Shown piece after piece: positions 1 to 64,000 of a DNA stretch of 64,000 nt. The stretch lies in assembly GCF_030908215.1 (NCBI RefSeq), contig NZ_JAVFJK010000004.1, forward strand, positions 282,921 to 346,920, given 5' to 3'. The position numbers and the translations under genes are program-made. The DNA comes from Sinomonas sp. ASV486 (GTDB taxonomy: Bacteria; Actinomycetota; Actinomycetes; Actinomycetales; Micrococcaceae). Numbering within the stretch: the first letter of the stretch is position 1; the number at the start of each line of letters is the position of its first letter. The notes below the pieces were generated by a model. The model saw nothing but the letters and a program-made list of their open reading frames with translations. It searched no databases and had not been told where the DNA came from.

Positions 1-170
1 ACCCGGATTCACTTCGCTCGGCCGGGTTCCGTCCGGAGCGGCACGCACGACGGCGTGTGGTCGCCGACGGCGATGTGGCCATCCGAGGGGCGGCGCGGCG
101 TCGTGCGCCTATCATGTGCCTTGAACCCCGCACACCCGTCCTGCCCCGCCCGCATCCCGCAAGGAGGCCC

Positions 171-1775
171 GTGAACACGTCCCTCACCCCCGCCGAGGTC
201 TACCACGCCACGCCAGACGCCGAGGAGTCCGTGCCGCCGGTGCACGAGGTCACCTCCGCCGCGGCCGGGCGGCGCCTCGCGGACCGGGAAGACGTGGTCC
301 GGCACAAGAAGCGCGGCTACGCCCTCGTCAACGTCGGCCAGACCCCGCACGAGGCGATGGTCGCCGACCTGCTGTTCGTGAGGGGGGCCCTCGAGGGCGC
401 GCAGGTCCCCTACCTCCTAGTGCGAGGCAACGACGCACGACCCGTGATCGCCGTCGACTGGTCCTTCCGCAGGCAGCTGCGCCATGCGCTCGTGGCGGCG
501 TGCCGTGACGAGCCGTTCTACTCTCTGACCGTGGATGCACGCAAGGACCGAGCCCTGCTCGTTGCGGACGGCCAACTCGCCGAGTCGGCACAGGCGCGCA
601 TGTTCCGGCTCTATCGGCCGCGGATCGAGCCGCATGGCGGCCTGCGCTACGGCCCGGAGACGGGTGTCCAGATCGAGCTGTGGAAGTGGGAAGGCGAGAT
701 CCTGCAGCTTCCCATCGAGAACTCGCTCACGCGCCGCACCATCCCGCGGTCCGAGGCTGTCCGAGGAACGGTAGAGCGGTTCGGGCACACCTGGCCGACC
801 ATCGAGAACATGTTCGCCGACCACGCGACGGACATCCATTTCGAGATCGACATCGTTTTCTCGTGGGTGGACGGCGCCGATCCCGAGCTCCAGCGCTACC
901 GCGCGTCGTTCCTGCCGGGCGTGGTGCTCGGCGAGGGCGACGACGCTGAGGCCCGAGTACGCCAGATCAACGAGCTCAAGTACGCGCTGCGCAGCGTGCA
1001 CATGTTCGCGCCGTGGATTGGACACATCTTCATCGCAACCGATTCGAAGGTCCCCGACTGGCTGAATGCCTCGCACGAGCGGATCACCATCGTGCCGGCC
1101 GCGGACCACTACAAGGACCCGTCAGTGCTGCCGGTGTTCAACTCCCAGGCCATCGAGTCTCAGCTGCAGCACATCGAGGGCTTGTCCGAGCACTTCCTGT
1201 ACTCCAATGACGACATGTTCTTCGGCCGGCCGCTCGGCCCGGACATGTTCTTCTCCCCTGGCGGGATCACGAAGTTCATCGAGGCCTCGACGCGGATCGG
1301 GCTCGGCGACAACCACCTTGACCGTTCGGGCCACGAGAACGCCGCGCGCGTTAACCGGCGACTCCTGTGGGAGCGGTTCGGCCGCATTACCACGCGCCAC
1401 CTCGAGCACACCGCCGCGCCCTTGCGGCGCAGTGTCCTGCTTGAGATGGAGCGGGAGTTCCCCGAGGAGTTCGCCCGCACGGCCGCCGCGCGCTTCCGCA
1501 CGTGGGACAGCATCTCGGTGACGAACTCCTTCTACCACTACTACGCGCTCCTCACCGGGCGCGCCGTGACGAAGATCGGGGCGAAGGTCCAGTACATCGA
1601 CACGACCGTGCGCTCCGGACTGGAGTCGCTCGGCAAGCTGCTCAAGAAGCGCAACCAGGACTTCTTCTGCCTCAACGACGGCTCGTTCCCCGAGGTGTCA
1701 GCGCAGGAGCGCCAGGAGCGCGTGACCGATTTCCTCGAGAAGTACTTCCCCATCCCGGCTCCTTGGGAGCGCTGA
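171..1775 (+). CDS. Stealth-family sugar-phosphate transferase
   Basis: Protein of 534 residues with the four conserved Stealth regions in order. CR1 is DIVFSWVDGADPE near residue 227. CR2 runs from about 267 to 350 and includes NELKYALRS, IFIATDSKVPDWL and HFLYSNDDMFFGRP. CR3 is at about 410-465 (PLRRSV ... YHYYALLTGRAV) and CR4 is DFFCLND near 500. Stealth proteins are hexose-1-phosphate transferases acting on cell-surface or capsular polysaccharide; substrate and acceptor cannot be read from the sequence. I chose GTG at 171 because AAGGAGG lies 3 bases upstream, a tight spacing. An in-frame ATG at 114 has no Shine-Dalgarno sequence. It is convergent with the phosphodiesterase gene, so no operon is implied. 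Confidence 0.88.
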   Translation: MNTSLTPAEVYHATPDAEESVPPVHEVTSAAAGRRLADREDVVRHKKRGYALVNVGQTPHEAMVADLLFVRGALEGAQVPYLLVRGNDARPVIAVDWSFRRQLRHALVAACRDEPFYSLTVDARKDRALLVADGQLAESAQARMFRLYRPRIEPHGGLRYGPETGVQIELWKWEGEILQLPIENSLTRRTIPRSEAVRGTVERFGHTWPTIENMFADHATDIHFEIDIVFSWVDGADPELQRYRASFLPGVVLGEGDDAEARVRQINELKYALRSVHMFAPWIGHIFIATDSKVPDWLNASHERITIVPAADHYKDPSVLPVFNSQAIESQLQHIEGLSEHFLYSNDDMFFGRPLGPDMFFSPGGITKFIEASTRIGLGDNHLDRSGHENAARVNRRLLWERFGRITTRHLEHTAAPLRRSVLLEMEREFPEEFARTAAARFRTWDSISVTNSFYHYYALLTGRAVTKIGAKVQYIDTTVRSGLESLGKLLKKRNQDFFCLNDGSFPEVSAQERQERVTDFLEKYFPIPAPWER

Positions 1776-1784
1776 CCGCGCTCC
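1766..1784. terminator. short hairpin between convergent genes
   Basis: GGAGCG pairs with CGCTCC across a 7-base loop overlapping the Stealth stop codon, followed on the plus strand by GTTTC. It is a weak but plausible terminator in the 35-bp gap between two convergent genes. Confidence 0.4.
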
Positions 1785-1810
1785 GTTTCGGGTCCGGATC
1801 TCGGCGCTGG

Positions 1811-2755
1811 TCAGAGGGTGGGGTGGGCCTCTGACCGCCGGACCGGGCGCGCGCCGTCGTCCGCGGGGAACGTGACCCCGGCGTCGGCGAGGATCCGCGC
1901 GACCTCCGCAGCGGGGACGTCGCGGCCCACCGTCTCGCCGCCCGCGGCGGGCACCACGGAGTGCAGCACCGAATCCGCGTAGACATGCACGAGGTTGTAC
2001 GCCTGGGCGGCGTCGCGTCCGCGCGTTCCGCGGATCCCGGAGGTGGGATCGACGGCGCCGGCGAGGTCCTGCGTGTAGCAGGTCGCAGAGGCGACAGACA
2101 CAGGAATCCCCGCAAACGTCCCGGAGGTCGAGTAGTGCAGGTGCCCGGCGAGGATCGCGCGGACGTCCGAGCCGCGCAGCACGTCAGCGAGGGGCGCCTG
2201 CCCCCGCAGCTCCACGAGCACCGCGAGTTCCTGCACGCAGGGCACGGGCGGGTGGTGCATCGCGAGGAGCGTCCCGTCGGGGGCGGGGAACGTGAGCTCC
2301 TCGGCGAGCCAGTCGAGCTGGGCCGCGGAGAGCTCGCCGTGGTGGAAGCCGGGCACGGTCGTGTCGAGCACGATGATCCGAAGTCCGTTGACCCAGTGGA
2401 CCCGGTCGAGCGGCTCGGCGGAGGGGTCCTCGTCGAGCAGGTGCTCGCGGAGGGCAGCACGCGAATCGTGGTTGCCCATGGCCCAGATGAGGCGCGAGCC
2501 GAGTGCCGCGGCCGCCGGCTCCGCGATGCTGCGCAGCCGGGCGTAGGCGGCGGGCTCGCCCCGGTCCGCGAGGTCACCGGTGACCACGATCGCCTCGGGC
2601 GAGCCGCCGGCGTCGTGCATCTGGGAGAAGAGCCTGCGCAGCCGCTCCTCGGAATCGAGGGTGCCCGCGAGGAGTCCGTCACCGACGAGGTGCGTATCGC
2701 TCACATGGACCAGGAAATGGCGCGGCCGAGGATGCTCGGCCTGGATGATGCCCAT
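1811..2755 (-). CDS. cpdA: 3',5'-cyclic nucleotide phosphodiesterase (Rv0805-like)
   Basis: Metallophosphoesterase of 314 residues. All five metal-binding blocks are visible: HVSDTHL (D20, H22), GDLADRGE (D61), GNHDSR (N95, H96), MHHPP and ILAGHLHYS. From memory the whole length follows mycobacterial Rv0805, including [24 protein letters not shown] and [12 protein letters not shown]. Members hydrolyse 3',5'-cAMP and 2',3'-cNMPs at a dinuclear metal centre. The ATG at 2755 has GAAGG six bases upstream; a longer frame upstream would have to translate the poly-G block and is unlikely. It lies downstream of the glucuronide symporter but is separated from it by about 290 bp. Confidence 0.9.
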
Positions 2756-2870
2756 TGGGAGCCTTCTGTCGTCTCGGGTCACTCCCCCCAGTGCACACAT
2801 CCAAGGCATCTGGGCGATGAATGTCCAGTGAACGCGCCGCAAACCGCCCAAGCCGGGCGAAACAGAGAGG

Positions 2871-2914
<44 letters not shown>

Positions 2915-3045
2915 GGGCCGGGCGCCCCGCGCAACGGGAAACCCACGCCGGGCGAAACCGCGCGGCGCACGCCGGCGCACCGGGGGCGCGGCCGTCGTCC
3001 GCCCTTGCGCTCTGGCCCGGACCTGTATCCGAAACCGAGAGGGAG

Positions 3046-4497
3046 CTAGGCCCCTTCCGGCTTGCTGAGCTTGGCGACCGTCTCCGCGTCGGCGCCGAGG
3101 CCAGCGCCGGCCTGGAGGTGGCGCTCACGGATCTCGGCCACGATCTTGGCGTGCCGTGCGTCCGTGAGCTCGTAGAAGAACATGATCACGCCGGCGCCGG
3201 CGCCGAGGATCGCCGGGATGAGGCCCGCGGCGATCTGGATGCCGGTCACGGCCTGCGCCGTCTGCGCCGCAGCATGGCCGTCGTAGCCGCCCCACGCCAG
3301 CGCGTAGCCGGCGAGGGCGCCGCCCACCGCCTGACCGGTCTTGCGGGTGAAGGAGAAGAGCGAGTAGATAATGCCCTCGGAGCGGACGCCCGTCTTCCAC
3401 TCGCCGTACTCGACGGTGTCCGCCTCGAGGGCCCACACCACGATGCTGACGCCGGCGATGCCGCCAACCGCGATGACGAAGCCGAGGAACGCGAGCCACA
3501 CGAGCGTGGTCGGGGTGAACATGACCAGGAGGCCGCCCACGACTCCCACCACGATGAACGCCATGTAGACGGTCCGCTTGCCATACCTCGCGACGAGGAC
3601 GGGGACCCATGCGCTCAGCGCCAAGGTGATGACGAGCTGGACGATCGAGAGGATCGGGACGAGGCCGAGGTTGTGCAGAGCGTCGCGGAAGTAGTACACC
3701 TGCACGGTCGAGAGGGACAGGTAGCCCGAGAGGAAGAGCAGCGAGGAGAGGCACAGCATGAGCAGCGGCTTGTTGCCCTTGAGCGTCTGCATGCTCTGCT
3801 TGAACGAGACCTTCGGCACGTCGCGGGCGACCTTCTCGCGGGTCGTGAAGAACGTGAACAGGTACAGCACGACGCCGAGCACCATGAAGACGAGCGTCAC
3901 CGCGGTGAAGATGGGCTGGAGGTCGGTTCCGGCCTTGAGCAGCGGCGCGACGAAGATGCCGAGAGCGGAGGAGACGAGGAGCGCGCCAACGGTTCTCGCC
4001 GAGGCGAGCTTTGCGCGTTCCTTGGGCTTCTGCGTCATCGCCGAGGCCATCGAGCCGTAGGGGATGTTCACGAGCGAGTAGGCCAGGCCCAGCGCCGCGT
4101 ACACGATGTACGCGTAGGCGAGCTTCCCGCCCTCGCCGATCTGGGGGATGTGGAAGTTGAGGAAGGTGAGAATGAGCAGCGGAACGGACCCGAACAGGAT
4201 GAACGGGCGGAACTTGCCCCAGCGCTTCGTGTTGGTCCTGTCCACCATGCGTCCAGCGAACAGGTCGGAGAACGCGTCGAAGAGGCGCACCACGAGGAAC
4301 AGCGTGCCCGCCGCCGCGGCGGGGATGCCTGCCACGTCGGTGTAGTAGACGAGCAGGAACATCGACGTGGTGGTGAACGCGAGGTTGTTGGCGGCGTCAC
4401 CCGCCCCGTAGCCGATGATGCTCCGGAGGCGGAGCTTGTCCGACCCGGGATGATCGGTGCGCGCGGCCGGTGCCGACGGTGAAGACGTCATTGTCAT
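3046..4497 (-). CDS. uidB: glycoside-pentoside-hexuronide:cation symporter, probable glucuronide carrier
   Basis: Protein of 483 residues of the GPH family within the MFS fold, about 12 membrane segments. Diagnostic features are [15 protein letters not shown] at the N terminus, [18 protein letters not shown] after TM2 and [10 protein letters not shown] before TM3. The family co-transports glycosides with H+ or Na+. It lies 31 bp downstream of uidA on the same strand, the E. coli uidA-uidB arrangement, so a glucuronide substrate is the natural inference. No separate promoter is visible; it should be expressed from the operator-bearing promoter ahead of uidA. The ATG at 4497 is preceded by AAGGAC repeats serving as a modest ribosome-binding site. 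Confidence 0.88.
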
Positions 4498-4528
4498 GTC
4501 CTTGTCCTTGGGGTGGGTCCGGTCGCGG

Positions 4529-6445
<1,917 letters not shown>

Positions 6446-6452
6446 TCATTCA

Positions 6453-6501
6453 AGGGTAGGACCGGCGGCAACATCTCGGCAATCGATTGCCACACGTTGC
6501 C
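6453..6501 (-). promoter_or_regulatory. uidA promoter with LacI-type operator
   Basis: On the minus strand GGCAA-cgtgt-GGCAAtcgaTTGCC lies at 6501-6478. The core GGCAATCGATTGCC (6478-6491) is a perfect palindrome. Its proximal half supplies a -35 TTGCCG (6477-6482), with TACCCT at 6453-6458 as a -10 after an 18-bp spacer. The extra GGCAA is 10 bp upstream of the operator's own GGCAA. Leader about 75 nt. Binding to either neighbouring LacI protein is inferred. Confidence 0.75.
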
Positions 6502-6571
6502 ATCATCGCATCCGTGCAGCCCCGCAAGCCCGCGACCCAGTCGAGTCGCGCCCGCGTGGAACAACCAGGAG

Positions 6572-6622
6572 ACGCCAAAACGCCACCACTCCGCAGGTGC
6601 GGTCGTGGTGGCGCTCTGGCGT
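6572..6622 (-). terminator. intrinsic terminator after gntK
   Basis: Nested inverted repeat: CGCCACCAC (6581-6589) pairs with GTGGTGGCG (6605-6613), flanked by ACGCCA (6572-6577) and TGGCGT (6617-6622). Read on the minus strand the inner stem ends GGCG-TTTT. It separates the manD-gntK transcript from the uidA promoter. Confidence 0.75.
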
Positions 6623-6651
6623 GGGGATAGAGGGCACGCCGCCCGAGTGCG

Positions 6652-7185
6652 TCAGGCGCGGAGCCACTCCGCTGCCTCGCGGGCAATCTGGGCGGGCGGC
6701 TCGGCGACGTCGAAGGCGACACCGTGCTCGTCCGGTTCGAGCTCCTCGAGGGTCCCGAGCTGCGAGTCCAGGAGCGAGAGCGGCATGAAGTGCTCCGGCC
6801 GGGCGGCCATGCGCTCAGCGAGCAGCTCGCGGCTTCCTCGCATGTGCACGAATACGGTGTCCGGCGCCGCGCTGCGGATGAGGTCGCGGTACGAGCGCTT
6901 GAGCGCGCTGCAGCCGATCACCATCGTGCCGGTCGCGGCGGCCATCCGCGCGCCGATCTCACGCAGCCAGGGCGCACGGTCGTCGTCGTCGAGCGGAGTG
7001 CCTGCCGCCATCTTCGCGACGTTGGCCGCCGGATGCAGGTCGTCCCCGTCGACGAACTCTCCCCCGAGCTCCTCGGCGAGGAGGGCCCCCACGGTGCTCT
7101 TGCCCGAGCCGGAGACGCCCATGGCGATCACATGCAACGTGCGGGACGCGGCGCCGGGCTCAGCGCGTTCGACGGCCGTGCTCAC
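6652..7185 (-). CDS. gntK: gluconokinase
   Basis: Protein of 177 residues with P-loop GVSGSGKST near residue 23 and the GntK signatures [39 protein letters not shown] and PEHFMP. It phosphorylates D-gluconate to 6-phosphogluconate with ATP. The GTG start overlaps the manD stop by four bases (GTGA), so translation is coupled to manD. A gluconate kinase inside a glucuronate locus suggests that an aldonate is processed alongside the uronate, or that gluconate arises from a side reaction; the sequence does not say which. A strong terminator follows. Confidence 0.9.
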
Positions 7186-8411
7186 CAGTCGTGGACCGTG
7201 CCGTCGATGAGGCGGTTGTACGGCAGGTACGCCTGCTGGTAGGGGAAGGAGTTGGCCGCTTCCTCGTTGAACTCGACGCCGAGGCCCGGCTTGTCGCCGG
7301 GGTGGAGGTAGCCGTCCTTGAACGTCATGGACTGCTCGAACACGGTGTTCGTCGCCTCCGAGTGCTGCATGTACTCCTGGATGCCGTAGTTGTGGATCGC
7401 GAGGCCCACATGCAGCTGGGCGGCGAAGCCCACCGGTGAGATGTCGGTGGGGCCGTGGAAGCCCGACTTGATCTGGTACTGCGCCGCGTAGTCCATAACC
7501 TTCTTGAGCGGGCTGATGCCGCCGAAGTGGGTGGAGGCCGCACGGACATAGTCGATGAGCTGTTCCTTGATGAGGCTCTGGAAGTCATAGACGGTGTTGA
7601 AGACCTCGCCGATCGCCAGCGGCGTCGTCGTGTGCGAGCGGACGAGGCGCAGTGCCTCCTGGTTCTCCGCCGGAGTGCAGTCCTCGAGCCAGAAGAGGTC
7701 GTAGGGCTCGAGGGCCTTGCCGAGCTTGGCCGCCTGGATCGGGGTCATGCGGTGGTGGCCGTCGTGCAGGAGCGGGATCTCGGGGCCGAACTCGTTGCGC
7801 ACGGCCTCGAAGACGGTCGGGAGGTGGCGCAGATACGCGCGGGTGTCCCAGTCCTCCTCCTGCGGGAACGCGCCGCGGCCGGCCGGCTCGTAGTCGTAGC
7901 GCTCGCCCGAGGCCTGGGTCTGGGCGGCCACGCCGTAGACGGCCTTGATGCCCGGGATCGCCGTCTGGACGCGGATCGACTTGTAGCCGAGCTCGAGGTG
8001 CTCGTGGATCGAGTCGAAGAGGGAGGGGATGTCGGTGCCCGAGGCATGGCCGTAGGCGCGGAGGCCGTTGCGGGAGGCCCCGCCGAGCAGCTGGTAGACC
8101 GGGAGGCCGGCCACCTTGCCCTTGATGTCCCACAGCGCCATGTCCACCGCGGCGATCGAGGCCATCGTGACGGGGCCGCGGCGCCAGTAGGAGGAGCGGT
8201 AGAGGAACTGCCACGTGTCCTCGATACGGTGCGGATCGCGTCCGATGAGGAGCTGGGCCACGTGCTCCTTGAGGTAGGCGGCGACGGCGAGCTCGCGGCC
8301 GTTGAGGGTCGCGTCGCCGATGCCGACGACCCCCTCGTCGGTCGTCACCTTGAGGGTCACGAAGTTTCGGGTCGGGCTCGTTACGAAGACTTCAGCGGAG
8401 ACGATCTTCAT
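7182..8411 (-). CDS. manD: D-mannonate dehydratase of the enolase superfamily (ManD/RspA type)
   Basis: Protein of 409 residues (family about 400) following the ManD/RspA pattern throughout. The metal and catalytic motifs are LLHDGHHRM near 216, [11 protein letters not shown] near 238, AIGEVFNT near 266 and [11 protein letters not shown] near 319. [11 protein letters not shown] at the start matches the family. It dehydrates D-mannonate to 2-keto-3-deoxy-D-gluconate (KDG), the third step from glucuronate. Some members also take D-gluconate; the adjacent gluconokinase makes that worth noting. It has its own promoter with operator and is followed by overlapping gntK. Confidence 0.88.
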
Positions 8412-8459
8412 TGTCGCTTCCTTTCACTGCTGGGCGCTGCCGGAGGGGATGTGTACTTC

Positions 8460-8507
8460 AGCCTAGTTGGGCGGCGGTCGCATGGCAATCGATTGCCATA
8501 ATTTGCC
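8460..8507 (-). promoter_or_regulatory. manD promoter with LacI-type operator
   Basis: Minus strand GGCAA-attat-GGCAAtcgaTTGCC (8507-8484). The core extends to an 18-bp perfect palindrome, ATGGCAATCGATTGCCAT, at 8482-8499. Its end forms a -35 TTGCCA (8483-8488); TAGGCT at 8460-8465 is the -10 after exactly 17 bp. Predicted leader about 42 nt. It is the most symmetrical of the six operators. Confidence 0.8.
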
Positions 8508-8526
8508 GTCATGATGCCAAGACCCG

Positions 8527-9861
8527 TCACTCCGCGCCGAACGTGCCGCGGAGGGAGTCAATCCGCGAGACGACGAGCGGGTCTCCCGCGAGCTCGGCGG
8601 AGACGAGTTCGGTGAGGGCCTGCGTGCGCTCACGTCCCTCGAGTCCGGCGGCCGCGACGATGGGTTCCTTGAGTGGGTCCTGGAAGTCGGTGCCGAAGGC
8701 CACCGCCGCGGACACGAAGTCGATCCAGGCCGCGATCATGCGTGCCGCGGCCACCCCACTCCGGCCCTCCGCGAGCTCGGCCGTCAGCACGGGCACGGCC
8801 CGCATGCGCAGCTTCGTGGTGCCGTCCGCTGCGATCTGGGCCAAATGGTGCGCGATCCGCGGGTTCGAGAACCTCTCGAGGAGGGCATCGCGGTACGCGG
8901 GCACCCCGAGCCCCGGCAGCGTCAGGTGGCGGGCGGCCTCGTTCCAGAACGCCTCGACCGCGTCGCGGCACGCGGCGTCGTCGATCGCCTCGGCAACCGT
9001 CGTGTGACCGCGCAGCTGGCCCGCGTAGGCGAGCAGGGAGTGCGCTCCGTTGAGGAGCCACAGTTTGCGGTTCTCGAAGGGCTCGATGTCGTCCACGAAC
9101 TGGGCGCCGGCGTCCTCCCAGCGCGGGCGTCCCGCCGGGAAGCCGCCCGAGAGGATCCAGTTCGCGAACGGCTCCGCCACGACCGGCGCTTCGTCACGGT
9201 ACCCGCGCTGGGCGGCCACCTCTGCGATGTCCTCCGGAGTCGTGCGCGGCGTGATGCGGTCCACGGACGTGCCGACGAAGCTGACGTTGTCGCGGATCCA
9301 GTCGGCGAGGCCGGCGGAGCCGGCGTCCAGACCCTCGGCGATCGAGAGGACCGCACGCTCGGCGACCTCGCCGTTGCCGGCCACGTTGTCGCAGCTCACG
9401 ACGGCGATCGGCCCGGCCCCCGCGTCCCGGCGCGCTGCGAGACCGCGGACGAGGCGCGCGAGGGGAGAGTCGGCGTCGTGCTTCTCGTAGACGGCCTCGG
9501 TGACGGTCAGGGTGACGAGCGCCGTGGCCGGGGCGGCGAGGAGCTCGTTGAGACGGTCGGTGTCCGCGCCGTCGACAGCCTCGGCGATCGAGCCGACGAC
9601 CTCGAAGGCGTCGCCCTCCGGTCCGCGCTCGATGAGTGTGAAGAGGCCATCCTGAGCCGCGAGGGTCAGGGCCGCATCGGGCCGGCGCCCCGTGAAGGAC
9701 GCGATACCCCACTCCGCCGAGTCGGACGCGTGCTCGGTGAACCAGGCCTGGTGCGAGCGGTGGAAGGCGCCGAGGCCCAGGTGGACGATCCTCACGGGCG
9801 GCGCTTGCGTGCCCTCGCGGCCGAGGAGGGGGATTTCGGTCGTAGTGCCTGCAGCAGTCAC
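8527..9861 (-). CDS. uxuB: fructuronate reductase / mannitol dehydrogenase family
   Basis: Protein of 444 residues. The Rossmann start HLGLGAFHRSHQA lies at 27-39 and the long-chain mannitol dehydrogenase catalytic block RKLWLLNGAHS is intact (K266, N271, H274). It reduces D-fructuronate to D-mannonate with NADH, linking UxaC to ManD. Context, between glucuronate isomerase and mannonate dehydratase genes, favours fructuronate over tagaturonate or mannitol. GTG at 9861 has AGGAGA seven bases upstream. It begins 11 bp after uxaC, and its stop is only 19 bp from the manD operator. Confidence 0.88.
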   Translation of the reverse strand: MTAAGTTTEIPLLGREGTQAPPVRIVHLGLGAFHRSHQAWFTEHASDSAEWGIASFTGRRPDAALTLAAQDGLFTLIERGPEGDAFEVVGSIAEAVDGADTDRLNELLAAPATALVTLTVTEAVYEKHDADSPLARLVRGLAARRDAGAGPIAVVSCDNVAGNGEVAERAVLSIAEGLDAGSAGLADWIRDNVSFVGTSVDRITPRTTPEDIAEVAAQRGYRDEAPVVAEPFANWILSGGFPAGRPRWEDAGAQFVDDIEPFENRKLWLLNGAHSLLAYAGQLRGHTTVAEAIDDAACRDAVEAFWNEAARHLTLPGLGVPAYRDALLERFSNPRIAHHLAQIAADGTTKLRMRAVPVLTAELAEGRSGVAAARMIAAWIDFVSAAVAFGTDFQDPLKEPIVAAAGLEGRERTQALTELVSAELAGDPLVVSRIDSLRGTFGAE

Positions 9862-9872
9862 AGGAGTCTCTC

Positions 9873-11291
9873 CTAGAGCTTGAAGACGCGGCGCGGCGAA
9901 CCGTCGACCAGGTCGACGATGATCTCGTGGGCGCGGTTCTCGGTGACGCGGTGCTCGGCGACGAGGCGGGCCAGGAAGCTCGCGTCGACTCGGCGGGAGG
10001 CGTCGTGGCGGGCGGGGATCGAGCAGAACGCACGGGTGTCGTCGATGAAGCCGGACGTGCGGGTGAAGCCCGTCGTCTCGGTCACGGCGGAGCGGAACCG
10101 CATCATCGCGTCAGGGGCGTCGAGGAACCACCATGGCGCACCGACGTACACCGAGGGGTAGAAGCCCGCGAGCGGCGCAAGCTCGCGCGAGAACACCGTC
10201 TCATCGAGCGTGAACAGGACCAGGTGGAAGTCCTTGGCCGTTCCGAAGTCCTCGAGCAGAGCCCGGATGCCCGCCGTGTAGTCGATCGCGAACGGGATGT
10301 CGTGGCCCGTGTCGGCCCCGTACTTCTCGAACGTCGGCCTGTGGTGGTTGCGGAACGAGCCGGGGTGGATGGTCATGACGAGGCCGTCCTCGACGGACAT
10401 GCGCGCCATCTCGTACATCATGTGGGCCTCGAACGCGTCACGGTCGGCCGCAGTGGCCTCGCCGCGGCGGGCCTTCTCGAACAGGGCCTCGGCCTCGGCA
10501 CGCCCGAGCTTGAGCGTGAGCGGCGTGCGGACACCGTGGTCTGCCGAGACGGCGCCGTGCTGGACGAAGTAGCGGCGGCGGTTCTCGAGCCCGCGGAGGT
10601 AGCCCGCGTAGCCGGCGACGCCGTCGCCCGCCTCCGCCGTGATCCGGTCCACGCGCTGGCTCCACTCCGCGTGGGCCAGGTTGATGTAAGGGTCGGGGCG
10701 GAAGGTGGGCAGGACGCGGCCCGCGAACGACTCGTCCGCGGCGATGCGCGCGTGCGCCTCGAGGGAGTCGAGCGGATCGTCGGTCGTCGCGAGGACCTCG
10801 ATGCCGAAGTCCGTGAACAGCTGACGGGGGCGGAAGCCGGGCTCGGCGAGCTTGGCCGAGATCGCCTCGTACACGGTGTCCGCGTTGTCCGCGCCAAGGT
10901 TGTCGACGAGGTCAGAGGGAAGTCCGAAGACGTGCTCGAACGAGCTGCGGAGCCAGTAGCCGGAGGCGGTGCCGTCGAAGAGCGGCCACGCCTCGGCGAA
11001 CCTGCGCCACGCGGTGCGGGAGTCGACGTCGGCCGTGCCCCCCACTCGAAGGTCGGAGAGCTCGATGCCGGACGCGTGGATGAGGCGGGTCACGTAGTGG
11101 TCCGGGCTCACGATGAGCGCCGTCGGATCGGGGAACGGGGTGTCGTCCGCGATCACGTCGGCCGGCACGTGGCCGTGGGGGGACAAGATCGGCAGATGCT
11201 CGACGTCGGCGAGCAGCTCGCGCGCGATCTGGCGAGTTCCCGGATCGGCTGGCAGGAGTCGGTCAGGGTTGGCGGCGATGGAGTCAGTCAC
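9873..11291 (-). CDS. uxaC: glucuronate/galacturonate isomerase
   Basis: Protein of 472 residues, the usual length. N-terminal LPILSPHGHVP supplies the HxH metal motif near 37-41, and RQLFTDFGIEVLATTDDPLDSL, MTIHPGSFRNHH and AGFYPSVYVGAPWWFLD are typical of UxaC. It isomerises D-glucuronate to D-fructuronate (or galacturonate to tagaturonate), the first step after beta-glucuronidase. The sole reductase nearby is of the fructuronate kind. It lies in the operon running from the solute-binding protein gene through the permeases and a TIM-barrel isomerase to uxuB. Confidence 0.92.
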   Translation of the reverse strand: MTDSIAANPDRLLPADPGTRQIARELLADVEHLPILSPHGHVPADVIADDTPFPDPTALIVSPDHYVTRLIHASGIELSDLRVGGTADVDSRTAWRRFAEAWPLFDGTASGYWLRSSFEHVFGLPSDLVDNLGADNADTVYEAISAKLAEPGFRPRQLFTDFGIEVLATTDDPLDSLEAHARIAADESFAGRVLPTFRPDPYINLAHAEWSQRVDRITAEAGDGVAGYAGYLRGLENRRRYFVQHGAVSADHGVRTPLTLKLGRAEAEALFEKARRGEATAADRDAFEAHMMYEMARMSVEDGLVMTIHPGSFRNHHRPTFEKYGADTGHDIPFAIDYTAGIRALLEDFGTAKDFHLVLFTLDETVFSRELAPLAGFYPSVYVGAPWWFLDAPDAMMRFRSAVTETTGFTRTSGFIDDTRAFCSIPARHDASRRVDASFLARLVAEHRVTENRAHEIIVDLVDGSPRRVFKL

Positions 11292-11363
11292 GGGTGGTCT
11301 CTTCTCTAGTCTCTGCTCGGGTCTTGGCGCGTTGCGCTGGGCGCATGACGGCGCCGGTGCGGC

Positions 11364-12200
11364 TCAGCTGGCCTCGACGCCGGCCTTCTCGAGCACCTTC
11401 GCGAACGCACGGGCAGCCACGCCGAACGCTTGCGGGCCGCTGAATCCGCCGAGCTCGAACGCATTCGCGAGGTGCGGCTCGAGCGAGACGAAGCCGGCGT
11501 AGCCACTGTCGCGGAAGGCCTCGACGGTGGCGAGCAGCTCGCCGTCGCCCTCGCCAGCCGGGACCACGGCGCCCGTTGCGGCGAGCGCATCCTTGATCTG
11601 GAGGTAGACGGTGTGGGGGCGCAGCATCTCGTAGCCCTCGGTGAACGGCTTGACGCCCACCTGGACAAAGTTGGCCGGGTCCCACGCGAGCTTGAGCGCC
11701 GGCGAGTCCACCGACTCGACGATGTCCAGCACTCGCGACGGAACGTCCCCGAAGATGTCCTTCTCGTTCTCGTGGACGAGCACGACGCCGGTGCCCTCCG
11801 CCCGCTTCGCGAGCGCCGTCATCCGCTCGATCACCGCGTCGCGGGCCTCCTCGGGGGTCTTGCCCTCGTAGTAGAACGAGAAGATCCGGATGTAGCCCGC
11901 GCCGAGCACCTCGGCGGCGCGCAGTGCCCGGCCGAGGCGCTCGACCTCATGCTCCACAGGCAGCGCGATATCGACCTTCCCGATCGGCGACGCGATCGCA
12001 GAGACCTTGAGCCCCGCCTCGTAGAGGACCTTCTTGAGCTCGGTGAGCTGCTCCTCGGAGAGGTCCACGATGTTGGTGCCCCACGCGCTGCGGACCTCGA
12101 TGTAGTTGGCACCGAGCGCTCGCATCACCGCTGCCTGGACACGCGGGTCGGCGTCGATCTCGTCGCCGAATCCGGACAGTTCCCACTTGGTGTCTGACAC
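11364..12200 (-). CDS. sugar phosphate isomerase/epimerase-like TIM barrel
   Basis: Protein of 278 residues of the xylose-isomerase-like TIM-barrel (AP endonuclease 2) superfamily. Metal-ligand blocks are visible: VLVHENEKDIFGD, KLAWDPANFVQVG, YLQIKDALA and FVSLEPHL. The GTG start is 3 bases after the permease stop, with GGAGGAG upstream. The exact reaction is unknown. Relatives include sugar epimerases, hydroxypyruvate isomerases and barrels that act on 3-keto-glycosides. Position between a sugar importer and uxaC suggests that it converts the imported substrate before uronate release. Confidence 0.7.
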   Translation of the reverse strand: MSDTKWELSGFGDEIDADPRVQAAVMRALGANYIEVRSAWGTNIVDLSEEQLTELKKVLYEAGLKVSAIASPIGKVDIALPVEHEVERLGRALRAAEVLGAGYIRIFSFYYEGKTPEEARDAVIERMTALAKRAEGTGVVLVHENEKDIFGDVPSRVLDIVESVDSPALKLAWDPANFVQVGVKPFTEGYEMLRPHTVYLQIKDALAATGAVVPAGEGDGELLATVEAFRDSGYAGFVSLEPHLANAFELGGFSGPQAFGVAARAFAKVLEKAGVEAS

Positions 12201-12203
12201 GGT

Positions 12204-13127
12204 CTACTTCACTCCTCCGGCGGTCAAGCCGCCCACTAGATACTTCTGGAAGAACAGGTACAGGATCACGACGGGCACGGCGCAGACGAGGGCCGAGGCC
12301 ATCATCTGCCCGTAGTACGGAATCGCACCGCCCTCGGTGCTGGTCGCGAAGACCTGAAGCGCCACAGCGGCGGTCTGGGTGTCCGGGCGCGTCATGACCG
12401 ACGCGAACAGCACGTCGTTCCAGCCGAGCAGGAAGGCGAAGATGCCGGAGACGATGATCCCGGGCCAGCTCAGCGGCAGGATGATCCTCGTCAGAATGCC
12501 GAGGTTCGACGCGCCGTCGATCCTCGCGGCCTCCTCGAGTTCCTTCGGCAGCCCGCGCAGGTAGGTGACCATCACCCAGGTCGAGAAGGGCAGCGCGAAC
12601 GTCAGGTACGTCACGATGAGGCCCCAGCGGGTTCCGATCACTGTGACCCCGAGGTACGTCGCGGCCGAGGAGAACAGGACGAAGACCGGCAGGACGAGGA
12701 GCGTGCCGGGGATCGACTGCAGACCGAGGAGGCCGCGCAGCACCGTGAGGCGCCCGCGGAACTGGTAGCGGACCAGAACGTAGGCCGTGCCGATGGACAG
12801 GACCGCCGAGATCACCGCCGTGGCGCCGGCCGCGATGACGGAGTTCACGAGTGCGCTCGCAAGCCCCACGCTCGACCAGATCTTCACATAGTTGTCGAAC
12901 GTGAATTCGGCAGGCCAGAAGTCGCCGCGGGCCACGGAGATGTCCGAGTTGATGCTCGCGAGGAAGATGTACACGATCGGGGCGAGGACGAACAGGCCGA
13001 GCACCGCGATGACGACGGTGAGCAGCCACCCCGGCATGAGGCGCGTGACCTCCGCCTGTTGGCGCGAGCCGGGCCTGTCAACGAGCGGATTCAGCGTTGT
13101 TTTCGTGACTGTCTGTGAGAGGGTCAC
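12204..13127 (-). CDS. CUT1 sugar ABC transporter permease (MalG type)
   Basis: Protein of 307 residues with six predicted membrane segments and the EAA loop EEAARIDGASNLGILTRIILPL that docks on the ATPase. The C terminus LVGGLTAGGVK is typical of MalG-like subunits. The GTG start overlaps the stop of the MalF-type partner by GTGA. Together with that partner and the lipoprotein it forms an importer. No ATP-binding subunit is encoded here, so a shared MsmK-type ATPase elsewhere is inferred. Co-transcription with uronate genes suggests a uronate-containing oligosaccharide or glucuronide as substrate. Confidence 0.85.
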   Translation of the reverse strand: MTLSQTVTKTTLNPLVDRPGSRQQAEVTRLMPGWLLTVVIAVLGLFVLAPIVYIFLASINSDISVARGDFWPAEFTFDNYVKIWSSVGLASALVNSVIAAGATAVISAVLSIGTAYVLVRYQFRGRLTVLRGLLGLQSIPGTLLVLPVFVLFSSAATYLGVTVIGTRWGLIVTYLTFALPFSTWVMVTYLRGLPKELEEAARIDGASNLGILTRIILPLSWPGIIVSGIFAFLLGWNDVLFASVMTRPDTQTAAVALQVFATSTEGGAIPYYGQMMASALVCAVPVVILYLFFQKYLVGGLTAGGVK

Positions 13128-14047
13128 TTGCGGCCTCCCTGGGATTCGGTGTCGTCAAGCCTGACGGCGCGGAGGTAGATGAAGAGGGGGATCAGGATGA
13201 GGATGAGCGAAACCACGGCCATCGCGGCGGACAGGCCGAAGCGGAAGCTCTGGAAGCTCGTCACGTAGGTCAGGATCGGGAGCAGCTCCACATCGTGCGG
13301 GGCGGGGAGCCCGAACATCACGTACGGCAGTGTGAAGTTGTTGATGTGGTTCAGCATCCCGATGATGAAGGCGAGGGAGACCGGACCCTTGAGGTACGGG
13401 AACACGACGTACCGGAGCTTGGTCCACCACAGGGCGCCGTCCAGCGCCGATGCCTCGTGCACCTCGTGGTCCACGGACTGCAGGCCCGACAGTGCGAGCA
13501 GGTAGACGAACGGCCACGATGCCCAGACCTGCACGAAGATGATGGCCCCGTACGTGTTGGGGCCGTTGAGCCACAGCCCCGGATCGATTCCGAAGAGGCC
13601 GAACGAGTGGTCTACCACGCCCTGCGGCTGGAACATCGTGCGCCACACGGTCGCGACCACGAAGGACGGCAGGATGTAGGGAATGAGGAAGACAGATCGC
13701 ACGACGGCGCGGCCCTTGAACGCGTTCTGCGTCGCCACAGCCGCGGCGATGCCGATCGGCAGGGCGACGACGGTCGCGATGAACGAGTACGAGACGCTCA
13801 GCCAGACGGCGTGGAAGAGGGTGGTCTGGGTGACAGCCTCGACGTAGTTGCCGAACGCGATGAACGGCGAGGCGATCCACTGGCGCAGGGTGTACTGGTC
13901 GAGGTCCAGGAGGGACATGTAGAGGCCCAGCAGGAGCGGGATCAGGATGACGATGGTCATCAGGAGTCCGCCCGGCAGGAGCATCCACAGGGGACGGTTC
14001 CGCTCGGACAGGCCGCGGCGCGGCTTGTCCGGGGTGGGGGTCGGCAC
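13124..14047 (-). CDS. CUT1 sugar ABC transporter permease (MalF type), N terminus probably frameshifted
   Basis: The uninterrupted frame gives 307 residues with six membrane segments and EAA loop HEASALDGALWWTKLRYVVFPYL, a complete transport core. The GTG at 14047 has only a weak ribosome-binding site. An ATG at 14249, in a frame offset by one base, encodes a proline-rich tail that would join this gene if one base were removed from the G12 or C8 run at 14130-14141 or 14094-14101. The likely native protein is therefore about 67 residues longer. Either the run length is misread here or the gene is phase-variable. Confidence 0.82.
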   Translation of the reverse strand: MPTPTPDKPRRGLSERNRPLWMLLPGGLLMTIVILIPLLLGLYMSLLDLDQYTLRQWIASPFIAFGNYVEAVTQTTLFHAVWLSVSYSFIATVVALPIGIAAAVATQNAFKGRAVVRSVFLIPYILPSFVVATVWRTMFQPQGVVDHSFGLFGIDPGLWLNGPNTYGAIIFVQVWASWPFVYLLALSGLQSVDHEVHEASALDGALWWTKLRYVVFPYLKGPVSLAFIIGMLNHINNFTLPYVMFGLPAPHDVELLPILTYVTSFQSFRFGLSAAMAVVSLILILIPLFIYLRAVRLDDTESQGGRK

Positions 14048-14249
14048 CGAGCTGGTCCTGTTGGTGCCGGACGGGGCGGGCCGGGCGGCCCCGCCCCCCC
14101 CGGCAGCGGGCGGCCGGGGCTGCGGCGGCGGGGGGGGGGGGCGGCACGGTGCGGGTCGTGTTGGTGCCGGCGGGGGCGGGCGGGGCGGCCCGGCCCGCCG
14201 CGGATGCGGCAGGCCGGGTCTCCGGCGAAGGGGTGCTTGCAGTGTTCAT
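14048..14249 (-). other. displaced permease N-terminal segment with imperfect duplication and homopolymers
   Basis: From ATG 14249 the minus strand reads MNTASTPSPETRPAASA and continues into a Pro/Gly-rich linker. The sequence around 14055-14095 (GTTGGTGCCGG plus a G/C-rich tail) recurs at 14155-14195, about 100 bp away, giving the protein repeats GTNTTRTV and GTNRTSSV. Between them lie C8 (14094-14101) and G12 (14130-14141). The distance from ATG 14249 to codon 14047 is one base off a multiple of three. Confidence 0.7.
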
Positions 14250-14277
14250 GTCAGTCACGCGGGGTCGAGTCCGCAGC

Positions 14278-15633
14278 TCACTTCGCCCGGTCGAGGGACT
14301 GCTGGGCCTTGGTCTGCGCATCCTTGATGCGCTGGCTCAGCGCCGAGTCGGACACGTTGCCCGAGGCGAGGTCCGGGACGCTCTGGACCGTGACGTTGAG
14401 CAGGGCGAGCTGGATGTCGCTCCACGCACCGGTGAACGGGGTCGCGAACGACTGCTTCGCGGCGTCGGTGATCGGTGCCATGTGCGGCGCGGAGGTCAGG
14501 GACGCGAGCGCCTCGGCGTTCGCGGGCAGGTCACCGAAGGTCTTCTGGTAGTTCAGCTGCTCATCCTTGCTGGTGACGAGATTGATGTACGCGAACGCGA
14601 GGTCCTTGTTCTTCGAGTAGTCCGCCACGACCACGTTGTCACCGGACAGGATCGACGCCGCGGGGGTCGCCCCGGACTTCGGCGACGAGTCGCCGGGCGC
14701 CGCGACGGGCATGAGGGCGTAGTCGTACTTGTCCTTGAGCGCCGACTTCTCGAGGGTCGGGATCGAGTTCGAGGTGGTCATCGGGAAGAACGCGGCCTTG
14801 CCGGCGGCGAAGTCGGCGAGCGCCTGGGCGTTGCTCCACCCGACCGAGGCGGGGTTGACGACCTTGTTGTTGGTCAACCAGCCGAAGTAGGTCTCGTAGG
14901 CCTTCTTGACGGCCGGGTCGTCGAGCTTGGCCGTCTTGCCGTCAACGAGGGGGTTGCCCGCCTGGACTGACATCGCCCAGATGTACTTCCACGGATCGAA
15001 GTTGTCCTTGTAGGCGACGGCGAGGCCATACTGGCCCTTGGCCGCGTCGGTGGTCTTCTTGGCCTGGTCGAGGAGGCCATCCCACGTTGTCGCGGGCTTG
15101 TCGATGCCCGCTGCCTTGAGGATGTCCTTGTTGTAGGCCATGACGAACGGCCTGCTCACGAACGGGACGCCCGCGAGGTGGTCCTTGTCCGGGCCGGAGA
15201 TGCCGAGGGCAGCCTGGTTGAACCGGTCCTTGCCGCCGACCTTCTTCCAGTCGTCGTCGGTGAGCGTCACGAAGGCCTTGGTCGCGTAGGCGGTCGGCGT
15301 GAAGGTCGTGCCGAGCGAGTACACGTCCGGCCCCTGGCCGGACACCACCGACGTCTGGATGCGCGTGAGCTCGTCGTTGGCGGAAGTGAAGGTCTCGAAC
15401 TTGAGGTCAGCGCTGGTCTGGGTCTTGAACTTGGCAGCGATGTCCGACATCCACTGCTTCTGCTGCTCGGGGTAGAGCGTGTTGACGTTGACCAGGACGT
15501 TGAGCGTCTTGCCGGCACCGTTGACGGCCCCGCCAGACGAGCCCCCTGACGAGCCGCCTGAACCGCAGGCTGTGAGGGCAAGTGCCGCTGCTGCCGCGAC
15601 GGCGGCCAGCTTGGCGGAGGTGCGCATCCGCAT
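14278..15633 (-). CDS. CUT1 sugar-binding lipoprotein
   Basis: Protein of 451 residues with a lipoprotein signal peptide: MRMRTSAKL, an Ala-rich hydrophobic stretch, then lipobox LTAC with the lipidated cysteine at 23, followed by a Gly/Ser linker. The rest is an extracellular SBP_bac_1-type fold (VLVNVNTLYPEQ, GQGPDVYSLG, ATTWDGLLDQAKK). ATG at 15633 follows AGAGGAG by six bases. It is first gene of the six-gene importer-uxaC-uxuB operon and has the operator-bearing promoter. The ligand is inferred from context to be a uronate-containing sugar. Confidence 0.87.
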   Translation of the reverse strand: MRMRTSAKLAAVAAAAALALTACGSGGSSGGSSGGAVNGAGKTLNVLVNVNTLYPEQQKQWMSDIAAKFKTQTSADLKFETFTSANDELTRIQTSVVSGQGPDVYSLGTTFTPTAYATKAFVTLTDDDWKKVGGKDRFNQAALGISGPDKDHLAGVPFVSRPFVMAYNKDILKAAGIDKPATTWDGLLDQAKKTTDAAKGQYGLAVAYKDNFDPWKYIWAMSVQAGNPLVDGKTAKLDDPAVKKAYETYFGWLTNNKVVNPASVGWSNAQALADFAAGKAAFFPMTTSNSIPTLEKSALKDKYDYALMPVAAPGDSSPKSGATPAASILSGDNVVVADYSKNKDLAFAYINLVTSKDEQLNYQKTFGDLPANAEALASLTSAPHMAPITDAAKQSFATPFTGAWSDIQLALLNVTVQSVPDLASGNVSDSALSQRIKDAQTKAQQSLDRAK

Positions 15634-15704
15634 GGTGTCTCCTCTTTGAGTACTCATTGCATCGGATTTCGTGACGCAGCCCACAACCGTGAGCAGCACT
15701 AGCG

Positions 15705-15752
15705 AGTCTAGGAAGAGCAAAACATGGCGGCAAGCGATTGCCAAAATTTGCC
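15705..15752 (-). promoter_or_regulatory. promoter and LacI-type operator of the sugar importer-uxaC-uxuB operon
   Basis: Minus strand GGCAA-atttt-GGCAAtcgcTTGCC (15752-15729). The operator end forms -35 TTGCCG (15728-15733); TAGACT (15705-15710) is the -10 with 17-bp spacing. Predicted leader about 65 nt. The same operator lies 22-45 bp before the divergent lacI start at 15774, so it could also autoregulate that gene. Confidence 0.8.
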
Positions 15753-15773
15753 AAGCCTGCTCCAATGGAAGTC

Positions 15774-16817
15774 ATGACAGAGTCTTCCGGGGCCATCGAG
15801 GCCTCCGAGCGGATGCCCACCATCCGCGACATCGCCGAACGGGCCGGCGTCGCGACGTCGACCGTATCCCGCGCTCTTTCCAACCCGCAGCGCGTCAACG
15901 CCCGCACCCGCGAGCGCATCGAGAAGATCGCAGCAGAGCTGCACTACGTGCCGAGTTCCCAAGCCCGCGGGCTGAGCTCGGGGCGCACGGGCATCATCGC
16001 GGTCCTCGTGCCCGACGTGACCAACCCGTTCTACTTCGACATCATCCGCGGCACGCAGAACCAGCTCAAGGCGGCGGGCTACACACAGCTGCTCGTCGAC
16101 ACTGAGGAGGCGACCGATGTCGAACTCGATGCCCTGCGCAAGCTGCGCCGCACCGCGGACGGAATCATCCTCGCGGCGTCGCGCCTCACCGATGTCCAGC
16201 TCACCGAGGCCGCGCGCCTCCAGCCGCTCGTGACGATCAACCGCGCGACGGCAGACGCCCCCACCGTGCTCATCGACACCCCCAGCGCTATGGTCCAGGC
16301 GCTCGAGCACCTCGCCTCGCTCGGGCACACGAGGGTGACCTACGTGGGCGGCCCGACGAGCTCGTGGTCAACACACCGCCGCTGGAAGGCGATCGAAGAG
16401 GCCGCCGCGCGGCGCGGGATGACGGCGACCCGCGTGGGGCCCTACTCCCCGAAGACCTCATCCGGTGCTGCAGCTGCCGACGCTGCCCTGCGCACGGGCG
16501 CGACGGCCGTCATCGCGTTCAACGACCTCATCGCGATCGGCATGCTCCAACGCTTCCGCGAGCGCGGCGTCCGCGTGCCTGAGGACATGAGCATCGTGGG
16601 CTGCGACAACATCTTCGGGGCCGACTTCTGCAACCCGCCGCTGACCACGATCGCCTCCCCGATCGAGCAGGCCGGGCGCACCGCCGTCTCGATGCTCCTC
16701 GCCCAGCTCGATCCGCTGCACGCAGCGACGGTCCGCAGGCTTGCGGTCATGCCCACCCACCTCGAGGTGCGGGCCTCGACAGGCCAGGCGCCCGCCCGCA
16801 CCGAGCACGCCGGCTGA
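15774..16817 (+). CDS. LacI-family transcriptional regulator 1
   Basis: Protein of 347 residues: an N-terminal HTH (MPTIRDIAERAG, STVSRALSNPQRV) with hinge VPSSQARGLSSG, then a periplasmic-binding-protein-like effector domain (GIIAVLVPDVTNPFYFDII ... AVIAFNDLIAIGMLQ ... VGCDNIFGADFCNPPLTTI). It is divergent from the sugar importer operon and shares its operator, so it is the leading candidate to repress the uronate regulon in the absence of a uronate-derived inducer. I chose ATG 15774; in-frame ATGs at 15765 and 15813 are alternatives, and no start has a good ribosome-binding site. It is convergent with the second lacI gene, 19 bp apart. Confidence 0.87.
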   Translation: MTESSGAIEASERMPTIRDIAERAGVATSTVSRALSNPQRVNARTRERIEKIAAELHYVPSSQARGLSSGRTGIIAVLVPDVTNPFYFDIIRGTQNQLKAAGYTQLLVDTEEATDVELDALRKLRRTADGIILAASRLTDVQLTEAARLQPLVTINRATADAPTVLIDTPSAMVQALEHLASLGHTRVTYVGGPTSSWSTHRRWKAIEEAAARRGMTATRVGPYSPKTSSGAAAADAALRTGATAVIAFNDLIAIGMLQRFRERGVRVPEDMSIVGCDNIFGADFCNPPLTTIASPIEQAGRTAVSMLLAQLDPLHAATVRRLAVMPTHLEVRASTGQAPARTEHAG

Positions 16818-16836
16818 GCAGTCCCTCCTGGCCTTT

Positions 16837-17853
16837 CTACGCCGGGCCGAGGGAGCCGCGTTCGTGGAATACTGTCGCGAGGCCGTACGACGGCGCGCCC
16901 GGACCGCCGTCGTCGGCCGCCGTTCCGCGATCCGTGCTGCCCTCGATCCGCGCGAGCAGCATCCTGACCGCCTGGCCGCCAGCCTCGTTGAGCGGCGCGC
17001 CGATGGTCGCAAGGCGGGGCGACGTGAAGTCGGAGCCGCGGATGTTGTCGAAGCCGACGATGCTGAGCCGCTCGGGCACCGGCACGCCGCGGTCCTGGAG
17101 CTCCTGCAGGAGGCCGATCGCGATGAGGTCGTTGAACGCGATGACGAGCGAGCACCCGCTGGCGAGCACGTCATCGGCGAGCTCGGCCCCGCGTCGGCGT
17201 GAGGGCATGCCGGGCGGCGCCGAGACAGCCTCGATCCCGGCCTCGGCGCCCGCCGCCTCGAGGATGTCCCATCGACTCCGCGACATCCACGAGCTGCCCA
17301 CGCCCGGAATGTAGAGCAGCCGGCGGTGCCCCAGCTCGGCCGCGCGCACGACGGCGGCTCTCACCCCGGGCGCGACGTCTGGCACAACGCTGGGCACGCC
17401 GTTGAGAACCCGGTTGACGACGACGGTCGGCTTGTCCCCCGCGAACTCGCGGATGCGGGCGTCGGGGATGCGCGGTGAGGCGAGGATGACGCCGTCGACC
17501 GCCGCCCGTACACGGCGCGCCCAGTCCAGCTCCGCCTGGGCCGAACGGAACTCCTCCCCCACGAGCACCACGTAGTCGACCTCCCTCGCGGCCCGCTCCG
17601 CGCCCCGCAGGATGTCCTGGTACACGGCATACGCGATGTCAGGGACGAGGAGGCCAATGGTCTGGAGACGCCCGGTCTTGACGGCCCGCGCGACGGTATT
17701 GACGTGGTAGTCGAGTTCGCGCGCGGCATCCTCAATGCGGCGTTGGGTCGCTGCACTCACGCGCCCGGGCCGGCTCAGGGCGCGAGAGACGGTCGACGCA
17801 TTCACTCCGACGAGCGCCGCAATGTCGTAGATCGTCGCCTGGGGCTTGGGCAC
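16837..17853 (-). CDS. LacI-family transcriptional regulator 2
   Basis: Protein of 338 residues: HTH ATIYDIAALVGVNASTVSRAL, hinge near VNTVARAVKTGR, then an effector domain (IGLLVPDIAYAVYQDIL ... LVIAFNDLIAIGLLQ ... VGFDNIRGSDFTSPRLATI). Its recognition helix resembles that of regulator 1, so both may recognise related GGCAAnCGnTTGCC sites. It is the third gene of a unit with a TIM-barrel isomerase and a Gfo/Idh/MocA enzyme. The GTG start follows AAAGGAGG by 3-5 bases, but that Shine-Dalgarno is buried in a 14-bp perfect hairpin. Confidence 0.87.
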   Translation of the reverse strand: MPKPQATIYDIAALVGVNASTVSRALSRPGRVSAATQRRIEDAARELDYHVNTVARAVKTGRLQTIGLLVPDIAYAVYQDILRGAERAAREVDYVVLVGEEFRSAQAELDWARRVRAAVDGVILASPRIPDARIREFAGDKPTVVVNRVLNGVPSVVPDVAPGVRAAVVRAAELGHRRLLYIPGVGSSWMSRSRWDILEAAGAEAGIEAVSAPPGMPSRRRGAELADDVLASGCSLVIAFNDLIAIGLLQELQDRGVPVPERLSIVGFDNIRGSDFTSPRLATIGAPLNEAGGQAVRMLLARIEGSTDRGTAADDGGPGAPSYGLATVFHERGSLGPA

Positions 17854-17856
17854 AGG

Positions 17857-17892
17857 GCCTCCTTTCTGGGTCCATGCTCCCAGAAAGGAGGC
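17857..17892 (-). promoter_or_regulatory. hairpin sequestering the ribosome-binding site of lacI 2
   Basis: GCCTCCTTTCTGGG (17857-17870) and CCCAGAAAGGAGGC (17879-17892) form a perfect 14-bp inverted repeat with an 8-base loop. In the minus-strand mRNA the second arm contains the AAAGGAGG Shine-Dalgarno of the downstream gene. No U-run follows, so it looks more like a translation-blocking or processing hairpin than an ordinary terminator, though termination is not excluded. Confidence 0.65.
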
Positions 17893-17915
17893 TTGCGCTG
17901 CGCCCCTTCAGAGGG

Positions 17916-19082
17916 CTACGCGCGCTCGGGGAACTTGCCCTCGGCGGCGATGCGCTTGTTGAGCTCCGCGAGGAACTCGTCCTCGTCGAAGTCCATCGAG
18001 ACTTCCTTCCCGGTCCAGCTCGAGAGGTGGATCGCGTTGGCGAGCCGCACGCCGAGCATGCCGTCGGTACCCGGGGCGAGCAGGGGTGTGCCGTCGAGGA
18101 TGTTCGCGGCGAAGTTCTCAAGCACGCCGGAGTGCTGGGCGCCCCAAGCGGACTCGAACGCGATGGTCTCCTGCGTGTAGAAGTCCGCCGGGTTGAACTG
18201 GCCCTGGAACATCTTGCGGACGTCATCCATGTCCATGGCCTCGCTCAGCTCGCGCTCGGGCTTGTTCAGGCGTGTCACCACGGCGGTCTTGGAATCCTCG
18301 ACGACGATCTTGCCCTGGTCGCCGAGGATCTCGAAGCGGTCGGTGCCCGTGATGTCGTGCGTCGCGGTCACGAAGACGCCCGTCGCGCCGTCACCGTAGT
18401 CGACCACCGCGGTCACCTCGTCCTCGACGGCGATGTTGCGACGGAAGCCGTAGGCGACCTTCGAGAAGACGCTCTGCGGGACGCCGCAGATCCACTGCCA
18501 CAGGTCCAGCTGGTGGGGTGCCTGGTTGACCAGGACGCCGCCGCCTTCGCCGCCCCACGTGGCGCGCCACTCGCTCTGGTCGTAGTAGCCCTGCGGGCGC
18601 CACCACGTGGTGATGATCCAGTTGGTGCGCTTGATCTTGCCGATCTCGCCCGCGTCCACGATCTCCTTGAGCTTGCGGTACAGCGGGTTGTTGCGCTGGT
18701 TGAACATGATCGCGAACGTCAGCTCGGGCCGGGTCCCAGCGAACTCGTTGAGCTCCTTGACCTGCTTCGTGTAGACGCCGGCCGGCTTCTCGAGCAGCAC
18801 GTGGATGCCGCGCTCGAGGGCCTGGATGCCCATCTGCGGGTGGAGGTAGTGCGGCACGGTCGTGACGACGGCCTCGACCACGCCGGACTCGAGCATCGTG
18901 ACGTAGTCGTCGAAGACGTGGACGTCCGGGTAGAGCTCGGCGATCTTCTCGCGCTTGGCCGGGTCGACGTCTGCGATGGCCGTGACCTCGATGTTCGGCA
19001 CGAGGCCATCCGCGATGAACTTCGCGTACGAGCTGCCCTGCGCGCCGAATCCGACGACGCCGAGGCGGACTTTCCTGCTCAT
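17916..19082 (-). CDS. Gfo/Idh/MocA-family oxidoreductase 1
   Basis: Protein of 388 residues. N-terminal Rossmann motif GVVGFGAQGSSYAKF, the family signature LLEKPAGVYTKQV with catalytic-loop Lys near residue 98, GEGGGVLVNQAPHQLDLWQWICG and a C-terminal substrate domain rich in aromatic residues. These enzymes oxidise or reduce sugars, cyclitols or sugar acids with NAD(P). The substrate is unknown. It follows a TIM-barrel isomerase by 33 bp, the common oxidoreductase-isomerase pairing of inositol and glycoside pathways, and precedes lacI 2. Confidence 0.8.
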   Translation of the reverse strand: MSRKVRLGVVGFGAQGSSYAKFIADGLVPNIEVTAIADVDPAKREKIAELYPDVHVFDDYVTMLESGVVEAVVTTVPHYLHPQMGIQALERGIHVLLEKPAGVYTKQVKELNEFAGTRPELTFAIMFNQRNNPLYRKLKEIVDAGEIGKIKRTNWIITTWWRPQGYYDQSEWRATWGGEGGGVLVNQAPHQLDLWQWICGVPQSVFSKVAYGFRRNIAVEDEVTAVVDYGDGATGVFVTATHDITGTDRFEILGDQGKIVVEDSKTAVVTRLNKPERELSEAMDMDDVRKMFQGQFNPADFYTQETIAFESAWGAQHSGVLENFAANILDGTPLLAPGTDGMLGVRLANAIHLSSWTGKEVSMDFDEDEFLAELNKRIAAEGKFPERA

Positions 19083-19115
19083 GGGTACTGTCTCCGTTCT
19101 GGTGTGAGAAGTCTC

Positions 19116-19976
19116 TTAGAAGAGGTTCTTGAAGCCGAGGGACACGAGGTTGTCGTGCGAGGTCTGCAGCACGTCGAACACTCCGCGGCCGTACAGCTGA
19201 TCCTGCTCCACGAGCAGGTACTTCGCTCCGGCATCGATGGCGCTTGGGACGATCGAGGCGAAGTCGAGGTTGCCCTCTCCGACCTCCGCGAACTGGACAA
19301 CATCCTTGAAGTGGCCCATGAAGGCGGCGAAGTCGCCGGACTCGTAGGCGGCGATCCCCTCCTCGGGGAGGGCGCCGATCCGGTAGTCCTTGAGGTGGAC
19401 CATGGCCGTGCGGCCCGCGTACTTCTGCAGGGTGCGGACGGGGTCGAGGCCGCCGCGCTGGACCCAGTGGACGTCAATCTCAAGGCCGATGCTGGGGGCC
19501 TCCTCCGCGAGGATGTCCATGACGTAGCGGCCGCCCATGCGGGCGAAGTCCACGTGGTGGTTGTGGTAGTAGAGCGTCACACCATGGTCGGCAAGGGCCT
19601 GGGCCGCCTTCTCGACGCGCTTCGCGTAGTCGACCACGCGTTCCTCGCTGCGCAGCTCGGACATGGGGAGCATGCCGATGCGGAGCATGTCCGTGCCGAG
19701 GCGCTTGCAGTCCGCGGCGGCACGGTCTATGTCGACGGCGAGCGCGTACGGCGTCGCCCCCTTCTCGCCGTCGAGCTGCGCGGACAGCGCGGCGAACTCG
19801 ACACCGAGCTCGCCCCGCGACCGTTCAAGCTCGGCAATATTCTTCTCGTCCATCGGGATCTGCGAAACCTCGACGGCCTTGTACCCGATGTCCGCAACCT
19901 TGCGGAGCGTCTCGAAGGGGCCGATCTCCGCGAAGCTGTCCTTGAGCATCATCGCCTGTACGCCGATCTTGGCCAT
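19116..19976 (-). CDS. IolE-like sugar isomerase/dehydratase TIM barrel
   Basis: Protein of 286 residues of the xylose-isomerase-like TIM-barrel superfamily. Metal-binding blocks: AVEVSQIPM, TLYYHNHHVDFARMGG, LEIDVHWVQRGG, AMVHLKDYRIG and a final ligand region near LLVEQDQL. Relatives include inosose dehydratase, sugar epimerases and keto-glycoside-cleaving barrels; the reaction cannot be fixed from sequence. It is first gene of a unit with a Gfo/Idh/MocA oxidoreductase and lacI 2, driven by an operator-bearing promoter with a leader of about 114 nt. Confidence 0.75.
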   Translation of the reverse strand: MAKIGVQAMMLKDSFAEIGPFETLRKVADIGYKAVEVSQIPMDEKNIAELERSRGELGVEFAALSAQLDGEKGATPYALAVDIDRAAADCKRLGTDMLRIGMLPMSELRSEERVVDYAKRVEKAAQALADHGVTLYYHNHHVDFARMGGRYVMDILAEEAPSIGLEIDVHWVQRGGLDPVRTLQKYAGRTAMVHLKDYRIGALPEEGIAAYESGDFAAFMGHFKDVVQFAEVGEGNLDFASIVPSAIDAGAKYLLVEQDQLYGRGVFDVLQTSHDNLVSLGFKNLF

Positions 19977-20096
19977 GGTTCTCCTTAGTATCGTTCAGTG
20001 TCTTCTGGGGAGTCGTGGGGTCTTGCTCGGTTCCCGGGGCGCCGCGACGCTGTCCGACGACGGGATCGCGGTGCGCGGCATCACACGCATCGTTCC

Positions 20097-20145
20097 ACCG
20101 TATCCCCGACGGCATCACATGGAAACCGTTTGCCATTTGGTTGCC
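20097..20145 (-). promoter_or_regulatory. promoter and LacI-type operator of isomerase-oxidoreductase-lacI 2 unit
   Basis: Minus strand GGCAA-ccaaat-GGCAAacggTTTCC (20145-20121), with an 11-bp rather than 10-bp half-site period and a degenerate proximal half. -35 TTTCCA (20120-20125), 17 bp, -10 TACGGT (20097-20102). It is the least symmetrical of the six operators. Confidence 0.7.
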
Positions 20146-20148
20146 ACG

Positions 20149-20190
20149 ACGACGGCAGGCGGGACCGCGAAGGCTCCCACCCGCCGTCGT
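20149..20190 (-). terminator. terminator of the oligopeptide-type ABC operon
   Basis: Sixteen-base arms 20149-20164 and 20175-20190 pair with two mismatches around a 10-base loop, just before the next operator. The arm contains the recurring CACGACG/CGTCGTG word. No U-run; a GC-rich actinobacterial-type terminator is inferred. Confidence 0.6.
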
Positions 20191-20225
20191 GCGCCCGACC
20201 TCGCCGGACCTCCCGGACCCTACGG

Positions 20226-21062
20226 CTAGCTGCCGACGGCGAGCAGCGCCTTCCGCTGAGCGCGTCGCTCGGCCTGCCGGTCCGGGTCCGGAACGGGAGA
20301 GGCGAGCAGGAGCCGCTGCGTGTAGGGATGCCGCGGATCCCGGGTGACCTGCTCGGCGTCGCCCTGCTCAACGATCTCCCCGTGGTACATGACCGCGACC
20401 CGGTCGCTGATGTGGCGGACCACGTCGAGGTCGTGAGAGACGAACAGGTAGGAGACCCCGGTGTCCTGCTGGATCTGCAGGAACAGGTCCAGAACGCGGG
20501 CCTGGGTCGAGAGGTCGAGGGCGGAGACCGGCTCGTCACACACGATGAGCTTCGGCGCGAGCGCGAGGGCCCGCGCGATCGCGACGCGCTGGCGCTGGCC
20601 GCCCGAGAATTCGCGCGGGAGGCGGTAGATGGCATCGACCGGCAGGTTCACGTGGTCGAGCAGCTCCCGGATGCGTGCGCGGGCGTCGGTATCGTTCTTG
20701 CCCTGCACCTTGAGCGGCTCGGCGAGGATGTCACCGATGGTCATGGCGGGGTTGAGCGATGTGTACGGATCCTGGAACACGACCTGGATGTCGCGCGACA
20801 GCCGTCGACGCTCTGCCCGGGAAGCGTGCCCGATGTCCCTGCCCTCGAAGAGGACCTTGCCGCCCGTGACCGGGGCCAGGCCGAGGAGGGCACGGCCGAG
20901 CGTCGTCTTGCCCGAGCCGGACTCGCCGACAAGACCGAGGGTCTCCCCCGCGCCGATCTCGATGCTCACGCCCTTGAGCGCGCGGAACGCCTTGGCCCGG
21001 AATCCCTTGCCGGGGTACTCGACGACGAGCCCGTCGACGTTCAAGAGCTTCTGCTCGCTCAT
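20226..21062 (-). CDS. oligopeptide-type ABC transporter ATP-binding protein (DppF type)
   Basis: Protein of 278 residues. Walker A GLVGESGSGKTTLGRALLG, Q-loop VVFQDPYTSLNP, signature FSGGQRQRVAIARAL, Walker B LIVCDEPVSALD and H-loop VSHDL are all present. The C-terminal DPRHPYTQRLL block is that of the OppD/F family. Its ATG overlaps the stop of the fused permease-ATPase by ATGA. It is last gene of the operon SBP-DppB-DppCD-DppF, followed by a hairpin terminator. Confidence 0.88.
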   Translation of the reverse strand: MSEQKLLNVDGLVVEYPGKGFRAKAFRALKGVSIEIGAGETLGLVGESGSGKTTLGRALLGLAPVTGGKVLFEGRDIGHASRAERRRLSRDIQVVFQDPYTSLNPAMTIGDILAEPLKVQGKNDTDARARIRELLDHVNLPVDAIYRLPREFSGGQRQRVAIARALALAPKLIVCDEPVSALDLSTQARVLDLFLQIQQDTGVSYLFVSHDLDVVRHISDRVAVMYHGEIVEQGDAEQVTRDPRHPYTQRLLLASPVPDPDRQAERRAQRKALLAVGS

Positions 21063-22954
21063 CGGGCGGCCACCTTCGTCAGCTGGGTCCTGGGCTCCTT
21101 GCCCTCGAGCATCGAGGCAAGGAGCATCTGCGTGTACGGCTCCTTGGGAGAGCGCAGGATGTCACGGACGGGACCCTCCTCGACGAGGCGGCCGTTCTGC
21201 ATCACGACCACGCGGTCGCAGAGGTCGGCCACGACCCCGAAGTTGTGGGTCACGAGGACCATGCCCATGCCGAGCCGGCCTTGGAGCTCGCGCAGGAGGT
21301 CGAGGACCTCAGCCTGGACCGTGACGTCGAGCGCCGTCGTCGGCTCGTCGGCGATGATGAGGTCCGGCTCGCAGCTCATCGCGCCGGCGATGAGGACACG
21401 CTGGGCCATGCCGCCGGAGACCTCATGCGGGTACGCGGCGAAGGTGCGATCGGGGTTCGGGATGCCGACGTCGGCGAGCAGCTTGAGCGCGCGGGCCTTG
21501 GCCTCCGCCTTGGTGATCTTGAGGACGCGGACCATGGGCGTCACGAGCTGGTAGCCGACCGTGAAGGCCGGATCCAGGTTGCTCATGGGCTCCTGCGGGA
21601 TATACGCAATCCGCTTGCCCCTCAGTCGACTGACCCGGTCCTCGTCCACCCGGTCGTCCGCGGGAGCGACGGTGTACGCGCCGTCGAACTGGATGGTGCC
21701 GGCCACGATGCGGGCGTTGTCCGGCAGGAGGCCGAGGATCGAGAACGCGGTCTGCGACTTGCCGGAGCCCGACTCGCCCACGATGCCCACGATCTCGCCG
21801 CGGTCGACGTGGAACGAGACGTCGTCGACCACCTTCTTGACCGTCCCGTCCGCCTGCGGATAGCCGACGCCGAGGTGGGTCACCTTCACGAGGTGGTGCT
21901 CCGTGCCTTCCGCGACTGCAGGCGTGCCTGCGACCGGTCGAGACTTCGCGACCGGGCGCACCTTGGCCTGGTGCGGGATCACGTCCGCGCCCGACGTCGC
22001 GCCCATGGCCGCGCTCGTCGCGGAACCGAGGGCTGCGCCGATGACTGCTGCCGATGCGGCCGCGGCCTTCTTCCCGCTGGCCTTGTCCGCATCCTCGAGC
22101 GCGTCGCGGATCGCGTTGCCGAGGAGCACGAGGGCGCCGATGGTCAGGGCCATCGCGAGGGCGGGCCAGAGCAGGACCTGCGGCGCGAGGTAGACGTTCT
22201 TGAAGCCGTCGTTGAGCATGACGCCCCATGTGGCCTTGGACGGGTCGCCGAGGCCGAGGAACTCGAGGCCGGACTGGATCGCGATCGCGATGCCACACAC
22301 GGCGGCGGTCTGGATGATGATCGGCGCGCGCACGACGGAGAAGATGTGGCGGCCGATGATGCTCGCGTCCGAGAGACCGGCGACGCGCGCGGCGTCGACG
22401 TAGAGCTCGTTGCGGACCGACTGCACCGCGGAGCGCGTGAGGCGGAAGTAGCTCGGGCTGATGAGGATGCCGAACGCGATCATCGCGGTCCACACGCTGG
22501 GCCCGAAGGCGGCGCGGATCGTGAGGAGGACGATGAGTCCGGGCAGGCTCATGAGGATCGAGACGACCCAGTTGCTGGCGGTGTCGAAGAATCCGCCGTA
22601 GTAGCCGGCGAGGAGGCCCGTCGGCAGACCGATCGCGATGGCAACCGCGGCGCACAGGAGCGCCGAGAGCAGCGTCGGCTGGGCGCCGTACGTGAGCCTG
22701 CTGAAGATGTCGCGGCCTGCGCTGTCGGTCCCGAGGATGTTGACGCCGTCGGGCATGGCCATCGGTTTGGCGAGGTTCGCGTAGTTCTGGTCGAAGGGCG
22801 CGATGACGGGCGCGAAGACCGCGAGCACGAGCATCGCCAGGAGGATCACGGTCGCGGTCACGCCGAGGGGGTTCTTGAGCAGGCGCAGGAACACGTTGGA
22901 ACGCACGACCGTGCCGTTCTGCCCCGTTGCGGGGGATGTGGCCTGTGTGGTCAT
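21059..22954 (-). CDS. fused oligopeptide-type ABC permease-ATPase (DppC-DppD)
   Basis: A single 631-residue frame. Residues about 20-300 are a DppC-type permease: six membrane segments, NILGTDSAGRDIFSRLTYG and the inner-membrane loop DAARVAGLSDASIIGRHI. A roughly 70-residue Ala-rich linker follows. The C-terminal 260 residues are a DppD-type ATPase (IVGESGSGKSQTAFSILGL, HEVSGGMAQRVLIAGAM, LIIADEPTTALD). No stop or frameshift lies between them, so it is a true fusion, a form known in actinobacteria. ATG overlaps the dppB stop by ATGA. Confidence 0.9.
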   Translation of the reverse strand: MTTQATSPATGQNGTVVRSNVFLRLLKNPLGVTATVILLAMLVLAVFAPVIAPFDQNYANLAKPMAMPDGVNILGTDSAGRDIFSRLTYGAQPTLLSALLCAAVAIAIGLPTGLLAGYYGGFFDTASNWVVSILMSLPGLIVLLTIRAAFGPSVWTAMIAFGILISPSYFRLTRSAVQSVRNELYVDAARVAGLSDASIIGRHIFSVVRAPIIIQTAAVCGIAIAIQSGLEFLGLGDPSKATWGVMLNDGFKNVYLAPQVLLWPALAMALTIGALVLLGNAIRDALEDADKASGKKAAAASAAVIGAALGSATSAAMGATSGADVIPHQAKVRPVAKSRPVAGTPAVAEGTEHHLVKVTHLGVGYPQADGTVKKVVDDVSFHVDRGEIVGIVGESGSGKSQTAFSILGLLPDNARIVAGTIQFDGAYTVAPADDRVDEDRVSRLRGKRIAYIPQEPMSNLDPAFTVGYQLVTPMVRVLKITKAEAKARALKLLADVGIPNPDRTFAAYPHEVSGGMAQRVLIAGAMSCEPDLIIADEPTTALDVTVQAEVLDLLRELQGRLGMGMVLVTHNFGVVADLCDRVVVMQNGRLVEEGPVRDILRSPKEPYTQMLLASMLEGKEPRTQLTKVAAR

Positions 22955-23892
22955 GAGACACGCACCTTGGGGTTGAGCCAGCCGTTGAGCAGGTCGACGA
23001 CGAGATTGACGATGATCACCACGACGACCGTGTACATCACGACGCCCATGACGACGGGGAGGTCGCCGAGGCTCGTCGAGGAGACGGCCATAGGGCCGAG
23101 ACCCGGAAGGGCGAAGATCGTCTCGATGATGAGGACGCCCCCGAGCATGCCGATGAGCTGGAGGCTCAGGACAGTCAGGCCCGCCGGGGCGGCGCTGCGG
23201 AGCACGTGCTTGAAGAGGATCTCCCCCTCGCCGATGCCGCGCGAGCGCAGCGTACGGACGTAGTCGCGCTCGAGCTGCTTGATGACCGCGGAGCGGATTT
23301 GCTGCGCCCCTCCCGTGACTCCGTTGAGGACGAGGGCCAGGACAGGCAGGGTGAGGGACGCGACCCAGGCGTCCACGCCGGCGTCGGGCGCGATGGTGCT
23401 CGTGGCAGGGAACAGCTGAAGCTTGATCGCGAGGAACGTCACGAGGATGATGCCGATGACGAACCCGGGGATCGCATCGCCGAGGACGGCGCCCACCTGA
23501 ACGACGCGGTCCACCCAGCCGCGCTTGACCGCGGCGGCGACGCCGATGAGTGCGGCGATGACGGCGATGAAGGCCATGGCGACGAACACCATGGTCATCG
23601 TGATCGGGAGGCGGTTGCCGATTGCATGGGCGACCGGCTCGGACGTGAACCACGAGGTCCCGAGGTCGCCCTGGAGGGCGTTCCCGAGCCACGAGAAGTA
23701 CCGCGCAGCGAGGGGCTCGTCGAGGCCGAGCTCGTGAGCCTTGGCGGCCACCTGCTCGGGCGTGGCCTGATCGCCCACGATATTGCGGGCGATGCTGCCG
23801 CTCGAGAAGTAGAGCAGGACGAACGTGAGGACTGAGACCGTCAGCAGGACGATGAGGCCACTGACAAGGCGTTTGAGGATGAAGGGGATCAT
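22951..23892 (-). CDS. oligopeptide-type ABC permease (DppB type)
   Basis: Protein of 313 residues. N-terminal membrane segment, then SGSIARNIVGDQATPEQV and GDLGTSWFTSEPVA, typical of DppB, with the cytoplasmic loop RTLRSRGIGEGEILFKHVLRSAA that contacts the ATPase. About six membrane helices. Starts 73 bp after the binding-protein gene and overlaps the fused subunit by four bases. Location in a sugar-acid regulon suggests that this importer carries oligosaccharides or glycosides rather than peptides; some SBP_bac_5 systems do so. Confidence 0.88.
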   Translation of the reverse strand: MIPFILKRLVSGLIVLLTVSVLTFVLLYFSSGSIARNIVGDQATPEQVAAKAHELGLDEPLAARYFSWLGNALQGDLGTSWFTSEPVAHAIGNRLPITMTMVFVAMAFIAVIAALIGVAAAVKRGWVDRVVQVGAVLGDAIPGFVIGIILVTFLAIKLQLFPATSTIAPDAGVDAWVASLTLPVLALVLNGVTGGAQQIRSAVIKQLERDYVRTLRSRGIGEGEILFKHVLRSAAPAGLTVLSLQLIGMLGGVLIIETIFALPGLGPMAVSSTSLGDLPVVMGVVMYTVVVVIIVNLVVDLLNGWLNPKVRVS

Positions 23893-23965
23893 GGGGTTGC
23901 TCCGGGAGTGAGTGCTGGATTGGCGGCGGTCGCCGGGGCCGGGATCCCGGCCACCGCCGTCGTGG

Positions 23966-25489
23966 CTACTTGGCCGGGGCGTAGTTGTAGATCGACGGAA
24001 CGGCCTGCTGGATCTGCGGCGTCACCGTGACCTTCTTGGAGTTGACGTAGTACATCTGGTTGACGCGGTAGAAGGGCGCGAACCAGGCGTTGTCCGTGAC
24101 GTACTTGTCGACCTCCTGGGCAGCCTTGCCGGCATCCTTGCCGGCGGTCTCGACGGCGTCGATCTTCGCCTGCAGCTCGGGCGTCGTCGTCTTGAACGGG
24201 TTGTACAGGGCCTTGGTGGAGATCATCTGGTTGATCGCCACCCACGGCTCACCCTGGAACAGCTGGAAGTACATCGCCGGGAACTTCTTGGCCGCGATGT
24301 CCGACGTGTAGGTGGTCGGGAGTGCGGCACCGGCGTTGAACGTGACACCGACCTCGCTGAGCTGCTGCTTGACGGCTGCGAGGAGCGCCTCGGACCCCGG
24401 AAGGGTCGGAACTTCGATCGTGACGCCGGTCTCAAAGCCGGCTTCCTTCAGCAGCGCCTTGGCCTTCTGCGGGTCGTACGGGTAGGCATTGTCGAGGGTG
24501 TCCACGGATGCGCCGCTTGCCAGGCCGAAGACCTGGGCGGTCGGTGTGCCCTGACCGAACATGATCGTGTCCAGGAGCTGCTTGCGGTCGATGGCGTAGT
24601 TGATCGCCTGGCGTACCCGGACGTCGCCGAGCGGCTTGTTGACCTCGCCGTTGCGGTCGAAGAACAGGAGCCCCGCCCAGTCCACCTGGTTGGTCACGAG
24701 CTTCAGGCCCGCGCCGTCGGCCTGCTTGCCCGTCTTCGGGTCAAGGAGGGTTCCGTCGACCTGGCCAGAGACAATCGCGTTGACGCGGGCGGTGGGGTCC
24801 TGGAGGTACTTGAGGGTGACCTTCGAGAACTTCTGGAGGTTCTTGTTCCAGTAGTTCGGGTTCGCCGTGAAGACGTACTGGGATCCGGCAACCGACGTGG
24901 CCTTGTCCATGATGTAGGGGCCGCTGCCCACTGGACCGGTCTTGACCTCAGGCGTCCCGATCGCCTTGGGGCTCTCCATGAGCCCCGCGGCCTGGCTCAT
25001 GTAGTACTCGAGCGAGGGGTCCGGCTTGGACAGGTCGATCTCGACCTTGGCCGGGTCGAGGGCCTTGACTTCCTTGACTGCCGAGAGCTGCTGCATCTGC
25101 GGACCGTTGGCCTTCTTGAAGTTGTCCATGTTCGCCTTGACCGCGGGCGCATCGAACTTCGTCCCGTCGCTGAAGGTCACGTCCGTGCGCAGGTCCATCG
25201 TGAGGACGGTGTTGTCGGCGTTGTACTGCCACTTCGTGGCGAGCATCGGGCTGAGCTTGCCGTCCGGCTCACGCAGGAGCAGCGAGTCATACGAGAACTG
25301 GTACGGCTGCAGCAGGTGGCCCACGTGTGCCTGGGACGAGTCCCACGAACGGATGTCGGTGAGGATGCCCAGGGTCAGGGGCTGGGGACCCGCGGCCTGT
25401 CCACTGGCGGCACCGGTACCGCTGCCGCAGGCGGTCAGGGCAAGGGTTGCTGCGGCCACCACGGCCGCGGCGCTCACGCGTAACTTCAT
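23966..25489 (-). CDS. extracellular solute-binding lipoprotein, SBP_bac_5 family
   Basis: Protein of 507 residues. Signal MKLRVSAAAVV with lipobox LTAC, lipidated cysteine at 21, then the family 5 fold: LTLGILTDIRSWDSSQAHVG, LATKWQYNADNTVLTMDLR, VKTGPVGSGPYIM and VRQAINYAIDRKQLLDTIMFGQG. ATG at 25489 has AAGGAGC six bases upstream. It is first gene of the dpp-like operon and sits behind two tandem LacI-type operators. The ligand is unknown; context suggests a glycoside or sugar-acid oligomer. Confidence 0.87.
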   Translation of the reverse strand: MKLRVSAAAVVAAATLALTACGSGTGAASGQAAGPQPLTLGILTDIRSWDSSQAHVGHLLQPYQFSYDSLLLREPDGKLSPMLATKWQYNADNTVLTMDLRTDVTFSDGTKFDAPAVKANMDNFKKANGPQMQQLSAVKEVKALDPAKVEIDLSKPDPSLEYYMSQAAGLMESPKAIGTPEVKTGPVGSGPYIMDKATSVAGSQYVFTANPNYWNKNLQKFSKVTLKYLQDPTARVNAIVSGQVDGTLLDPKTGKQADGAGLKLVTNQVDWAGLLFFDRNGEVNKPLGDVRVRQAINYAIDRKQLLDTIMFGQGTPTAQVFGLASGASVDTLDNAYPYDPQKAKALLKEAGFETGVTIEVPTLPGSEALLAAVKQQLSEVGVTFNAGAALPTTYTSDIAAKKFPAMYFQLFQGEPWVAINQMISTKALYNPFKTTTPELQAKIDAVETAGKDAGKAAQEVDKYVTDNAWFAPFYRVNQMYYVNSKKVTVTPQIQQAVPSIYNYAPAK

Positions 25490-25577
25490 TGTCAAGCTCC
25501 TTCGGAAGGGTGCGGTGCCCGGCGACCCCCACATCACTGTGTGAGAGCGATCACAACCGGTCTCAATCCACCGTATT

Positions 25578-25618
25578 GGCAGTCGATTGCCATTGGCCAA
25601 CGCTTGCCAAATCTTGCC
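25578..25618 (-). promoter_or_regulatory. tandem LacI-type operators ahead of the dpp-like operon
   Basis: On the minus strand the order is GGCAA-gattt-GGCAAgcgtTGGCC-aat-GGCAAtcgaCTGCC. There are two cores (25595-25608 and 25578-25591) instead of one, plus the distal GGCAA at 10-bp period. The -10 is uncertain: TACGGT at 25572-25577 abuts the proximal core, and nothing good sits 17 bp past CTGCCA. The remaining sequence between 25490 and 25744 shows no gene. Confidence 0.7.
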
Positions 25619-25744
25619 TTCCGATGTCGTAATGTCTTCGTCACGGGGCACAGTCGAGCCCATGCTGGCAGTCCACCGGGCCCACCCGATGGGCGACATG
25701 CCAGCCAGAGCCAGCCCGCGCCGTCGTGCGCCTACGCGAAGAAG

Positions 25745-26836
25745 CTAGACCCACTCCCCCGCCGAGTATGAACGCGAGTACACGTCCTTGATGAGCCGCA
25801 GGGACTCGGAGGCTTCCTCGGCCCCGATCCAGAATCGCTCGCCGGAGCGCACGGCGCGGTAGAAGTCCGCGACGAGCAGCCGGTGCGAGGCGCCCCAGTA
25901 CGAGCGTTCGCCTGGCAGCGCACCGGCCTCCTCGACGGTGTCGAGGCGTCCGTCCGCGTACTGAACCGAGAGGGCTCCGCGGAGCCTCAGTTCGGCGGCC
26001 TCGGTCTGGATGTGCAGCGTCACGGGAGCGTTGCGTCCATTGGCATTCGTGGCGAAGAAGGCGCTGCGCACCGGCGAGCCGTCGGAGCCACGCGCATGGT
26101 CCAGGAAGATGTCCGCGGTGTCCTCAACCTCGATCGTGTCCGCGAGGGTGCGCGTCGATGCGCCGCCGCCCACAACAGTGGCCGGGCCGACGAGCCACTG
26201 GAGCAGGTCGAGCGTGTGGATCGCCTGATTCATCAGCAGACCCCCGCCACTGCCGGCCCACGTGCTGCGCCACGGCTTCGCCCCGTAGTACGCTGCCGGG
26301 CGGTGCCACATGACCGTCGCCTCCGCGCCCGTGACCGCGCCGAGGGTGCCGCCCTCGAGCAGGCTGCGCATGGCGACGACCGGCGCGTTGTACCGGTTCT
26401 GGAAGCACACGCCGAGCTGGGTGCCCCCCTCGCTGAACGCCGTACGGGCTGCGGCGATGAGCCGCTCGGCGTCGCCGAGGGTATGGGCCACGGGCTTCTC
26501 GGTCAGGACGTGGACGCCGGCGGCGAGGGCCTCGAGGGCGAGCGGGACGTGCTCGCTGTGCGGGGTGCACAGATGCACGACGTCGATGCCTCCTCCCGCG
26601 AGCGCCTCGCCGAGGGTTTCGTACCCCGGCACGCCGTGCGCACCCGCCGCGGCCCCTCGCCGCTGCGGGTCGAGGTCGACGACGGCGGCCAGCCTCGCGG
26701 TCCCCTGTGCCGCGAGGCCCCCGATCGCGGCGAAGTGCTGGGCCGAGATGTCGCCGCAACCCACCACCGCGGCACAGAGGGGTCCGGGCTCAGGGGACGA
26801 TGCGGAAGGCCGAGACGGCGGCACGGAGACGGGCAT
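25745..26836 (-). CDS. Gfo/Idh/MocA-family oxidoreductase 2 (leaderless)
   Basis: Protein of 363 residues. Rossmann motif AAVVGCGDISAQHFAAIG, signature VLTEKPVAHTLGDAERL, GSGGGLLMNQAIHTLDLLQWLVG, then the dimerisation/substrate domain. An NAD(P)-dependent sugar or polyol oxidoreductase of unknown substrate. It is a single-gene unit with its own operator-bearing promoter, about 260 bp from the dpp-like operon. The ATG at 26836 is 7 nt from the -10 and lacks any Shine-Dalgarno, so the mRNA is probably leaderless. It resembles oxidoreductase 1 only in family features. Confidence 0.82.
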   Translation of the reverse strand: MPVSVPPSRPSASSPEPGPLCAAVVGCGDISAQHFAAIGGLAAQGTARLAAVVDLDPQRRGAAAGAHGVPGYETLGEALAGGGIDVVHLCTPHSEHVPLALEALAAGVHVLTEKPVAHTLGDAERLIAAARTAFSEGGTQLGVCFQNRYNAPVVAMRSLLEGGTLGAVTGAEATVMWHRPAAYYGAKPWRSTWAGSGGGLLMNQAIHTLDLLQWLVGPATVVGGGASTRTLADTIEVEDTADIFLDHARGSDGSPVRSAFFATNANGRNAPVTLHIQTEAAELRLRGALSVQYADGRLDTVEEAGALPGERSYWGASHRLLVADFYRAVRSGERFWIGAEEASESLRLIKDVYSRSYSAGEWV

Positions 26837-26842
26837 GAACCC

Positions 26843-26892
26843 ACGCTAGTGACGCGGGTCCCGAACAGGCAACCGCTTGCCAAGAGGTTGCG
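26843..26892 (-). promoter_or_regulatory. promoter and LacI-type operator of oxidoreductase 2
   Basis: Minus strand CGCAA-cctctt-GGCAAgcggTTGCC (26892-26868), 11-bp period. -35 TTGCCT (26867-26872), 18 bp, -10 TAGCGT (26843-26848), ending six bases before the ATG. The promoter therefore predicts a transcript starting at the initiation codon. Confidence 0.75.
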
Positions 26893-26964
26893 CGCCGATG
26901 CAGAGCGGACCTCCCGGAAGAGGACTCCCCTCCGACTGCGGGATCGCGCTCCGGTAGGCTCTGC

Positions 26965-27576
26965 TCAGCCCTGGCTGGCTCGGCGGTAGCGGATGTGGGT
27001 GGCCAGCGGCGAGTGGAGCACCTCGACGGGCTCGAAGCCGAAGGTCGCGACGCCGTCGAACATCCGCTCGCCGCTGCCGAGCAGGACGGGTGCGATGTCG
27101 AGGGCGAGTTCGTCGATCACGCCGGCGTTGAGTGCCTGTCGGACGGTTGAAGCGCCGCCGGCGATGTCCACGCCGTTCCCGTCAGCCGCTTCGAGCGCTT
27201 GCGCGTAGGCGGCGTCGAAGCCCCCGGTGACGAAGTGGAAGGTGGTCCCGCCCTCCATCTCGATCGGTTCGCGGGCATGGTGAGTGAGCACGAAGACCGG
27301 GGCGTGGTACGGCGGCTCGGGTCCCCACCATCCGTCCCAGGGCTCGGTCCACTCGCCGCGGATCGGCCCGAACATGTTCCGCCCCATGACGTACGCGCCG
27401 CGCCGGCGCATGAGCCATCCCGTCGCTGTGCTGTCGGCCTCGCTGGCGCGCGGGTCGCCCATATGCCACCCGTGCAGCTCGCCGCCGCGTTTGCCCAGCG
27501 GATTCTCCCGGCTCTGCTCGGGTCCGGCAACGAAGCCGTCGAGCGAGATCGACATGTGGCAGGTGGTATCGGACAT
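26965..27576 (-). CDS. RibD C-terminal/dihydrofolate reductase-like protein
   Basis: Protein of about 203 residues of the DHFR-like RibD_C fold: CHMSISLDGFVAGPEQ at the start, LMRRRGAYVMGRNMF, PVFVLTHHAREPI, GGFDAAYAQAL, VDIAGGASTVRQALNAG and ELALDIAPVLLGSGERMF. Many soil actinobacteria carry stand-alone copies that act as uncharacterised NADPH reductases. In-frame starts at 27582 and 27615 are alternatives. It is flanked by two sugar operons but has no operator and no clear functional tie to them. Confidence 0.78.
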   Translation of the reverse strand: MSDTTCHMSISLDGFVAGPEQSRENPLGKRGGELHGWHMGDPRASEADSTATGWLMRRRGAYVMGRNMFGPIRGEWTEPWDGWWGPEPPYHAPVFVLTHHAREPIEMEGGTTFHFVTGGFDAAYAQALEAADGNGVDIAGGASTVRQALNAGVIDELALDIAPVLLGSGERMFDGVATFGFEPVEVLHSPLATHIRYRRASQG

Positions 27577-27671
27577 CAGCATCCCCAGGAAGCAGTTGCA
27601 CGTGACACCCGTCACGGTAGCAGGTTGCCGCGGATCGCACGCACTGCCGCGGGGCGGCAGGAGCCGCGGCC

Positions 27672-28625
27672 TCAGCGGTGCGTCTCTCCCTGCCCGAGAT
27701 CCAGCAGCCCGAGCTCGTCGCGGCGAGGGAGTCCCTCCCAGTCGCCGAGCTGCCCCACGGCGAAAGCGCCCAGGAGATTGCCGCGGCGCAGGCGCCCGGC
27801 TACATCCTCGCCGTCCAGCCGCGCGGAGAGGTACCCGGCGGTGAACGCGTCACCCGCGCCCACGGTGTCCACGGCCCTCACGGGAAACGCAGGCGCCGTG
27901 AACAGCCCCTGTGCGGTGTACGCACCGGCACCGGCAGCGCCGAGCTTGGCCACCACCTCGCCGACCCCCCTGGGCAGCAGCTCGGCCGCCGCCGCCTCGA
28001 CGGTCTTCCCCTCGGGCGCCACGAGCACGAGCTCCTCCGGGGATCCGATGACCACCTCTGCCCCCTCGATGAGCCGCGGCAGCACCTCGGCCGCTTCCGG
28101 TGCACTCCACAGCTTCGAGCGGAAGTTCACGTCCACGGAGAACGGCACCGATCGACGTCGGCACGTCTCGGCAGCGTGCAGGACCGCTGCGCGGGCCCCC
28201 TCCGAGAGCGCAGGCGTGATGCCCGTGAGATGCAGCCAGGCCGGGTCGCGGTCGAGGAGCCGGTCAACGTCGTGCGGGGTGAGCTGGGCGCCCGCCGAGC
28301 CCTTGCGATGGTAGAACACGCGGGACACGTCGGGCGTGCGCGCCTCGAGGAACATCACGCCCGTGGGCAGCACGTCGCGGCGCACGCGCGAGGCGTCAAC
28401 GCGCTCGGCGGCAAGGCTGCGGAGGAGGAACTCGCCGAGCTCGTCGTCGCCGAGCACACCTCCCCACGACGCCGCGTGGCCGAGCCTCGCGAGCCCGATA
28501 GCGACATTGAGCTCGGCGCCGGCAGCGTGCATGGTCAGCGGGCTGCCGATCGCGAGCGGCCCGGCGGACCGCACCGAGACGAGCGCCTCGCCGAACGTCA
28601 CAACTGTCCCCGCACTGCGGGTCAC
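27672..28625 (-). CDS. kdgK: 2-keto-3-deoxygluconate kinase (PfkB family)
   Basis: Protein of 317 residues. PfkB signature 1 GAELNVAIGLARLGH near 40 and signature 2 DTVGAGDAFTAGYLSA near 260, with the catalytic Asp in GAGDAF. VFYHRKGSAGAQL is the KDG kinase substrate region. It phosphorylates KDG (and probably 2-keto-3-deoxygalactonate) at O6. GTG overlaps the aldolase stop by GTGA, so the two are translationally coupled. It is last gene of the dgo-like operon and the only KDG kinase in the window, although the glucuronate branch also makes KDG. Confidence 0.86.
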   Translation of the reverse strand: MTRSAGTVVTFGEALVSVRSAGPLAIGSPLTMHAAGAELNVAIGLARLGHAASWGGVLGDDELGEFLLRSLAAERVDASRVRRDVLPTGVMFLEARTPDVSRVFYHRKGSAGAQLTPHDVDRLLDRDPAWLHLTGITPALSEGARAAVLHAAETCRRRSVPFSVDVNFRSKLWSAPEAAEVLPRLIEGAEVVIGSPEELVLVAPEGKTVEAAAAELLPRGVGEVVAKLGAAGAGAYTAQGLFTAPAFPVRAVDTVGAGDAFTAGYLSARLDGEDVAGRLRRGNLLGAFAVGQLGDWEGLPRRDELGLLDLGQGETHR

Positions 28626-29275
28626 CGCGGCTCCTCGAGCTCCCGCGCGGCCGAGACGAAGGCCCGCGCCCGCTCGGCGAGCCCGTCCGCGCTTCCGCCG
28701 CGGGCGCCGTTGCCCACGAGGGGACCCCCGGCGCCGATCCCGAGCGCACCTGCGGCGACGTACTGGGGCAGCTGCTCGAGGCCCATCCCGCCCACGGCGA
28801 GGAACGGGATGTCCGGGAACGGCTCGGTGAGCGCCTTGAGGTAGCCGGGGCCCACAGCGGAGGCGGGGAAGAGCTTGACCGCCGCGGCGCCCTGCCGCCA
28901 CGCCTCATAGGACTCGGTTGCGGTGAACGCGCCCGCGAGGACGGGAACACCCAGCCCGGCGGCGTAGGGGACCGCCTCGGTCACCGCCGGCGTCACGATG
29001 AACGTCGCCCCCGCGGCAATTACTGCGTCGACGTCCTCGAGCGTGAGCACGGTGCCCGCACCGAGGTACGAGCCCGCCGGGACGTCGGGGACGACGGACG
29101 CGATCGCGTCGAGCGTGCCCGGCGTCGTGAGCGCGATCTCGACGAGCCGTATGCCCTCGCGGAAGAGGATCCGCGCGGCGTCGGCGGCGTGCTCTGCGGA
29201 ATCCCCGCGGATGACGGCGACCACGCGGCTCGCGCGGATCACGTCGAGGAGGGTGGGGGTATCGAGGGTGCTCAT
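28622..29275 (-). CDS. 2-keto-3-deoxy-6-phosphogluconate/galactonate aldolase
   Basis: Protein of 217 residues, class I KDPG-type aldolase. The Schiff-base lysine is K134 in AAVKLFPAS and the catalytic glutamate is E46 in LVEIALTTPG; GAGTVLTLEDVDAVIAAGATFIV and FLAVGGMGLEQLPQYVAAGALGIG match the fold. It splits KDPG or KDPGal to pyruvate and glyceraldehyde 3-phosphate. Its place after dgoD suggests DgoA, but one enzyme could serve both sugars; I therefore give no symbol. ATG at 29275 has GGAAAGG five bases upstream. Confidence 0.87.
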   Translation of the reverse strand: MSTLDTPTLLDVIRASRVVAVIRGDSAEHAADAARILFREGIRLVEIALTTPGTLDAIASVVPDVPAGSYLGAGTVLTLEDVDAVIAAGATFIVTPAVTEAVPYAAGLGVPVLAGAFTATESYEAWRQGAAAVKLFPASAVGPGYLKALTEPFPDIPFLAVGGMGLEQLPQYVAAGALGIGAGGPLVGNGARGGSADGLAERARAFVSAARELEEPR

Positions 29276-29300
29276 GGGTGCCTTTCCATTGCCGAGCTGG

Positions 29301-30446
29301 TCACCATTCCGCGAACGATCCATCCGGGTGCCGCCACACGGGCCCGCGCCAGCCATGGCCTCGCCGGTCGGCGTCCCGGACGGCCGCCTCGTCCACCTCG
29401 ATGCCGAGGCCCGGACCCGTGAGCCGCTCGATGGAGCCGTCCACGAACGCCAGAGGCTCCTTGTCCACCACATAGTCCAGCACTTCGGCGCCATGGTTGT
29501 AATGGATGCCGATGCTCTGTTCCTGGATCAGGTAATTGGGGGTCGCAAAGCCCACCTGCAGGCAGGCCGCGAGCGCGAGGGGCCCGAGGGGGCAGTGCGG
29601 GGCAAGCTGGACGTCGAAGGTCTCGGCGAGCGCGGCGATCTTGCGGACCTCCGTAATGCCTCCCGCGTGGCTGAGATCCGGCTGTGCGACGGCGATGCCT
29701 GCCTGCAGGACGGGCAGGAACTCCTGGCGGGAATAGAGTCGTTCGCCCGTCGCGATGGGGATCGCGGTGGACTCGGCGATCCTTCCGATGAGGTGCGAGT
29801 TCTCCGGGGCCACTGGCTCCTCGAGGAAGAACGGGTGCAGGTCCGCCAGGAGCGAGGCCGCGCGTCGCGCCGTCGCGAGCGTGAATCTGCCGTGGAAGTC
29901 CACGGCGACGTCGCGGTCGGGGCCGAGCACCTCGCGCGCCGCGGCGACACGGCGCACGACGCCGTCGAGCTCGCCGGCGCTGCCGTTGGCGGACATGCGC
30001 CCGGACGCGTTCATCTTGACCGCGGTGAGCCCCACCTCGAGCTGGGCCACGATCGCGTCGGCGACCTCGTTCGGCTCGTCGCCGCCGACCCAGCCGTACA
30101 CGCGGATGCGATCACGCACCGGCCCCCCGAGAAGCTGGTGGACGGGCGCACCGAAGTGCTTGCCCGCGATATCCCACAGCCCCTGGTCGAGGCCGGCCAC
30201 GGCGCTCGCGAGGATCGGGCCGCCCCGGTAGAACGATCCCTTCGTGAGGACCTGCCAGTGGTCCTCGATGCGCAGCGGGTCCCGCCCGACCAGGAGCTCG
30301 GAGAGCTGGCCGACGGCGGTGCGCACCGTCTCGGAGCGGCCCTCGCACGTGGCTTCGCCCCACCCCACGATGCCCGTGTCGGTCTCGATCCGGACGAAGA
30401 GCCACCGCGGTGGGACGAGGAACGTCTCGATCCGTTCGATCTTCAC
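29301..30446 (-). CDS. dgoD: D-galactonate dehydratase (enolase superfamily)
   Basis: Protein of 381 residues, co-linear with E. coli DgoD: PPRWLFVRIETDTGIVGWGE, SFYRGGPILASAVAGLDQGLWD, VDFHGRFTLA, FLEEPVAPEN, ATGERLYSR, QPDLSHAGGITE, LAPHCPLGPLALAACLQ and the closing WRHPDGSFAEW. The metal ligands D, E and E and the catalytic His in APHCPLGP are in place. It dehydrates D-galactonate to 2-keto-3-deoxygalactonate. The GTG start is 3 bases after the permease stop. Close paralogues with other substrates exist, so specificity is likely rather than certain. Confidence 0.88.
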   Translation of the reverse strand: MKIERIETFLVPPRWLFVRIETDTGIVGWGEATCEGRSETVRTAVGQLSELLVGRDPLRIEDHWQVLTKGSFYRGGPILASAVAGLDQGLWDIAGKHFGAPVHQLLGGPVRDRIRVYGWVGGDEPNEVADAIVAQLEVGLTAVKMNASGRMSANGSAGELDGVVRRVAAAREVLGPDRDVAVDFHGRFTLATARRAASLLADLHPFFLEEPVAPENSHLIGRIAESTAIPIATGERLYSRQEFLPVLQAGIAVAQPDLSHAGGITEVRKIAALAETFDVQLAPHCPLGPLALAACLQVGFATPNYLIQEQSIGIHYNHGAEVLDYVVDKEPLAFVDGSIERLTGPGLGIEVDEAAVRDADRRGHGWRGPVWRHPDGSFAEW

Positions 30447-30449
30447 GCG

Positions 30450-31322
30450 TCAGCCCTTCGTCGCACCGGCGGTGAGACCCGAGACGATGTAGCGCTGCGC
30501 GAAGAGCGCAACGACCATGATCGGCAGCGTCACGACCGTCGCCGCGGCCATGAGCCCGCCCCAGTCGATACTCGCATAGGAGACGAAGTCGAAGATCGCC
30601 ACCGGCAGGGTCTTCGTCTTCGAGCCCGAGAGCACGAGCGCGAACATGAAGTTGTTCCACGAGAAGATGAAGGCGAGGATGCCCGCCGTCGCCATGCCCG
30701 CCACTGAGAGCGGGAGGGTGATCCTCCGGAACGCCCCGATCGGCGTCAGCCCGTCCACCTGGGCCGATTCCTCGAGTTCGAGCGGCATCGAGTCGAAGTA
30801 GCCCATCATGATGTACACGATGAGCGGCAGGGCCACGAACATGTGGCTCAGGATGAGCACCTCGAACCCGCCCACCATGCGCAGGTTGGAGAACACGTAG
30901 TACCACGGCACGAGCAGCGAGACACCCGGGATCACGCGGGCCATGAGCACCACGAGTGCCGAGCGGTGCATCGTGAACCTGCTCATCGAGTACGCGGCGG
31001 GGACGCCGAGGACGAGGGAGAGCAGGGTCGAGACGAACGCGACCCAGAAGCTGTTCACCACGAACACGAAGTAGTTGTTCCGGGTGAGGACGTTGACGTA
31101 GTTCTCGAACGTCGGGGCGAACATGAACGACTTGGACGGGTCGTAGATGTCCACGTTGGTCTTGAGCGAGGCCAGGACCATCCAGATCAGCGGCAGCAGC
31201 AGCGCGACCACCGTGACCACGAGGGCCACCGTCCGGAAGGCCGGGTACGCGCGGGTCGAGAGCGGCCGACGGCGTGTGGCGGGCCGGGCGTCCGCGGCGG
31301 GGAGCGGCGTCGTGCGCGCCAT
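30450..31322 (-). CDS. CUT1 ABC transporter permease (MalG type) of the dgo-like operon
   Basis: Protein of 290 residues with six membrane segments and EAA loop EESAQVDGLTPIGAFRRITLPL. C terminus YIVSGLTAGATKG is typical of MalG-type subunits. One base separates its ATG from the stop of the MalF-type gene. With that subunit and the lipoprotein it forms an importer, presumably for a galactonate-containing or galactonate-yielding glycoside. No ATPase is encoded nearby. Confidence 0.86.
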   Translation of the reverse strand: MARTTPLPAADARPATRRRPLSTRAYPAFRTVALVVTVVALLLPLIWMVLASLKTNVDIYDPSKSFMFAPTFENYVNVLTRNNYFVFVVNSFWVAFVSTLLSLVLGVPAAYSMSRFTMHRSALVVLMARVIPGVSLLVPWYYVFSNLRMVGGFEVLILSHMFVALPLIVYIMMGYFDSMPLELEESAQVDGLTPIGAFRRITLPLSVAGMATAGILAFIFSWNNFMFALVLSGSKTKTLPVAIFDFVSYASIDWGGLMAAATVVTLPIMVVALFAQRYIVSGLTAGATKG

Positions 31323-31323
31323 C

Positions 31324-32277
31324 TCAGGCCTCCTTCTTCTTGTTCCTGCGGCCCGTCAGCGCCCACATGACGCCGATGATGAGCAGGAAGAACAGGATCA
31401 GCACGGTCGAGGAGACACCGTACTGGTTGTAGTCGAACGAGAGACCGTAGGCGTAGACGTTGAGGGTCTCGACCTCGTTGAACGAGCCGCCGCCCTTGCC
31501 CTTGGTCGCGTAGAGGATGTCGAAGGTCTTGAGCGCGTCGATGCCCCGCAGGAGGATCGCGACGATCACGGTGGGCATCATGAGCGGGAGCGTGACGAAC
31601 CAGAAGCGCTGCCACGTGCTCGCGCCGTCGATCTTCGCGGCCTCCTGCGGCTCCTCGGAGAGCGAGGTGAGGCCGGCGAGGAGGATGAGCGCGACCATCG
31701 GCGTCCATTGCCACACGTCGATGAACATCGTGGTCCACAGCGCCGTCTCCTGGCCCGCGAGCCACGGCTGGGGCGGGATGCCGAACCAGCCGATCACCTG
31801 GTTCGCGAACCCGATGTTGGGATCGAAGATGAGCCGCCACATCATGCCCACGGCCACCGGGGTGGCGACGAGCGGGAGCAGCACGGCGACGCGGACCCAG
31901 CGCTCTCCCTTGAAGGGGCGCCACAGCAGGAGCGCGATGCACATGCCGAAGACCACCTCGAACACAAGGACGACGCCGGTGAACAGCACCGTGCGCCCCA
32001 CGGCCGGCCAGAACCGCGTGGTATCCGTCAGGACGGTCGCGTAGTTCTGCAGCCCGATGAACTTGGCGGCGGCGCGGACCGAGCCGTGCGAGTCGGTGAG
32101 GGAAAGCCAGGCGGTCCACACGAGCGGGAAGATGATGAGGACCGCGACGAAGATCATGGCGGGGGCCGCGAAGAGCCACTTGCGGTGGCGGTTGGCCCAC
32201 GCGGAGAAGGCCGAGGTGGGCTTGGGCCGCGGCGCCGCTGCCTGCGCGCTGGTCGGCTCGAGGGTGGTGGAAGTCAT
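31324..32277 (-). CDS. CUT1 ABC transporter permease (MalF type) of the dgo-like operon
   Basis: Protein of 317 residues with six membrane segments and EAA loop QEAAKIDGASTWQRFWFVTLPL. The C terminus ends in a charged cytoplasmic GRRNKKKEA. It is separated from the binding-protein gene by 138 bp containing a 10-bp perfect hairpin, which may reduce downstream expression relative to the binding protein, as is common in sugar importers. Confidence 0.86.
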   Translation of the reverse strand: MTSTTLEPTSAQAAAPRPKPTSAFSAWANRHRKWLFAAPAMIFVAVLIIFPLVWTAWLSLTDSHGSVRAAAKFIGLQNYATVLTDTTRFWPAVGRTVLFTGVVLVFEVVFGMCIALLLWRPFKGERWVRVAVLLPLVATPVAVGMMWRLIFDPNIGFANQVIGWFGIPPQPWLAGQETALWTTMFIDVWQWTPMVALILLAGLTSLSEEPQEAAKIDGASTWQRFWFVTLPLMMPTVIVAILLRGIDALKTFDILYATKGKGGGSFNEVETLNVYAYGLSFDYNQYGVSSTVLILFFLLIIGVMWALTGRRNKKKEA

Positions 32278-32356
32278 GGATTACCTCGCCAGAGGGACGG
32301 TCAGAGTGGGTAGGCCCCCGTTGGGCCTGGGGTGCCAGGGTGCGGGGTGGCGGGGG

Positions 32357-32390
32357 GCCGGGGCGCACGACGTCGGCCGCGCGCCCCGGC
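32357..32390 (-). terminator. hairpin between binding-protein and permease genes
   Basis: GCCGGGGCGC (32357-32366) and GCGCCCCGGC (32381-32390) form a perfect 10-bp stem with a 14-base loop starting ACGACG. It lies within the operon, so partial termination or 3'-end protection of the binding-protein mRNA is the likely role. Confidence 0.65.
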
Positions 32391-32415
32391 GGGGTGCCGT
32401 TGTGCTCTCGCCGGG

Positions 32416-33702
32416 CTACTTGTCCGTGCCGAGGAACGTCGAGAAGGCGGTCTGGGCGTCGTCGGCCGCCTTGCCCGAGTCGGCGCCGGTGATCGCTGAG
32501 ACGATCGGTGCGCCGACGATCTCGCGGGCCTTGCCCACCGTGATCACCTCGGGGCGGTCGTGGCCCACACCGTTCTGGGCGCTCACGGCAATGGCGTCGG
32601 CGAGGTCCTTCGGGTACGTGGACGTGCCCTCAGGGCTGGCCCACACGGACGTTCGGGCACCCGGCACGCCGGCCTTCTGCGCGGCGAGGGTCCGCTCCTT
32701 GGACGTGGCCCACTGCACGAACTTCCACGCGTTGTCCTTCTGCTTGGAGGCATCGTTGACGCCGAGCGCCCAGGATGGGATGTTGTACGGCTTCGAGCCC
32801 GCCGGGCCGGCGGGGAGCGGCGCAAATCCCACCTTGTCGGCGACCTTGGACTTCGCGGGGTCGGTGGCGTTCTTGTAGAGCGAGTCTGCCTCCGTGTAGA
32901 AGGCGGCCTTGCCCTGCGTGAAGATTGCCATGGCCTCGGGCCAGCTCATGTCCGTTGAGACGTTGGCCGGGCCGTTCTCTTTGATGAGGCCGCCGTAGAA
33001 CGCGTAGGCCTTCTTGGCGGCGTCCGTGTTGACCGAGGCCTTGCCGTCCTGGGTGAAGTCGCCGCCGTAGCTGTAGAGAAAGCTCGAGAACTGCGTGACG
33101 GCGGTGGACTTGCCGGTGCGGGCCACGAAGCCCGCGGTATCCGGGTTGGCTGCCTTGATCTTGGCGGCGGCTGCCTTGAGCTCGTCCATGGTCTTCGGCA
33201 CTGCGACGCCCGCCGACTGCAGGATGTCCTTGCGGTAGTAGAGGACCTCGCGCTCGGTGATGATCGGGACCCCCACCACCTTGCCGTCCGCCGTGGTGGC
33301 CTTGACCGGACCGGCCTGGAAGTCGCTCCAGTCCCACGAGGAGTCCTGCTTGACGTTGCCGGTCAGGTCCGCGAGGTACCCGTTCTTCGCGAACAGCTTG
33401 CCCTCCTGGAGCGGGCGGTACATCATCACGTCGATCTCGTCCGTGCCGGCGTTGAGCTTGACGTTGTACTGGTCCGAGAGCTGGTCCTCGCCCAGCTGCG
33501 TGAGCTCGACCTTGATGCCCGTCTGCTTCTCGAACTCCGGAATGGCGGCCTTGATCTGCTCGGTCCAGACGTGGTTGGCCAGCGTGACGCGCAGGGGCGC
33601 CGAACTGTCGCTTGCGCCGCTGCCGCCCGATCCGCACGCCGCGAGCCCGAGGCTCGCGACCGCGGCGACAGCGGCGACCTTGATGAACGATGGAACCTTC
33701 AT
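32416..33702 (-). CDS. sugar-binding lipoprotein of the dgo-like operon
   Basis: Protein of 428 residues. Signal MKVPSFIKVAAVAAVASLG with lipobox LAAC, cysteine 23, then an SBP_bac_1 fold (LRVTLANHVWTEQIKAAIP, EKQTGIKVELTQLGEDQL, MAIFTQGKAAFYTEADS). First gene of the operon binding protein-MalF-MalG-dgoD-aldolase-kdgK. ATG at 33702 has GGAG nine bases upstream and an 8-bp hairpin just before it in the leader. Controlled from the promoter shared with the divergent FadR-type gene. Confidence 0.86.
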   Translation of the reverse strand: MKVPSFIKVAAVAAVASLGLAACGSGGSGASDSSAPLRVTLANHVWTEQIKAAIPEFEKQTGIKVELTQLGEDQLSDQYNVKLNAGTDEIDVMMYRPLQEGKLFAKNGYLADLTGNVKQDSSWDWSDFQAGPVKATTADGKVVGVPIITEREVLYYRKDILQSAGVAVPKTMDELKAAAAKIKAANPDTAGFVARTGKSTAVTQFSSFLYSYGGDFTQDGKASVNTDAAKKAYAFYGGLIKENGPANVSTDMSWPEAMAIFTQGKAAFYTEADSLYKNATDPAKSKVADKVGFAPLPAGPAGSKPYNIPSWALGVNDASKQKDNAWKFVQWATSKERTLAAQKAGVPGARTSVWASPEGTSTYPKDLADAIAVSAQNGVGHDRPEVITVGKAREIVGAPIVSAITGADSGKAADDAQTAFSTFLGTDK

Positions 33703-33720
33703 CGGTGATCTCCAATCTCT

Positions 33721-33740
33721 CGGACCGCTTCCGCGGTCCG
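33721..33740 (-). promoter_or_regulatory. leader hairpin before the dgo-like binding-protein gene
   Basis: CGGACCGC and GCGGTCCG form a perfect 8-bp stem around TTCC, ending 18 bases before the start codon and just ahead of the Shine-Dalgarno. It may stabilise the mRNA or modulate translation. Confidence 0.5.
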
Positions 33741-33775
33741 CGTCCGACGCCCCTTTACGTCGGATCCCAGCAGGG

Positions 33776-33828
33776 ACACTAAGCGATAAGTAGTACGTAT
33801 TCAAGAGTGGCTCGGGTCACAGTATGAT
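33776..33828. promoter_or_regulatory. divergent promoters with overlapping -35 hexamers
   Basis: Minus strand: -35 TTGAAT (33799-33804), 17 bp, -10 TAGTGT (33776-33781). Plus strand: -35 TTCAAG (33800-33805), 17 bp, -10 TATGAT (33823-33828). The two -35 boxes overlap almost completely. TAGTACGTA (33791-33799) inside the minus spacer is a near-palindrome and a candidate FadR-type operator. The plus promoter predicts a leaderless mRNA starting at ATG 33835. Confidence 0.72.
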
Positions 33829-33834
33829 CTCTCC

Positions 33835-34671
33835 ATGGGGCACGCACCGGAGCTGCAGGAGGACACGACGCACGACGGCGGCGACCCACCTTCCGCGTCC
33901 GTCGTGCCGGCCGCCGCGCTCGCCCCCGCCGCGGCGGAGCCCATGCCCGGCGGAGCATCGCGCCGCCACAGCGAGATCCTCGAGACGCTCGGCGGGCAGA
34001 TCTGCTCGGGCGAGCTCCCGCCGTCGTGCGTCCTGAACACCGACGAGCTCGAGGCGAGGTTCGCGGTCTCCCGGACGCTCGTGCGGGAGGTGCTGCGGGT
34101 CCTCGCCACGATGGGCCTCGTCGAGGCGCGACGACGCGTCGGCACGGTGGTGCTCCCGGAATCGCGGTGGGACGCGTTCAATCCGCAGGTGATCCGGTGG
34201 AAGCTCGCCTCCCCGGCGCGCCTCACGCAGCTGCGCGAGCTGACAGAGCTGCGCAACGCCGTCGAGCCCCTTGCGGCGATGTTGGCCGCCGAGCGGGCCG
34301 ATACCGCCGAGCGCGCCGAGATCGTGCGTCTCGCGGCGGCCATGTGGGCGGCAGGCAAGACCGGGCGCCAGCAGGAGTTCCTCGCACTCGACATCGAGTT
34401 CCACCACGCGGTGCTGGCCGGGAGCAGGAACCAGATGATCGCCACGCTCCACCAGATCACCCAGGAAGTGCTTGCGGGACGCGTCCAGTACGGCCTCATG
34501 CCGCAGCTGCCCGACCACGCGGCGCTCGAGTGGCACATGGACGTTGCGGTCGCGATCCAGCACGGCGACGGCCGGGCCGCGCGGGCGGCGATGGAGAAGA
34601 TCGTGGAGCAGTCGTTCGTGGAGATGGCCCACATGTGGGACGCCCCCGGCGCGGCGCCGGGCACGCCTTAA
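33835..34671 (+). CDS. FadR-subfamily GntR regulator (DgoR-like)
   Basis: Protein of 278 residues. An unusual Ala/Pro-rich N-terminal tail of about 40 residues precedes the winged HTH ([41 protein letters not shown]). The C-terminal FCD domain has the metal/ligand His and Asp pattern ([29 protein letters not shown]). FadR-type regulators adjacent to galactonate genes (DgoR) repress them and respond to the substrate; that role is inferred. Divergent from and overlapping in promoter with the dgo-like operon. Confidence 0.85.
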
Positions 34672-34700
34672 CCGAAACCCGTCTGCATTACGCTAGCCCC

Positions 34701-35546
34701 ATGCGCGAACTCCAGGCGAAGATCATCGAGGAGATGGGCGTCAAGCCCGAGATCGACCCGGCGGCAGAGGTCGCTGCCCGCGTCGACTTCCTCAAGGACT
34801 ACCTCAAGGCGACCGGCGCGAAGGGCTTCGTGCTCGGCATCAGCGGCGGACTCGATTCCTCCCTCGCGGGGCGCCTTGCGCAGCTCGCCGTCGAGTCCCT
34901 CGCCGAGGAAGGGACTGACGCCGACTTCGTGGCAGTCCGCCTCCCGTACGGGGTGCAGCACGATGAGGACGATGCGGTGGCCGCCCTCGAGTTCGTGCGG
35001 GCCAAGACCCAGTGGACGTTCAACATCAAGCCCGCTGTGGACGGCTTCCAGCAGGAGTACGCTGCGACCACCGGCGAGGATCTCAGCGACTTCAACCGCG
35101 GGAACATCAAGGCCCGCTCGCGGATGATCGCGCAGTACGCCCTCGCGGGACAGAGCTTCCTGCTCGTGATCGGCACCGACCACGGTGCAGAGTCCGTGAC
35201 GGGCTTCTTCACTAAGTACGGCGACGGAGGCGCGGACGTCCTGCCGCTGTTCGGGCTCGACAAGCGCCAGAACCGCCAGCTCCTCGCGCATCTCGGGGCT
35301 CCCGAGCGGATTTGGCAGAAGGTTCCGACGGCGGACCTGCTCGACCTCCAGCCCGGACGCACCGACGAGCACGAACTCGGGATCACGTACGAGGACATCG
35401 ACGACTACCTCGAGGGCAAGGATGTCTCGGACTCCGTCGCAGAGGCCATCGAGAAGCGGTATCTCGTGACCCGCCACAAGCGCGCCACGCCGGTGACGAT
35501 CTTCGACACGTGGTGGCGCGAGGGTGCCGACGCCTGGTCGCGGTAG
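34701..35546 (+). CDS. nadE: NH3-dependent NAD+ synthetase
   Basis: Protein of 281 residues. PP-loop [11 protein letters not shown] near 49, [52 protein letters not shown]-type [15 protein letters not shown], and [17 protein letters not shown]. No N-terminal glutaminase domain, so ammonia is the nitrogen donor. It converts deamido-NAD+ to NAD+. The ATG at 34701 is six bases after TACGCT (34689-34694) and lacks a Shine-Dalgarno, suggesting a leaderless transcript. Unrelated to the flanking sugar genes. Confidence 0.93.
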
Positions 35547-35611
35547 GCCCCACGCGGCGTCGGGCGGCAGGCCGGTGTCGGCCTCCCGGCAGGATTGATA
35601 GCGTGGGCACC

Positions 35612-36424
35612 GTGAAGCTTGCTACCTGGAACGTGAACTCCCTCCGCGCCCGCGCCGACCGTGTTGAGAGCTGGCTCCTGCGCAGCGACGTTGACGTGCT
35701 CGCGATCCAGGAGACCAAGTGCAAGGACGAGAACTTCCCGTGGGAGCTCTTCGAGCGCAACGGGTACGAGGTGGCGCACTTCGGGCTGAACCAGTGGAAC
35801 GGCGTCGCGATCGCTTCCCGAGTGGGACTTGATGACGTTGAGCGCACCTTCCCTGACCAGCCCTCGTTCGGCAAGAACGGCGACAACGCCGCCCAGGAGG
35901 CCCGCGCGATAGCTGCGACATGCGCGGGAGTGCGCGTGTGGAGCCTCTACGTCCCCAACGGCCGCGCCCTCAACGATGAGCACATGCCTTACAAGCTCGA
36001 GTGGCTCAAGGTCCTCAACGGCCACGCCGCCGAGTGGCTCGCCGGTGCCCCTGAGGCGCAGATTGCGCTCGTGGGCGACTGGAACATCGCGCCGCAGGAC
36101 GACGACGTGTGGGACATCGACTACTTCCGACGCGAGCAGCTCACCCACGTGAGCGAGCCCGAGCGGGACGCGTTCCGCGCGTTCGGGGACTCGGGGTACG
36201 CCGACATCGTGCGCCCCTACGCCCCCGGTCCGGGCGTCTACACCTACTGGGATTACACCCAGCTGCGCTTCCCCAGGAAAGAGGGCATGCGCATCGACTT
36301 CGTGCTGGCCTCCCCCGCACTCGCCGCGCGGGCAACGGGCGCCCTCATCGACCGCGAGGAGCGCAAGGGCAAGGGCGCCTCGGACCACGCGCCCGTCATC
36401 GTGGACCTGGCAGACACGCCGTGA
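35612..36424 (+). CDS. xthA: exodeoxyribonuclease III family AP endonuclease
   Basis: Protein of 270 residues. ATWNVNSLRAR (catalytic Asn7), AIQETKCKDENF (metal Glu34), VPNGRAL, VGDWNIAP (Asp and Asn), MRIDFVLAS and the C-terminal GASDHAPVIVDL with the catalytic His. It cleaves at abasic sites and degrades 3' ends in base-excision repair. I chose GTG 35612, which gives the usual family N terminus and lies 7 bases after TAGCGT (35599-35604); GTG at 35603 in frame is an alternative. A GTGT-loop hairpin (about 35571-35586) separates it from nadE. Confidence 0.92.
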   Translation: MKLATWNVNSLRARADRVESWLLRSDVDVLAIQETKCKDENFPWELFERNGYEVAHFGLNQWNGVAIASRVGLDDVERTFPDQPSFGKNGDNAAQEARAIAATCAGVRVWSLYVPNGRALNDEHMPYKLEWLKVLNGHAAEWLAGAPEAQIALVGDWNIAPQDDDVWDIDYFRREQLTHVSEPERDAFRAFGDSGYADIVRPYAPGPGVYTYWDYTQLRFPRKEGMRIDFVLASPALAARATGALIDREERKGKGASDHAPVIVDLADTP

Positions 36425-36461
36425 CCCCCGCGCTTCCCCCACCATCCCGGAGCGGGTCGGG

Positions 36462-37295
36462 ATGAGCGCCGGGCACCGCCGCACGGGACGCCCGCTCGCA
36501 TCGCGGCTGCGCGTCTACGAGCCCCTGTCTGCGTTCACCGCCGAGGCGCGGGCGCGGATCGAGCAGGGGCTCACGGAGAACGGGCGCGAGGACCTCGAGA
36601 AAGCCGAGTCCGACGACACGCTGCGCCGCATCGTCAGCGCATCCGGTGACCCGTTCCCTGACGGCAGTGCCGAATTCACCCGCACCCTCACGGTGGACGG
36701 GCACACGCTCTACTGTCCGTCACAGCTCGTGCTCCGCTCGGGCCTCGCCGCCGAATCGGTGCTCACGACGGCCCCGGGTCCGCTCGCCTCGGTTCTCCTT
36801 CCGGAGATCGCGCGCGCCCGCCACCAGGAGCGGGTCGACCGTCTTGCCGAGGATCCCGGAACGCCGCGCATCAGCACGCGCGAGTCGCTCTGGGGGATCC
36901 CCTTCAGCTGGTTCGTGCTGTTCCACCAAGGCGACCCCACAGTGGTCGTCGAGGACAATGACCACGTGGTGACCGTCCGGATCACCGTCGGCTGGGCCAA
37001 GGCCATCAGCCGGGCCCGCTTCGCAGTGGCGAATCTGGCCCTCGCGGCCCCCGAGATGAACCTGCTCGACGAGCTCACGTCTCTCACAGAGTGGCTCGAG
37101 GAGTTCCACCCCGATTCCGTGATCGAGCTCGACTACGGCAAGGTCGCGGATCGGGTTTTCCCCGACGATTCGCCCAGTGACGTCCTCCTGGGTATCGAGT
37201 GCCTCGCCGAGGGGGACATGACCGGGGCGGCCGCCGCCTACCGGCGCCTCGCCTCCCGGTGGATCCCTATCCGCCAGCTGGCCCGCGCTTCCTAG
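36462..37295 (+). CDS. conserved hypothetical protein
   Basis: Protein of 277 residues with no membrane segment or signal peptide. I do not recognise a domain. Visible features: a basic N terminus (MSAGHRRTGRPLASRLRVYEP), a predicted mixed alpha/beta middle (DGHTLYCPSQLVLRSGLAAESVL), a beta-rich stretch (WFVLFHQGDPTVVVEDNDHVV) and a helical acidic C terminus ending WIPIRQLARAS. Codon use matches neighbours. ATG 36462 has no strong ribosome-binding site. It starts 37 bp after xthA and may be co-transcribed with it. Confidence 0.75.
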   Translation: MSAGHRRTGRPLASRLRVYEPLSAFTAEARARIEQGLTENGREDLEKAESDDTLRRIVSASGDPFPDGSAEFTRTLTVDGHTLYCPSQLVLRSGLAAESVLTTAPGPLASVLLPEIARARHQERVDRLAEDPGTPRISTRESLWGIPFSWFVLFHQGDPTVVVEDNDHVVTVRITVGWAKAISRARFAVANLALAAPEMNLLDELTSLTEWLEEFHPDSVIELDYGKVADRVFPDDSPSDVLLGIECLAEGDMTGAAAAYRRLASRWIPIRQLARAS

Positions 37296-37330
37296 GGCGC
37301 TGGGCAGGGCACCGGCAAGACGGGGCACCC

Positions 37331-38344
37331 TCAGAAGGCGGCCGGCGGTGCGGTTGACTCCCGGACGATGAGCCGCTGCACGGCGGTCTCGGAGTGCACT
37401 GCGCCGATCTCGCCACCGATTTCGGCGAGCAGCATCTGCGTTCCACGACGTGCCTGTGACGTCGGGTCCTGCCACACAGTCGTCAGCCCCGCCGAGGCTC
37501 CCATCTCGTGCCCGTCGATTCCCACGACCGAAAGGTCCTCGGGCACCCGGACGCCGTGGCGCCGGGCCTCGAAGAGCACGCCGAGGGCCATCTCGTCCGA
37601 GGCGCAGGCAATGGCCGTCGGCCGCGGCTCGGGAAGCTCCATGAAGCGGCGCATCGCCTCAACGCCGCTCTCCACCGTGAAATTGCCGAAGAACTCGGCG
37701 TCGGGATTGAGTTCGAGCTCGGCGTCGTGCACGGCGTCGTGAAAGCCTTCGACGCGGATCTTGGGAACGGAGAAGTTGAGCTCCGCATCGCCGCTGCCGT
37801 GAAGGAGGGCAATATGCCGATGCCCGAGCCCAATGAGGTGCTGCGTGATGCTCCGAGCGGCCAGGTAGTCATCGATGCCCACGCTCGAGCAGCCCCGCAC
37901 GGGTCCGCCGACCACGACGAGTGGCATGTCAATCGCATGGAGGTCGTCGATCTCTTCCGGATGGAGGAACATGCACAGGAGGAGGAGCGCGTCGATCTGC
38001 TTATGCACCATGGACCGGCTGAAGAGGCGTTCACGCGGGGTAATCCGGCCGCCCAGGTTGAAGAGCGAGAGGTTGTAGCCGCGCTCGTGCAATTCCTGAT
38101 CGACCCCGGCGATCGCCTTACCGAAGAACCATCGGTCCACGTAGGGCGCGAGCACACCGATCGTCCGCGTCTTTCCGGTCGCAAGCCGAGATGCCGCCGA
38201 CGACGGCACGTACCCGAGATCCTCAGCCGTCGCGAGGATCTTGGCACGCGTCGCGGGCGAGACGCGGGGGAGGCCGCGGATGGCCCGAGAAACCGTGGCC
38301 GTCGAGACCCCTGCTGCGGCGGCGACATCATCGATCCCTACCAT
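37331..38344 (-). CDS. LacI-family transcriptional regulator 3
   Basis: Protein of 337 residues. HTH IDDVAAAAGVSTATVSRAIRGLPRV, hinge YVPSSAASRLATGK, effector domain from TIGVLAPYVDRWFFGKAIAGV to VVGIDGHEMGASAGLTTVWQ. It lies downstream of, and on the same strand as, the third sugar importer, 51 bp after a small membrane-protein gene. The importer promoter carries GTAAGCGCTTGC, a different LacI-type palindrome from that of the uronate regulon and the likely target. ATG 38344 follows GGAGAGG. Confidence 0.87.
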   Translation of the reverse strand: MVGIDDVAAAAGVSTATVSRAIRGLPRVSPATRAKILATAEDLGYVPSSAASRLATGKTRTIGVLAPYVDRWFFGKAIAGVDQELHERGYNLSLFNLGGRITPRERLFSRSMVHKQIDALLLLCMFLHPEEIDDLHAIDMPLVVVGGPVRGCSSVGIDDYLAARSITQHLIGLGHRHIALLHGSGDAELNFSVPKIRVEGFHDAVHDAELELNPDAEFFGNFTVESGVEAMRRFMELPEPRPTAIACASDEMALGVLFEARRHGVRVPEDLSVVGIDGHEMGASAGLTTVWQDPTSQARRGTQMLLAEIGGEIGAVHSETAVQRLIVRESTAPPAAF

Positions 38345-38395
38345 GATCCTCTCCGTTGCCCTCGGACGCGGACACGCACAAAGGGCTGCCACGGA

Positions 38396-38698
38396 CTAAC
38401 GCTCGGGATCGTCCTTGGAGCCTCGCAGTGTTCTCCGCCGAAGCGCCCACAAGCCGACCATCGCTGCAAGCACACCAGCCAGCCCGAGCGCCCACCCGAG
38501 GGCTGGCTGCCCCGTCACCTCGAGCCACACAGTCGCCACCAGGAGGACGAGTGCCCAGAATCCGAGGAATCCGATGAAGATCTCGAACTGCTCGATGACC
38601 GCCCGTCGGTGGTCGGCGGAGCGGCGATATGCCGCACCACCGACCGCGAACGGGCCCCAGGGTAACCGACGACGCTGTTCCGTGTGGTGCTCCGTCAC
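38396..38698 (-). CDS. small two-helix membrane protein coupled to an ABC importer
   Basis: Protein of 100 residues. Basic N terminus (EQRRRLPWGPFAVGGAAYRR), then two hydrophobic segments, FIGFLGFWALVLLVATVWL and ALGWALGLAGVLAAMVGLWAL, and a charged tail RRRTLRGSKDDPER. The GTG start overlaps the stop of the upstream permease by GTGA, so it belongs to the importer operon and is translationally coupled. I recognise no family. It could assist membrane assembly of the transporter or be unrelated to transport. Confidence 0.72.
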   Translation of the reverse strand: MTEHHTEQRRRLPWGPFAVGGAAYRRSADHRRAVIEQFEIFIGFLGFWALVLLVATVWLEVTGQPALGWALGLAGVLAAMVGLWALRRRTLRGSKDDPER

Positions 38699-39576
38699 TT
38701 CACGGCACCGGCAGTCAGACCGGCCACGATCTTGCGCTGGAACACCAGCACGAGGATCACGAGCGGGACGGTGACGATAGTCCCGGCTGCCATGACGGCT
38801 GTATACGGCTCTTGGTGCGGCTGCGCCCCGGCGAAGTACGCGATCGCCACGGTCACGGTGCGGGTCGAGTCCGAGGAGAGCTGGCTCGCGATGAGGAACT
38901 CGTTCCAGGCCGAGATGAAGGCGAGGATCGCCGTCGTGAAGGTAGCGGGTGCGGCCAGCGGGAGGATGACCTTCCGGAACGCCTGCCCCTGGGTGCATCC
39001 GTCAATGCGTGCAGACTCCTCGAGTTCCCACGGCATCTCACGGAAGAAGGAGGTGAGCGTGTAGACGGTGAGCGGGAGCACGAACGAGATGTTCGGGATG
39101 ATGAGTACCTGATACGTGCCCATCCAGCCGATGTTCGTGAAGAGCTGGAAGAGCGGCGTCACGATGGCGACACCCGGGAACATCGATGCCCCGAGGATGA
39201 AGCCCATGACGGCGAACTTGAAGCGGAAGTTCAACCGCGCCAAGGCGTAGGCGGCGAAGACGCCGACCACGAGGGCCACAATCGTGGTCACACCCGCGAC
39301 GAGGAGGCTGTTGAGAAGATTCCTCCCGAAGTGGTTGCCGAGGTTCTCGTCGAAAACGGTCGCAAAATTGTCCCACGTGACGTGCGTGGGCCAGATGGAC
39401 GGGTCAAACGTGAAGCCAGTGTCGCGGAACGCAGTAACGATCATCCAGTAGGCCGGAGCAAGGCACCAGACCAGGATCACTACAGCGGAGACGTAGGTGC
39501 GGACCTGCCCCCAATCGAACTTCTTGCGGCGCACAGGCATCGTCGCTGTTCGCGGGAGCGTGGCGGTGGCTGCCAT
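38695..39576 (-). CDS. CUT1 ABC transporter permease (MalG type), third importer
   Basis: Protein of 293 residues, six membrane segments, EAA loop EESARIDGCTQGQAFRKVILPL, and MalG-type end KIVAGLTAGAVK. N terminus carries a short basic cytoplasmic tail (PVRRKKFDWGQ). ATG lies one base after the stop of the MalF-type partner, and its own stop overlaps the small membrane-protein gene. Confidence 0.87.
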   Translation of the reverse strand: MAATATLPRTATMPVRRKKFDWGQVRTYVSAVVILVWCLAPAYWMIVTAFRDTGFTFDPSIWPTHVTWDNFATVFDENLGNHFGRNLLNSLLVAGVTTIVALVVGVFAAYALARLNFRFKFAVMGFILGASMFPGVAIVTPLFQLFTNIGWMGTYQVLIIPNISFVLPLTVYTLTSFFREMPWELEESARIDGCTQGQAFRKVILPLAAPATFTTAILAFISAWNEFLIASQLSSDSTRTVTVAIAYFAGAQPHQEPYTAVMAAGTIVTVPLVILVLVFQRKIVAGLTAGAVK

Positions 39577-39577
39577 G

Positions 39578-40588
39578 TCACTTCCTTCCCGAGGAGGTCG
39601 CCGCGCCCACGGCGTTGGCGCCGAGGAAGCGGACGAAGATGAAGGCGACGATGAAGATCACTAGGAAGGTGATCGTCGAGAGCGCGGCGGCACTGTTGAA
39701 CCCTTGGCGGATCTGATCGACCACGAGGATCGAGAGCGTCGACGTGTTGTTCGCACCCTGGGTCATGATGTACGGCAGGTCGAACATGCGCAGCGCATCG
39801 AGCGCGCGGAAGAGGACCGCAACCATGAGCGCGGGCCTGACGAGCGGGAGCGTTATCTGGGTGAAGCGCTGCCAGGTGCTGGCGCCGTCGACCTTCGCGG
39901 CCTCGTAGACCTCGTCCGGGATGAGCTGGAGCCCGGCGAGGATGAGCAGGGCCATGAACGGGGTGGTCTTCCAGACATCCGAGATGATGATGGCCCACTT
40001 TGCGGGCCACTCTGATCCGGTCCAGAGGATCTGGGTGCCGAAGAGCTTGTTGGCGATGCCCTCAAACGCGAAGATGAAGAACCACAGCTTGGCCGTTACT
40101 GCGGTCGGGATGGCCCAGGGCACGAGAACGGCGGCGCGGACGGCGCTGCGACCACGGAAGACCCTCGCCATGATGATGGCCATCCAGAAGCCGATCACGG
40201 TCTCGAGTGCCACCGTGACCACCGCGAAGAAGAACGTGGTCCCCATCGAGCTCCAGAACTGCGAGCCGAGCGTACCCGGAGGGCACGACTGGCCGCTGCA
40301 CTGCTGGAACAGCCAATCGGAATAGTTGCTGAATCCGGCTGAACCGCCCTCCTCGAAGAGGCCTGTAGTCGGGTTGAGGGCCGCGTCCTTCTGGAAGGAC
40401 ATGATGATGGCGTTGACGACCGGGTAGATGATCACGATCGCCAGGAGAATGAGCGTCGGCAGCAGGAGCATGGAGGCCCAGCGTCCCTGGGTCACCTGCT
40501 TGCGGTCAGCGCTCTCCCGGCCGGGCATCTGATGGACTCCACTCGGCGCGGTCTTCTCAGAGGGCCGTGATGGGACCTCAGTGGACAT
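39578..40588 (-). CDS. CUT1 ABC transporter permease (MalF type), third importer
   Basis: Protein of 336 residues, longer than its two counterparts because of a periplasmic loop after TM1 (DAALNPTTGLFEEGGSAG) containing two cysteines (QQCSGQSCPPG). EAA loop YEAAKVDGASTWQRFTQITLPL. The cysteine pair is absent from the other two MalF-type subunits here and could form a disulfide outside the membrane. ATG 40588 has AGGAG seven bases upstream. Confidence 0.87.
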   Translation of the reverse strand: MSTEVPSRPSEKTAPSGVHQMPGRESADRKQVTQGRWASMLLLPTLILLAIVIIYPVVNAIIMSFQKDAALNPTTGLFEEGGSAGFSNYSDWLFQQCSGQSCPPGTLGSQFWSSMGTTFFFAVVTVALETVIGFWMAIIMARVFRGRSAVRAAVLVPWAIPTAVTAKLWFFIFAFEGIANKLFGTQILWTGSEWPAKWAIIISDVWKTTPFMALLILAGLQLIPDEVYEAAKVDGASTWQRFTQITLPLVRPALMVAVLFRALDALRMFDLPYIMTQGANNTSTLSILVVDQIRQGFNSAAALSTITFLVIFIVAFIFVRFLGANAVGAATSSGRK

Positions 40589-40665
40589 GATGACTCCTGT
40601 TCTCAGTGTCCGTCAGGGGCAGGCGGTCCGGCACCCGCAGGCGCCGGACCGCCCTTCCGCAACGG

Positions 40666-41964
40666 TTACTTGGCGCCTGCCGCGACGAGTGCCGACTGCA
40701 TGTCGGTCAATGCCTGATCCACGGACTTCTCGCCCTTGAGGGCCGAGTAGCTGTTGTCCTGGATGGCCTTCGTGACGCCCGGGTAGAACGGTGTCACGGG
40801 ACGCGGCACGGCGTTCTGGATCGAGGTCAGCAGGGTGGGGAGGTACGGCAGCTTGGCTGTCAGGGCCGAATCCTTGTACAGGTTGCCGATTACCGGGGCA
40901 AGCGAACCCTGGGTCGCGAAGAACTTCTGCTCCTCGTCACTCGTGAGGAACTTCAGGAAGTCCAGCGCGGTGGCCTTGTTCTTGGAGTAGACGCTGATAG
41001 CCGCACTGTGGCCACCGAGCGACGAGGCGCCCGGGCCACTCATGCCGGGAAGCGGCGCGATGCCGAACTTGTCAGCGACCTTGGACGATCCATCAGTCTT
41101 GGAGGCGAGGTTGTAGACATACGGCCAGTTGCGCAGGAACAGGAGCTTCCCGTCCTGGAACGCGGTACGGCTGTCCTCTTCCTTGAAGGTGATGGCCTCG
41201 GGAGGGATGTTGCCGTTCTTGAATGCTTCGACGAGCTTGCCGAGCCCGGTCTTCGACTCAGACGAGTTCACCGTGGCCTTGCCGGAATCGTCGACGATCT
41301 TGCCGCCGAACGTGTTCATGGCCTCAGCAGCGTTGACCGTGAGCCCCTCGTACTTCTGGAACTGGCCCGCGTAGCAGCCCATGTTGTTCGTCTTGGCGAT
41401 GGAGCACATGCCCATCATCTCGTCCCACGTCTTGGGAGGCGTCGGGACAAGGTCCTTGCGGTAGTAGAGCAGGCCGCCGTCGGACGAGACGGGCGCGGCG
41501 AACAGGGTGTTGTTGTACGTAGCGGCCTTGACCGTGGCCGGCAGGAAGGTTGAGGTATCGAGGGCCGTCTTGTCCTTGAGCGGCTGCAGCCAGCCCTTGG
41601 CCGCGAATTCTGCGGTCCACACCACGTCGACGCTCATGACGTCGTAGTTGGCATCCTTGGCCTGGAAGTGCTGCACGAGGTCGTCGTGCTGCTGGTCGGC
41701 CGAGTCGGACTGTTCCTTGAAGGTGACCTTCTGATCCGCGTGGGCGGCGTTCCACTTGTCGACGAGCGGGCGGACAACATCGGAGTTGTCTTTGCCCTGG
41801 ACGTAGGTGATGGGGCCGCGTCCGTCGACGTTGCTGGCGGCGTCGCCGCCGCTCGTGCTCCCGCTGCCCCCGCTGGACCCGCCGCTACAGGCAGAGAGTG
41901 CCAGGACCAGGACGCTCGCAGTCGCGAGAGGAGGGGCAAACCTGGAGAACTTGCGGTTTCTCAT
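40666..41964 (-). CDS. sugar-binding lipoprotein, third importer
   Basis: Protein of 432 residues. Signal peptide with lipobox LSAC and cysteine 26, a long Gly/Ser linker, then an SBP_bac_1 trehalose/maltose-like fold (DNSDVVRPLVDKWNAAHADQ, YDVMSVDVVWTAEFAAKGWL, AAPVSSDGGLLYYRKDLV). These motifs resemble ThuE/LpqY-type binding proteins, which bind trehalose or related disaccharides; the ligand is not proven. ATG 41964 has AGGAG six bases upstream. First gene of its operon, under a promoter with a LacI-type palindrome. Confidence 0.86.
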   Translation of the reverse strand: MRNRKFSRFAPPLATASVLVLALSACSGGSSGGSGSTSGGDAASNVDGRGPITYVQGKDNSDVVRPLVDKWNAAHADQKVTFKEQSDSADQQHDDLVQHFQAKDANYDVMSVDVVWTAEFAAKGWLQPLKDKTALDTSTFLPATVKAATYNNTLFAAPVSSDGGLLYYRKDLVPTPPKTWDEMMGMCSIAKTNNMGCYAGQFQKYEGLTVNAAEAMNTFGGKIVDDSGKATVNSSESKTGLGKLVEAFKNGNIPPEAITFKEEDSRTAFQDGKLLFLRNWPYVYNLASKTDGSSKVADKFGIAPLPGMSGPGASSLGGHSAAISVYSKNKATALDFLKFLTSDEEQKFFATQGSLAPVIGNLYKDSALTAKLPYLPTLLTSIQNAVPRPVTPFYPGVTKAIQDNSYSALKGEKSVDQALTDMQSALVAAGAK

Positions 41965-42034
41965 GCTCGACTCCTGAGTCGGTCAAGGCGGCGTGCAGAA
42001 TGCGTCACCGCCCGATTGATCTGTGGTGAGCATC

Positions 42035-42071
42035 ACACTAGGTCGCACCACAAGGAGGTGCAAGCGCTTAC
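42035..42071 (-). promoter_or_regulatory. promoter and LacI-type operator of the third importer
   Basis: Minus strand GTAAGCGCTTGC (42071-42060) with core AAGCGCTT. Its end overlaps -35 TTGCAC (42058-42063); TAGTGT at 42035-42040 is the -10 after 17 bp. Leader about 64 nt. Architecture matches the uronate promoters but the palindrome differs and there is no extra GGCAA half-site. Confidence 0.75.
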
Positions 42072-42121
42072 GCAGATCGTTTCCTCTCCGTGACCTTTGG
42101 CCCTTCCGCCGGGAAACGCCA

Positions 42122-42150
42122 GCAGGGCGCCCTCCATGAGGACGCCCTGC
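42122..42150 (-). terminator. terminator of the repeat-protein gene
   Basis: GCAGGGCG (42122-42129) pairs with CGCCCTGC (42143-42150); the loop can pair further. It lies 34 bp downstream of the stop of the small gene at 42184-42465. Confidence 0.6.
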
Positions 42151-42183
42151 CTGTGTGAGTCGATGGGGAGGTCAGAAGGGCCC

Positions 42184-42465
42184 TTAGGCCTTGTCTCCCT
42201 TGAAGATCCCGGTGATCTTGGATCCGAGGCCCTTGACGTTCTCCGTCACGTCCTCGGCCAGATCCTTGGCGTGCTGGCCAACGTCTCCCGAGAAGAACTC
42301 CTTGACGTTCTCGGTCGCATCGCTCGCGAATTCCTTGACGTTCTCGGTCGCATCGCTCGCGAATTCCTTGACGTTCTCGGCTGCGTCTGCCGCGATCTCC
42401 TTGCCCTTCTCCACGGCGGCGTCCAAGCCGTCCTTCGCGCCGTCGAAACCGTGGTTCTCACTCAT
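42184..42465 (-). CDS. small LEA-like/YtxH-like repeat protein
   Basis: Protein of 93 residues, highly charged, without signal or membrane segment. It contains 11-residue repeats ENVKEFASDAT, ENVKEFASDAT and ENVKEFFSGDV, with weaker copies on either side, predicted to form an amphipathic helix as in LEA and YtxH/CsbD-type stress proteins. Role in desiccation or envelope stress is inferred. ATG 42465 follows GGGAGGG by six bases. It stands alone between the third importer and the Asp23 operon, followed by a hairpin. Confidence 0.78.
   Translation of the reverse strand: MSENHGFDGAKDGLDAAVEKGKEIAADAAENVKEFASDATENVKEFASDATENVKEFFSGDVGQHAKDLAEDVTENVKGLGSKITGIFKGDKA
42301..42399. repeat. 33-bp tandem repeat inside the LEA-like gene
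   Basis: Two identical 33-bp units (42301-42333, 42334-42366) starting CTTGACGTTCTCGG and a diverged third (42367-42399). Each unit encodes one 11-residue helical repeat, so copy number can change without breaking the frame. Confidence 0.9.
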
Positions 42466-42607
42466 GTGTACCCTCCCTGTCAGGACCGGCCGAGCCGGCT
42501 CGAGTGGACGAGAATGCGCCCCACGCATCAACGTAGGCGCATGCCCATGCCCACACAAGCGGTTCGGCGCCCATCCGGCCCAAGGCCAAAGCGGGCCAGC
42601 CGCACTC

Positions 42608-43252
42608 CTAGCGGACTCGCTCGGCCCGGCTGAATCTCGAGCGCGCGCCGGACGTAATGTGCACGAGGACCGGGACAGAGACGCCCATCACGATCTCGAA
42701 CCGGTCCACGAGCCCTTCGACAGCAGCGGCAAGCGCAGCGGGATCGGCCCCCTGCCGGGCAACGAGGCGGACCTTCAGCGCGGTCCGTCCCTCGAACTCG
42801 ACCGCGGCCACGCTCGTGCCGAGAACGTCCTTCCGTGGCGCGAGCGCCGCAAGCATGGCCTGCTCGACGGCGGTCGCAGCGATGCTCACACGTCCCGGAA
42901 CCTCGCCTTCCGCGAACTCGCCGCCCGGCCGGGCACCGCCGTCGGGTCCGGTCGAGGCCACAAGGTCACGCCGTCCAGTCCCCTGCTGTGCGACCCACCA
43001 GATCATGAGGAGCACGACGGCGACCGCAGCAACCGTCATGAGCAGCCACAGCCAGGACACGCTGGTTCCCGGCACCCGCGACCCCTGGAAGACCGCCCCG
43101 ACGGCCTCTGCCGCCGTGGGCGCCCAGCTGCGCCACCACGTCCCGGCAGCGGGAACACTCGCGAGGAGCACCAGAACGATGCCGAGGGTCAGGACGAGCA
43201 GCCCGAAGAGCAGGATCAGAACGCGGTTGAGGGTCCGCGGCGTTCCGTTCAC
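42608..43252 (-). CDS. AmaP-like alkaline-shock membrane anchor protein
   Basis: Protein of 214 residues. Two N-terminal membrane segments (VLILLFGLLVLTLGIVLVLL and VSWLWLLMTVAAVAVVLLMI) flank a short external loop; a cytoplasmic alpha/beta domain resembling Asp23 follows (RVSIAATAVEQAMLAAL, RTALKVRLVARQG). AmaP tethers Asp23 to the membrane in Firmicutes; the actinobacterial counterpart is inferred to do likewise. GTG overlaps the preceding stop by GTGA. Last gene of the five-gene unit. Confidence 0.75.
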   Translation of the reverse strand: MNGTPRTLNRVLILLFGLLVLTLGIVLVLLASVPAAGTWWRSWAPTAAEAVGAVFQGSRVPGTSVSWLWLLMTVAAVAVVLLMIWWVAQQGTGRRDLVASTGPDGGARPGGEFAEGEVPGRVSIAATAVEQAMLAALAPRKDVLGTSVAAVEFEGRTALKVRLVARQGADPAALAAAVEGLVDRFEIVMGVSVPVLVHITSGARSRFSRAERVR

Positions 43253-43836
43253 GCGCCGATCACCCCGGTGCCCTCGACGCGGACGCGGAGCTGCGGGTAC
43301 GGCTCGGGTGCGAGCCGCACGAGTTCGGCCTCGGTCGCCGCGAGCACGTCCTCACCCCGCACGGGGAGGCCCGAGGTCGGGCGGACGTTGACCGTCGCCT
43401 CCCGATCGCTCAGCACCACGGTCACCTGCTCGGGACGCACGACTGCGGCCGCCCTCGCCCGGCGGGCCAGCGCAGAGGCGAGCACCTCGTCGTCGACCAC
43501 CACAGCGACCCGGCGTCCGGGGAGGGAGCGGCGCCCCCGGCGCCCCGGCCGTACCGCGACGATGACAAGGGCGAGACCGGCCATCGCGACGACGGCGCCG
43601 ACGAGTCCCAGAAGGCCCTGGTTGGTGCCCTCGGGAAGCCGAGCGGTCCACTCGGCCGCCGATTCGGGGTCGATGAGCCACGCCGGCTGTCCGACCGCCT
43701 GGAGCGTGGACTCGAGGAGGAGATACGCGCACGCCGCGGCCACGATCAGCGCGATGAACCCCGCGAGGTAGGCCCGCGAGGAGCTCATCTCGCGACGCAC
43801 CGCGGAATCGAGCCCGTGCGCAGAATTCTCAGCCAC
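43249..43836 (-). CDS. DUF6286-like two-helix membrane protein of the Asp23 operon
   Basis: Protein of 195 residues. Two membrane segments (YLAGFIALIVAAACAYLLLES and GLLGLVGAVVAMAGLALVIVAV), a basic loop GRRGRRSLPGRR, and a C-terminal cytoplasmic domain (VLASALARRARAAAVVRPEQ, ATVNVRPTSGLPV). Resembles the membrane proteins regularly found next to actinobacterial Asp23 genes; the domain number is from memory. Overlaps its upstream neighbour by 8 bp and downstream amaP by 4 bp. Confidence 0.68.
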   Translation of the reverse strand: MAENSAHGLDSAVRREMSSSRAYLAGFIALIVAAACAYLLLESTLQAVGQPAWLIDPESAAEWTARLPEGTNQGLLGLVGAVVAMAGLALVIVAVRPGRRGRRSLPGRRVAVVVDDEVLASALARRARAAAVVRPEQVTVVLSDREATVNVRPTSGLPVRGEDVLAATEAELVRLAPEPYPQLRVRVEGTGVIGA

Positions 43837-44290
43837 GGGTTGCCTCCCGTGCAGGGTTCGTCCCGCCGCCGAGGGCTAGACCGCGTACCGGCCTCCCCAC
43901 TCGCACGCCGGAGATACGGATGTCCACGCGCGAGAGCGTGGCGCCGCTGAGTGTCATGACGGATTCGAGGATCCGGGCCTTGGCCGACGCCGCGCGCTCC
44001 CACACGCTTCCGCCCCACCTGAGCATGTCGGCTGGCCCCGAGACGTCTGCGAGGTCCGGGATCGCGACGGGCGCGACGACGCGGAGGGCGAGCAGGCCGG
44101 CGTCGTCCGACCAATCAGCCCGCACGTCGGCTGGCCGCACGCCGAGCTCCGCCGCCGCGGCGGCCTGCGCGAGCGTCGTGAGGGCCTGCGTGCTCACGCG
44201 GTTCAGCCCCGCGAGGGCACGGCCCGGCGAGCGTGCGGGCGGGGCTGGCAGGCGCCCGGGTTCGCCACTGGAATCGGGAACGGGGATCAC
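43829..44290 (-). CDS. small protein of the Asp23 operon (diverged Asp23-like)
   Basis: Protein of 153 residues. Starts VIPVPDSSGEPGRLP, followed by a helical and beta segment (AGLNRVSTQALTTLAQAAAA, ADWSDDAGLLALRVVAPVAI, ILESVMTLSGATLSRVDIRI) that keeps the general Asp23/Gls24 pattern but lacks its clearest motifs. GTG 44290 overlaps the DUF2273-like stop by GTGA, which fixes the start. Confidence 0.65.
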   Translation of the reverse strand: MIPVPDSSGEPGRLPAPPARSPGRALAGLNRVSTQALTTLAQAAAAAELGVRPADVRADWSDDAGLLALRVVAPVAIPDLADVSGPADMLRWGGSVWERAASAKARILESVMTLSGATLSRVDIRISGVRVGRPVRGLALGGGTNPAREATRG

Positions 44291-44478
44291 GAGGAGGATC
44301 GCCGCCCGATGAGAGCCTCCCAGACGCGCCGCAAGTCGAGCCGGCCGTCGGCGGCCCGGCCGAGGACCGCGCCGACAACCATGAACAGGAGGGAGCCGAG
44401 AAAGCCCCAGAGGCCGAACTGGAAGGACATGAAGGCGAGGAACGCGCCTGCGCCCGCACCCACTATGGTCAGATTCAC
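44287..44478 (-). CDS. DUF2273-like small membrane protein
   Basis: Protein of 63 residues with two hydrophobic segments (VGAGAGAFLAFMSFQFGLWG and FLGSLLFMVVGAVLG) and a basic C terminus (RRVWEALIGRRSSS). This size and layout match DUF2273 proteins encoded within Asp23 operons. GTG overlaps the Asp23 stop by four bases. Confidence 0.75.
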   Translation of the reverse strand: MNLTIVGAGAGAFLAFMSFQFGLWGFLGSLLFMVVGAVLGRAADGRLDLRRVWEALIGRRSSS

Positions 44479-44924
44479 TGGACCTCGATTCCGGACGGCT
44501 TGGCGCCCTGCCGTGCCTCGCCGATATAGACGTCGGCAATCTCGACGTTGACCTCGATGACGGAAAGGCCGGTGAGCGCCTCGACCGCGCGGTACACCGC
44601 GGCCCGGACCCTATCCGCCAGATCCTGGAGGGGGATGCCGTACTGGGCCACGAGCGTGACGTCGATGGCGGCCTGCTTCTGGCCGACCTCCACCCGGACC
44701 CCAGCGGCGCTGTCGCCCGGGTTCTGGCCCACAGCACCTCGGATGGCACCGAGTGCGCGGGACGGCGTGGTCCCGAGCGAGTGGAGACCGGGCACCTGAC
44801 GTGCGGCCGCCGCGGCAACCTTCGCCACGGCCGCCTCATGGACGACTGTCCTGCCAGTGGCCGCCACGGCGTACTCGTCTGAGCGCGCGGCACCGTCCCC
44901 GAACGGGCCTGCCTGCTGGGTCAC
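44475..44924 (-). CDS. Asp23/Gls24-family envelope stress protein
   Basis: Protein of 149 residues. GRTVVHEAAVAKVAAAAARQ, VPGLHSLG, VGQKQAAIDVTLVAQYGIPL, DRVRAAVYRAVEALTGLSV and IEVNVEIADVYI are the Asp23 pattern. Such proteins polymerise near the membrane and relate to cell-envelope stress. It is first gene of a five-gene unit in which every junction overlaps. The upstream gap (44925-45117) has no convincing standard promoter; a stress sigma factor is possible but unproven. Confidence 0.84.
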   Translation of the reverse strand: MTQQAGPFGDGAARSDEYAVAATGRTVVHEAAVAKVAAAAARQVPGLHSLGTTPSRALGAIRGAVGQNPGDSAAGVRVEVGQKQAAIDVTLVAQYGIPLQDLADRVRAAVYRAVEALTGLSVIEVNVEIADVYIGEARQGAKPSGIEVQ

Positions 44925-45117
44925 CGCGCCTCCCCTCGTCGTTGCCCGCCCGTGCCGACGCGGGCACCAGCGGCGGGACGCCTACGCGCACTACCTTAGT
45001 ACGCACCGCTCACACTGCACGCGCTCTTCCGGCCGACTGGCCCGTGTGCCAGCATGACCTGAGATTCAATGCGCCATGGCCGGGCTGGGGAGTCGGACGC
45101 ACGGCGAGGAGGATGCT

Positions 45118-45507
45118 GTGTTGAGGGACCCGATCCTTGACGCGTGGGCGGATGGCGGGTGGCGCCTCGAGCGATTGCCCATCCAACCGCTCCCCCCTGA
45201 GCTCCTCGAGCTGTTCGAGGGCTTGACGCTCGCGCTCATGGAGACGTACTCGCTGGATGCGCCCACACCTCCGGCCCCCGGAACCGCGGCCGTGCGACCC
45301 CGCAATGTGCCCGCCGAAAGCTGCTCCGTACTCGTGGTCCTCCGAGGGGGCGAACCTCCCGAGATTGCGGGGGTGAAGCACGACGGCGGCGCTCCCACCT
45401 TCCGCATCGCGCTCACCTCGCGCGACAGGGGCGCCCACCTCGTGCTCCTCACGGTCCGCTGTGACGAGCACGGCCTCGGGCATGCGGCTCTGGACTTCAC
45501 GGCCTAA
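45118..45507 (+). CDS. hypothetical protein
   Basis: Protein of 129 residues, no signal or membrane segment, unrecognised. Starts LRDPILDAWADGGWRLERLP, contains PPELLELFEGLTLALMETYS and a beta-rich C-terminal half (FRIALTSRDRGAHLVLLTVR). GTG at 45118 is supported by GCGAGGAGG five bases upstream; an earlier in-frame ATG at 45076 has none. Divergent from the Asp23 operon and convergent with the tetR gene; a small inverted repeat GGCATG-CGCA-CATGCC follows near 45510. Confidence 0.65.
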   Translation: MLRDPILDAWADGGWRLERLPIQPLPPELLELFEGLTLALMETYSLDAPTPPAPGTAAVRPRNVPAESCSVLVVLRGGEPPEIAGVKHDGGAPTFRIALTSRDRGAHLVLLTVRCDEHGLGHAALDFTA

Positions 45508-45585
45508 CCGGCATGCGCACATGCCATCCGTCAAGGGTCAAGAGGATCGGACGGCCGTGAACCTTCGGCTCAGGGCAAGGCCAGC

Positions 45586-46158
45586 CTAGCGGCGCGGCAG
45601 GTCCGCAGGCGCGACGATCCCGTCGGCGACGACTCCGAGCATGGACGCGAGGTCCGTCTCGGACAGCCCGCTCGCATCCGCCACGGAGGCCACGGCCCCG
45701 ACGAGCCGTGAGATCTCCATCGCGCTCACGCCCGGGCGCAGGAGGGGTCCGAGCTCGTCGATGACCCGCTGATTGGCGCCGAGGTACCGCGTGCACTTGG
45801 CGGCGAAGGGAGACCCAGGGTCCCCGAGGGCGAGAGTGATCCGAGCGGCAGCGCCCTTGTGCCCGTTGAGGAGCTCCACGTAGTCCGTGAACCAGCTCAG
45901 CAGTCGCTCACGGGCGGGTGCGTCGAGCCCGAGTGCCCGTTCGACGGCGGCATTGACCCGCTCCGCCCAGGCCTCCAGGACGGCGTCATACAGCGCTTCC
46001 TTGGTCGGGAAGTGTCGATAGAGGGTGCCGGCGCCGACCTCGGCGGCCTTCGCGACCTCGTCCATCGAGACGTCGTTGAAGCCCTTGGCCTTGAACAGGG
46101 CGCGCGCGATCTCCACGATCCGATCGCGGTTGCGGCGGGCATCGGCACGCACGGTCAC
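45586..46158 (-). CDS. TetR-family repressor of an MFS efflux gene
   Basis: Protein of 190 residues. HTH RIVEIARALFKAKGFNDVSMDEVAKAAEVGAGTLYRHFPTKEAL at about 12-55, followed by a helical ligand domain. GTG 46158 has GGAAGG six bases upstream. Divergent from the MFS transporter and sharing an intergenic region with a 15-bp palindrome inside the transporter promoter, so repression of efflux relieved by a drug-like ligand is the likely scheme. Confidence 0.86.
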   Translation of the reverse strand: MTVRADARRNRDRIVEIARALFKAKGFNDVSMDEVAKAAEVGAGTLYRHFPTKEALYDAVLEAWAERVNAAVERALGLDAPARERLLSWFTDYVELLNGHKGAAARITLALGDPGSPFAAKCTRYLGANQRVIDELGPLLRPGVSAMEISRLVGAVASVADASGLSETDLASMLGVVADGIVAPADLPRR

Positions 46159-46177
46159 AACACCTTCCCATGAGAGG

Positions 46178-46227
46178 TTGCAAAGCGGAGAGTCTCTCCG
46201 TATAGTTCTAACCGGAGCTACTCTCCT
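46178..46227 (+). promoter_or_regulatory. MFS promoter with TetR palindrome
   Basis: -35 TTGCAA (46178-46183), 17 bp, -10 TATAGT (46201-46206). The spacer is filled by CGGAGAGTCTCTCCG (46186-46200), a palindrome around a central T. A looser second copy, CCGGAGCTACTCTCC, lies just downstream (46213-46227). Confidence 0.8.
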
Positions 46228-46271
46228 CTTAGTGTACGTCAGCCCACAGGCCAGAACAGGACACTTCCCCG

Positions 46272-47675
46272 ATGCCTCTCTCAACAACACTGCGCGTGTC
46301 TCCCGCGCCAACCACAGCCACGGCCGGCAACACCGGCCTCTGGCTCGTCATGCTCGCCCAGCTCATGCTCGTCCTCGACGGCACGGTGGTGAACGTGGCC
46401 CTCCCGCATATCGCCTCGGATCTCCACTTCTCCCGCGCCGACCTCAGCTGGGTCCTCAACGGCTACGCCCTCGCGTTCGGCGGCGTCCTCCTCCTCGGCG
46501 GCCGCATCGGCGACGTCATCGGCAGGCGCCGCACGTTCCTGCTCGGGGTTGCCGCCTTCACGGTGTTCTCGCTGCTCGGCGGGCTTGCCACCTCACCGCT
46601 CCTGCTCGTCGTGGCCCGTGCCCTCCAAGGTCTCGGCGCGGCCTTCGCCGCCCCCAACGTCCTCGCGCTCATCACGACGAACGCGAAGGACGACGGCGCA
46701 CGGAACCGTGCGCTCGCCCTCTTCTCCGCGATCGCGTCCATGGGAGGAGCCCTCGGCCTCATCCTCGGCGGCATCCTCACCGACGCGGCCAACTGGCGCT
46801 GGACGCTCTTCATCAACGTGCCGATCGGCATTGCGATCCTTCTGGCGGTCCCCCGTTTCGTCCAGGAGACGCCGCGTCGGTCCGGCCGGTTCGACGCGCT
46901 CGGCGCCGTGACGGCGACCGGCGGCGCCGTCGCCATCGTGTGGGCACTTCTGCAGGCCGCGGACTACGGCTGGACTGATGCCCGCACCATCGGCGGGCTC
47001 GCGCTCGGCGTCGTGCTCCTCGTGACCCTGGCCTTCACCGAGCTCCGCGTGGAGCATCCGCTCCTGCAGCCGCGTCTGCTCCGCAGCGCGAGCCGGCTCA
47101 GCGCACTCGCCGCGATGGCCGCCACGTTCGGCGGGATGCTTGCGATGTTCTTCCTCATGGTCCAGTACCTCGAGGACGTCCTGCACCTGACGCCGCTCGT
47201 GACGGGGCTCGTGTTCCTGCCGATGCCGCTGAGCATCTTCGTCATGTCGCGGGTCATTCCGCGCCTCGTGGAGCGCTTCGGCGCCGAACGGCTCGTGCTC
47301 GGAGGTGCGATTCTCCGCGTGGTCGGGTTCCTGCCCCTCACCCAGCTGGATTCGCAGACGCCCTTCGGCGTCGTGATCGGCGCGCTCCTCCTCACGGGGA
47401 TCTCCGCCGGGCTCACGTTCATGCCGCTCACGTCCCTCGCGCTGAGGGACGTTGAGCCCGAGCACGCAGGCTCCGCCTCCGGGCTGTTCCAGACCATGCA
47501 GCAGCTCGGCGGCGCCGTTGGCCTCGCGATCGTCGCCTCGACGTTCGCGGCGTTCGCGGTCCCCGGGGACTTCCTCGTGGGCGGGCGCGCCGGGTTTGTC
47601 TCGGCGGCGGTCCTCTCGGCGCTCGCACTCGCGGCCGCCACGGGGCTTGCCTTCAGGCGGCGGGCGTCGGCGTAG
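46272..47675 (+). CDS. MFS drug:H+ antiporter (DHA2 type)
   Basis: Protein of 467 residues with about 14 membrane segments. LMLVLDGTVVNVALPHIASDL is motif D1, GRIGDVIGRRR is motif A, and MGGALGLILGGILTDAANWRWTLFINVP is motif C. This pattern is that of multidrug exporters such as EmrB/QacA relatives. Start ATG 46272 gives the usual short N-terminal tail. Substrate unknown; regulated by the divergent TetR protein. Confidence 0.88.
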   Translation: MPLSTTLRVSPAPTTATAGNTGLWLVMLAQLMLVLDGTVVNVALPHIASDLHFSRADLSWVLNGYALAFGGVLLLGGRIGDVIGRRRTFLLGVAAFTVFSLLGGLATSPLLLVVARALQGLGAAFAAPNVLALITTNAKDDGARNRALALFSAIASMGGALGLILGGILTDAANWRWTLFINVPIGIAILLAVPRFVQETPRRSGRFDALGAVTATGGAVAIVWALLQAADYGWTDARTIGGLALGVVLLVTLAFTELRVEHPLLQPRLLRSASRLSALAAMAATFGGMLAMFFLMVQYLEDVLHLTPLVTGLVFLPMPLSIFVMSRVIPRLVERFGAERLVLGGAILRVVGFLPLTQLDSQTPFGVVIGALLLTGISAGLTFMPLTSLALRDVEPEHAGSASGLFQTMQQLGGAVGLAIVASTFAAFAVPGDFLVGGRAGFVSAAVLSALALAAATGLAFRRRASA

Positions 47676-47699
47676 CCGCGCACGACGGCGATGCCCGCC
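47659..47699 (+). terminator. hairpin overlapping the end of the MFS gene
   Basis: GGCGGGCGTC (47659-47668) pairs with GATGCCCGCC (47690-47699), one G-U pair, loop of 21 bases including CACGACG. It spans the last codons and stop. Confidence 0.6.
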
Positions 47700-47779
47700 C
47701 TGCGTCCCCGCCGCCCTTGGGCCGGGGGCGCACGCCCGTGGGGACCGCCCGTGGCGACGGTCGCGGGGAGGCGGCGGGC

Positions 47780-48229
47780 TCAGCCCGCCTCGACCAAGAG
47801 CTTCAGGTTCTCGAGGCCCTGGTGACGGGCCCGCTCCTGGATCCGCTCGATGAGCAGCTCGTCAGCGAACTTTCCGACAACGCTGCCCGGGACGTTGTAG
47901 TCGATCTCCGACGTCACGAGGGTGCCCGTGTCGGTCGGCTCGTAGTCCCAGACCTGGGAGCCGTTGAGCGGGCCGTCGAAGCGCAGGCGTATGCGCTTGC
48001 CGCCGTTCGGCAGCGGGCCGTTCTCAAGCACGTGCGTGGTGACGTGGAACGGGATACCCGCCATGAGGTACTTGTGCTCGACGACGGTCCCCTCGCCGCC
48101 GTCGCCCTCGACCTTCTCGGCATCGCCGAGATTCACCCACCAGGACGACCAGCGGTGGGGGTCGGATGCGATCTCGTACACGCGCTCGACCGGCGCATCG
48201 ATCGGCATGCTCACCTTGATGTGGCCCAT
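47780..48229 (-). CDS. SRPBCC (START/Bet v1-like) protein
   Basis: Protein of 149 residues of the polyketide-cyclase/START-like fold: IKVSMPIDAPVERVYEIASDPHRW at the start, then TVVEHKYLMAGIPFHVTTHV, LRFDGPLNGSQVWDYEPTD and a long C-terminal helix (FADELLIERIQERARHQGLENLK). Such proteins bind hydrophobic ligands; the ligand is unknown. ATG 48229 follows GAGGAGG by five bases. Confidence 0.8.
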   Translation of the reverse strand: MGHIKVSMPIDAPVERVYEIASDPHRWSSWWVNLGDAEKVEGDGGEGTVVEHKYLMAGIPFHVTTHVLENGPLPNGGKRIRLRFDGPLNGSQVWDYEPTDTGTLVTSEIDYNVPGSVVGKFADELLIERIQERARHQGLENLKLLVEAG

Positions 48230-48310
48230 GACATCCTCCTCAATCGAAAGGTTCACCTTCGAACCTACTCAGGCCTCGGCCCACCCACCACGGGCGTAAG
48301 ACCCGGGTCT

Positions 48311-49492
48311 TCAGGCCGTGCCGAGCAGCGCGAGGAGCACGCGGCACTCGACCCGGGCGGTCAGCAGCACCGCCCGCTCATCGATCGCGAACATCGGGTG
48401 ATGGTGCGGCGCGCTGGCCCCAGTGCCGCACCCCACCCCGAGGAAGACGCCCGGCACGCGGGTTGAGAACTCGGCGAAGTCGTCGCTCGCCGAGAGCGGC
48501 GGAGCATGCACGACGGTGGCGAGACCGGCGGCGCCGATCGCGGCCTCAGCGGTGGCCGCGAGGGCGGCGTCATTGGCCAGGACGGGAGCGTGGCCTGTCC
48601 ATTCGAGACGTGTTGAGCAGCCCAGCGCCCCGGCGACGCCCGCCGCGACCTCGGCCACTCGCCGGCGTGCGTACTCCCCGAGAGCTGGGTCGAACCAGCG
48701 GAGGTTGCCTAGCAGGACCGCGTCCTCAGGGGCAGCGTTCGCCGCTGTGCCGGCGCGCACCGAGCCGATGGCGACGACGAGGGCCTCGCCCATCGGCGTC
48801 TCCTGCGCCGCGGCTGATTGGAGCGCCGTCATGACGTGCGCCGCGGCGAGGATCGCGTCCGAGAACTGGCCCGGCGTGCCCGCATGGCCTGCTCCGCCGA
48901 CCACGACGAGCCGGAAGAAGTCCGCGCCGGCCAGGACCGTGCCGGGATTCGCCGACACGGTCCCGTAAGGGACGCCGGAGAGGACATGCGCACCGACGAC
49001 CATGCCGACGCCGTCGAGCACCCCGGCTGCGACCATGGGCGCCGCGCCTGCGAGAAGCTCCTCGGCGGGCTGCAGGCAGAAGCGCACCGAACCGGGCAGC
49101 GCCTCACGGCGCGCGGCGAGGACGCTCGCGACGCCCGCGAGCGCGGCAAGATGTGCGTCATGGCCGCACAGGTGACCGGCCGGCCCATCGGCCGCGAACT
49201 CCAGACCGGTGGTTTCGCGGACCGGGAGGGCGTCAAGCTCGGCACGCAGGAGGACGCGCGGCCCCGGGAGCGCGCCGTCCAGGTCCGCGATGACCCCGGT
49301 GCCCGCGATCCCGGTGCGGACCGCTAGCCCGAGGCCCCCAAGCCTGGCGGCCATGAGCTCGGCCGTAGCATGCTCCTCGAAACCCGGCTCGGGGTGGGCG
49401 TGGATCTCGCGGCGCCACCGGATCAGCTCGGGCTCGAGCGCGGCGAGCGCGCGATCCGCGCCCGCCGCGAGGCGTCCCGTGGCCACGCTCAT
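48311..49492 (-). CDS. M20-family amidohydrolase (peptidase M20D type)
   Basis: Protein of 393 residues. RREIHAHPEPGFEEHATAEL, GHLCGHDAHLAALAG (metal-binding Cys/His/Asp), FCLQPAEELLAGA (catalytic Glu), and the C-terminal HHHPMFAIDE. This is the hippurate/IAA-amino-acid hydrolase group that cleaves N-acyl amino acids using two metal ions. Its ATG overlaps the SnoaL-like gene stop by ATGA, so the two are coupled. Exact substrate unknown. Confidence 0.87.
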   Translation of the reverse strand: MSVATGRLAAGADRALAALEPELIRWRREIHAHPEPGFEEHATAELMAARLGGLGLAVRTGIAGTGVIADLDGALPGPRVLLRAELDALPVRETTGLEFAADGPAGHLCGHDAHLAALAGVASVLAARREALPGSVRFCLQPAEELLAGAAPMVAAGVLDGVGMVVGAHVLSGVPYGTVSANPGTVLAGADFFRLVVVGGAGHAGTPGQFSDAILAAAHVMTALQSAAAQETPMGEALVVAIGSVRAGTAANAAPEDAVLLGNLRWFDPALGEYARRRVAEVAAGVAGALGCSTRLEWTGHAPVLANDAALAATAEAAIGAAGLATVVHAPPLSASDDFAEFSTRVPGVFLGVGCGTGASAPHHHPMFAIDERAVLLTARVECRVLLALLGTA

Positions 49493-49920
49493 GGCGCAGC
49501 CGGCTCCGGTGCGGGAATGAACCCGAGCTGCATGAGCATCCCGAACTGATCGATCACGTGCCAGTGCTCGGCGAGCCGGCCGTCCTGAACCCGGTAGATG
49601 TCGATCCCGGCGATCTCGAACGACTTGCCTGAGGCCGGCAGCCCGAGGAACGGCTCGACCTGGGTGCCCTGATTGCGCCAGCGCACCACGACGCGGTCGC
49701 CCTCGGCGATGACGTCCTCGACCGCGAAGTGCGGGTCAAGGGCGGTCACGAGCATGGACACGCGGTTGCGGAGGCCGTCGCGGCCGTCGCCCTGACCGGG
49801 CAGCGGATCGTGCTCTGCGTAGTCCCCCACCGCGATCTCGTCGATCACGTCAAGGCGGCGTCCGTTGAGGACCTCCTCGTAGAACCGTCCGACAAGCCCG
49901 CGTGACGTTTCGGTAGACAT
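49489..49920 (-). CDS. SnoaL-like ester cyclase family protein
   Basis: Protein of 143 residues with the SnoaL polyketide-cyclase pattern: LVGRFYEEVLNGRRLDVIDE, GDYAEHDPLPGQGDG, VEDVIAEGDRVVVRWRNQGT, FLGLPASGKSFEIAGIDIYR and HWHVIDQFGMLMQLG. Probably a small ligand-binding or cyclase enzyme. It precedes the M20 hydrolase in a two-gene unit and is divergent from a large XRE-ATPase regulator. Confidence 0.84.
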   Translation of the reverse strand: MSTETSRGLVGRFYEEVLNGRRLDVIDEIAVGDYAEHDPLPGQGDGRDGLRNRVSMLVTALDPHFAVEDVIAEGDRVVVRWRNQGTQVEPFLGLPASGKSFEIAGIDIYRVQDGRLAEHWHVIDQFGMLMQLGFIPAPEPAAP

Positions 49921-50060
49921 AATGTCCGTCCTTTCCTAGTGGTGTGACTTCAGTGTCAGCGCGGGTCGGGGCGGCGAACACGATGGCAACCCACCGACTT
50001 GACCACCGAGTGCGGGCCGCTGGCTCCGGTCCTACCCTTGGAGGGACGAAGGGCGGCGCC

Positions 50061-52376
50061 ATGGCGGCGGACACCGGACTGGGATCCGAACTCCGACGGC
50101 TGCGCACGGCGGCAGGGCTTACCCAGGAGGGCCTTGCCGAGCGCGCGGGCCTGAGCATCCGTGCTGTCAGCGACACGGAGCGCGGCCTCCGGACCCGCCT
50201 CTACCCGGACACGACGGCGCGGCTCGCCGATGCGCTCGGGCTCGCGGGGGCTGTTCGGGAGCGGTTCGCAGGTGTGGCCCGGGGTCGCTCCGCCCGGGGC
50301 GTGCTCGGCCCGCTCCCGGCGCCCCGCACGGCGCTTGTGGGCCGCGGCCGAGAGCTGGAGGCGCTCACCGCACTGCTGGCCGGGCCCGGGCTCGTGACGG
50401 TCACCGGCACCGGCGGAGTAGGGAAGACGCGGCTCGCCCTCGCGGCGGCCGGCGAGGCCGCGGCGTCGTTCGCGGACGGCGTCGCCTTCGTCCAGCTCGC
50501 GAGCTGCCACGATGCCGAATCGGCGGGTCTGGCGATCGCCACGGCACTCGGGGCCAATGCGGCGCACGGCTCGACCGCCGACGTCGTGTGCACCGCGATC
50601 GGCGCACGCCGTCTGCTCATCGTCTGCGACACGTTCGAGGTCGTGCCGCAGGCAGCGCCGCTCGTCGCAGAGGCCCTCGCGCGCTGCGCCAACCTCACGG
50701 TCCTCGCGACGAGCAGGTCTCCCCTCCGGCTCGGCGGCGAGCGGCTCTGCCCCCTCGGACCCTTGGATGCCGCCGCGGCCGCGCTGCTCTTCGCCGACCG
50801 GGCCGTAGCGGCACGGCCCGGGGTTGACCTGGCCCGCTCAGGTGCGCTCGTATCGGATATCTGCGAGCGCGTCCAACGGGTCCCGCTCGCGCTTGAGCTC
50901 GCGGCGGCCCGCGTGGCCCATCTCGGCCTCGCCGATCTCCGGGACCGGCTCGGCAGCCAACTCGGCGTGCTCACCGGCGGCTCCGTGGACGACGACGCGC
51001 GGCACCGCACCCTCGAATCAACGGTGGCCTGGAGCTATGGGCTCCTCGACGGCGCGGCCCGGGCGGCGCTCGCCCGCCTGGCGTTGTTCGACGGGTGGAC
51101 GCTCGCCGCAGCGGGGGCGCTCCTGTCCAAGGACCCACTGCCTGAGGTCACCACGCTCGTCGACCAGAGCCTCGTGGCGGCGCCCGATCCGTCCGACCCG
51201 CACGGTCGCTACACGATGCTCGACTCGGTGCGGGAGTTCGGGCTCGCGCGGCTCGCAGACGAGGGCATCGAACGCACCGTCCGCGATCAGCACGCCGCAT
51301 GGTTCCTCGCCGCTGCCGAGTCGTCGGCGGGCGCCATGCGCAGGGCTGGCCAACGTGACGTGCACGAGGACATGGCGGCGGACCTCGGCAACCTCCGGAT
51401 CTCGTTCCGGTGGCTCGAAGATTCCGAGCGCGGCGAGAAGGCCCTCCGGCTCGCGGCCGCACTATGGATGTTCTGGCTCTGGCACGGTGGATTCGCCGAA
51501 GGTCGGGCGTGGATCCGCTCGGCGCTGGCCGCAGCGCACGACGCCGACCCCTCCTTGCGCGCGAGCGCCCACTGGGGCGCGGGCTGGCTCGCGTACCTCC
51601 AGGGGGACTACCCCGAGGCGAGGATCCATGCCTCGTCCCTCGCGCGGCTCGCCGCCGCGAGCGGCAGCACTTCCGAGCGGCGCAACGCGCTCACCCTCAC
51701 GGGAATGGTCGCCCTCGCGGACCGCCGACTCGACGACGCGGCCAGGCTCCTCGGCGAGGCCCTCGAGGCCGCCCACATCCTCGCCGCCGACCCGCCAGCC
51801 TCGGAAGAAGGCCGGGCCGCGGGCCAGCCCGCGGCGGATGGCCTGGCCGGCCATCGCCACATCGCATGGCTTGTTGCCATCTCAACCCTCAACGACGGCG
51901 TGGGCCTCACGCATACCGGAGGCCTCCCTGAGGCGTCACAGCGCTTTGCCGAGGCACGGGACAGGTTCGCGGCCCTCGGGGACGAGACGTACCGGGCACG
52001 GGCGCTCCGCCACCTCGCCGCCGTGCAGGTCCTCGCCGGAGAGGTAGCGCCCGCGCGCAGACTCCTGGAGGAGAGCCTGCGGACCGTCCACGAAGCTGAG
52101 GACCGCTTCGGCCTTGCCGAGACGCTCTCCGCCCTTGCCCACCTCGCCGCAGTCGGCCACGACGGGAGGCGAGCCGGCGCACTAGAGACGAGGGCCGCCG
52201 TCGTGCGCCGATCTCTGGGAGTAGTCCAGCACCCGTTTGACGCGATCCTCACCGAACGGCATCTCGGGCCACTGCGTGAATCGGCGGAGTATCAGGCGGG
52301 GTGGGCCGAGGGGAGTGCGCCCGACGTGGCCGCGGAAGAGGGACTGGACTGGCCCGAGATTCTAGCGTGGCCCTGA
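50061..52376 (+). CDS. XRE-type HTH/AAA ATPase/TPR regulator
   Basis: Protein of 771 residues. XRE HTH at about 6-60 (LRRLRTAAGLTQEGLAERAG), linker, then an NB-ARC/STAND-like ATPase: Walker A TGTGGVGKTRLALAA at 116-130, Walker B LLIVCDTFEVV near 190, and LELAAARVAHL with winged helix beyond. The C-terminal 350 residues are TPR-like helical repeats. STAND regulators act as ATP-dependent switches. Divergent from the SnoaL-M20 unit, which it may control; that role is inferred. ATG 50061 begins the HTH; earlier in-frame starts add a tail without a clear domain. Confidence 0.84.
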   Translation: MAADTGLGSELRRLRTAAGLTQEGLAERAGLSIRAVSDTERGLRTRLYPDTTARLADALGLAGAVRERFAGVARGRSARGVLGPLPAPRTALVGRGRELEALTALLAGPGLVTVTGTGGVGKTRLALAAAGEAAASFADGVAFVQLASCHDAESAGLAIATALGANAAHGSTADVVCTAIGARRLLIVCDTFEVVPQAAPLVAEALARCANLTVLATSRSPLRLGGERLCPLGPLDAAAAALLFADRAVAARPGVDLARSGALVSDICERVQRVPLALELAAARVAHLGLADLRDRLGSQLGVLTGGSVDDDARHRTLESTVAWSYGLLDGAARAALARLALFDGWTLAAAGALLSKDPLPEVTTLVDQSLVAAPDPSDPHGRYTMLDSVREFGLARLADEGIERTVRDQHAAWFLAAAESSAGAMRRAGQRDVHEDMAADLGNLRISFRWLEDSERGEKALRLAAALWMFWLWHGGFAEGRAWIRSALAAAHDADPSLRASAHWGAGWLAYLQGDYPEARIHASSLARLAAASGSTSERRNALTLTGMVALADRRLDDAARLLGEALEAAHILAADPPASEEGRAAGQPAADGLAGHRHIAWLVAISTLNDGVGLTHTGGLPEASQRFAEARDRFAALGDETYRARALRHLAAVQVLAGEVAPARRLLEESLRTVHEAEDRFGLAETLSALAHLAAVGHDGRRAGALETRAAVVRRSLGVVQHPFDAILTERHLGPLRESAEYQAGWAEGSAPDVAAEEGLDWPEILAWP

Positions 52377-52383
52377 ATGCGGA

Positions 52384-52839
52384 TTGGCCCTGAATCCGGA
52401 GTGGCAGGAAAGCGGAAGGACCCCAGCGTGTGCTGGGGTCCTGCCCGGACACCGCGAGCCCTCCGACTGGACGAACGAAGAGCGGGTCTTCGTGAAGCCG
52501 TACCCGGAGTTGACGGCCGGCGTGGACATCGAGAGCGCAATCCTGAGGAGGATCGTCCTTCTCTCTGCCACCGACGCCTTCAGCATTCACCCATGGCACA
52601 CGGTCAACTCAAACTTCACAGTTAACCTCGTTTTCGAAAGCCTCGCCCACGAGCAGGCAGGGACACTCCTCCGCGACATCACGTCGTCGCGCCTGGCACC
52701 ACGCTTGGTAGTCGACTCCTTCAACTTCCCCTGCGCACCGCTCTCAGATGGTGGGATCTTGCTGTCGATGCCGTCGACCGGCCAGACAGTACGATCCGCT
52801 CATGGCGCCGGCAGACGCGGACGAACTTCCTCTAGCTAG
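52384..52839 (+). CDS. hypothetical protein, possibly a truncated gene
   Basis: Open frame of 151 codons with high third-position GC only in the middle (WTNEERVFVKPYPELTAGVD ... GTLLRDITSSRLAPRLVVDS). The first 20 codons translate the terminator hairpin and are not real; GTG 52492 is the earliest plausible start, giving about 115 residues. The end (after SMPSTGQT) looks non-coding. I do not recognise it; it may be a remnant. Confidence 0.35.
   Translation: MALNPEWQESGRTPACAGVLPGHREPSDWTNEERVFVKPYPELTAGVDIESAILRRIVLLSATDAFSIHPWHTVNSNFTVNLVFESLAHEQAGTLLRDITSSRLAPRLVVDSFNFPCAPLSDGGILLSMPSTGQTVRSAHGAGRRGRTSSS
52417..52442 (+). terminator. terminator after the XRE-ATPase gene
   Basis: AGGACCCCAGC (52417-52427) and GCTGGGGTCCT (52432-52442) form a perfect 11-bp stem with loop GTGT. 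This is the clearest hairpin in the window. Confidence 0.8.
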
Positions 52840-53042
52840 GCGGGGGATGCCGCCGGGGCTGAACGAGGCGCTGACCATCGCTGACAGCCTCTATCTCGCC
52901 ATGTCTGGGGCTCTCAGAGCCCACACCCCAAGGATCGCCGCACAGGCCAGACCCTGCCTTGCGGCGTCCGCGGTGCCGGGCCGGAGGCCAAGCCAGCTGA
53001 AACCGTCGTGCGGGTTCATCCTGGGGTGGACCGCGGCGCTGA

Positions 53043-53423
53043 CTACATCTTATCGTCGTCTTGTTTGGATCCGAAGTAGAAGCCGACCACTGCAGCCGCT
53101 AGCCCCTGCAGACCCGAAACCCCAGCAATGGCAGCCGACAGGTCTGCTGACCCGAAGAGGGCAGGATCGTGGGGTATGAATCGGGCCACTAGGAACACAC
53201 CCATCGTGACCCCATATGAGCCCAGCAAGAACCACATGATTGGCAAGGCGAGAGACCGGCGCATACTGGCTGGGTGCGCCTTGCTCCTTCTGACATCCAG
53301 GGTGTCGGCGGTACGCGGAGTACTACGTTCACTGAAGTATGCCGCATCGCCAGAGCCGGGAATCACGTCTTCAATGAAGTCACCGCCGCCGCGCCCCTCC
53401 GTTCCGGGCGCCTCCCCAGTCAT
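53043..53423 (-). CDS. hypothetical two-helix membrane protein
   Basis: Protein of 126 residues. A polar, acidic N-terminal half (GRGGGDFIEDVIPGSGD) and two C-terminal hydrophobic segments (LPIMWFLLGSYGVTMGVFLV and LSAAIAGVSGLQGLAAAVVG), ending in a charged tail KQDDDKM. The ATG at 53423 shares one base with the upstream stop (TGATG), so it forms a two-gene unit. Base composition is lower in GC than in the sugar loci. No family recognised. Confidence 0.6.
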   Translation of the reverse strand: MTGEAPGTEGRGGGDFIEDVIPGSGDAAYFSERSTPRTADTLDVRRSKAHPASMRRSLALPIMWFLLGSYGVTMGVFLVARFIPHDPALFGSADLSAAIAGVSGLQGLAAAVVGFYFGSKQDDDKM

Positions 53424-53647
53424 CAGCAATCCTTCTCATCGGGGATCCGCCGCAGGTCGAAGGTGTCGTCGCTGCCGGGTTCTTCATCCTCGCCCTCAGT
53501 AGGCTCGGGCGAACCGTCAGGATTGCGCGTTGCGGCCTCGCCGTCCTTGGTCACTGAGACCGTCCACCCATAGACAGCCAGACTCTGGAGGAGCTCGGAC
53601 ATGTGGGCGCTGATTTCCTCAGCGTCCGCCTCTGGGCTGAGAGTCAA
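53423..53647 (-). CDS. small acidic hypothetical protein
   Basis: Protein of 74 residues from TTG 53647, or 59 from an internal ATG. Begins SPEADAEEISAHMSELLQSL, then VYGWTVSVTKDGEAATRNPD and a very acidic stretch (PTEGEDEEPGSDD). Coupled to the membrane protein downstream by TGATG. Function unknown; the pair could be part of an accessory element. Confidence 0.5.
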   Translation of the reverse strand: MTLSPEADAEEISAHMSELLQSLAVYGWTVSVTKDGEAATRNPDGSPEPTEGEDEEPGSDDTFDLRRIPDEKDC

Positions 53648-53698
53648 GGAGCCCCCCGCTTTCTCCGGGGGTCAGCCCGGGTTCTGTGCATCATCTGT

Positions 53699-53737
53699 CA
53701 CTAGAGTCACCTCTGCGCACTAGAGTCACCTAGACTC
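53699..53737. repeat. two 14-bp direct repeats plus an inverted GAGTC/GACTC
   Basis: CACTAGAGTCACCT occurs at 53699-53712 and again at 53718-53731, a 19-bp period. The second copy continues to GACTC, making GAGTC-ACCTA-GACTC (53723-53737). They lie in the 254-bp gap before the ribbon-helix-helix gene, in a shared upstream region of two divergent units. Confidence 0.75.
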
Positions 53738-53790
53738 CATCTCGGCCGGAAGCGACAGCGCCAGAGGGCAGGGGTCGGGCATAGAACGTG

Positions 53791-53831
53791 CACCTAAGGT
53801 GTTGACATCATGCAGATGAGATGTGTAACTG
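53791..53831 (+). promoter_or_regulatory. promoter and palindrome before the ribbon-helix-helix gene
   Basis: TTGACA at 53802-53807 is a consensus -35; GTAACT or TAACTG 17-18 bp downstream is a weak -10. CACCTAAGGTG (53791-53801), a palindrome, abuts the -35 and is a candidate autoregulatory site. Confidence 0.5.
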
Positions 53832-53901
53832 GCTACACGGCCCATCGCAGCGCCAGGAAGCCCACCACTCAAACTTGCGGCCAAGGAAGAAGAAGTCGAT
53901 A

Positions 53902-54141
53902 ATGCCCACCACACAAGCCCCAGCTGCAGAACAGCAGCTTGTTCGCCTCAACGTGAACATGAACGAGAAGACCGCCCGGGAGCTCCGAGAGGTAGCCGAA
54001 CGCGGCGGATACTCCATCACAGAAGTGGTTCGCCGCGCGATTGCCCTCTACCGTTTTGTCTGGGGTGAGACCAAGAATGACCGCATTCTCGTGATCACGG
54101 ACAGAGACGGCAAGAACCGAAGCGAAATTGTACTCATGTAG
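53902..54141 (+). CDS. ribbon-helix-helix (CopG-like) protein
   Basis: Protein of 79 residues. The RHH pattern is LVRLNVNMNEKTARELREVAERGGYSITEVVRRAIALY: a beta strand, then two helices. Such dimers bind short DNA repeats, often as antitoxins or plasmid/element regulators, but no toxin gene is adjacent. The C terminus RILVITDRDGKNRSEIVLM resembles a beta extension seen in some small RHH families. ATG 53902 is chosen from the domain start; an earlier in-frame ATG at 53821 overlaps the promoter. Confidence 0.72.
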   Translation: MPTTQAPAAEQQLVRLNVNMNEKTARELREVAERGGYSITEVVRRAIALYRFVWGETKNDRILVITDRDGKNRSEIVLM

Positions 54142-54200
54142 ATCAGATCGGAGAACCGCAAGGCTCGCCCTCGTCATTCTCGCTTGGTCTGTCCAGCTGT

Positions 54201-54242
54201 GCAGACCTCTCCGGAATCGCGGGAGAACTCGGAGAGGCCTGC
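54201..54242 (+). terminator. hairpin downstream of the ribbon-helix-helix gene
   Basis: CCTCTCCG (54206-54213) pairs with CGGAGAGG (54230-54237), extended by GCAG/CTGC on the outside. About 60 bp after the stop codon; otherwise 54142-54304 shows nothing coding. Confidence 0.55.
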
Positions 54243-54304
54243 CTGTTGTTAGGTTCGCACTCATCGGCTGGCCGCACCCCCCGGAGGTGGCCCCTAATCA
54301 CCAT

Positions 54305-54514
54305 TCACCTCCCCGGGTTCACCCTCATAGCGGTGTCCGCTGCGAGTGCAGCGCGCTCGATCTTCAGCGGCGTCTCCCCGGTGAGAGAGTGAATGGCCCT
54401 GTTGACGACTCGTACCCGCTTCGCGTCCAACGGGGCGATCAGTGCCTCCTGCGAGAGCAGGGCTCTCTTACCAAGGGCCCACCAGAGCCGCTTACCGGAA
54501 TCTCCCTTAATCAA
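54305..54514 (-). CDS. possible small hypothetical protein
   Basis: A 69-codon frame starting at TTG 54514 (IKGDSGKRLWWALGKRALLS ... NRAIHSLTGETPLKIERAAL). It has fairly regular coding bias but no ribosome-binding site and unknown family. It sits just downstream of the tRNA terminator. It may be a remnant; an independent start is not established. Confidence 0.3.
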   Translation of the reverse strand: MIKGDSGKRLWWALGKRALLSQEALIAPLDAKRVRVVNRAIHSLTGETPLKIERAALAADTAMRVNPGR

Positions 54515-54554
54515 GCGGACACCGGTGAACCGAACGTTGCCCCGAAAACGCAAT

Positions 54555-54595
54555 AACCCCCTGCTTCCCAGCGTTTCCGCGGGATGCAGGGGGTT
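54555..54595 (-). terminator. intrinsic terminator of the tRNA operon
   Basis: AACCCCCTGC (54555-54564) and GCAGGGGGTT (54586-54595) make a 10-bp stem; read on the minus strand it is followed by ATTGCGTTTTC. It lies 9 bp after tRNA-Phe. Confidence 0.8.
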
Positions 54596-54603
54596 CTTCC
54601 TAG

Positions 54604-54676
54604 TGGCTCCGACCGGCGTCGATCCGGTGACCTTTCGATTTTCAGTCGAACGCTCTACCAACTGAGCTACAGAGCC
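54604..54676 (-). tRNA. tRNA-Phe (GAA)
   Basis: The 73-nt minus-strand cloverleaf begins GGCTCTGTAGCTCAGTTGG and ends with acceptor CGGAGCC plus A. Anticodon loop CTGAAAA gives GAA. No encoded CCA. Confidence 0.95.
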
Positions 54677-54725
54677 TCGATGATCTCTCATCGAAAGGCA
54701 ACTGACCGGAGTCATGTCGCCGTAG

Positions 54726-54799
54726 CGACCCTGACGGGACTTGAACCCGCGACCTCCGCCGTGACAGGGCGGCGCGCTAACCAACTGCGCTACAGGGCC
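54726..54799 (-). tRNA. tRNA-Asp (GTC)
   Basis: The 74-nt minus-strand cloverleaf begins GGCCCTGTAGCGCAGTTGG. Anticodon stem CCGCC/GGCGG encloses CTGTCAC, anticodon GTC. Discriminator G. Confidence 0.95.
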
Positions 54800-54880
54800 T
54801 TGATTTGGGGGTCTCACCCCCGCTCACAAGACTAAGATCCTAGCAGACCGCGCGGGGCCTTCCAAAATCCAATCCGTGCG

Positions 54881-54953
<73 letters not shown>

Positions 54954-55014
54954 GCGTAGACCATCAAACTATAGGGCGAGCCGGCGCGCCGAGACAAATC
55001 AGTAGAGTTGAGAC

Positions 55015-55389
55015 ATGGATGCGGCGTGGATGAGCGAGGACGAGTTCGAGGCTGCGGTCGACGCCGCCCTCGAGCAGATTCCGAGGAGCATCGCGAAGCA
55101 CATGGACAACGTGGCCGTCTTCATTGAGGACCACTACGTCCCGCACGCCCATGAGGATCCGCACACCGTGCTGCTGGGCCTCTACGAGGGCATCCCCCTC
55201 ACGGAGCGAGGCGAGTGGTACGCCGCCGGCTCGCTCCCTGACCGCATCACGATCTTCCGCGAGTCGATCCTGGAAATCTGCGAAACCCGCGAGGACGTCA
55301 TCGAGGAGGTCCTCGTGACCGTGGTCCATGAGTTCGCCCATCACTTCGGGATCGGCGACGCCCGCCTGCACGAGCTGGGGTGGGGCTGA
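55015..55389 (+). CDS. minimal zinc metallopeptidase family protein
   Basis: Protein of 124 residues of the small metallopeptidase family (Zincin_1/DUF1025): VVHEFAHHFGI carries HExxH. Upstream blocks MSEDEFEAAVDAALEQIP and VAVFIEDHYV, LLGLYEGIPLTERG are typical. Function unknown in the family. ATG 55015 lies six bases after TAGAGT (55003-55008) with no Shine-Dalgarno, so it is probably leaderless. One base separates it from the cation exporter gene. Confidence 0.85.
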   Translation: MDAAWMSEDEFEAAVDAALEQIPRSIAKHMDNVAVFIEDHYVPHAHEDPHTVLLGLYEGIPLTERGEWYAAGSLPDRITIFRESILEICETREDVIEEVLVTVVHEFAHHFGIGDARLHELGWG

Positions 55390-55390
55390 C

Positions 55391-56332
55391 ATGGGCCACG
55401 ATCACAGCCACTCCCACGGACACTCACACGACTATGGGGCCTCTACCGCTACTGGAAGGCACCGGCGCCGGCTGCTGCTCGTCCTCGCGATCACGCTCGG
55501 CGTCGTCGTGGTACAGCTCGTGGCGGGCCTCGTCTCCGGATCCCTCGCGCTGCTCGCCGACGCCGGGCACATGTTCTCCGACGCCGCGGGCCTCGCGATC
55601 GCCCTCACCGCCGCGTGGATCGCCGCGCGTCCCGCCACCGACCACCGCACGTTCGGCTACCAGCGGGCGGAGGTCCTCGCGGCCCTCGGCAACGCCCTCG
55701 TGCTGATCGTGGTGGCCGTCTTCATCTTCGTCGAGGGCGTCCGCCGCCTCCAGGGCGAATCGGAGGTGCAGACGACGCCGATGCTCACCGGCGCGGTGAT
55801 CGGCGCCGCCGCGAACATCGCGGGACTCCTGATCCTGCACGGCGCACACCGCGAGAGCCTCAATGTCCGCGGGGCGTACCTGGAGGTGCTCGGCGACCTC
55901 GTGGGATCGCTTGCGGTGATCGTGGCAGGGGTCGTGATCGTCCTGACGGGGTGGGTGCAAGCGGACGCCCTTGCCTCTCTCGCGATCGCGGTGTTCATCG
56001 TGCCGCGCGCATGGTCCCTCCTGCGCGACGTCGTCGACGTGCTGCTCGAGGCAACGCCCAAGGGCATGAGCCTCGAGACGATCCGGGAGCATGTCCTCTC
56101 GGCGCCGGGAGTGGTCGACGTCCACGACATCCACGCATGGACCATCACCTCTGGGGTGCCGGTTTTCTCGGCCCACGTGGTCGTCGACGACTCGGTGCTG
56201 GACGCTGAGGGGATGGACCACGTGCTCGACCGCCTGCAGGGGTGCCTGGGCGAGCACTTCGACACCGAACACTGCACGTTCCAGCTCGAGCCGGCCTCAC
56301 ACCGGGAGCACGAGCCCGAGCAGCACGCCTAG
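55391..56332 (+). CDS. cation diffusion facilitator (CzcD/ZitB type)
   Basis: Protein of 313 residues. His-rich N terminus (MGHDHSHSHGHSHDYG), six membrane segments, TM2 motif LLADAGHMFSDAAGLAIAL (HxxxD) and TM5 motif LEVLGDLVGSLAVIVAG (D and D), then a C-terminal cytoplasmic metal-binding domain. Exports Zn2+ and related ions in exchange for H+. It follows the zinc-peptidase gene by one base, so the pair is co-transcribed. Confidence 0.9.
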   Translation: MGHDHSHSHGHSHDYGASTATGRHRRRLLLVLAITLGVVVVQLVAGLVSGSLALLADAGHMFSDAAGLAIALTAAWIAARPATDHRTFGYQRAEVLAALGNALVLIVVAVFIFVEGVRRLQGESEVQTTPMLTGAVIGAAANIAGLLILHGAHRESLNVRGAYLEVLGDLVGSLAVIVAGVVIVLTGWVQADALASLAIAVFIVPRAWSLLRDVVDVLLEATPKGMSLETIREHVLSAPGVVDVHDIHAWTITSGVPVFSAHVVVDDSVLDAEGMDHVLDRLQGCLGEHFDTEHCTFQLEPASHREHEPEQHA

Positions 56333-56342
56333 CCCAGGCCGC

Positions 56343-57383
56343 TCAGGTTGCGAGCATCGGCCCGAAGGACGGCCGATCCGCCAGCCGCTCGTCGGCCTGG
56401 TCCGGGACCACCATGACGGGGCCCTTCGCATGGTGCAGCACACCGTCTGACGTCGAGCCCAACAGCATCCCGGTGAAGCCGCCACGCCCACGGGTACCGA
56501 GCACCAGGAGCTCTACCGTCCGGGAGACGTCAACCAAGACGTCGACGGGCGCTCCGTCGACGAGACTCGTCTGCACTTCAAGGTCCGGGAAGTGGCTCTG
56601 CAGCCAGGCCACACCAGCCTTGAGCTGGCCGCGGATGTCCTCGAACAGCTGCTCACGGTCCACGGGCGCGGGGACCCAGGCGAGGCTTCCGCTGAATTGC
56701 GGCACCGCGCATACTGCCCTCAGCGGCACGCCCCGCAACATGGCCTCCTCGGCCGCGACGAGGACTGCCCTGCGGGCCTGGTCCGAGCCGTCGACACCCA
56801 CCGCCACAACGTCTTCGACGGGTGCCCTGCCCTCCTTGGCCTGCTCGGCGGCCACGTACTTGTCGCCGATCGCCTCGCCGAGCCGCTCGGCGAAGCGCAG
56901 AGGGACGGTGACGGTGACGCAGTGGGCGTGGGCGGGGAGCGCGCTCGAGACCGATCCGAGGAGCCGCCCGACGAATCCGCCCCGGCCCCGCGTGCCGAAC
57001 ACCAGGAGCTCGGCTGCCTTGGAGAACTCGAGCAGGACGCCCGACGCATCGCCTGATTCGACCGAGGAGGTGATCTCGACGCCCTCGACCGTGCCCAGAT
57101 TCGAGAGGGCCTCCTTGAGGACCGCCTCGGCGCCGTCACGGATCACGGTGTCGTCGAAGCTCGCGTAGCCTCCGTCGAGGCCGGATGCGGCGAAGAGCGG
57201 AACGCTGTAGGCAGTGACGACGTGCAGCGGGCGGCCGCGCCGCTTGGCCTCCCGTGCGGCCCATGCGAGGGCGCAGCGCCCATGGTCGGAACCGTCGACG
57301 CCCACCACGATCCCGGTGGGAAGGTCGGCCTGATCCGGATCCTGCCCGGCCGTGCCGCCCTGCGGTTGAAGCCGCTCTTCCAT
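56343..57383 (-). CDS. universal stress protein, tandem Usp domains
   Basis: Protein of 346 residues with two Usp domains. Domain 1 begins GIVVGVDGSDHGRCALAWAA and has ATP motif FGTRGRGGFVGRLLGS; domain 2 begins VVAVGVDGSDQARRAVLVAA with LGTRGRGGFTGMLLGSTS. Both have the ATP-binding G-2x-G-9x-G(S) pattern. Start ATG 57383 has GGAGGAGG five bases upstream. Convergent with the CDF exporter. Role in stress or dormancy inferred. Confidence 0.9.
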   Translation of the reverse strand: MEERLQPQGGTAGQDPDQADLPTGIVVGVDGSDHGRCALAWAAREAKRRGRPLHVVTAYSVPLFAASGLDGGYASFDDTVIRDGAEAVLKEALSNLGTVEGVEITSSVESGDASGVLLEFSKAAELLVFGTRGRGGFVGRLLGSVSSALPAHAHCVTVTVPLRFAERLGEAIGDKYVAAEQAKEGRAPVEDVVAVGVDGSDQARRAVLVAAEEAMLRGVPLRAVCAVPQFSGSLAWVPAPVDREQLFEDIRGQLKAGVAWLQSHFPDLEVQTSLVDGAPVDVLVDVSRTVELLVLGTRGRGGFTGMLLGSTSDGVLHHAKGPVMVVPDQADERLADRPSFGPMLAT

Positions 57384-57690
57384 GGCAACCTCCTCCAAAC
57401 GCTGCGAGCCTAACGCGGCCCCTCATGGCCAATGTCCCCCGGTTTCAGGGGGTGGTCAAGCCTCCGCGCGGCGGGTCTCCGAGGGTGTCATGAAGGGGTC
57501 TCGATGGGGGTCTCGAAGGGTCTTTTGCGGACTGTGGAGGCGGCCTACCCAAAGCACCCGATTTTATGTAGGGTTTCAATCGTCCGTGTCGATCTGGAAG
57601 GAAGCTTTCGGATCGGCCGATGTTCTGCGAGCAGTCTGAGGGGAACACGCGAGCAGCAACCATCCGTGAACTCCGCAGGAGGACTAGCTC
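57384..57690. other. gap of about 300 bp without a clear gene
   Basis: Contains the divergent upstream region of the Usp gene and of the gene at 57691. GGGTCTCGA is repeated near 57496 and 57512. TATGTA near 57566 could be a -10 for the plus-strand gene. AGGAGG precedes the GTG at 57691. Confidence 0.5.
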
Positions 57691-58398
57691 GTGTCTGTAC
57701 CGCCGCGCCATCAGGAGAGTCTCGCCGTCGACGCTCTGACGCACGGTCCGTCGGCATCTGGGGCGGACAGCAGTCGCGGCAGCGGTAACGGCGTCGAGTC
57801 CACCAGCGCCATCGTGATCGGCACCGGGCTGTCGGGCCTCGCAGTGGCCGCAGAGCTCAACCGGCACGGGATCCGGACCGTCACCGTTGACGGGCTGGAG
57901 AGCTCCTCCCCCTCCACGGCAACGAGTGCGCTACGCGTCGCCGACCTCGCGAGTTCCGAATCGGCCGAGTACCTCGAGGTGCTCCGCCACCTCCGCAAGT
58001 ACGCCACAAGCCACGGACTCGATGTCCGTCACCACGTCGTGGCCCGCCATCTCGCGCTCGTCGAAGGGCCGGCCGCCGCCGCTCCTGCGCGCTGGGCGGT
58101 GCGCACCGACGACGGCGTGGTGTTCGCGGATGCCGTGATCCTCACGCGGTGCGCGCACAACCAGCTCCGCCGATTCCTCGCCGACCTCGGCTATTCCCTC
58201 GGCGACCACCTGCTCGAGGCCCTCGCCCAGATCGGCCTGTACCTCGTGGGCATCACTGGCCTCGCGGCGCCGAGTACGCGCGAGGTTCTCCGGCAGGCGA
58301 AGCACGTGGCCACGGAGGTGGCACAACGCGAGGTGGCAGAACACGTGGTGGCAGAACACGGGACTCAGGGCGCCAGCCCCGGGCTTCAGCCAGCCTGA
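57691..58398 (+). CDS. FAD/NAD(P)-binding protein, short
   Basis: Protein of 235 residues. One dinucleotide-binding Rossmann motif AIVIGTGLSGLAVAAELNRHG near 40-60, then a central beta-rich region (YLEVLRHLRKYATSHGLDVR, VRTDDGVVFADAVIL) and a C-terminal repetitive tail EVAQREVAEHVVAEHG. It resembles the first half of FAD-dependent monooxygenases but lacks their second nucleotide-binding motif and C-terminal half. GTG 57691 follows AGGAGG by eight bases. Confidence 0.6.
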   Translation: MSVPPRHQESLAVDALTHGPSASGADSSRGSGNGVESTSAIVIGTGLSGLAVAAELNRHGIRTVTVDGLESSSPSTATSALRVADLASSESAEYLEVLRHLRKYATSHGLDVRHHVVARHLALVEGPAAAAPARWAVRTDDGVVFADAVILTRCAHNQLRRFLADLGYSLGDHLLEALAQIGLYLVGITGLAAPSTREVLRQAKHVATEVAQREVAEHVVAEHGTQGASPGLQPA

Positions 58399-58430
58399 CG
58401 CGACGGGCCTGACGCAAGCGGCCCCGCGGG

Positions 58431-58892
58431 TCAGCCTTGCCCGGGGCCGCCATCCTCCCCGCGCAGGAAGCGGCGCCTGGCCCCGACGCCGAGTGCGGCC
58501 AGCAGCCCGATCGCGACGACCGCGAACACCACCACTGCCCACGGAAACGGTTCGCCCTGCGCGGCGGGGGCCGCTGGCGGCGTCTGGGCGGTCCCGGGCT
58601 GCGACGCCTGGATCCCGGGCCCGACGGACGGCGAGGTCGATGCCCCGGGCGGGGAGGCCGGCGTCGTGCTTGAGGTGCTTCCCGAAGTGACGGTGAAGCC
58701 GGGGGTGTCCTCGATCGGGTGCGAGTCCGTGGAGACCGCCCGCCAGACCGCTGTATATCCGCCCGACGCCGGCGCCGAACCTTCCAGCGCGTCGTGGGCG
58801 AAGGCGGGGGCCGGGACAACGAGAATGAAGCCGACGGCCGCCAGCGCGGACAACGGCCTCAGCACCGACCGGACGCGCCGAAGGATCTGCAT
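58431..58892 (-). CDS. CopC-like copper protein with the centre of the domain missing
   Basis: Protein of 153 residues. Signal peptide (LSALAAVGFILVVPAPAFA) cleaved before AHDALEGSAPA, the N-terminal CopC copper-site His. It then goes directly to GGYTAVWRAVSTDSHPIEDT, which is the CopC C-terminal half; about 65-75 residues of a normal domain are absent without loss of frame. A Ser/Thr/Pro-rich linker, one membrane segment and a basic end follow. Predicted to be anchored outside the cell. ATG 58892 appears leaderless. Copper function is doubtful. Confidence 0.75.
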   Translation of the reverse strand: MQILRRVRSVLRPLSALAAVGFILVVPAPAFAHDALEGSAPASGGYTAVWRAVSTDSHPIEDTPGFTVTSGSTSSTTPASPPGASTSPSVGPGIQASQPGTAQTPPAAPAAQGEPFPWAVVVFAVVAIGLLAALGVGARRRFLRGEDGGPGQG

Positions 58893-58898
58893 CACACA

Positions 58899-58927
58899 AG
58901 CCTAGATTTGGGCCCTTTGTAGAACAA
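58899..58927 (-). promoter_or_regulatory. promoter of the CopC-like gene
   Basis: Minus strand -35 TTGTTC (58922-58927), 17 bp, -10 TAGGCT (58899-58904), six bases before ATG 58892. Predicts a leaderless transcript. Confidence 0.65.
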
Positions 58928-58993
58928 CTGGCGAGTAGGATTGATCCGGCCTCCGGGCCACCCCAACAACATCTCCCGCACCCAGGAGCGCCC

Positions 58994-60427
58994 ATGGCAA
59001 CCGCAATGGACCGGTACTTCAAGATCGCCGAGCGCGGCTCGACGGTCTCCCGTGAAATCCGCGGTGGCCTAGCGACGTTCTTCGCGATGAGCTACATCGT
59101 GGTCCTCAATCCGCTCATCCTCTCGGGAGCGGACGCCGCCGGCAGCCACCTCGGCATTCCACGCGTCGCTGCCATGACCGCCCTCGTGGCCGGCATCCTG
59201 ACGATCCTCATGGGCGTGTGGGCCAAGCACCCCTTCGCGCTCGCCACGGGCCTCGGCGTCAACGCCTTCGTGGCCGTCACTGTGGCGACCCACCCCAACG
59301 TGACGTGGCCGGACATGATGGGCCTCGTGCTCATCGCGGGCGTGGTCATGTTCGTGCTCGTCCTGACCGGGTTCCGCACGGCGGTGTTCAAGGCCGTCCC
59401 GGAGGGCCTCAAGACGGCCATCGTGGTGGGCATCGGCGTCTTCATCGCCCTCATCGGCCTGGTCAACGCGGGCTTCGTGCGGCGCATCCCGGACGCTGCC
59501 GGGACCACTGTCCCACTCGGGCTCGGCGACGCCGGCAGGCTTGTGGGATGGCCCACGCTCGTGTTCGTCGTGGGGCTCGTGCTCACGATCGCCCTCATGG
59601 TGCGCAAGGTCCGCGGCGCGCTGCTCATCGGCATCATCGCCGCGACAATCCTCGCGAACATCATCGAGCTCGTGTTCCACGTGGGGCCGTCCGTGGCCCC
59701 GGGCCAGCAGCCCAACCCGGCCGGATGGTCCCTCGTGGTCCCGGGCCTCGGCAACGTGGCCCCCGTGGACCTTAGCTTGTTCGGCCAGGCCAACCCACTC
59801 GGCGCGTTCCAGCACCTCGGGACACTCGGCGCCCTCCTGCTGGCGTTCGTGATCCTCCTGAGCATCTTCTTCGACGCCATGGGCACCATGGTGGGCCTGG
59901 CCCGTGAGGCCGGGAACATTGACAAGCACGGCAACATCCCCAACGTGGACCGCGTGCTGCTCGTCGACGCCTTCGGCGCGATTGCCGGCGGCGGCACGTC
60001 GGTGTCCTCGAACCAGATCTTCGTCGAGTCCGGTGCGGGCATCGGCGAGGGCGCCCGCACCGGGCTCGCGTCCGTGGTCACGGGCCTGCTTTTCATCGTC
60101 GCGATGTTCCTCACACCGCTCATCAACCTCGTGCCGTTCGAGGCGGTCGCTCCCGCTCTCGTGGTGGTGGGCTTCCTCATGTTCCAGCAGGTCGCCAAGA
60201 TCGACTGGCATGACCTGGGCATCGCGATCCCGGCGTTCCTCACGATCGGCCTCATGCCGTTCACGTACTCGATCGCCAACGGCCTCGGCGCCGGTTTCAT
60301 CTCCTACGTGCTCGTGCGCATCTTCCAGGGCCGCGCGAGGGAGATCCATCCGCTCATGTGGGCCGTCGCAGCGGCGTTCCTCATCTTCTTCGGCATCGGT
60401 CCGGTCGAGAAACTCCTCGGGTTCTAG
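58994..60427 (+). CDS. AzgA-type guanine/hypoxanthine permease
   Basis: Protein of 477 residues, about 12-14 membrane segments, of the NCS2 superfamily's AzgA branch. STVSREIRGGLATFFAMSYIVVLNP at the start, GLGVNAFVAVTV, FFDAMGTMVGLAREAGN, GTSVSSNQIFVESGAGIGEGARTGLA are family hallmarks. Imports purine bases by proton symport. ATG 58994 follows AGGAG by six bases. It is not obviously linked in function with its neighbours. Confidence 0.88.
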   Translation: MATAMDRYFKIAERGSTVSREIRGGLATFFAMSYIVVLNPLILSGADAAGSHLGIPRVAAMTALVAGILTILMGVWAKHPFALATGLGVNAFVAVTVATHPNVTWPDMMGLVLIAGVVMFVLVLTGFRTAVFKAVPEGLKTAIVVGIGVFIALIGLVNAGFVRRIPDAAGTTVPLGLGDAGRLVGWPTLVFVVGLVLTIALMVRKVRGALLIGIIAATILANIIELVFHVGPSVAPGQQPNPAGWSLVVPGLGNVAPVDLSLFGQANPLGAFQHLGTLGALLLAFVILLSIFFDAMGTMVGLAREAGNIDKHGNIPNVDRVLLVDAFGAIAGGGTSVSSNQIFVESGAGIGEGARTGLASVVTGLLFIVAMFLTPLINLVPFEAVAPALVVVGFLMFQQVAKIDWHDLGIAIPAFLTIGLMPFTYSIANGLGAGFISYVLVRIFQGRAREIHPLMWAVAAAFLIFFGIGPVEKLLGF

Positions 60428-60445
60428 CTGCTCCGGCTGCCGCGG

Positions 60446-60470
60446 GGCCCACGCACGACGGCGGTGGGCC
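60446..60470 (+). terminator. terminator of the purine permease gene
   Basis: GGCCCAC (60446-60452) and GTGGGCC (60464-60470) form a 7-bp stem around GCACGACGGCG, the recurrent loop word. 19 bases after the stop. Confidence 0.7.
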
Positions 60471-60639
60471 GCCTCGCGACGACGCCCCTCCTCCCGGCGC
60501 GCGGAGAGGGCTACAGGATCTTCCGAAGAACGTGGACCTTCCCGGTGCACGGCCGAAGTCATACGCTGACGACGGCGCTGCCGACGGACACACCGTCCCT
60601 GCACCGCTCGCAGTCCCCCGGCAATGGAAGGAATCCTCG

Positions 60640-61206
60640 ATGACCTACACCGTCGGCTACTTCATCGGCAGCCTCTCCTCGAAGTCGATCAACCGCACGC
60701 TCTCGAAGGCCCTGATCCGCCTCGCACCCGAGTCCCTGCACTTCGAGGAGATCCCCATCAAGGACCTCCCGCTCTACAACCGGGACCTCGACGCGGACTA
60801 CCCGCCGGAGGGCCGCGCCCTCAAAGAGGCGATCGAACGGGTGGACGCAGTCCTGTTCATCACGCCCGAGTTCAACCGGGATATCCCGGGGTCGCTCAAG
60901 AACGCGATCGACTGGGCGTCCCGCCCCTGGGGCACCAACTCGCTCAACCGCAAGCCGTCCGCGATCATCGGCGCGTCCCCGGGCAAGATCGGCACGGCGG
61001 TGGCGCAGCAGAACCTGCGCGGGATCCTCGCGTTCTGCAATTCGCCCCAGATGAGCGCACCGGAGGCCTACATCCAGTTCACACCGGGGCTCATCACGGA
61101 CGACGGCGAAGTCAGCGACGCGAGCACCGAGCAGTTCCTGCGGCATTTCATGGAGGAGTTCGGGCTGTTCGTGGAACGGGTCCTCAGGGTGCTGCCGCAG
61201 GGCTGA
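60640..61206 (+). CDS. NADPH-dependent FMN reductase
   Basis: Protein of 188 residues, flavodoxin-like fold. GYFIGSLSSKSINRTLSKAL at the start, EEIPIKDLPLYNRDL, VLFITPEFNRDIPGSLKNAIDW (the family signature near 75-95), and IGASPGKIGTAVAQQNLRGIL. The family comprises chromate, quinone and azo reductases. ATG 60640 has GGAAGGA eight bases upstream. Its last 23 bp overlap the convergent permease-prefix-like gene. Confidence 0.88.
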   Translation: MTYTVGYFIGSLSSKSINRTLSKALIRLAPESLHFEEIPIKDLPLYNRDLDADYPPEGRALKEAIERVDAVLFITPEFNRDIPGSLKNAIDWASRPWGTNSLNRKPSAIIGASPGKIGTAVAQQNLRGILAFCNSPQMSAPEAYIQFTPGLITDDGEVSDASTEQFLRHFMEEFGLFVERVLRVLPQG

Positions 61207-61972
61207 ACGGGCGCCGATGGAGTGCGGCCACGGCGAAGGCCGCCGCGAGGGGCAGCGCGACCGCCACGGCGCTCAGCCACGCGCCAACGCCCTGACCACC
61301 CTGGACGGCCGCGTTGAGCGCCTGGACGCCGGTTCCGCCCGCGGCGAGGAGGAAGGCCGCTGCGCCGACCAGCGGCGCGAGCCCGGCTGGAAGCCGTACC
61401 GACCGCGGCAGGTACCTCCACACGATCAGGAGCACAAGCCCGAGCACCCCGAAGGCCACGCGGTACTCGACGACCTCGCCCCAGTGGTGGGCGGCCGCCG
61501 CCTGAGCGCAATCGAGCCCCGGGTAAGGGGTCTGGAGGACGGCGCAGCGCGCGGCTGTGTACGCGACGCCGGGTAAGTCGCCCGAGACGAACCCTGCGCC
61601 CCACAGCCGGCCGAACAGCTCGGACACCAGCCCGCTGAGGCCGACGGCGATCGCACCCACCGCTGCGAGGCCTACCGCTGGCCGCATGAAGGCACGCAGG
61701 GGCAGCCGGCCCACCGAACGCCATGGCGTCCGGAGAGACGGCGTGACGGTGCCGAGCGGCCCAAACCGGCGCACGGCCTCGAGCTCCGCAGCCTCGGGCA
61801 CGAGACCTTGGGCGCGCAGGCGTGCGGCCGATTCGCGCAGATGCGTCTCCGTCTCGGAGAGCAGTCGGCGCGCCGCGCCCGGATCGGAATCGCGCGCGGC
61901 AGCGAAGAGCTCGTCCAGGTAGGCGTCGATGGGGCTCTGGCCTTCGGTGCGCCCCGCGCCCGTCGCGCTCAC
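61184..61972 (-). CDS. permease-prefix/DUF1700-like membrane protein under PadR control
   Basis: Protein of 262 residues. A cytoplasmic N-terminal helical domain (IDAYLDELFAAARDSDPGAAR, ETETHLRESAARLRAQGL, LEAVRRFGP) like the permease-prefix domain, followed by four to five membrane segments. GTG overlaps the padR stop by GTGA, a standard PadR-effector pairing. Function unknown; related proteins accompany ABC or permease genes. The 3' end overlaps the convergent reductase gene. Confidence 0.75.
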   Translation of the reverse strand: MSATGAGRTEGQSPIDAYLDELFAAARDSDPGAARRLLSETETHLRESAARLRAQGLVPEAAELEAVRRFGPLGTVTPSLRTPWRSVGRLPLRAFMRPAVGLAAVGAIAVGLSGLVSELFGRLWGAGFVSGDLPGVAYTAARCAVLQTPYPGLDCAQAAAAHHWGEVVEYRVAFGVLGLVLLIVWRYLPRSVRLPAGLAPLVGAAAFLLAAGGTGVQALNAAVQGGQGVGAWLSAVAVALPLAAAFAVAALHRRPFSPAAAP

Positions 61973-62292
61973 TGTGCCGCCCCCAGCACCCTGCCCATGG
62001 CCGAGGCGAATCCTCGCCATTCCTGGGTCCTTCGTTCGAGCTCGGCGCGCCCCGTTGAGGTGAGGCGATAGACGCGGCGGCGCGCGGCGTCGTCTTCCCC
62101 CCAACGGCTCGCGGCCCACCCCGCCGCCTCGAGTCTGTGAAGGGCGGGGTACACCGAGCCTTCCTGGAGCTCGAACCCGGAGCCGCTTCGCTCGTGGATG
62201 CGAGCGATGAGCGCGTAGCCGTGGGCTTCGCCCACACCGAGCGAGGCCAGAAGCAGGAGGTCAAGCTGTCCGTTCACTGCACTTCGTCCCAT
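61969..62292 (-). CDS. PadR-family transcriptional regulator
   Basis: Protein of 107 residues. Winged HTH: LDLLLLASLGVGEAHGYALIARI, GFELQEGSVYPALHRLEAAGW, RRRVYRLTSTGRAELERRT. PadR regulators of this short class autoregulate with a membrane-protein partner. ATG 62292 is close to a palindrome (62294-62308) overlapping its putative -10, consistent with autorepression and a leaderless mRNA. Confidence 0.86.
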   Translation of the reverse strand: MGRSAVNGQLDLLLLASLGVGEAHGYALIARIHERSGSGFELQEGSVYPALHRLEAAGWAASRWGEDDAARRRVYRLTSTGRAELERRTQEWRGFASAMGRVLGAAQ

Positions 62293-62293
62293 A

Positions 62294-62308
62294 CCTAGAC
62301 AATCTAGG
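62294..62308 (-). promoter_or_regulatory. candidate PadR operator
   Basis: CCTAGA-CAA-TCTAGG, a 15-bp inverted repeat starting one base before the padR start codon; it contains TAGATT (minus strand), a plausible -10. Confidence 0.65.
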
Positions 62309-62333
62309 CATCCAAGGTCCGGGGCGCAATAGT

Positions 62334-64000
62334 TCAGCGCGCCACTGGCTCGTGGCGAAGGTACTCGCGGCGGAACGTGCCCGTCCCGGCCGTGAGCCCA
62401 CGCAGGTCGACGGCGTACCGGAGGAGCTCGGCGTCGGGCACCTCGCCCGAGATGTCGGTGAACTCGCCGCCCGCGGACACGGTGCCGGTGAGGCGCCCGC
62501 GCCGCGCGGAGAGGTCGCTCATGACGGCGCCCACGTAGTCATCGGGGACGCTGATAGTCACGGTCGAGACCGGCTCGAGCAGCTGGATCCGCGCCGCGGA
62601 GGCGGCCTCGCGCAGGGCAAGCGCCCCCGCGGCCTGGAACGCCGCGTCGGAGGAATCGACGCTGTGCGTCTTGCCGCCCACGAGCGTGACCTTGATGTCC
62701 ACGACGGGGAATCCCTCCGCTACGCCCCGGGCCATCTGGGCGCGTACACCCTTCTCTACGGACTCGACATAGGTCCGCGGGATCACCCCGCCCACAATCC
62801 GGTCCACGAACTCGAACCCGCCGCCGCGCGCGAGCGGCTCCACCTCGATGTCGCAGATCGCGTACTGGCCGTGCCCGCCGGACTGCTTGACGTGCCGCCC
62901 GTGCCCGGCGGCGGGGGCGGCGAACGTCTCGCGCAGGGGGGTGACGACGTCGACCGTCTGCAGCTTCACGCCCTGCTCGCGCAGCCGGTCCAGCACGACG
63001 TCCGCATGCGCCTCCCCCATGCACCACAGGACGAGCTGGTGCGTCTCTGGGTTGCGCTCCACCCGCAGCGTCGGGTCACCGGCGGCGACCTTCGCGAGGC
63101 TCTTCGCGAGTGCGTCCTCGTCGCCGTGCGAGGCCGCCTCGATAGCCACGGGCATGAGCGGCTCGGGCATGTCCCACGGCGCCACGATCATGGGGGCCTC
63201 ACGGGCGGAGACCGAATCGCCCGTCTCCGCGCTCAGGCGGGCGACGGCACACAGGTCGCCGGCCACGGCGAACGGCGCCGCTTGGAGGGACGCGCCGAAG
63301 GGCGTGTAGAGGTGCCCGAGGCGCTCGTCAGCATCATGGTCCGGGTGGCCACGGTCCTCGAGCCCATGGCCGGCCACGTGCACGGAGGTGTCCTCGCGGA
63401 GCGTCCCCGAAAACAGCCGCACGAGGCACACGCGCCCCAGGAAGGGATCCACGGTGGTCCGCACGACCTCGCCCACGAGAGGGCCGTCCGGGTCGCACCG
63501 CAGCCCCTTGACCGGCTTGCCGTCCAGATCCGCCACGGCCGGCAGCGCGTGCTCCGCCGGGGACGGGAAGCCGCGCCGGAGCACCTCGAGCACCTCGGCG
63601 GTTCCAATCCCCTCGAGAGCGGACGTGGGCACCACCGGGAAGAAGGACCCGCGGGCCACGGCATTCTCGAGGTCGCCGATGATCGTCTCGAGGCCGATGT
63701 CCTCGCCGCCGAGGTAGCGGTCCATGAGCGTCTCATCCTCGCTCTCGGCGATGATGCCCTCAATGAGTGCCCCGCGCGCCTCGTCCCAGCCGGCAAGTTC
63801 CTCGGGGCGCCCGGGCCGCATCTCTGGCTGCAGCGGTGCCTGGGCCGCGCTGCGATCCCCATAGTCCGAAACCGTGCGGGTGAGCAGGCCCAGCAGACCG
63901 GTCAGCGCGCCGTCGTGCGTCACGGGGACGTACAGCGGGAGCACCGACTCGCCGAACGCCGCCTGGCAGCGGGCCAGTGCGGCGTCGTAGTCCGCGCGGG
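62334..64000 (-). CDS. EF-G-like GTPase (EF-G2), N terminus beyond the window
   Basis: At least 555 residues; the frame is open to the right edge, so the GTP-binding motifs are not seen. Visible parts are the end of the G domain (TSALEGIGTAEVLEVLRRGFP), domain II (GEVVRTTVDPFLGRVCLVRLFSG), domain III (LMPVAIEAASHGDEDALAKSL), domain IV (HVKQSGGHGQYAICDIEVEP, DRIVGGVIPRTYVESVEKGV) and domain V (LLEPVSTVTISVPDDYVGAV). This matches the second EF-G paralogue found in mycobacteria and relatives, not the essential translocase; its function is unclear. Confidence 0.88.
   Translation of the reverse strand, partial: RADYDAALARCQAAFGESVLPLYVPVTHDGALTGLLGLLTRTVSDYGDRSAAQAPLQPEMRPGRPEELAGWDEARGALIEGIIAESEDETLMDRYLGGEDIGLETIIGDLENAVARGSFFPVVPTSALEGIGTAEVLEVLRRGFPSPAEHALPAVADLDGKPVKGLRCDPDGPLVGEVVRTTVDPFLGRVCLVRLFSGTLREDTSVHVAGHGLEDRGHPDHDADERLGHLYTPFGASLQAAPFAVAGDLCAVARLSAETGDSVSAREAPMIVAPWDMPEPLMPVAIEAASHGDEDALAKSLAKVAAGDPTLRVERNPETHQLVLWCMGEAHADVVLDRLREQGVKLQTVDVVTPLRETFAAPAAGHGRHVKQSGGHGQYAICDIEVEPLARGGGFEFVDRIVGGVIPRTYVESVEKGVRAQMARGVAEGFPVVDIKVTLVGGKTHSVDSSDAAFQAAGALALREAASAARIQLLEPVSTVTISVPDDYVGAVMSDLSARRGRLTGTVSAGGEFTDISGEVPDAELLRYAVDLRGLTAGTGTFRREYLRHEPVAR

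Follow-up and report, generated by a model that had tools for sequence, protein, structure and literature searches.

A soil actinobacterium appears to control its glucuronide genes through a LacI-type repressor and a three-part operator

Which operator holds the glucuronide genes of Sinomonas sp. ASV486 together, and which of the two LacI-type proteins encoded among them reads it? LacI repressors are two-half-site binders, and LacI motifs are customarily searched as palindromes; hence, an operator made of three parts would be overlooked. On sequence evidence, this soil actinobacterium appears to switch its glucuronide genes by a LacI-type repressor whose operator is a palindrome with a third half-site added one helical turn away. 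The stretch analyzed, herein termed the window, comprises 64 kb. It contains the following genes of the cluster:

3046..4497, minus strand: MFS sugar transporter downstream of uidA (PF13347, MFS_2)
4529..6370, minus strand: uidA, β-glucuronidase (NF007538, 887 bits, above cut-off)
7182..8411, minus strand: manD, mannonate dehydratase (NF043051, 687 bits, above cut-off)
8527..9861, minus strand: uxuB-like fructuronate reductase (best NCBIfam model PRK15037, 256 bits, below the cut-off of 603)
9873..11291, minus strand: uxaC, glucuronate isomerase (NF002794, 550 bits, above cut-off)
11364..12200, minus strand: TIM1, xylose-isomerase-like TIM barrel (AP_endonuc_2, PF01261)
12204..14047, minus strand: two importer permeases, MalG- and MalF-like (ORFs, named from sequence reading)
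14278..15615, minus strand: SBP, solute-binding protein (SBP_bac_1, PF01547), first gene of the importer-TIM1-uxaC-uxuB operon
15774..16817, plus strand: LacI1, LacI-family repressor of 347 residues, divergent from the SBP operon (Pfam LacI HTH, Peripla_BP_3)
16837..17853, minus strand: LacI2, LacI-family protein of 338 residues, in line with TIM2-Gfo1 (Pfam LacI HTH)
17916..19082, minus strand: Gfo1, Gfo/Idh/MocA oxidoreductase (PF01408, PF22725)
19116..19976, minus strand: TIM2, xylose-isomerase-like TIM barrel (AP_endonuc_2, PF01261)
20226..25489, minus strand: dpp-like oligopeptide-type importer (ATPase, permease-ATPase ORF, permease, SBP_bac_5; PF00496 for the SBP, others named by reading)
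25745..26836, minus strand: Gfo2, second Gfo/Idh/MocA oxidoreductase, predicted to be leaderless (PF01408)

The permease genes are conserved between SBP and TIM1 across the genus regions. The dpp genes occur only in the window's species among the genus regions fetched, being absent between TIM2 and Gfo2 in the 12 other regions that show this place.

A first-pass annotation of the window had described near-identical LacI-type sites at 6478, 8484, 15729, 20121, 25578, and 26868, preceding uidA, manD, the SBP-importer-uxaC-uxuB operon, TIM2-Gfo1-lacI2, the dpp-like operon, and Gfo2. All six sites are real, and the gene assignments agree. The core GGCAANCGNTTGCC is matched seven times in the window with at most one mismatch, as opposed to a mean of 0.25 and a maximum of 2 in 100 shuffles; with at most two mismatches, the excess is weaker (eight matches, 3.79 expected, and eight reached by 3 of 100 shuffles). 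Four cores are exact. The wording near-identical is slightly generous for those at 20121 and 25578, each of which carries one mismatch, and a second core in the dpp promoter was absent from the original list:

6478..6491: operator core, uidA promoter, exact
8484..8497: operator core, manD promoter, exact
15729..15742: operator core, SBP-lacI1 divergon, exact; predicted −35 in both directions (lacI1 side by eye)
20121..20134: operator core, TIM2-Gfo1-lacI2 promoter, one mismatch
25578..25591: proximal operator core, dpp promoter, one mismatch
25595..25608: second operator core, dpp promoter, one mismatch
26868..26881: operator core, Gfo2 promoter, exact

GGCAANCGNTTGCC is an even palindrome with a central CG, the form that PMC4052901 gives for LacI-family operators, and it is putatively assigned to LacI1 by conservation. 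Regulator sites stand before genes of the UidA, UxaC, ManD, and UxuB types, the UxuB-type match being below its cut-off. For another LacI gene of the window (37364-38359), no palindrome passed a strict criterion in the stretch examined.

The same promoters carry the operator across the genus, with 66 promoter rows showing a site at two mismatches or fewer (uidA 9, manD 13, SBP 15, TIM2 14, Gfo2 13, and dppA 2) and 3 rows showing none (manD of L047, Gfo2 of L054, and the split-hit uidA row of L051). These counts are not independent, since the promoters are related; one row duplicates another owing to a split hit to uidA (L045), and G011 belongs to the window's species. Of the 15 genus genomes, 8 show uidA in the regions fetched, and in the regions from the other 7 it was not seen. 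In the TIM2 row of L042, a neighboring exact core at 7 nt was taken over the adjacent two-mismatch site. Because the operator recurs at the same promoters genus-wide, the two TIM barrels and the two Gfo/Idh/MocA enzymes are tied to the uronate genes, which supports the membership that the first-pass annotation had proposed for them. The downstream half of the core coincides with the predicted −35 box, and a TANNNT box follows the −35 hexamer formed by the end of the core at a distance of 17 to 19 nt in 63 of the 66 rows; at the Gfo2 promoter, the predicted −10 box is TAGCGT at 26843-26848.

The operator does not end with the palindrome. A third half-site, GGCAA, lies mostly 5 to 6 nt outside the core, on the side facing away from the gene. 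With at least four of its five letters and at a distance of 4 to 7 nt, it is found on the gene-distal side in 63 of the 66 genus rows, as opposed to 3 and 7 rows at the control offsets of 10 to 13 and 16 to 19 nt. As a point against it, another offset on the promoter side, 14 nt, also scores in 11 of the 66 rows. Operators with four halves occur at some promoters. The three rows without a third half are the two dppA rows and Gfo2 of L048; the former score none because the proximal core was chosen, while the third half adjoins the distal one. In the genus rows of Gfo2, the third half is frequently imperfect. When the spacing was left free from 0 to 28 nt, 39 of 47 genus matches fell at 5 or 6 nt and a few at 4 or 7. 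Three-part sites were detected in all 15 genus genomes, with 39 matches and no control matches. In the window, the additional half-sites are as follows:

6497..6501, minus strand: third half-site, uidA operator, 5-nt spacer
6467..6471, plus strand: fourth half-site, uidA operator, promoter side, 6-nt spacer
8503..8507, minus strand: third half-site, manD operator, 5-nt spacer
15748..15752, minus strand: third half-site, SBP-lacI1 divergon, 5-nt spacer; within the predicted lacI1 promoter spacer
20141..20145, minus strand: third half-site, TIM2 operator, 6-nt spacer
25614..25618, minus strand: third half-site by the 25595 core (dpp), 5-nt spacer
26888..26892, minus strand: third half-site, Gfo2 operator, 6-nt spacer, one mismatch

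The genome was searched by pattern, using either the core or the core plus the third half with a 5- or 6-nt spacer, with mismatches allowed. All four exact copies of GGCAANCGNTTGCC in the 4.28-Mb genome lie inside the cluster. With at most one mismatch, the core occurs at 17 places, compared with 14 for the reversed-pattern control; only 3 of the 13 one-mismatch matches belong to the cluster, and the remaining 10 look like background, so that the core alone is specific only if exact. With the third half added, all seven genome matches at one mismatch or fewer fall in the cluster (six promoters, uidA twice). Once three mismatches are allowed, the advantage of the longer patterns over their controls is neither clear nor consistent (21 versus 11 matches for the 5-nt spacer, 16 versus 25 for the 6-nt spacer). 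The first-pass annotation had named a random spread of matches over the genome as evidence against the regulon: exact cores and three-part sites with at most one mismatch are confined to the cluster, whereas the one-mismatch core is unspecific and fails to single out regulon members. The comparisons refine its operator from a plain palindrome to a three-part site.

The cluster encodes two LacI proteins, as had been claimed: the N-terminal LacI HTH (PF00356) scores 64.2 bits in LacI1 and 52.9 bits in LacI2 against a cut-off of 27, and both contain the C-terminal periplasmic-binding-protein-like effector domain (PF13377 and PF00532 above cut-off). Solved relatives of LacI1 include CcpA, PurR, and LacI. 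The best named equivalog is RbsR, with 218 of 382 bits for LacI1 and 158 of 382 for LacI2; an identity as RbsR, CytR, CcpA, or PurR was rejected for both, as the curated NCBIfam cut-offs are not reached, and neither protein is therefore filed as RbsR or CytR. In tetrameric LacI, the core domain is followed by roughly 30 residues that form the C-terminal tetramer helix; PF13377 in LacI1 ends at residue 336 of 347. A paralogue of LacI1 is encoded on contig 12 of the genome.

LacI1 is matched in all 15 genus genomes at 81 to 100%, with one TGA within the match in 4 of the 15 rows, and is probably the main regulator of the regulon, common to the genus. LacI2 is present in 2 of the 15 genomes only, both of the window's species; in the other 13, the sole LacI2 match at E ≤1e-60 is LacI1 itself. 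These distributions support LacI1 as the genus-wide regulator, with LacI2 and dpp seen, within the genus, only in the window's species and having counterparts in other genera. Among 120 genomes of the family, 5 from other genera contain LacI2 homologues (50-52%), some of them located in uronate clusters whose operator is of the same type. Since LacI2 occurs in such clusters, partly without LacI1 in the 20 kb seen, the two proteins probably recognize the same sites, and LacI1 and LacI2 may share one operator here. A division of labor in which the 5-nt spacer belongs to LacI1 and the 6-nt spacer to LacI2 was ruled out, because the LacI2 clusters L247, L248, and L249 also have 5-nt sites before uxaC.

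Beyond the genus, three-part sites were found in 78 of 395 family genomes, a count to which the genus contributes its 15, and in 9 of 32 genera, with no control hits among the matches listed; much of this set stems from one large genus (g9, Arthrobacter-type). All 30 loci extracted from the family scan are situated next to uxuB/transporter/uidA or LacI1/SBP genes. A protein-based sampling of another family gave 14 loci with LacI1 homologues, and in 8 of these the lacI side bears a third half with a spacer of exactly 5 nt; this family was picked for holding three-part matches, and without the two loci from the matching genomes themselves (L113, L114), the count is 6 of 12. The 6 of 14 loci without it were scored by the best core, and some have a third half by another core or at 4 nt. 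An order-wide scan gave five control hits, and 10 of its 39 matches lie at other spacings. A broad contig scan yielded at least 116 stretches; of the 80 listed loci that were analyzed, 48 contain a LacI1/LacI2 homologue (≥40%) or a uronate gene and 32 neither, though L128, L154, and L205 of the latter encode a LacI protein of weaker similarity. A good many of these 32 are probably chance matches.

Known LacI systems resemble this arrangement in part. LacI-family motifs are described as palindromes in the available portion of PMC4052901, which mentions tandem and overlapping sites and in which no third half-site was found. As in the UxuR, KdgR, UxaR, and ExuR groups outlined there, a LacI protein, an even palindrome with central CG, uronate genes, apparent autoregulation, and a promoter-near site come together; unlike in those groups, the operator is three-part, LacI1 and LacI2 form a pair, and ManD, TIM-barrel, and Gfo/Idh/MocA members are included. 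The Streptomyces MalR and Actinoplanes AcrC operators likewise belong to actinobacterial LacI-type repressors, and the MalR half-site CTTGCAG is reported to form an inverted and a direct repeat upstream of malE; however, their sequence and regulon are different, and according to the part of PMC5526262 at hand, the direct or inverted repeats at other genes have spacers of 3 to 15 bp, whereas here the outer half mostly lies at 5 to 6 nt and at many promoters. Enterobacterial CytR, as far as covered by the excerpt of PMC3454398, can use half-sites in either inverted or direct orientation and at flexible distances, but it works with CRP on a weak motif, as opposed to the strong central palindrome with an additional third half described here. 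Among the titles and abstract openings listed, with few subscription journals covered, there was no three-half-site LacI operator and no such regulon.

From the computed sites, their enrichment, the third half, the −35/−10 spacing, gene content, and phylogeny, we infer binding, repression, the inducer, and occupation of the third half as follows. It is quite likely that the cluster is a uronate/glucuronide regulon under LacI1, which would block RNA polymerase and make an extra headpiece contact at the third half, with LacI2 probably reading the same sites. Without inducer, a LacI1 dimer would occupy GGCAANCGNTTGCC. As the downstream half of the core also serves as the predicted −35 box, RNA polymerase would be excluded from the uidA-transporter, manD, SBP-importer-TIM1-uxaC-uxuB, TIM2-Gfo1, and Gfo2 promoters, and at the divergon site LacI1 would shut off lacI1 itself. 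Probable candidates for the inducer are glucuronate, fructuronate, mannonate, and glucuronides. The third half, one helical turn beyond the core, most likely allows an additional LacI headpiece to dock, be it from a second dimer or through a direct-repeat binding mode, and docking there would render repression stronger or graded. In this species, LacI2 and the dpp-like importer, which has a double operator to itself, would belong to the cluster as well.

LacI2 could instead be the protein that actually regulates most or all of the sites, with LacI1 controlling its own divergon only. This is rather unlikely: LacI2 does lie in line with TIM2-Gfo1 behind one operator, and two of the five LacI2 regions elsewhere show dpp and a complete uronate cluster bearing this type of operator but no LacI1 in the 20 kb seen; however, the 13 genus genomes without LacI2 keep operators at the shared promoters, and LacI1 accompanies LacI2 in L249 and L250, two regions of another genus. 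That the third half is a promoter or activator element resembling a half-site by chance, with no repressor contact, is a touch less probable still. Such an element would be expected upstream of the −35 of the target, where the third half indeed lies in 63 of 66 genus rows, but it has the sequence of an operator half, its spacing varies (mostly 5 or 6, few at 4 or 7), four-half operators exist, and at the transporter/uidA promoters of g9 it lies on the opposite, promoter side, inside the −35/−10 spacer (by eye).

An alternative register, in which the third half is part of a second overlapping full operator, is unlikely too. Overlapping LacI-family operators are known, and those of GntR likewise have more than two half-sites, with two sites about 13 bp apart (both from the available portion of PMC4052901); some 6-nt spacers here also yield a near-complete second palindrome. 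The isolated half, in contrast, lies at 10 to 11 bp, mostly without a second CG center: among all collected loci, those of the broad scan beyond the 80 included, 2 of 86 distinct 5-nt and 7 of 53 distinct 6-nt spacers contain the central CG that a second register calls for, and a second full palindrome of the GntR type is mostly lacking. A hidden second palindrome was accordingly rejected by spacer content, although the 6-nt spacers leave it some room. Finally, that this is a plain palindromic LacI regulon, its third half conserved through shared ancestry of a few promoters, is very improbable; genus promoters are indeed related and g9 dominates much of the family set, but different promoters of one genome have the third half with differing spacer letters, and the protein-based sampling of another family shows it again.

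More tentatively, a large actinobacterial LacI clade might read a three-part, sometimes four-part, operator with a third headpiece one helical turn outside the palindrome, which would imply a binding mode beyond the reach of a single canonical dimer. Were a third half conserved across families and at the majority of the regulon promoters of this genus, the operator models and the motif searches in use for such regulators would be incomplete. The core together with the third half would provide a sharper signature for uronate regulons, which in this genome, at one mismatch or fewer, marks cluster promoters only, and the locus suggests a way in which one operator can bring together a pair of related LacI proteins and an additional importer.

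The palindromic core of the LacI-type operator that the first-pass annotation had placed at six promoters of a sugar-acid regulon, GGCAANCGNTTGCC, is confirmed. The cores and the genes of the two LacI-family proteins lie in the window as follows.

6478, core of the uidA promoter, exact
8484, core of the manD promoter, exact
15729, core of the divergon of the importer binding protein (SBP) and lacI1, exact
15774–16817, + strand, LacI1
16837–17853, − strand, LacI2
20121, core of the TIM2 promoter, one mismatch
25578, core of the promoter of the oligopeptide-type importer (dpp), one mismatch
25595, seventh core, one mismatch
26868, core of the Gfo2 promoter, exact

With at most one mismatch, the window holds 7 core matches against 0.25 expected from shuffles (largest 2). 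Genome-wide (4.28 Mb), the cluster contains each of the four exact copies and 3 of the 13 one-mismatch copies; the total with at most one mismatch is 17 against 14 in the control. The genome scan that had been proposed, run as a pattern search, thus bears out the regulon for the exact site, which is strongly clustered, but not for the one-mismatch total, which lies near the control; with a mismatch tolerated, the core alone predicts sites poorly across the genome.

The gene list of the annotation is correct according to NCBIfam and Pfam, with the permeases and ATPases named by reading the sequence. UidA, ManD, and UxaC score above their curated NCBIfam cut-offs and the UxuB-type enzyme below its own. 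Pfam assigns two AP_endonuc_2 TIM barrels (TIM1 and TIM2), two Gfo/Idh/MocA proteins (Gfo1 and Gfo2), SBP_bac_1, SBP_bac_5, an MFS_2 transporter, and, as had been stated, two LacI proteins within the cluster. The ORF at 21059–22900 apparently fuses a DppC-like oligopeptide-importer permease to a DppD-like ATPase, judged from domains read in the sequence; 607 aa of its 613-aa product can be aligned in two clusters of another genus. Next to the cluster, 27672–32232 encodes a PfkB-family kinase (Pfam), importer permeases, and an enolase resembling ManD (31%); no operator core with at most one mismatch was found at these genes, which may serve the subsequent steps of uronate degradation under different control. 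A further LacI-family gene, 32% identical to LacI1, adjoins importer permeases (37364–40273), and no qualifying palindrome was found in the short stretch checked upstream of it. The large ORF at 57–1775 presumably resembles a Stealth-type sugar-phosphate transferase.

At the six promoters read, GGCAA, a repeat of the left half of the core, flanks each core at a distance of 5 or 6 nt and faces away from the target gene, extending the operator to GGCAA-N5/6-GGCAANCGNTTGCC. The uidA operator carries one GGCAA on each flank, the third half of Gfo2 has one mismatch, and that of dpp adjoins the core at 25595. The longer patterns give 8 and 10 matches in the window with up to three mismatches, several of them shifted or reverse readings of one site, against 0.19 and 0.12 expected. 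Genome-wide, all seven matches with at most one mismatch fall inside the cluster, at the six promoters. Allowing exactly two mismatches adds four places. Two lie at the TIM2 and manD cores, on the opposite flank; a third is on contig 17, and the fourth, on contig 12, is the promoter of a paralogue 55% identical to LacI1. The pattern becomes nearly uninformative when up to three mismatches are tolerated (21 matches against 11 controls for the 5-nt spacer, 16 against 25 for the 6-nt spacer). The paralogue has its own SBP gene (contig 12, about 271300–272440; L021/L286), and its degenerate three-part operator hints that the third half may extend beyond the uronate regulator.

Two tests sampled sites independently of the third half. 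When the best core upstream of each regulon gene was taken across the genus with flanks ignored, at least four of the five GGCAA letters occurred 4–7 nt away on the far side in 63 of 66 promoter rows, which are mutually related and include one duplicate, against 3 at 10–13 nt and 7 at 16–19 nt. On the near side this was so in 29 rows, against 1 and 0 at the control offsets, and 11 rows had it at 14 nt. The second, more independent test used LacI1 homologues chosen by protein from another family (14 of 61 genomes). Of these, 8 of 14 have the third half on the lacI side with a spacing of exactly 5 nt, or 6 of 12 without two genomes already matched in the order-wide scan; the family was picked because that scan had found sites there. 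Any other offset on either side reaches at most 3; the binomial P serves as a guide only, as it assumes equal base use and independence.

Every one of the 15 genus genomes carries the exact three-part pattern, with 39 matches in total and none for the reversed control. Across the family it occurs in 78 of 395 genomes, a count that includes these 15 and spans 9 of 32 genera; among the matches listed there is none for the control. When spacing was left free from 0 to 28 nt in the genus, 39 of 47 matches lay at 5 or 6 nt, five at 4, one at 7, and two elsewhere. The order-wide sample gave matches in 26 of 396 genomes, 29 of the 39 at 5 or 6 nt, and 5 control matches. All 30 loci extracted from the family-wide scan lie at uxuB/transporter/uidA or LacI1/SBP genes. 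Among 27 order-wide loci, 19 carry a LacI1 homologue (41–76%), six other cluster genes instead (three from the window's genus), and two, both with 9-nt spacing, neither. In the all-species scan, 32 of 80 loci among the matches listed showed no LacI1 or LacI2 homologue of at least 40% and no uronate gene. Three proteobacterial contigs (L128, L154, and L205) combine three-part sites with a LacI-family gene (31–35% identity) in one locus; in L128, two sites (4404 and 4522) immediately precede it.

A TANNNT box follows the core-end hexamer, meaning the last five core letters and the next one, by 17–19 nt in 63 of 66 rows; hence, the downstream half of the core is the predicted −35 box. At the SBP–lacI1 divergon the core is predicted to serve both directions, the lacI1 side being read by eye. 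For lacI1 and Gfo2, some 7 nt separate the predicted −10 box and the start codon (15761–15774 and 26836–26848), a distance suggesting leaderless mRNAs with transcription predicted to start at the ATG. The dpp promoter (25578–25618) combines two one-mismatch cores 17 bp apart with a third half-site, and no TANNNT box was found at the usual distance from its proximal core. In a related Arthrobacter-type genus (g9), the transporter and uidA promoters carry the third half on the promoter side, within the −35/−10 spacer (by eye), which argues for an operator role over a promoter role.

The third half is in most cases no second, overlapping operator, as the central CG that this would need occurs in only 2 of 86 distinct 5-nt and 7 of 53 6-nt spacers. 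A canonical dimer uses two half-sites; hence, a third would need another headpiece or another binding mode. Operators of the LacI family are, according to PMC4052901, palindromes in general, and a minority of them are tandem or overlap. CytR is able to use direct repeats (PMC3454398), and for the half-site of Streptomyces MalR upstream of malE an inverted and a direct repeat are reported (PMC5526262). Both are precedents for half-site use beyond a plain palindrome.

The two regulators differ in distribution. LacI1 is matched in all 15 genus genomes, four rows having one TGA within the match; an orthologue of LacI2 is found in two, both of the window's own species, and in the other 13 the search returns LacI1 itself (41–45%). 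In 12 other genus regions TIM2–Gfo1 stand beside LacI1, and Gfo2 beside TIM2, and neither LacI2 nor dpp intervenes; the region of G013, which starts at a contig end, was left out of this comparison. LacI2 homologues (50–52%) occur in five other genomes among 120 of the family. Of five such regions, two (L247 and L248) carry the full cluster of TIM1, Gfo2, dpp, TIM2, Gfo1, LacI2, uxaC, uxuB, and transporter or uidA; their operator is of the same kind as in the window, and the 20 kb covered contain no LacI1. Two more (L249 and L250) combine LacI2, uxaC, and uxuB with LacI1 and its SBP, and L251 has LacI2 without uronate genes. LacI2 also adjoins uxaC and uxuB at four Arthrobacter/Pseudarthrobacter loci (L137, L143, L182, and L204). 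In the tree, all ten LacI2 rows form one group (100/99) and fourteen genus LacI1 rows another (100/99); the window's LacI2 sits on a long branch, and long-branch joins may be false. On the simplest reading, an older LacI1 regulon would have either taken up or retained a LacI2/dpp module of a related uronate cluster, and LacI1 and LacI2 would, by predicted binding, both read one operator.
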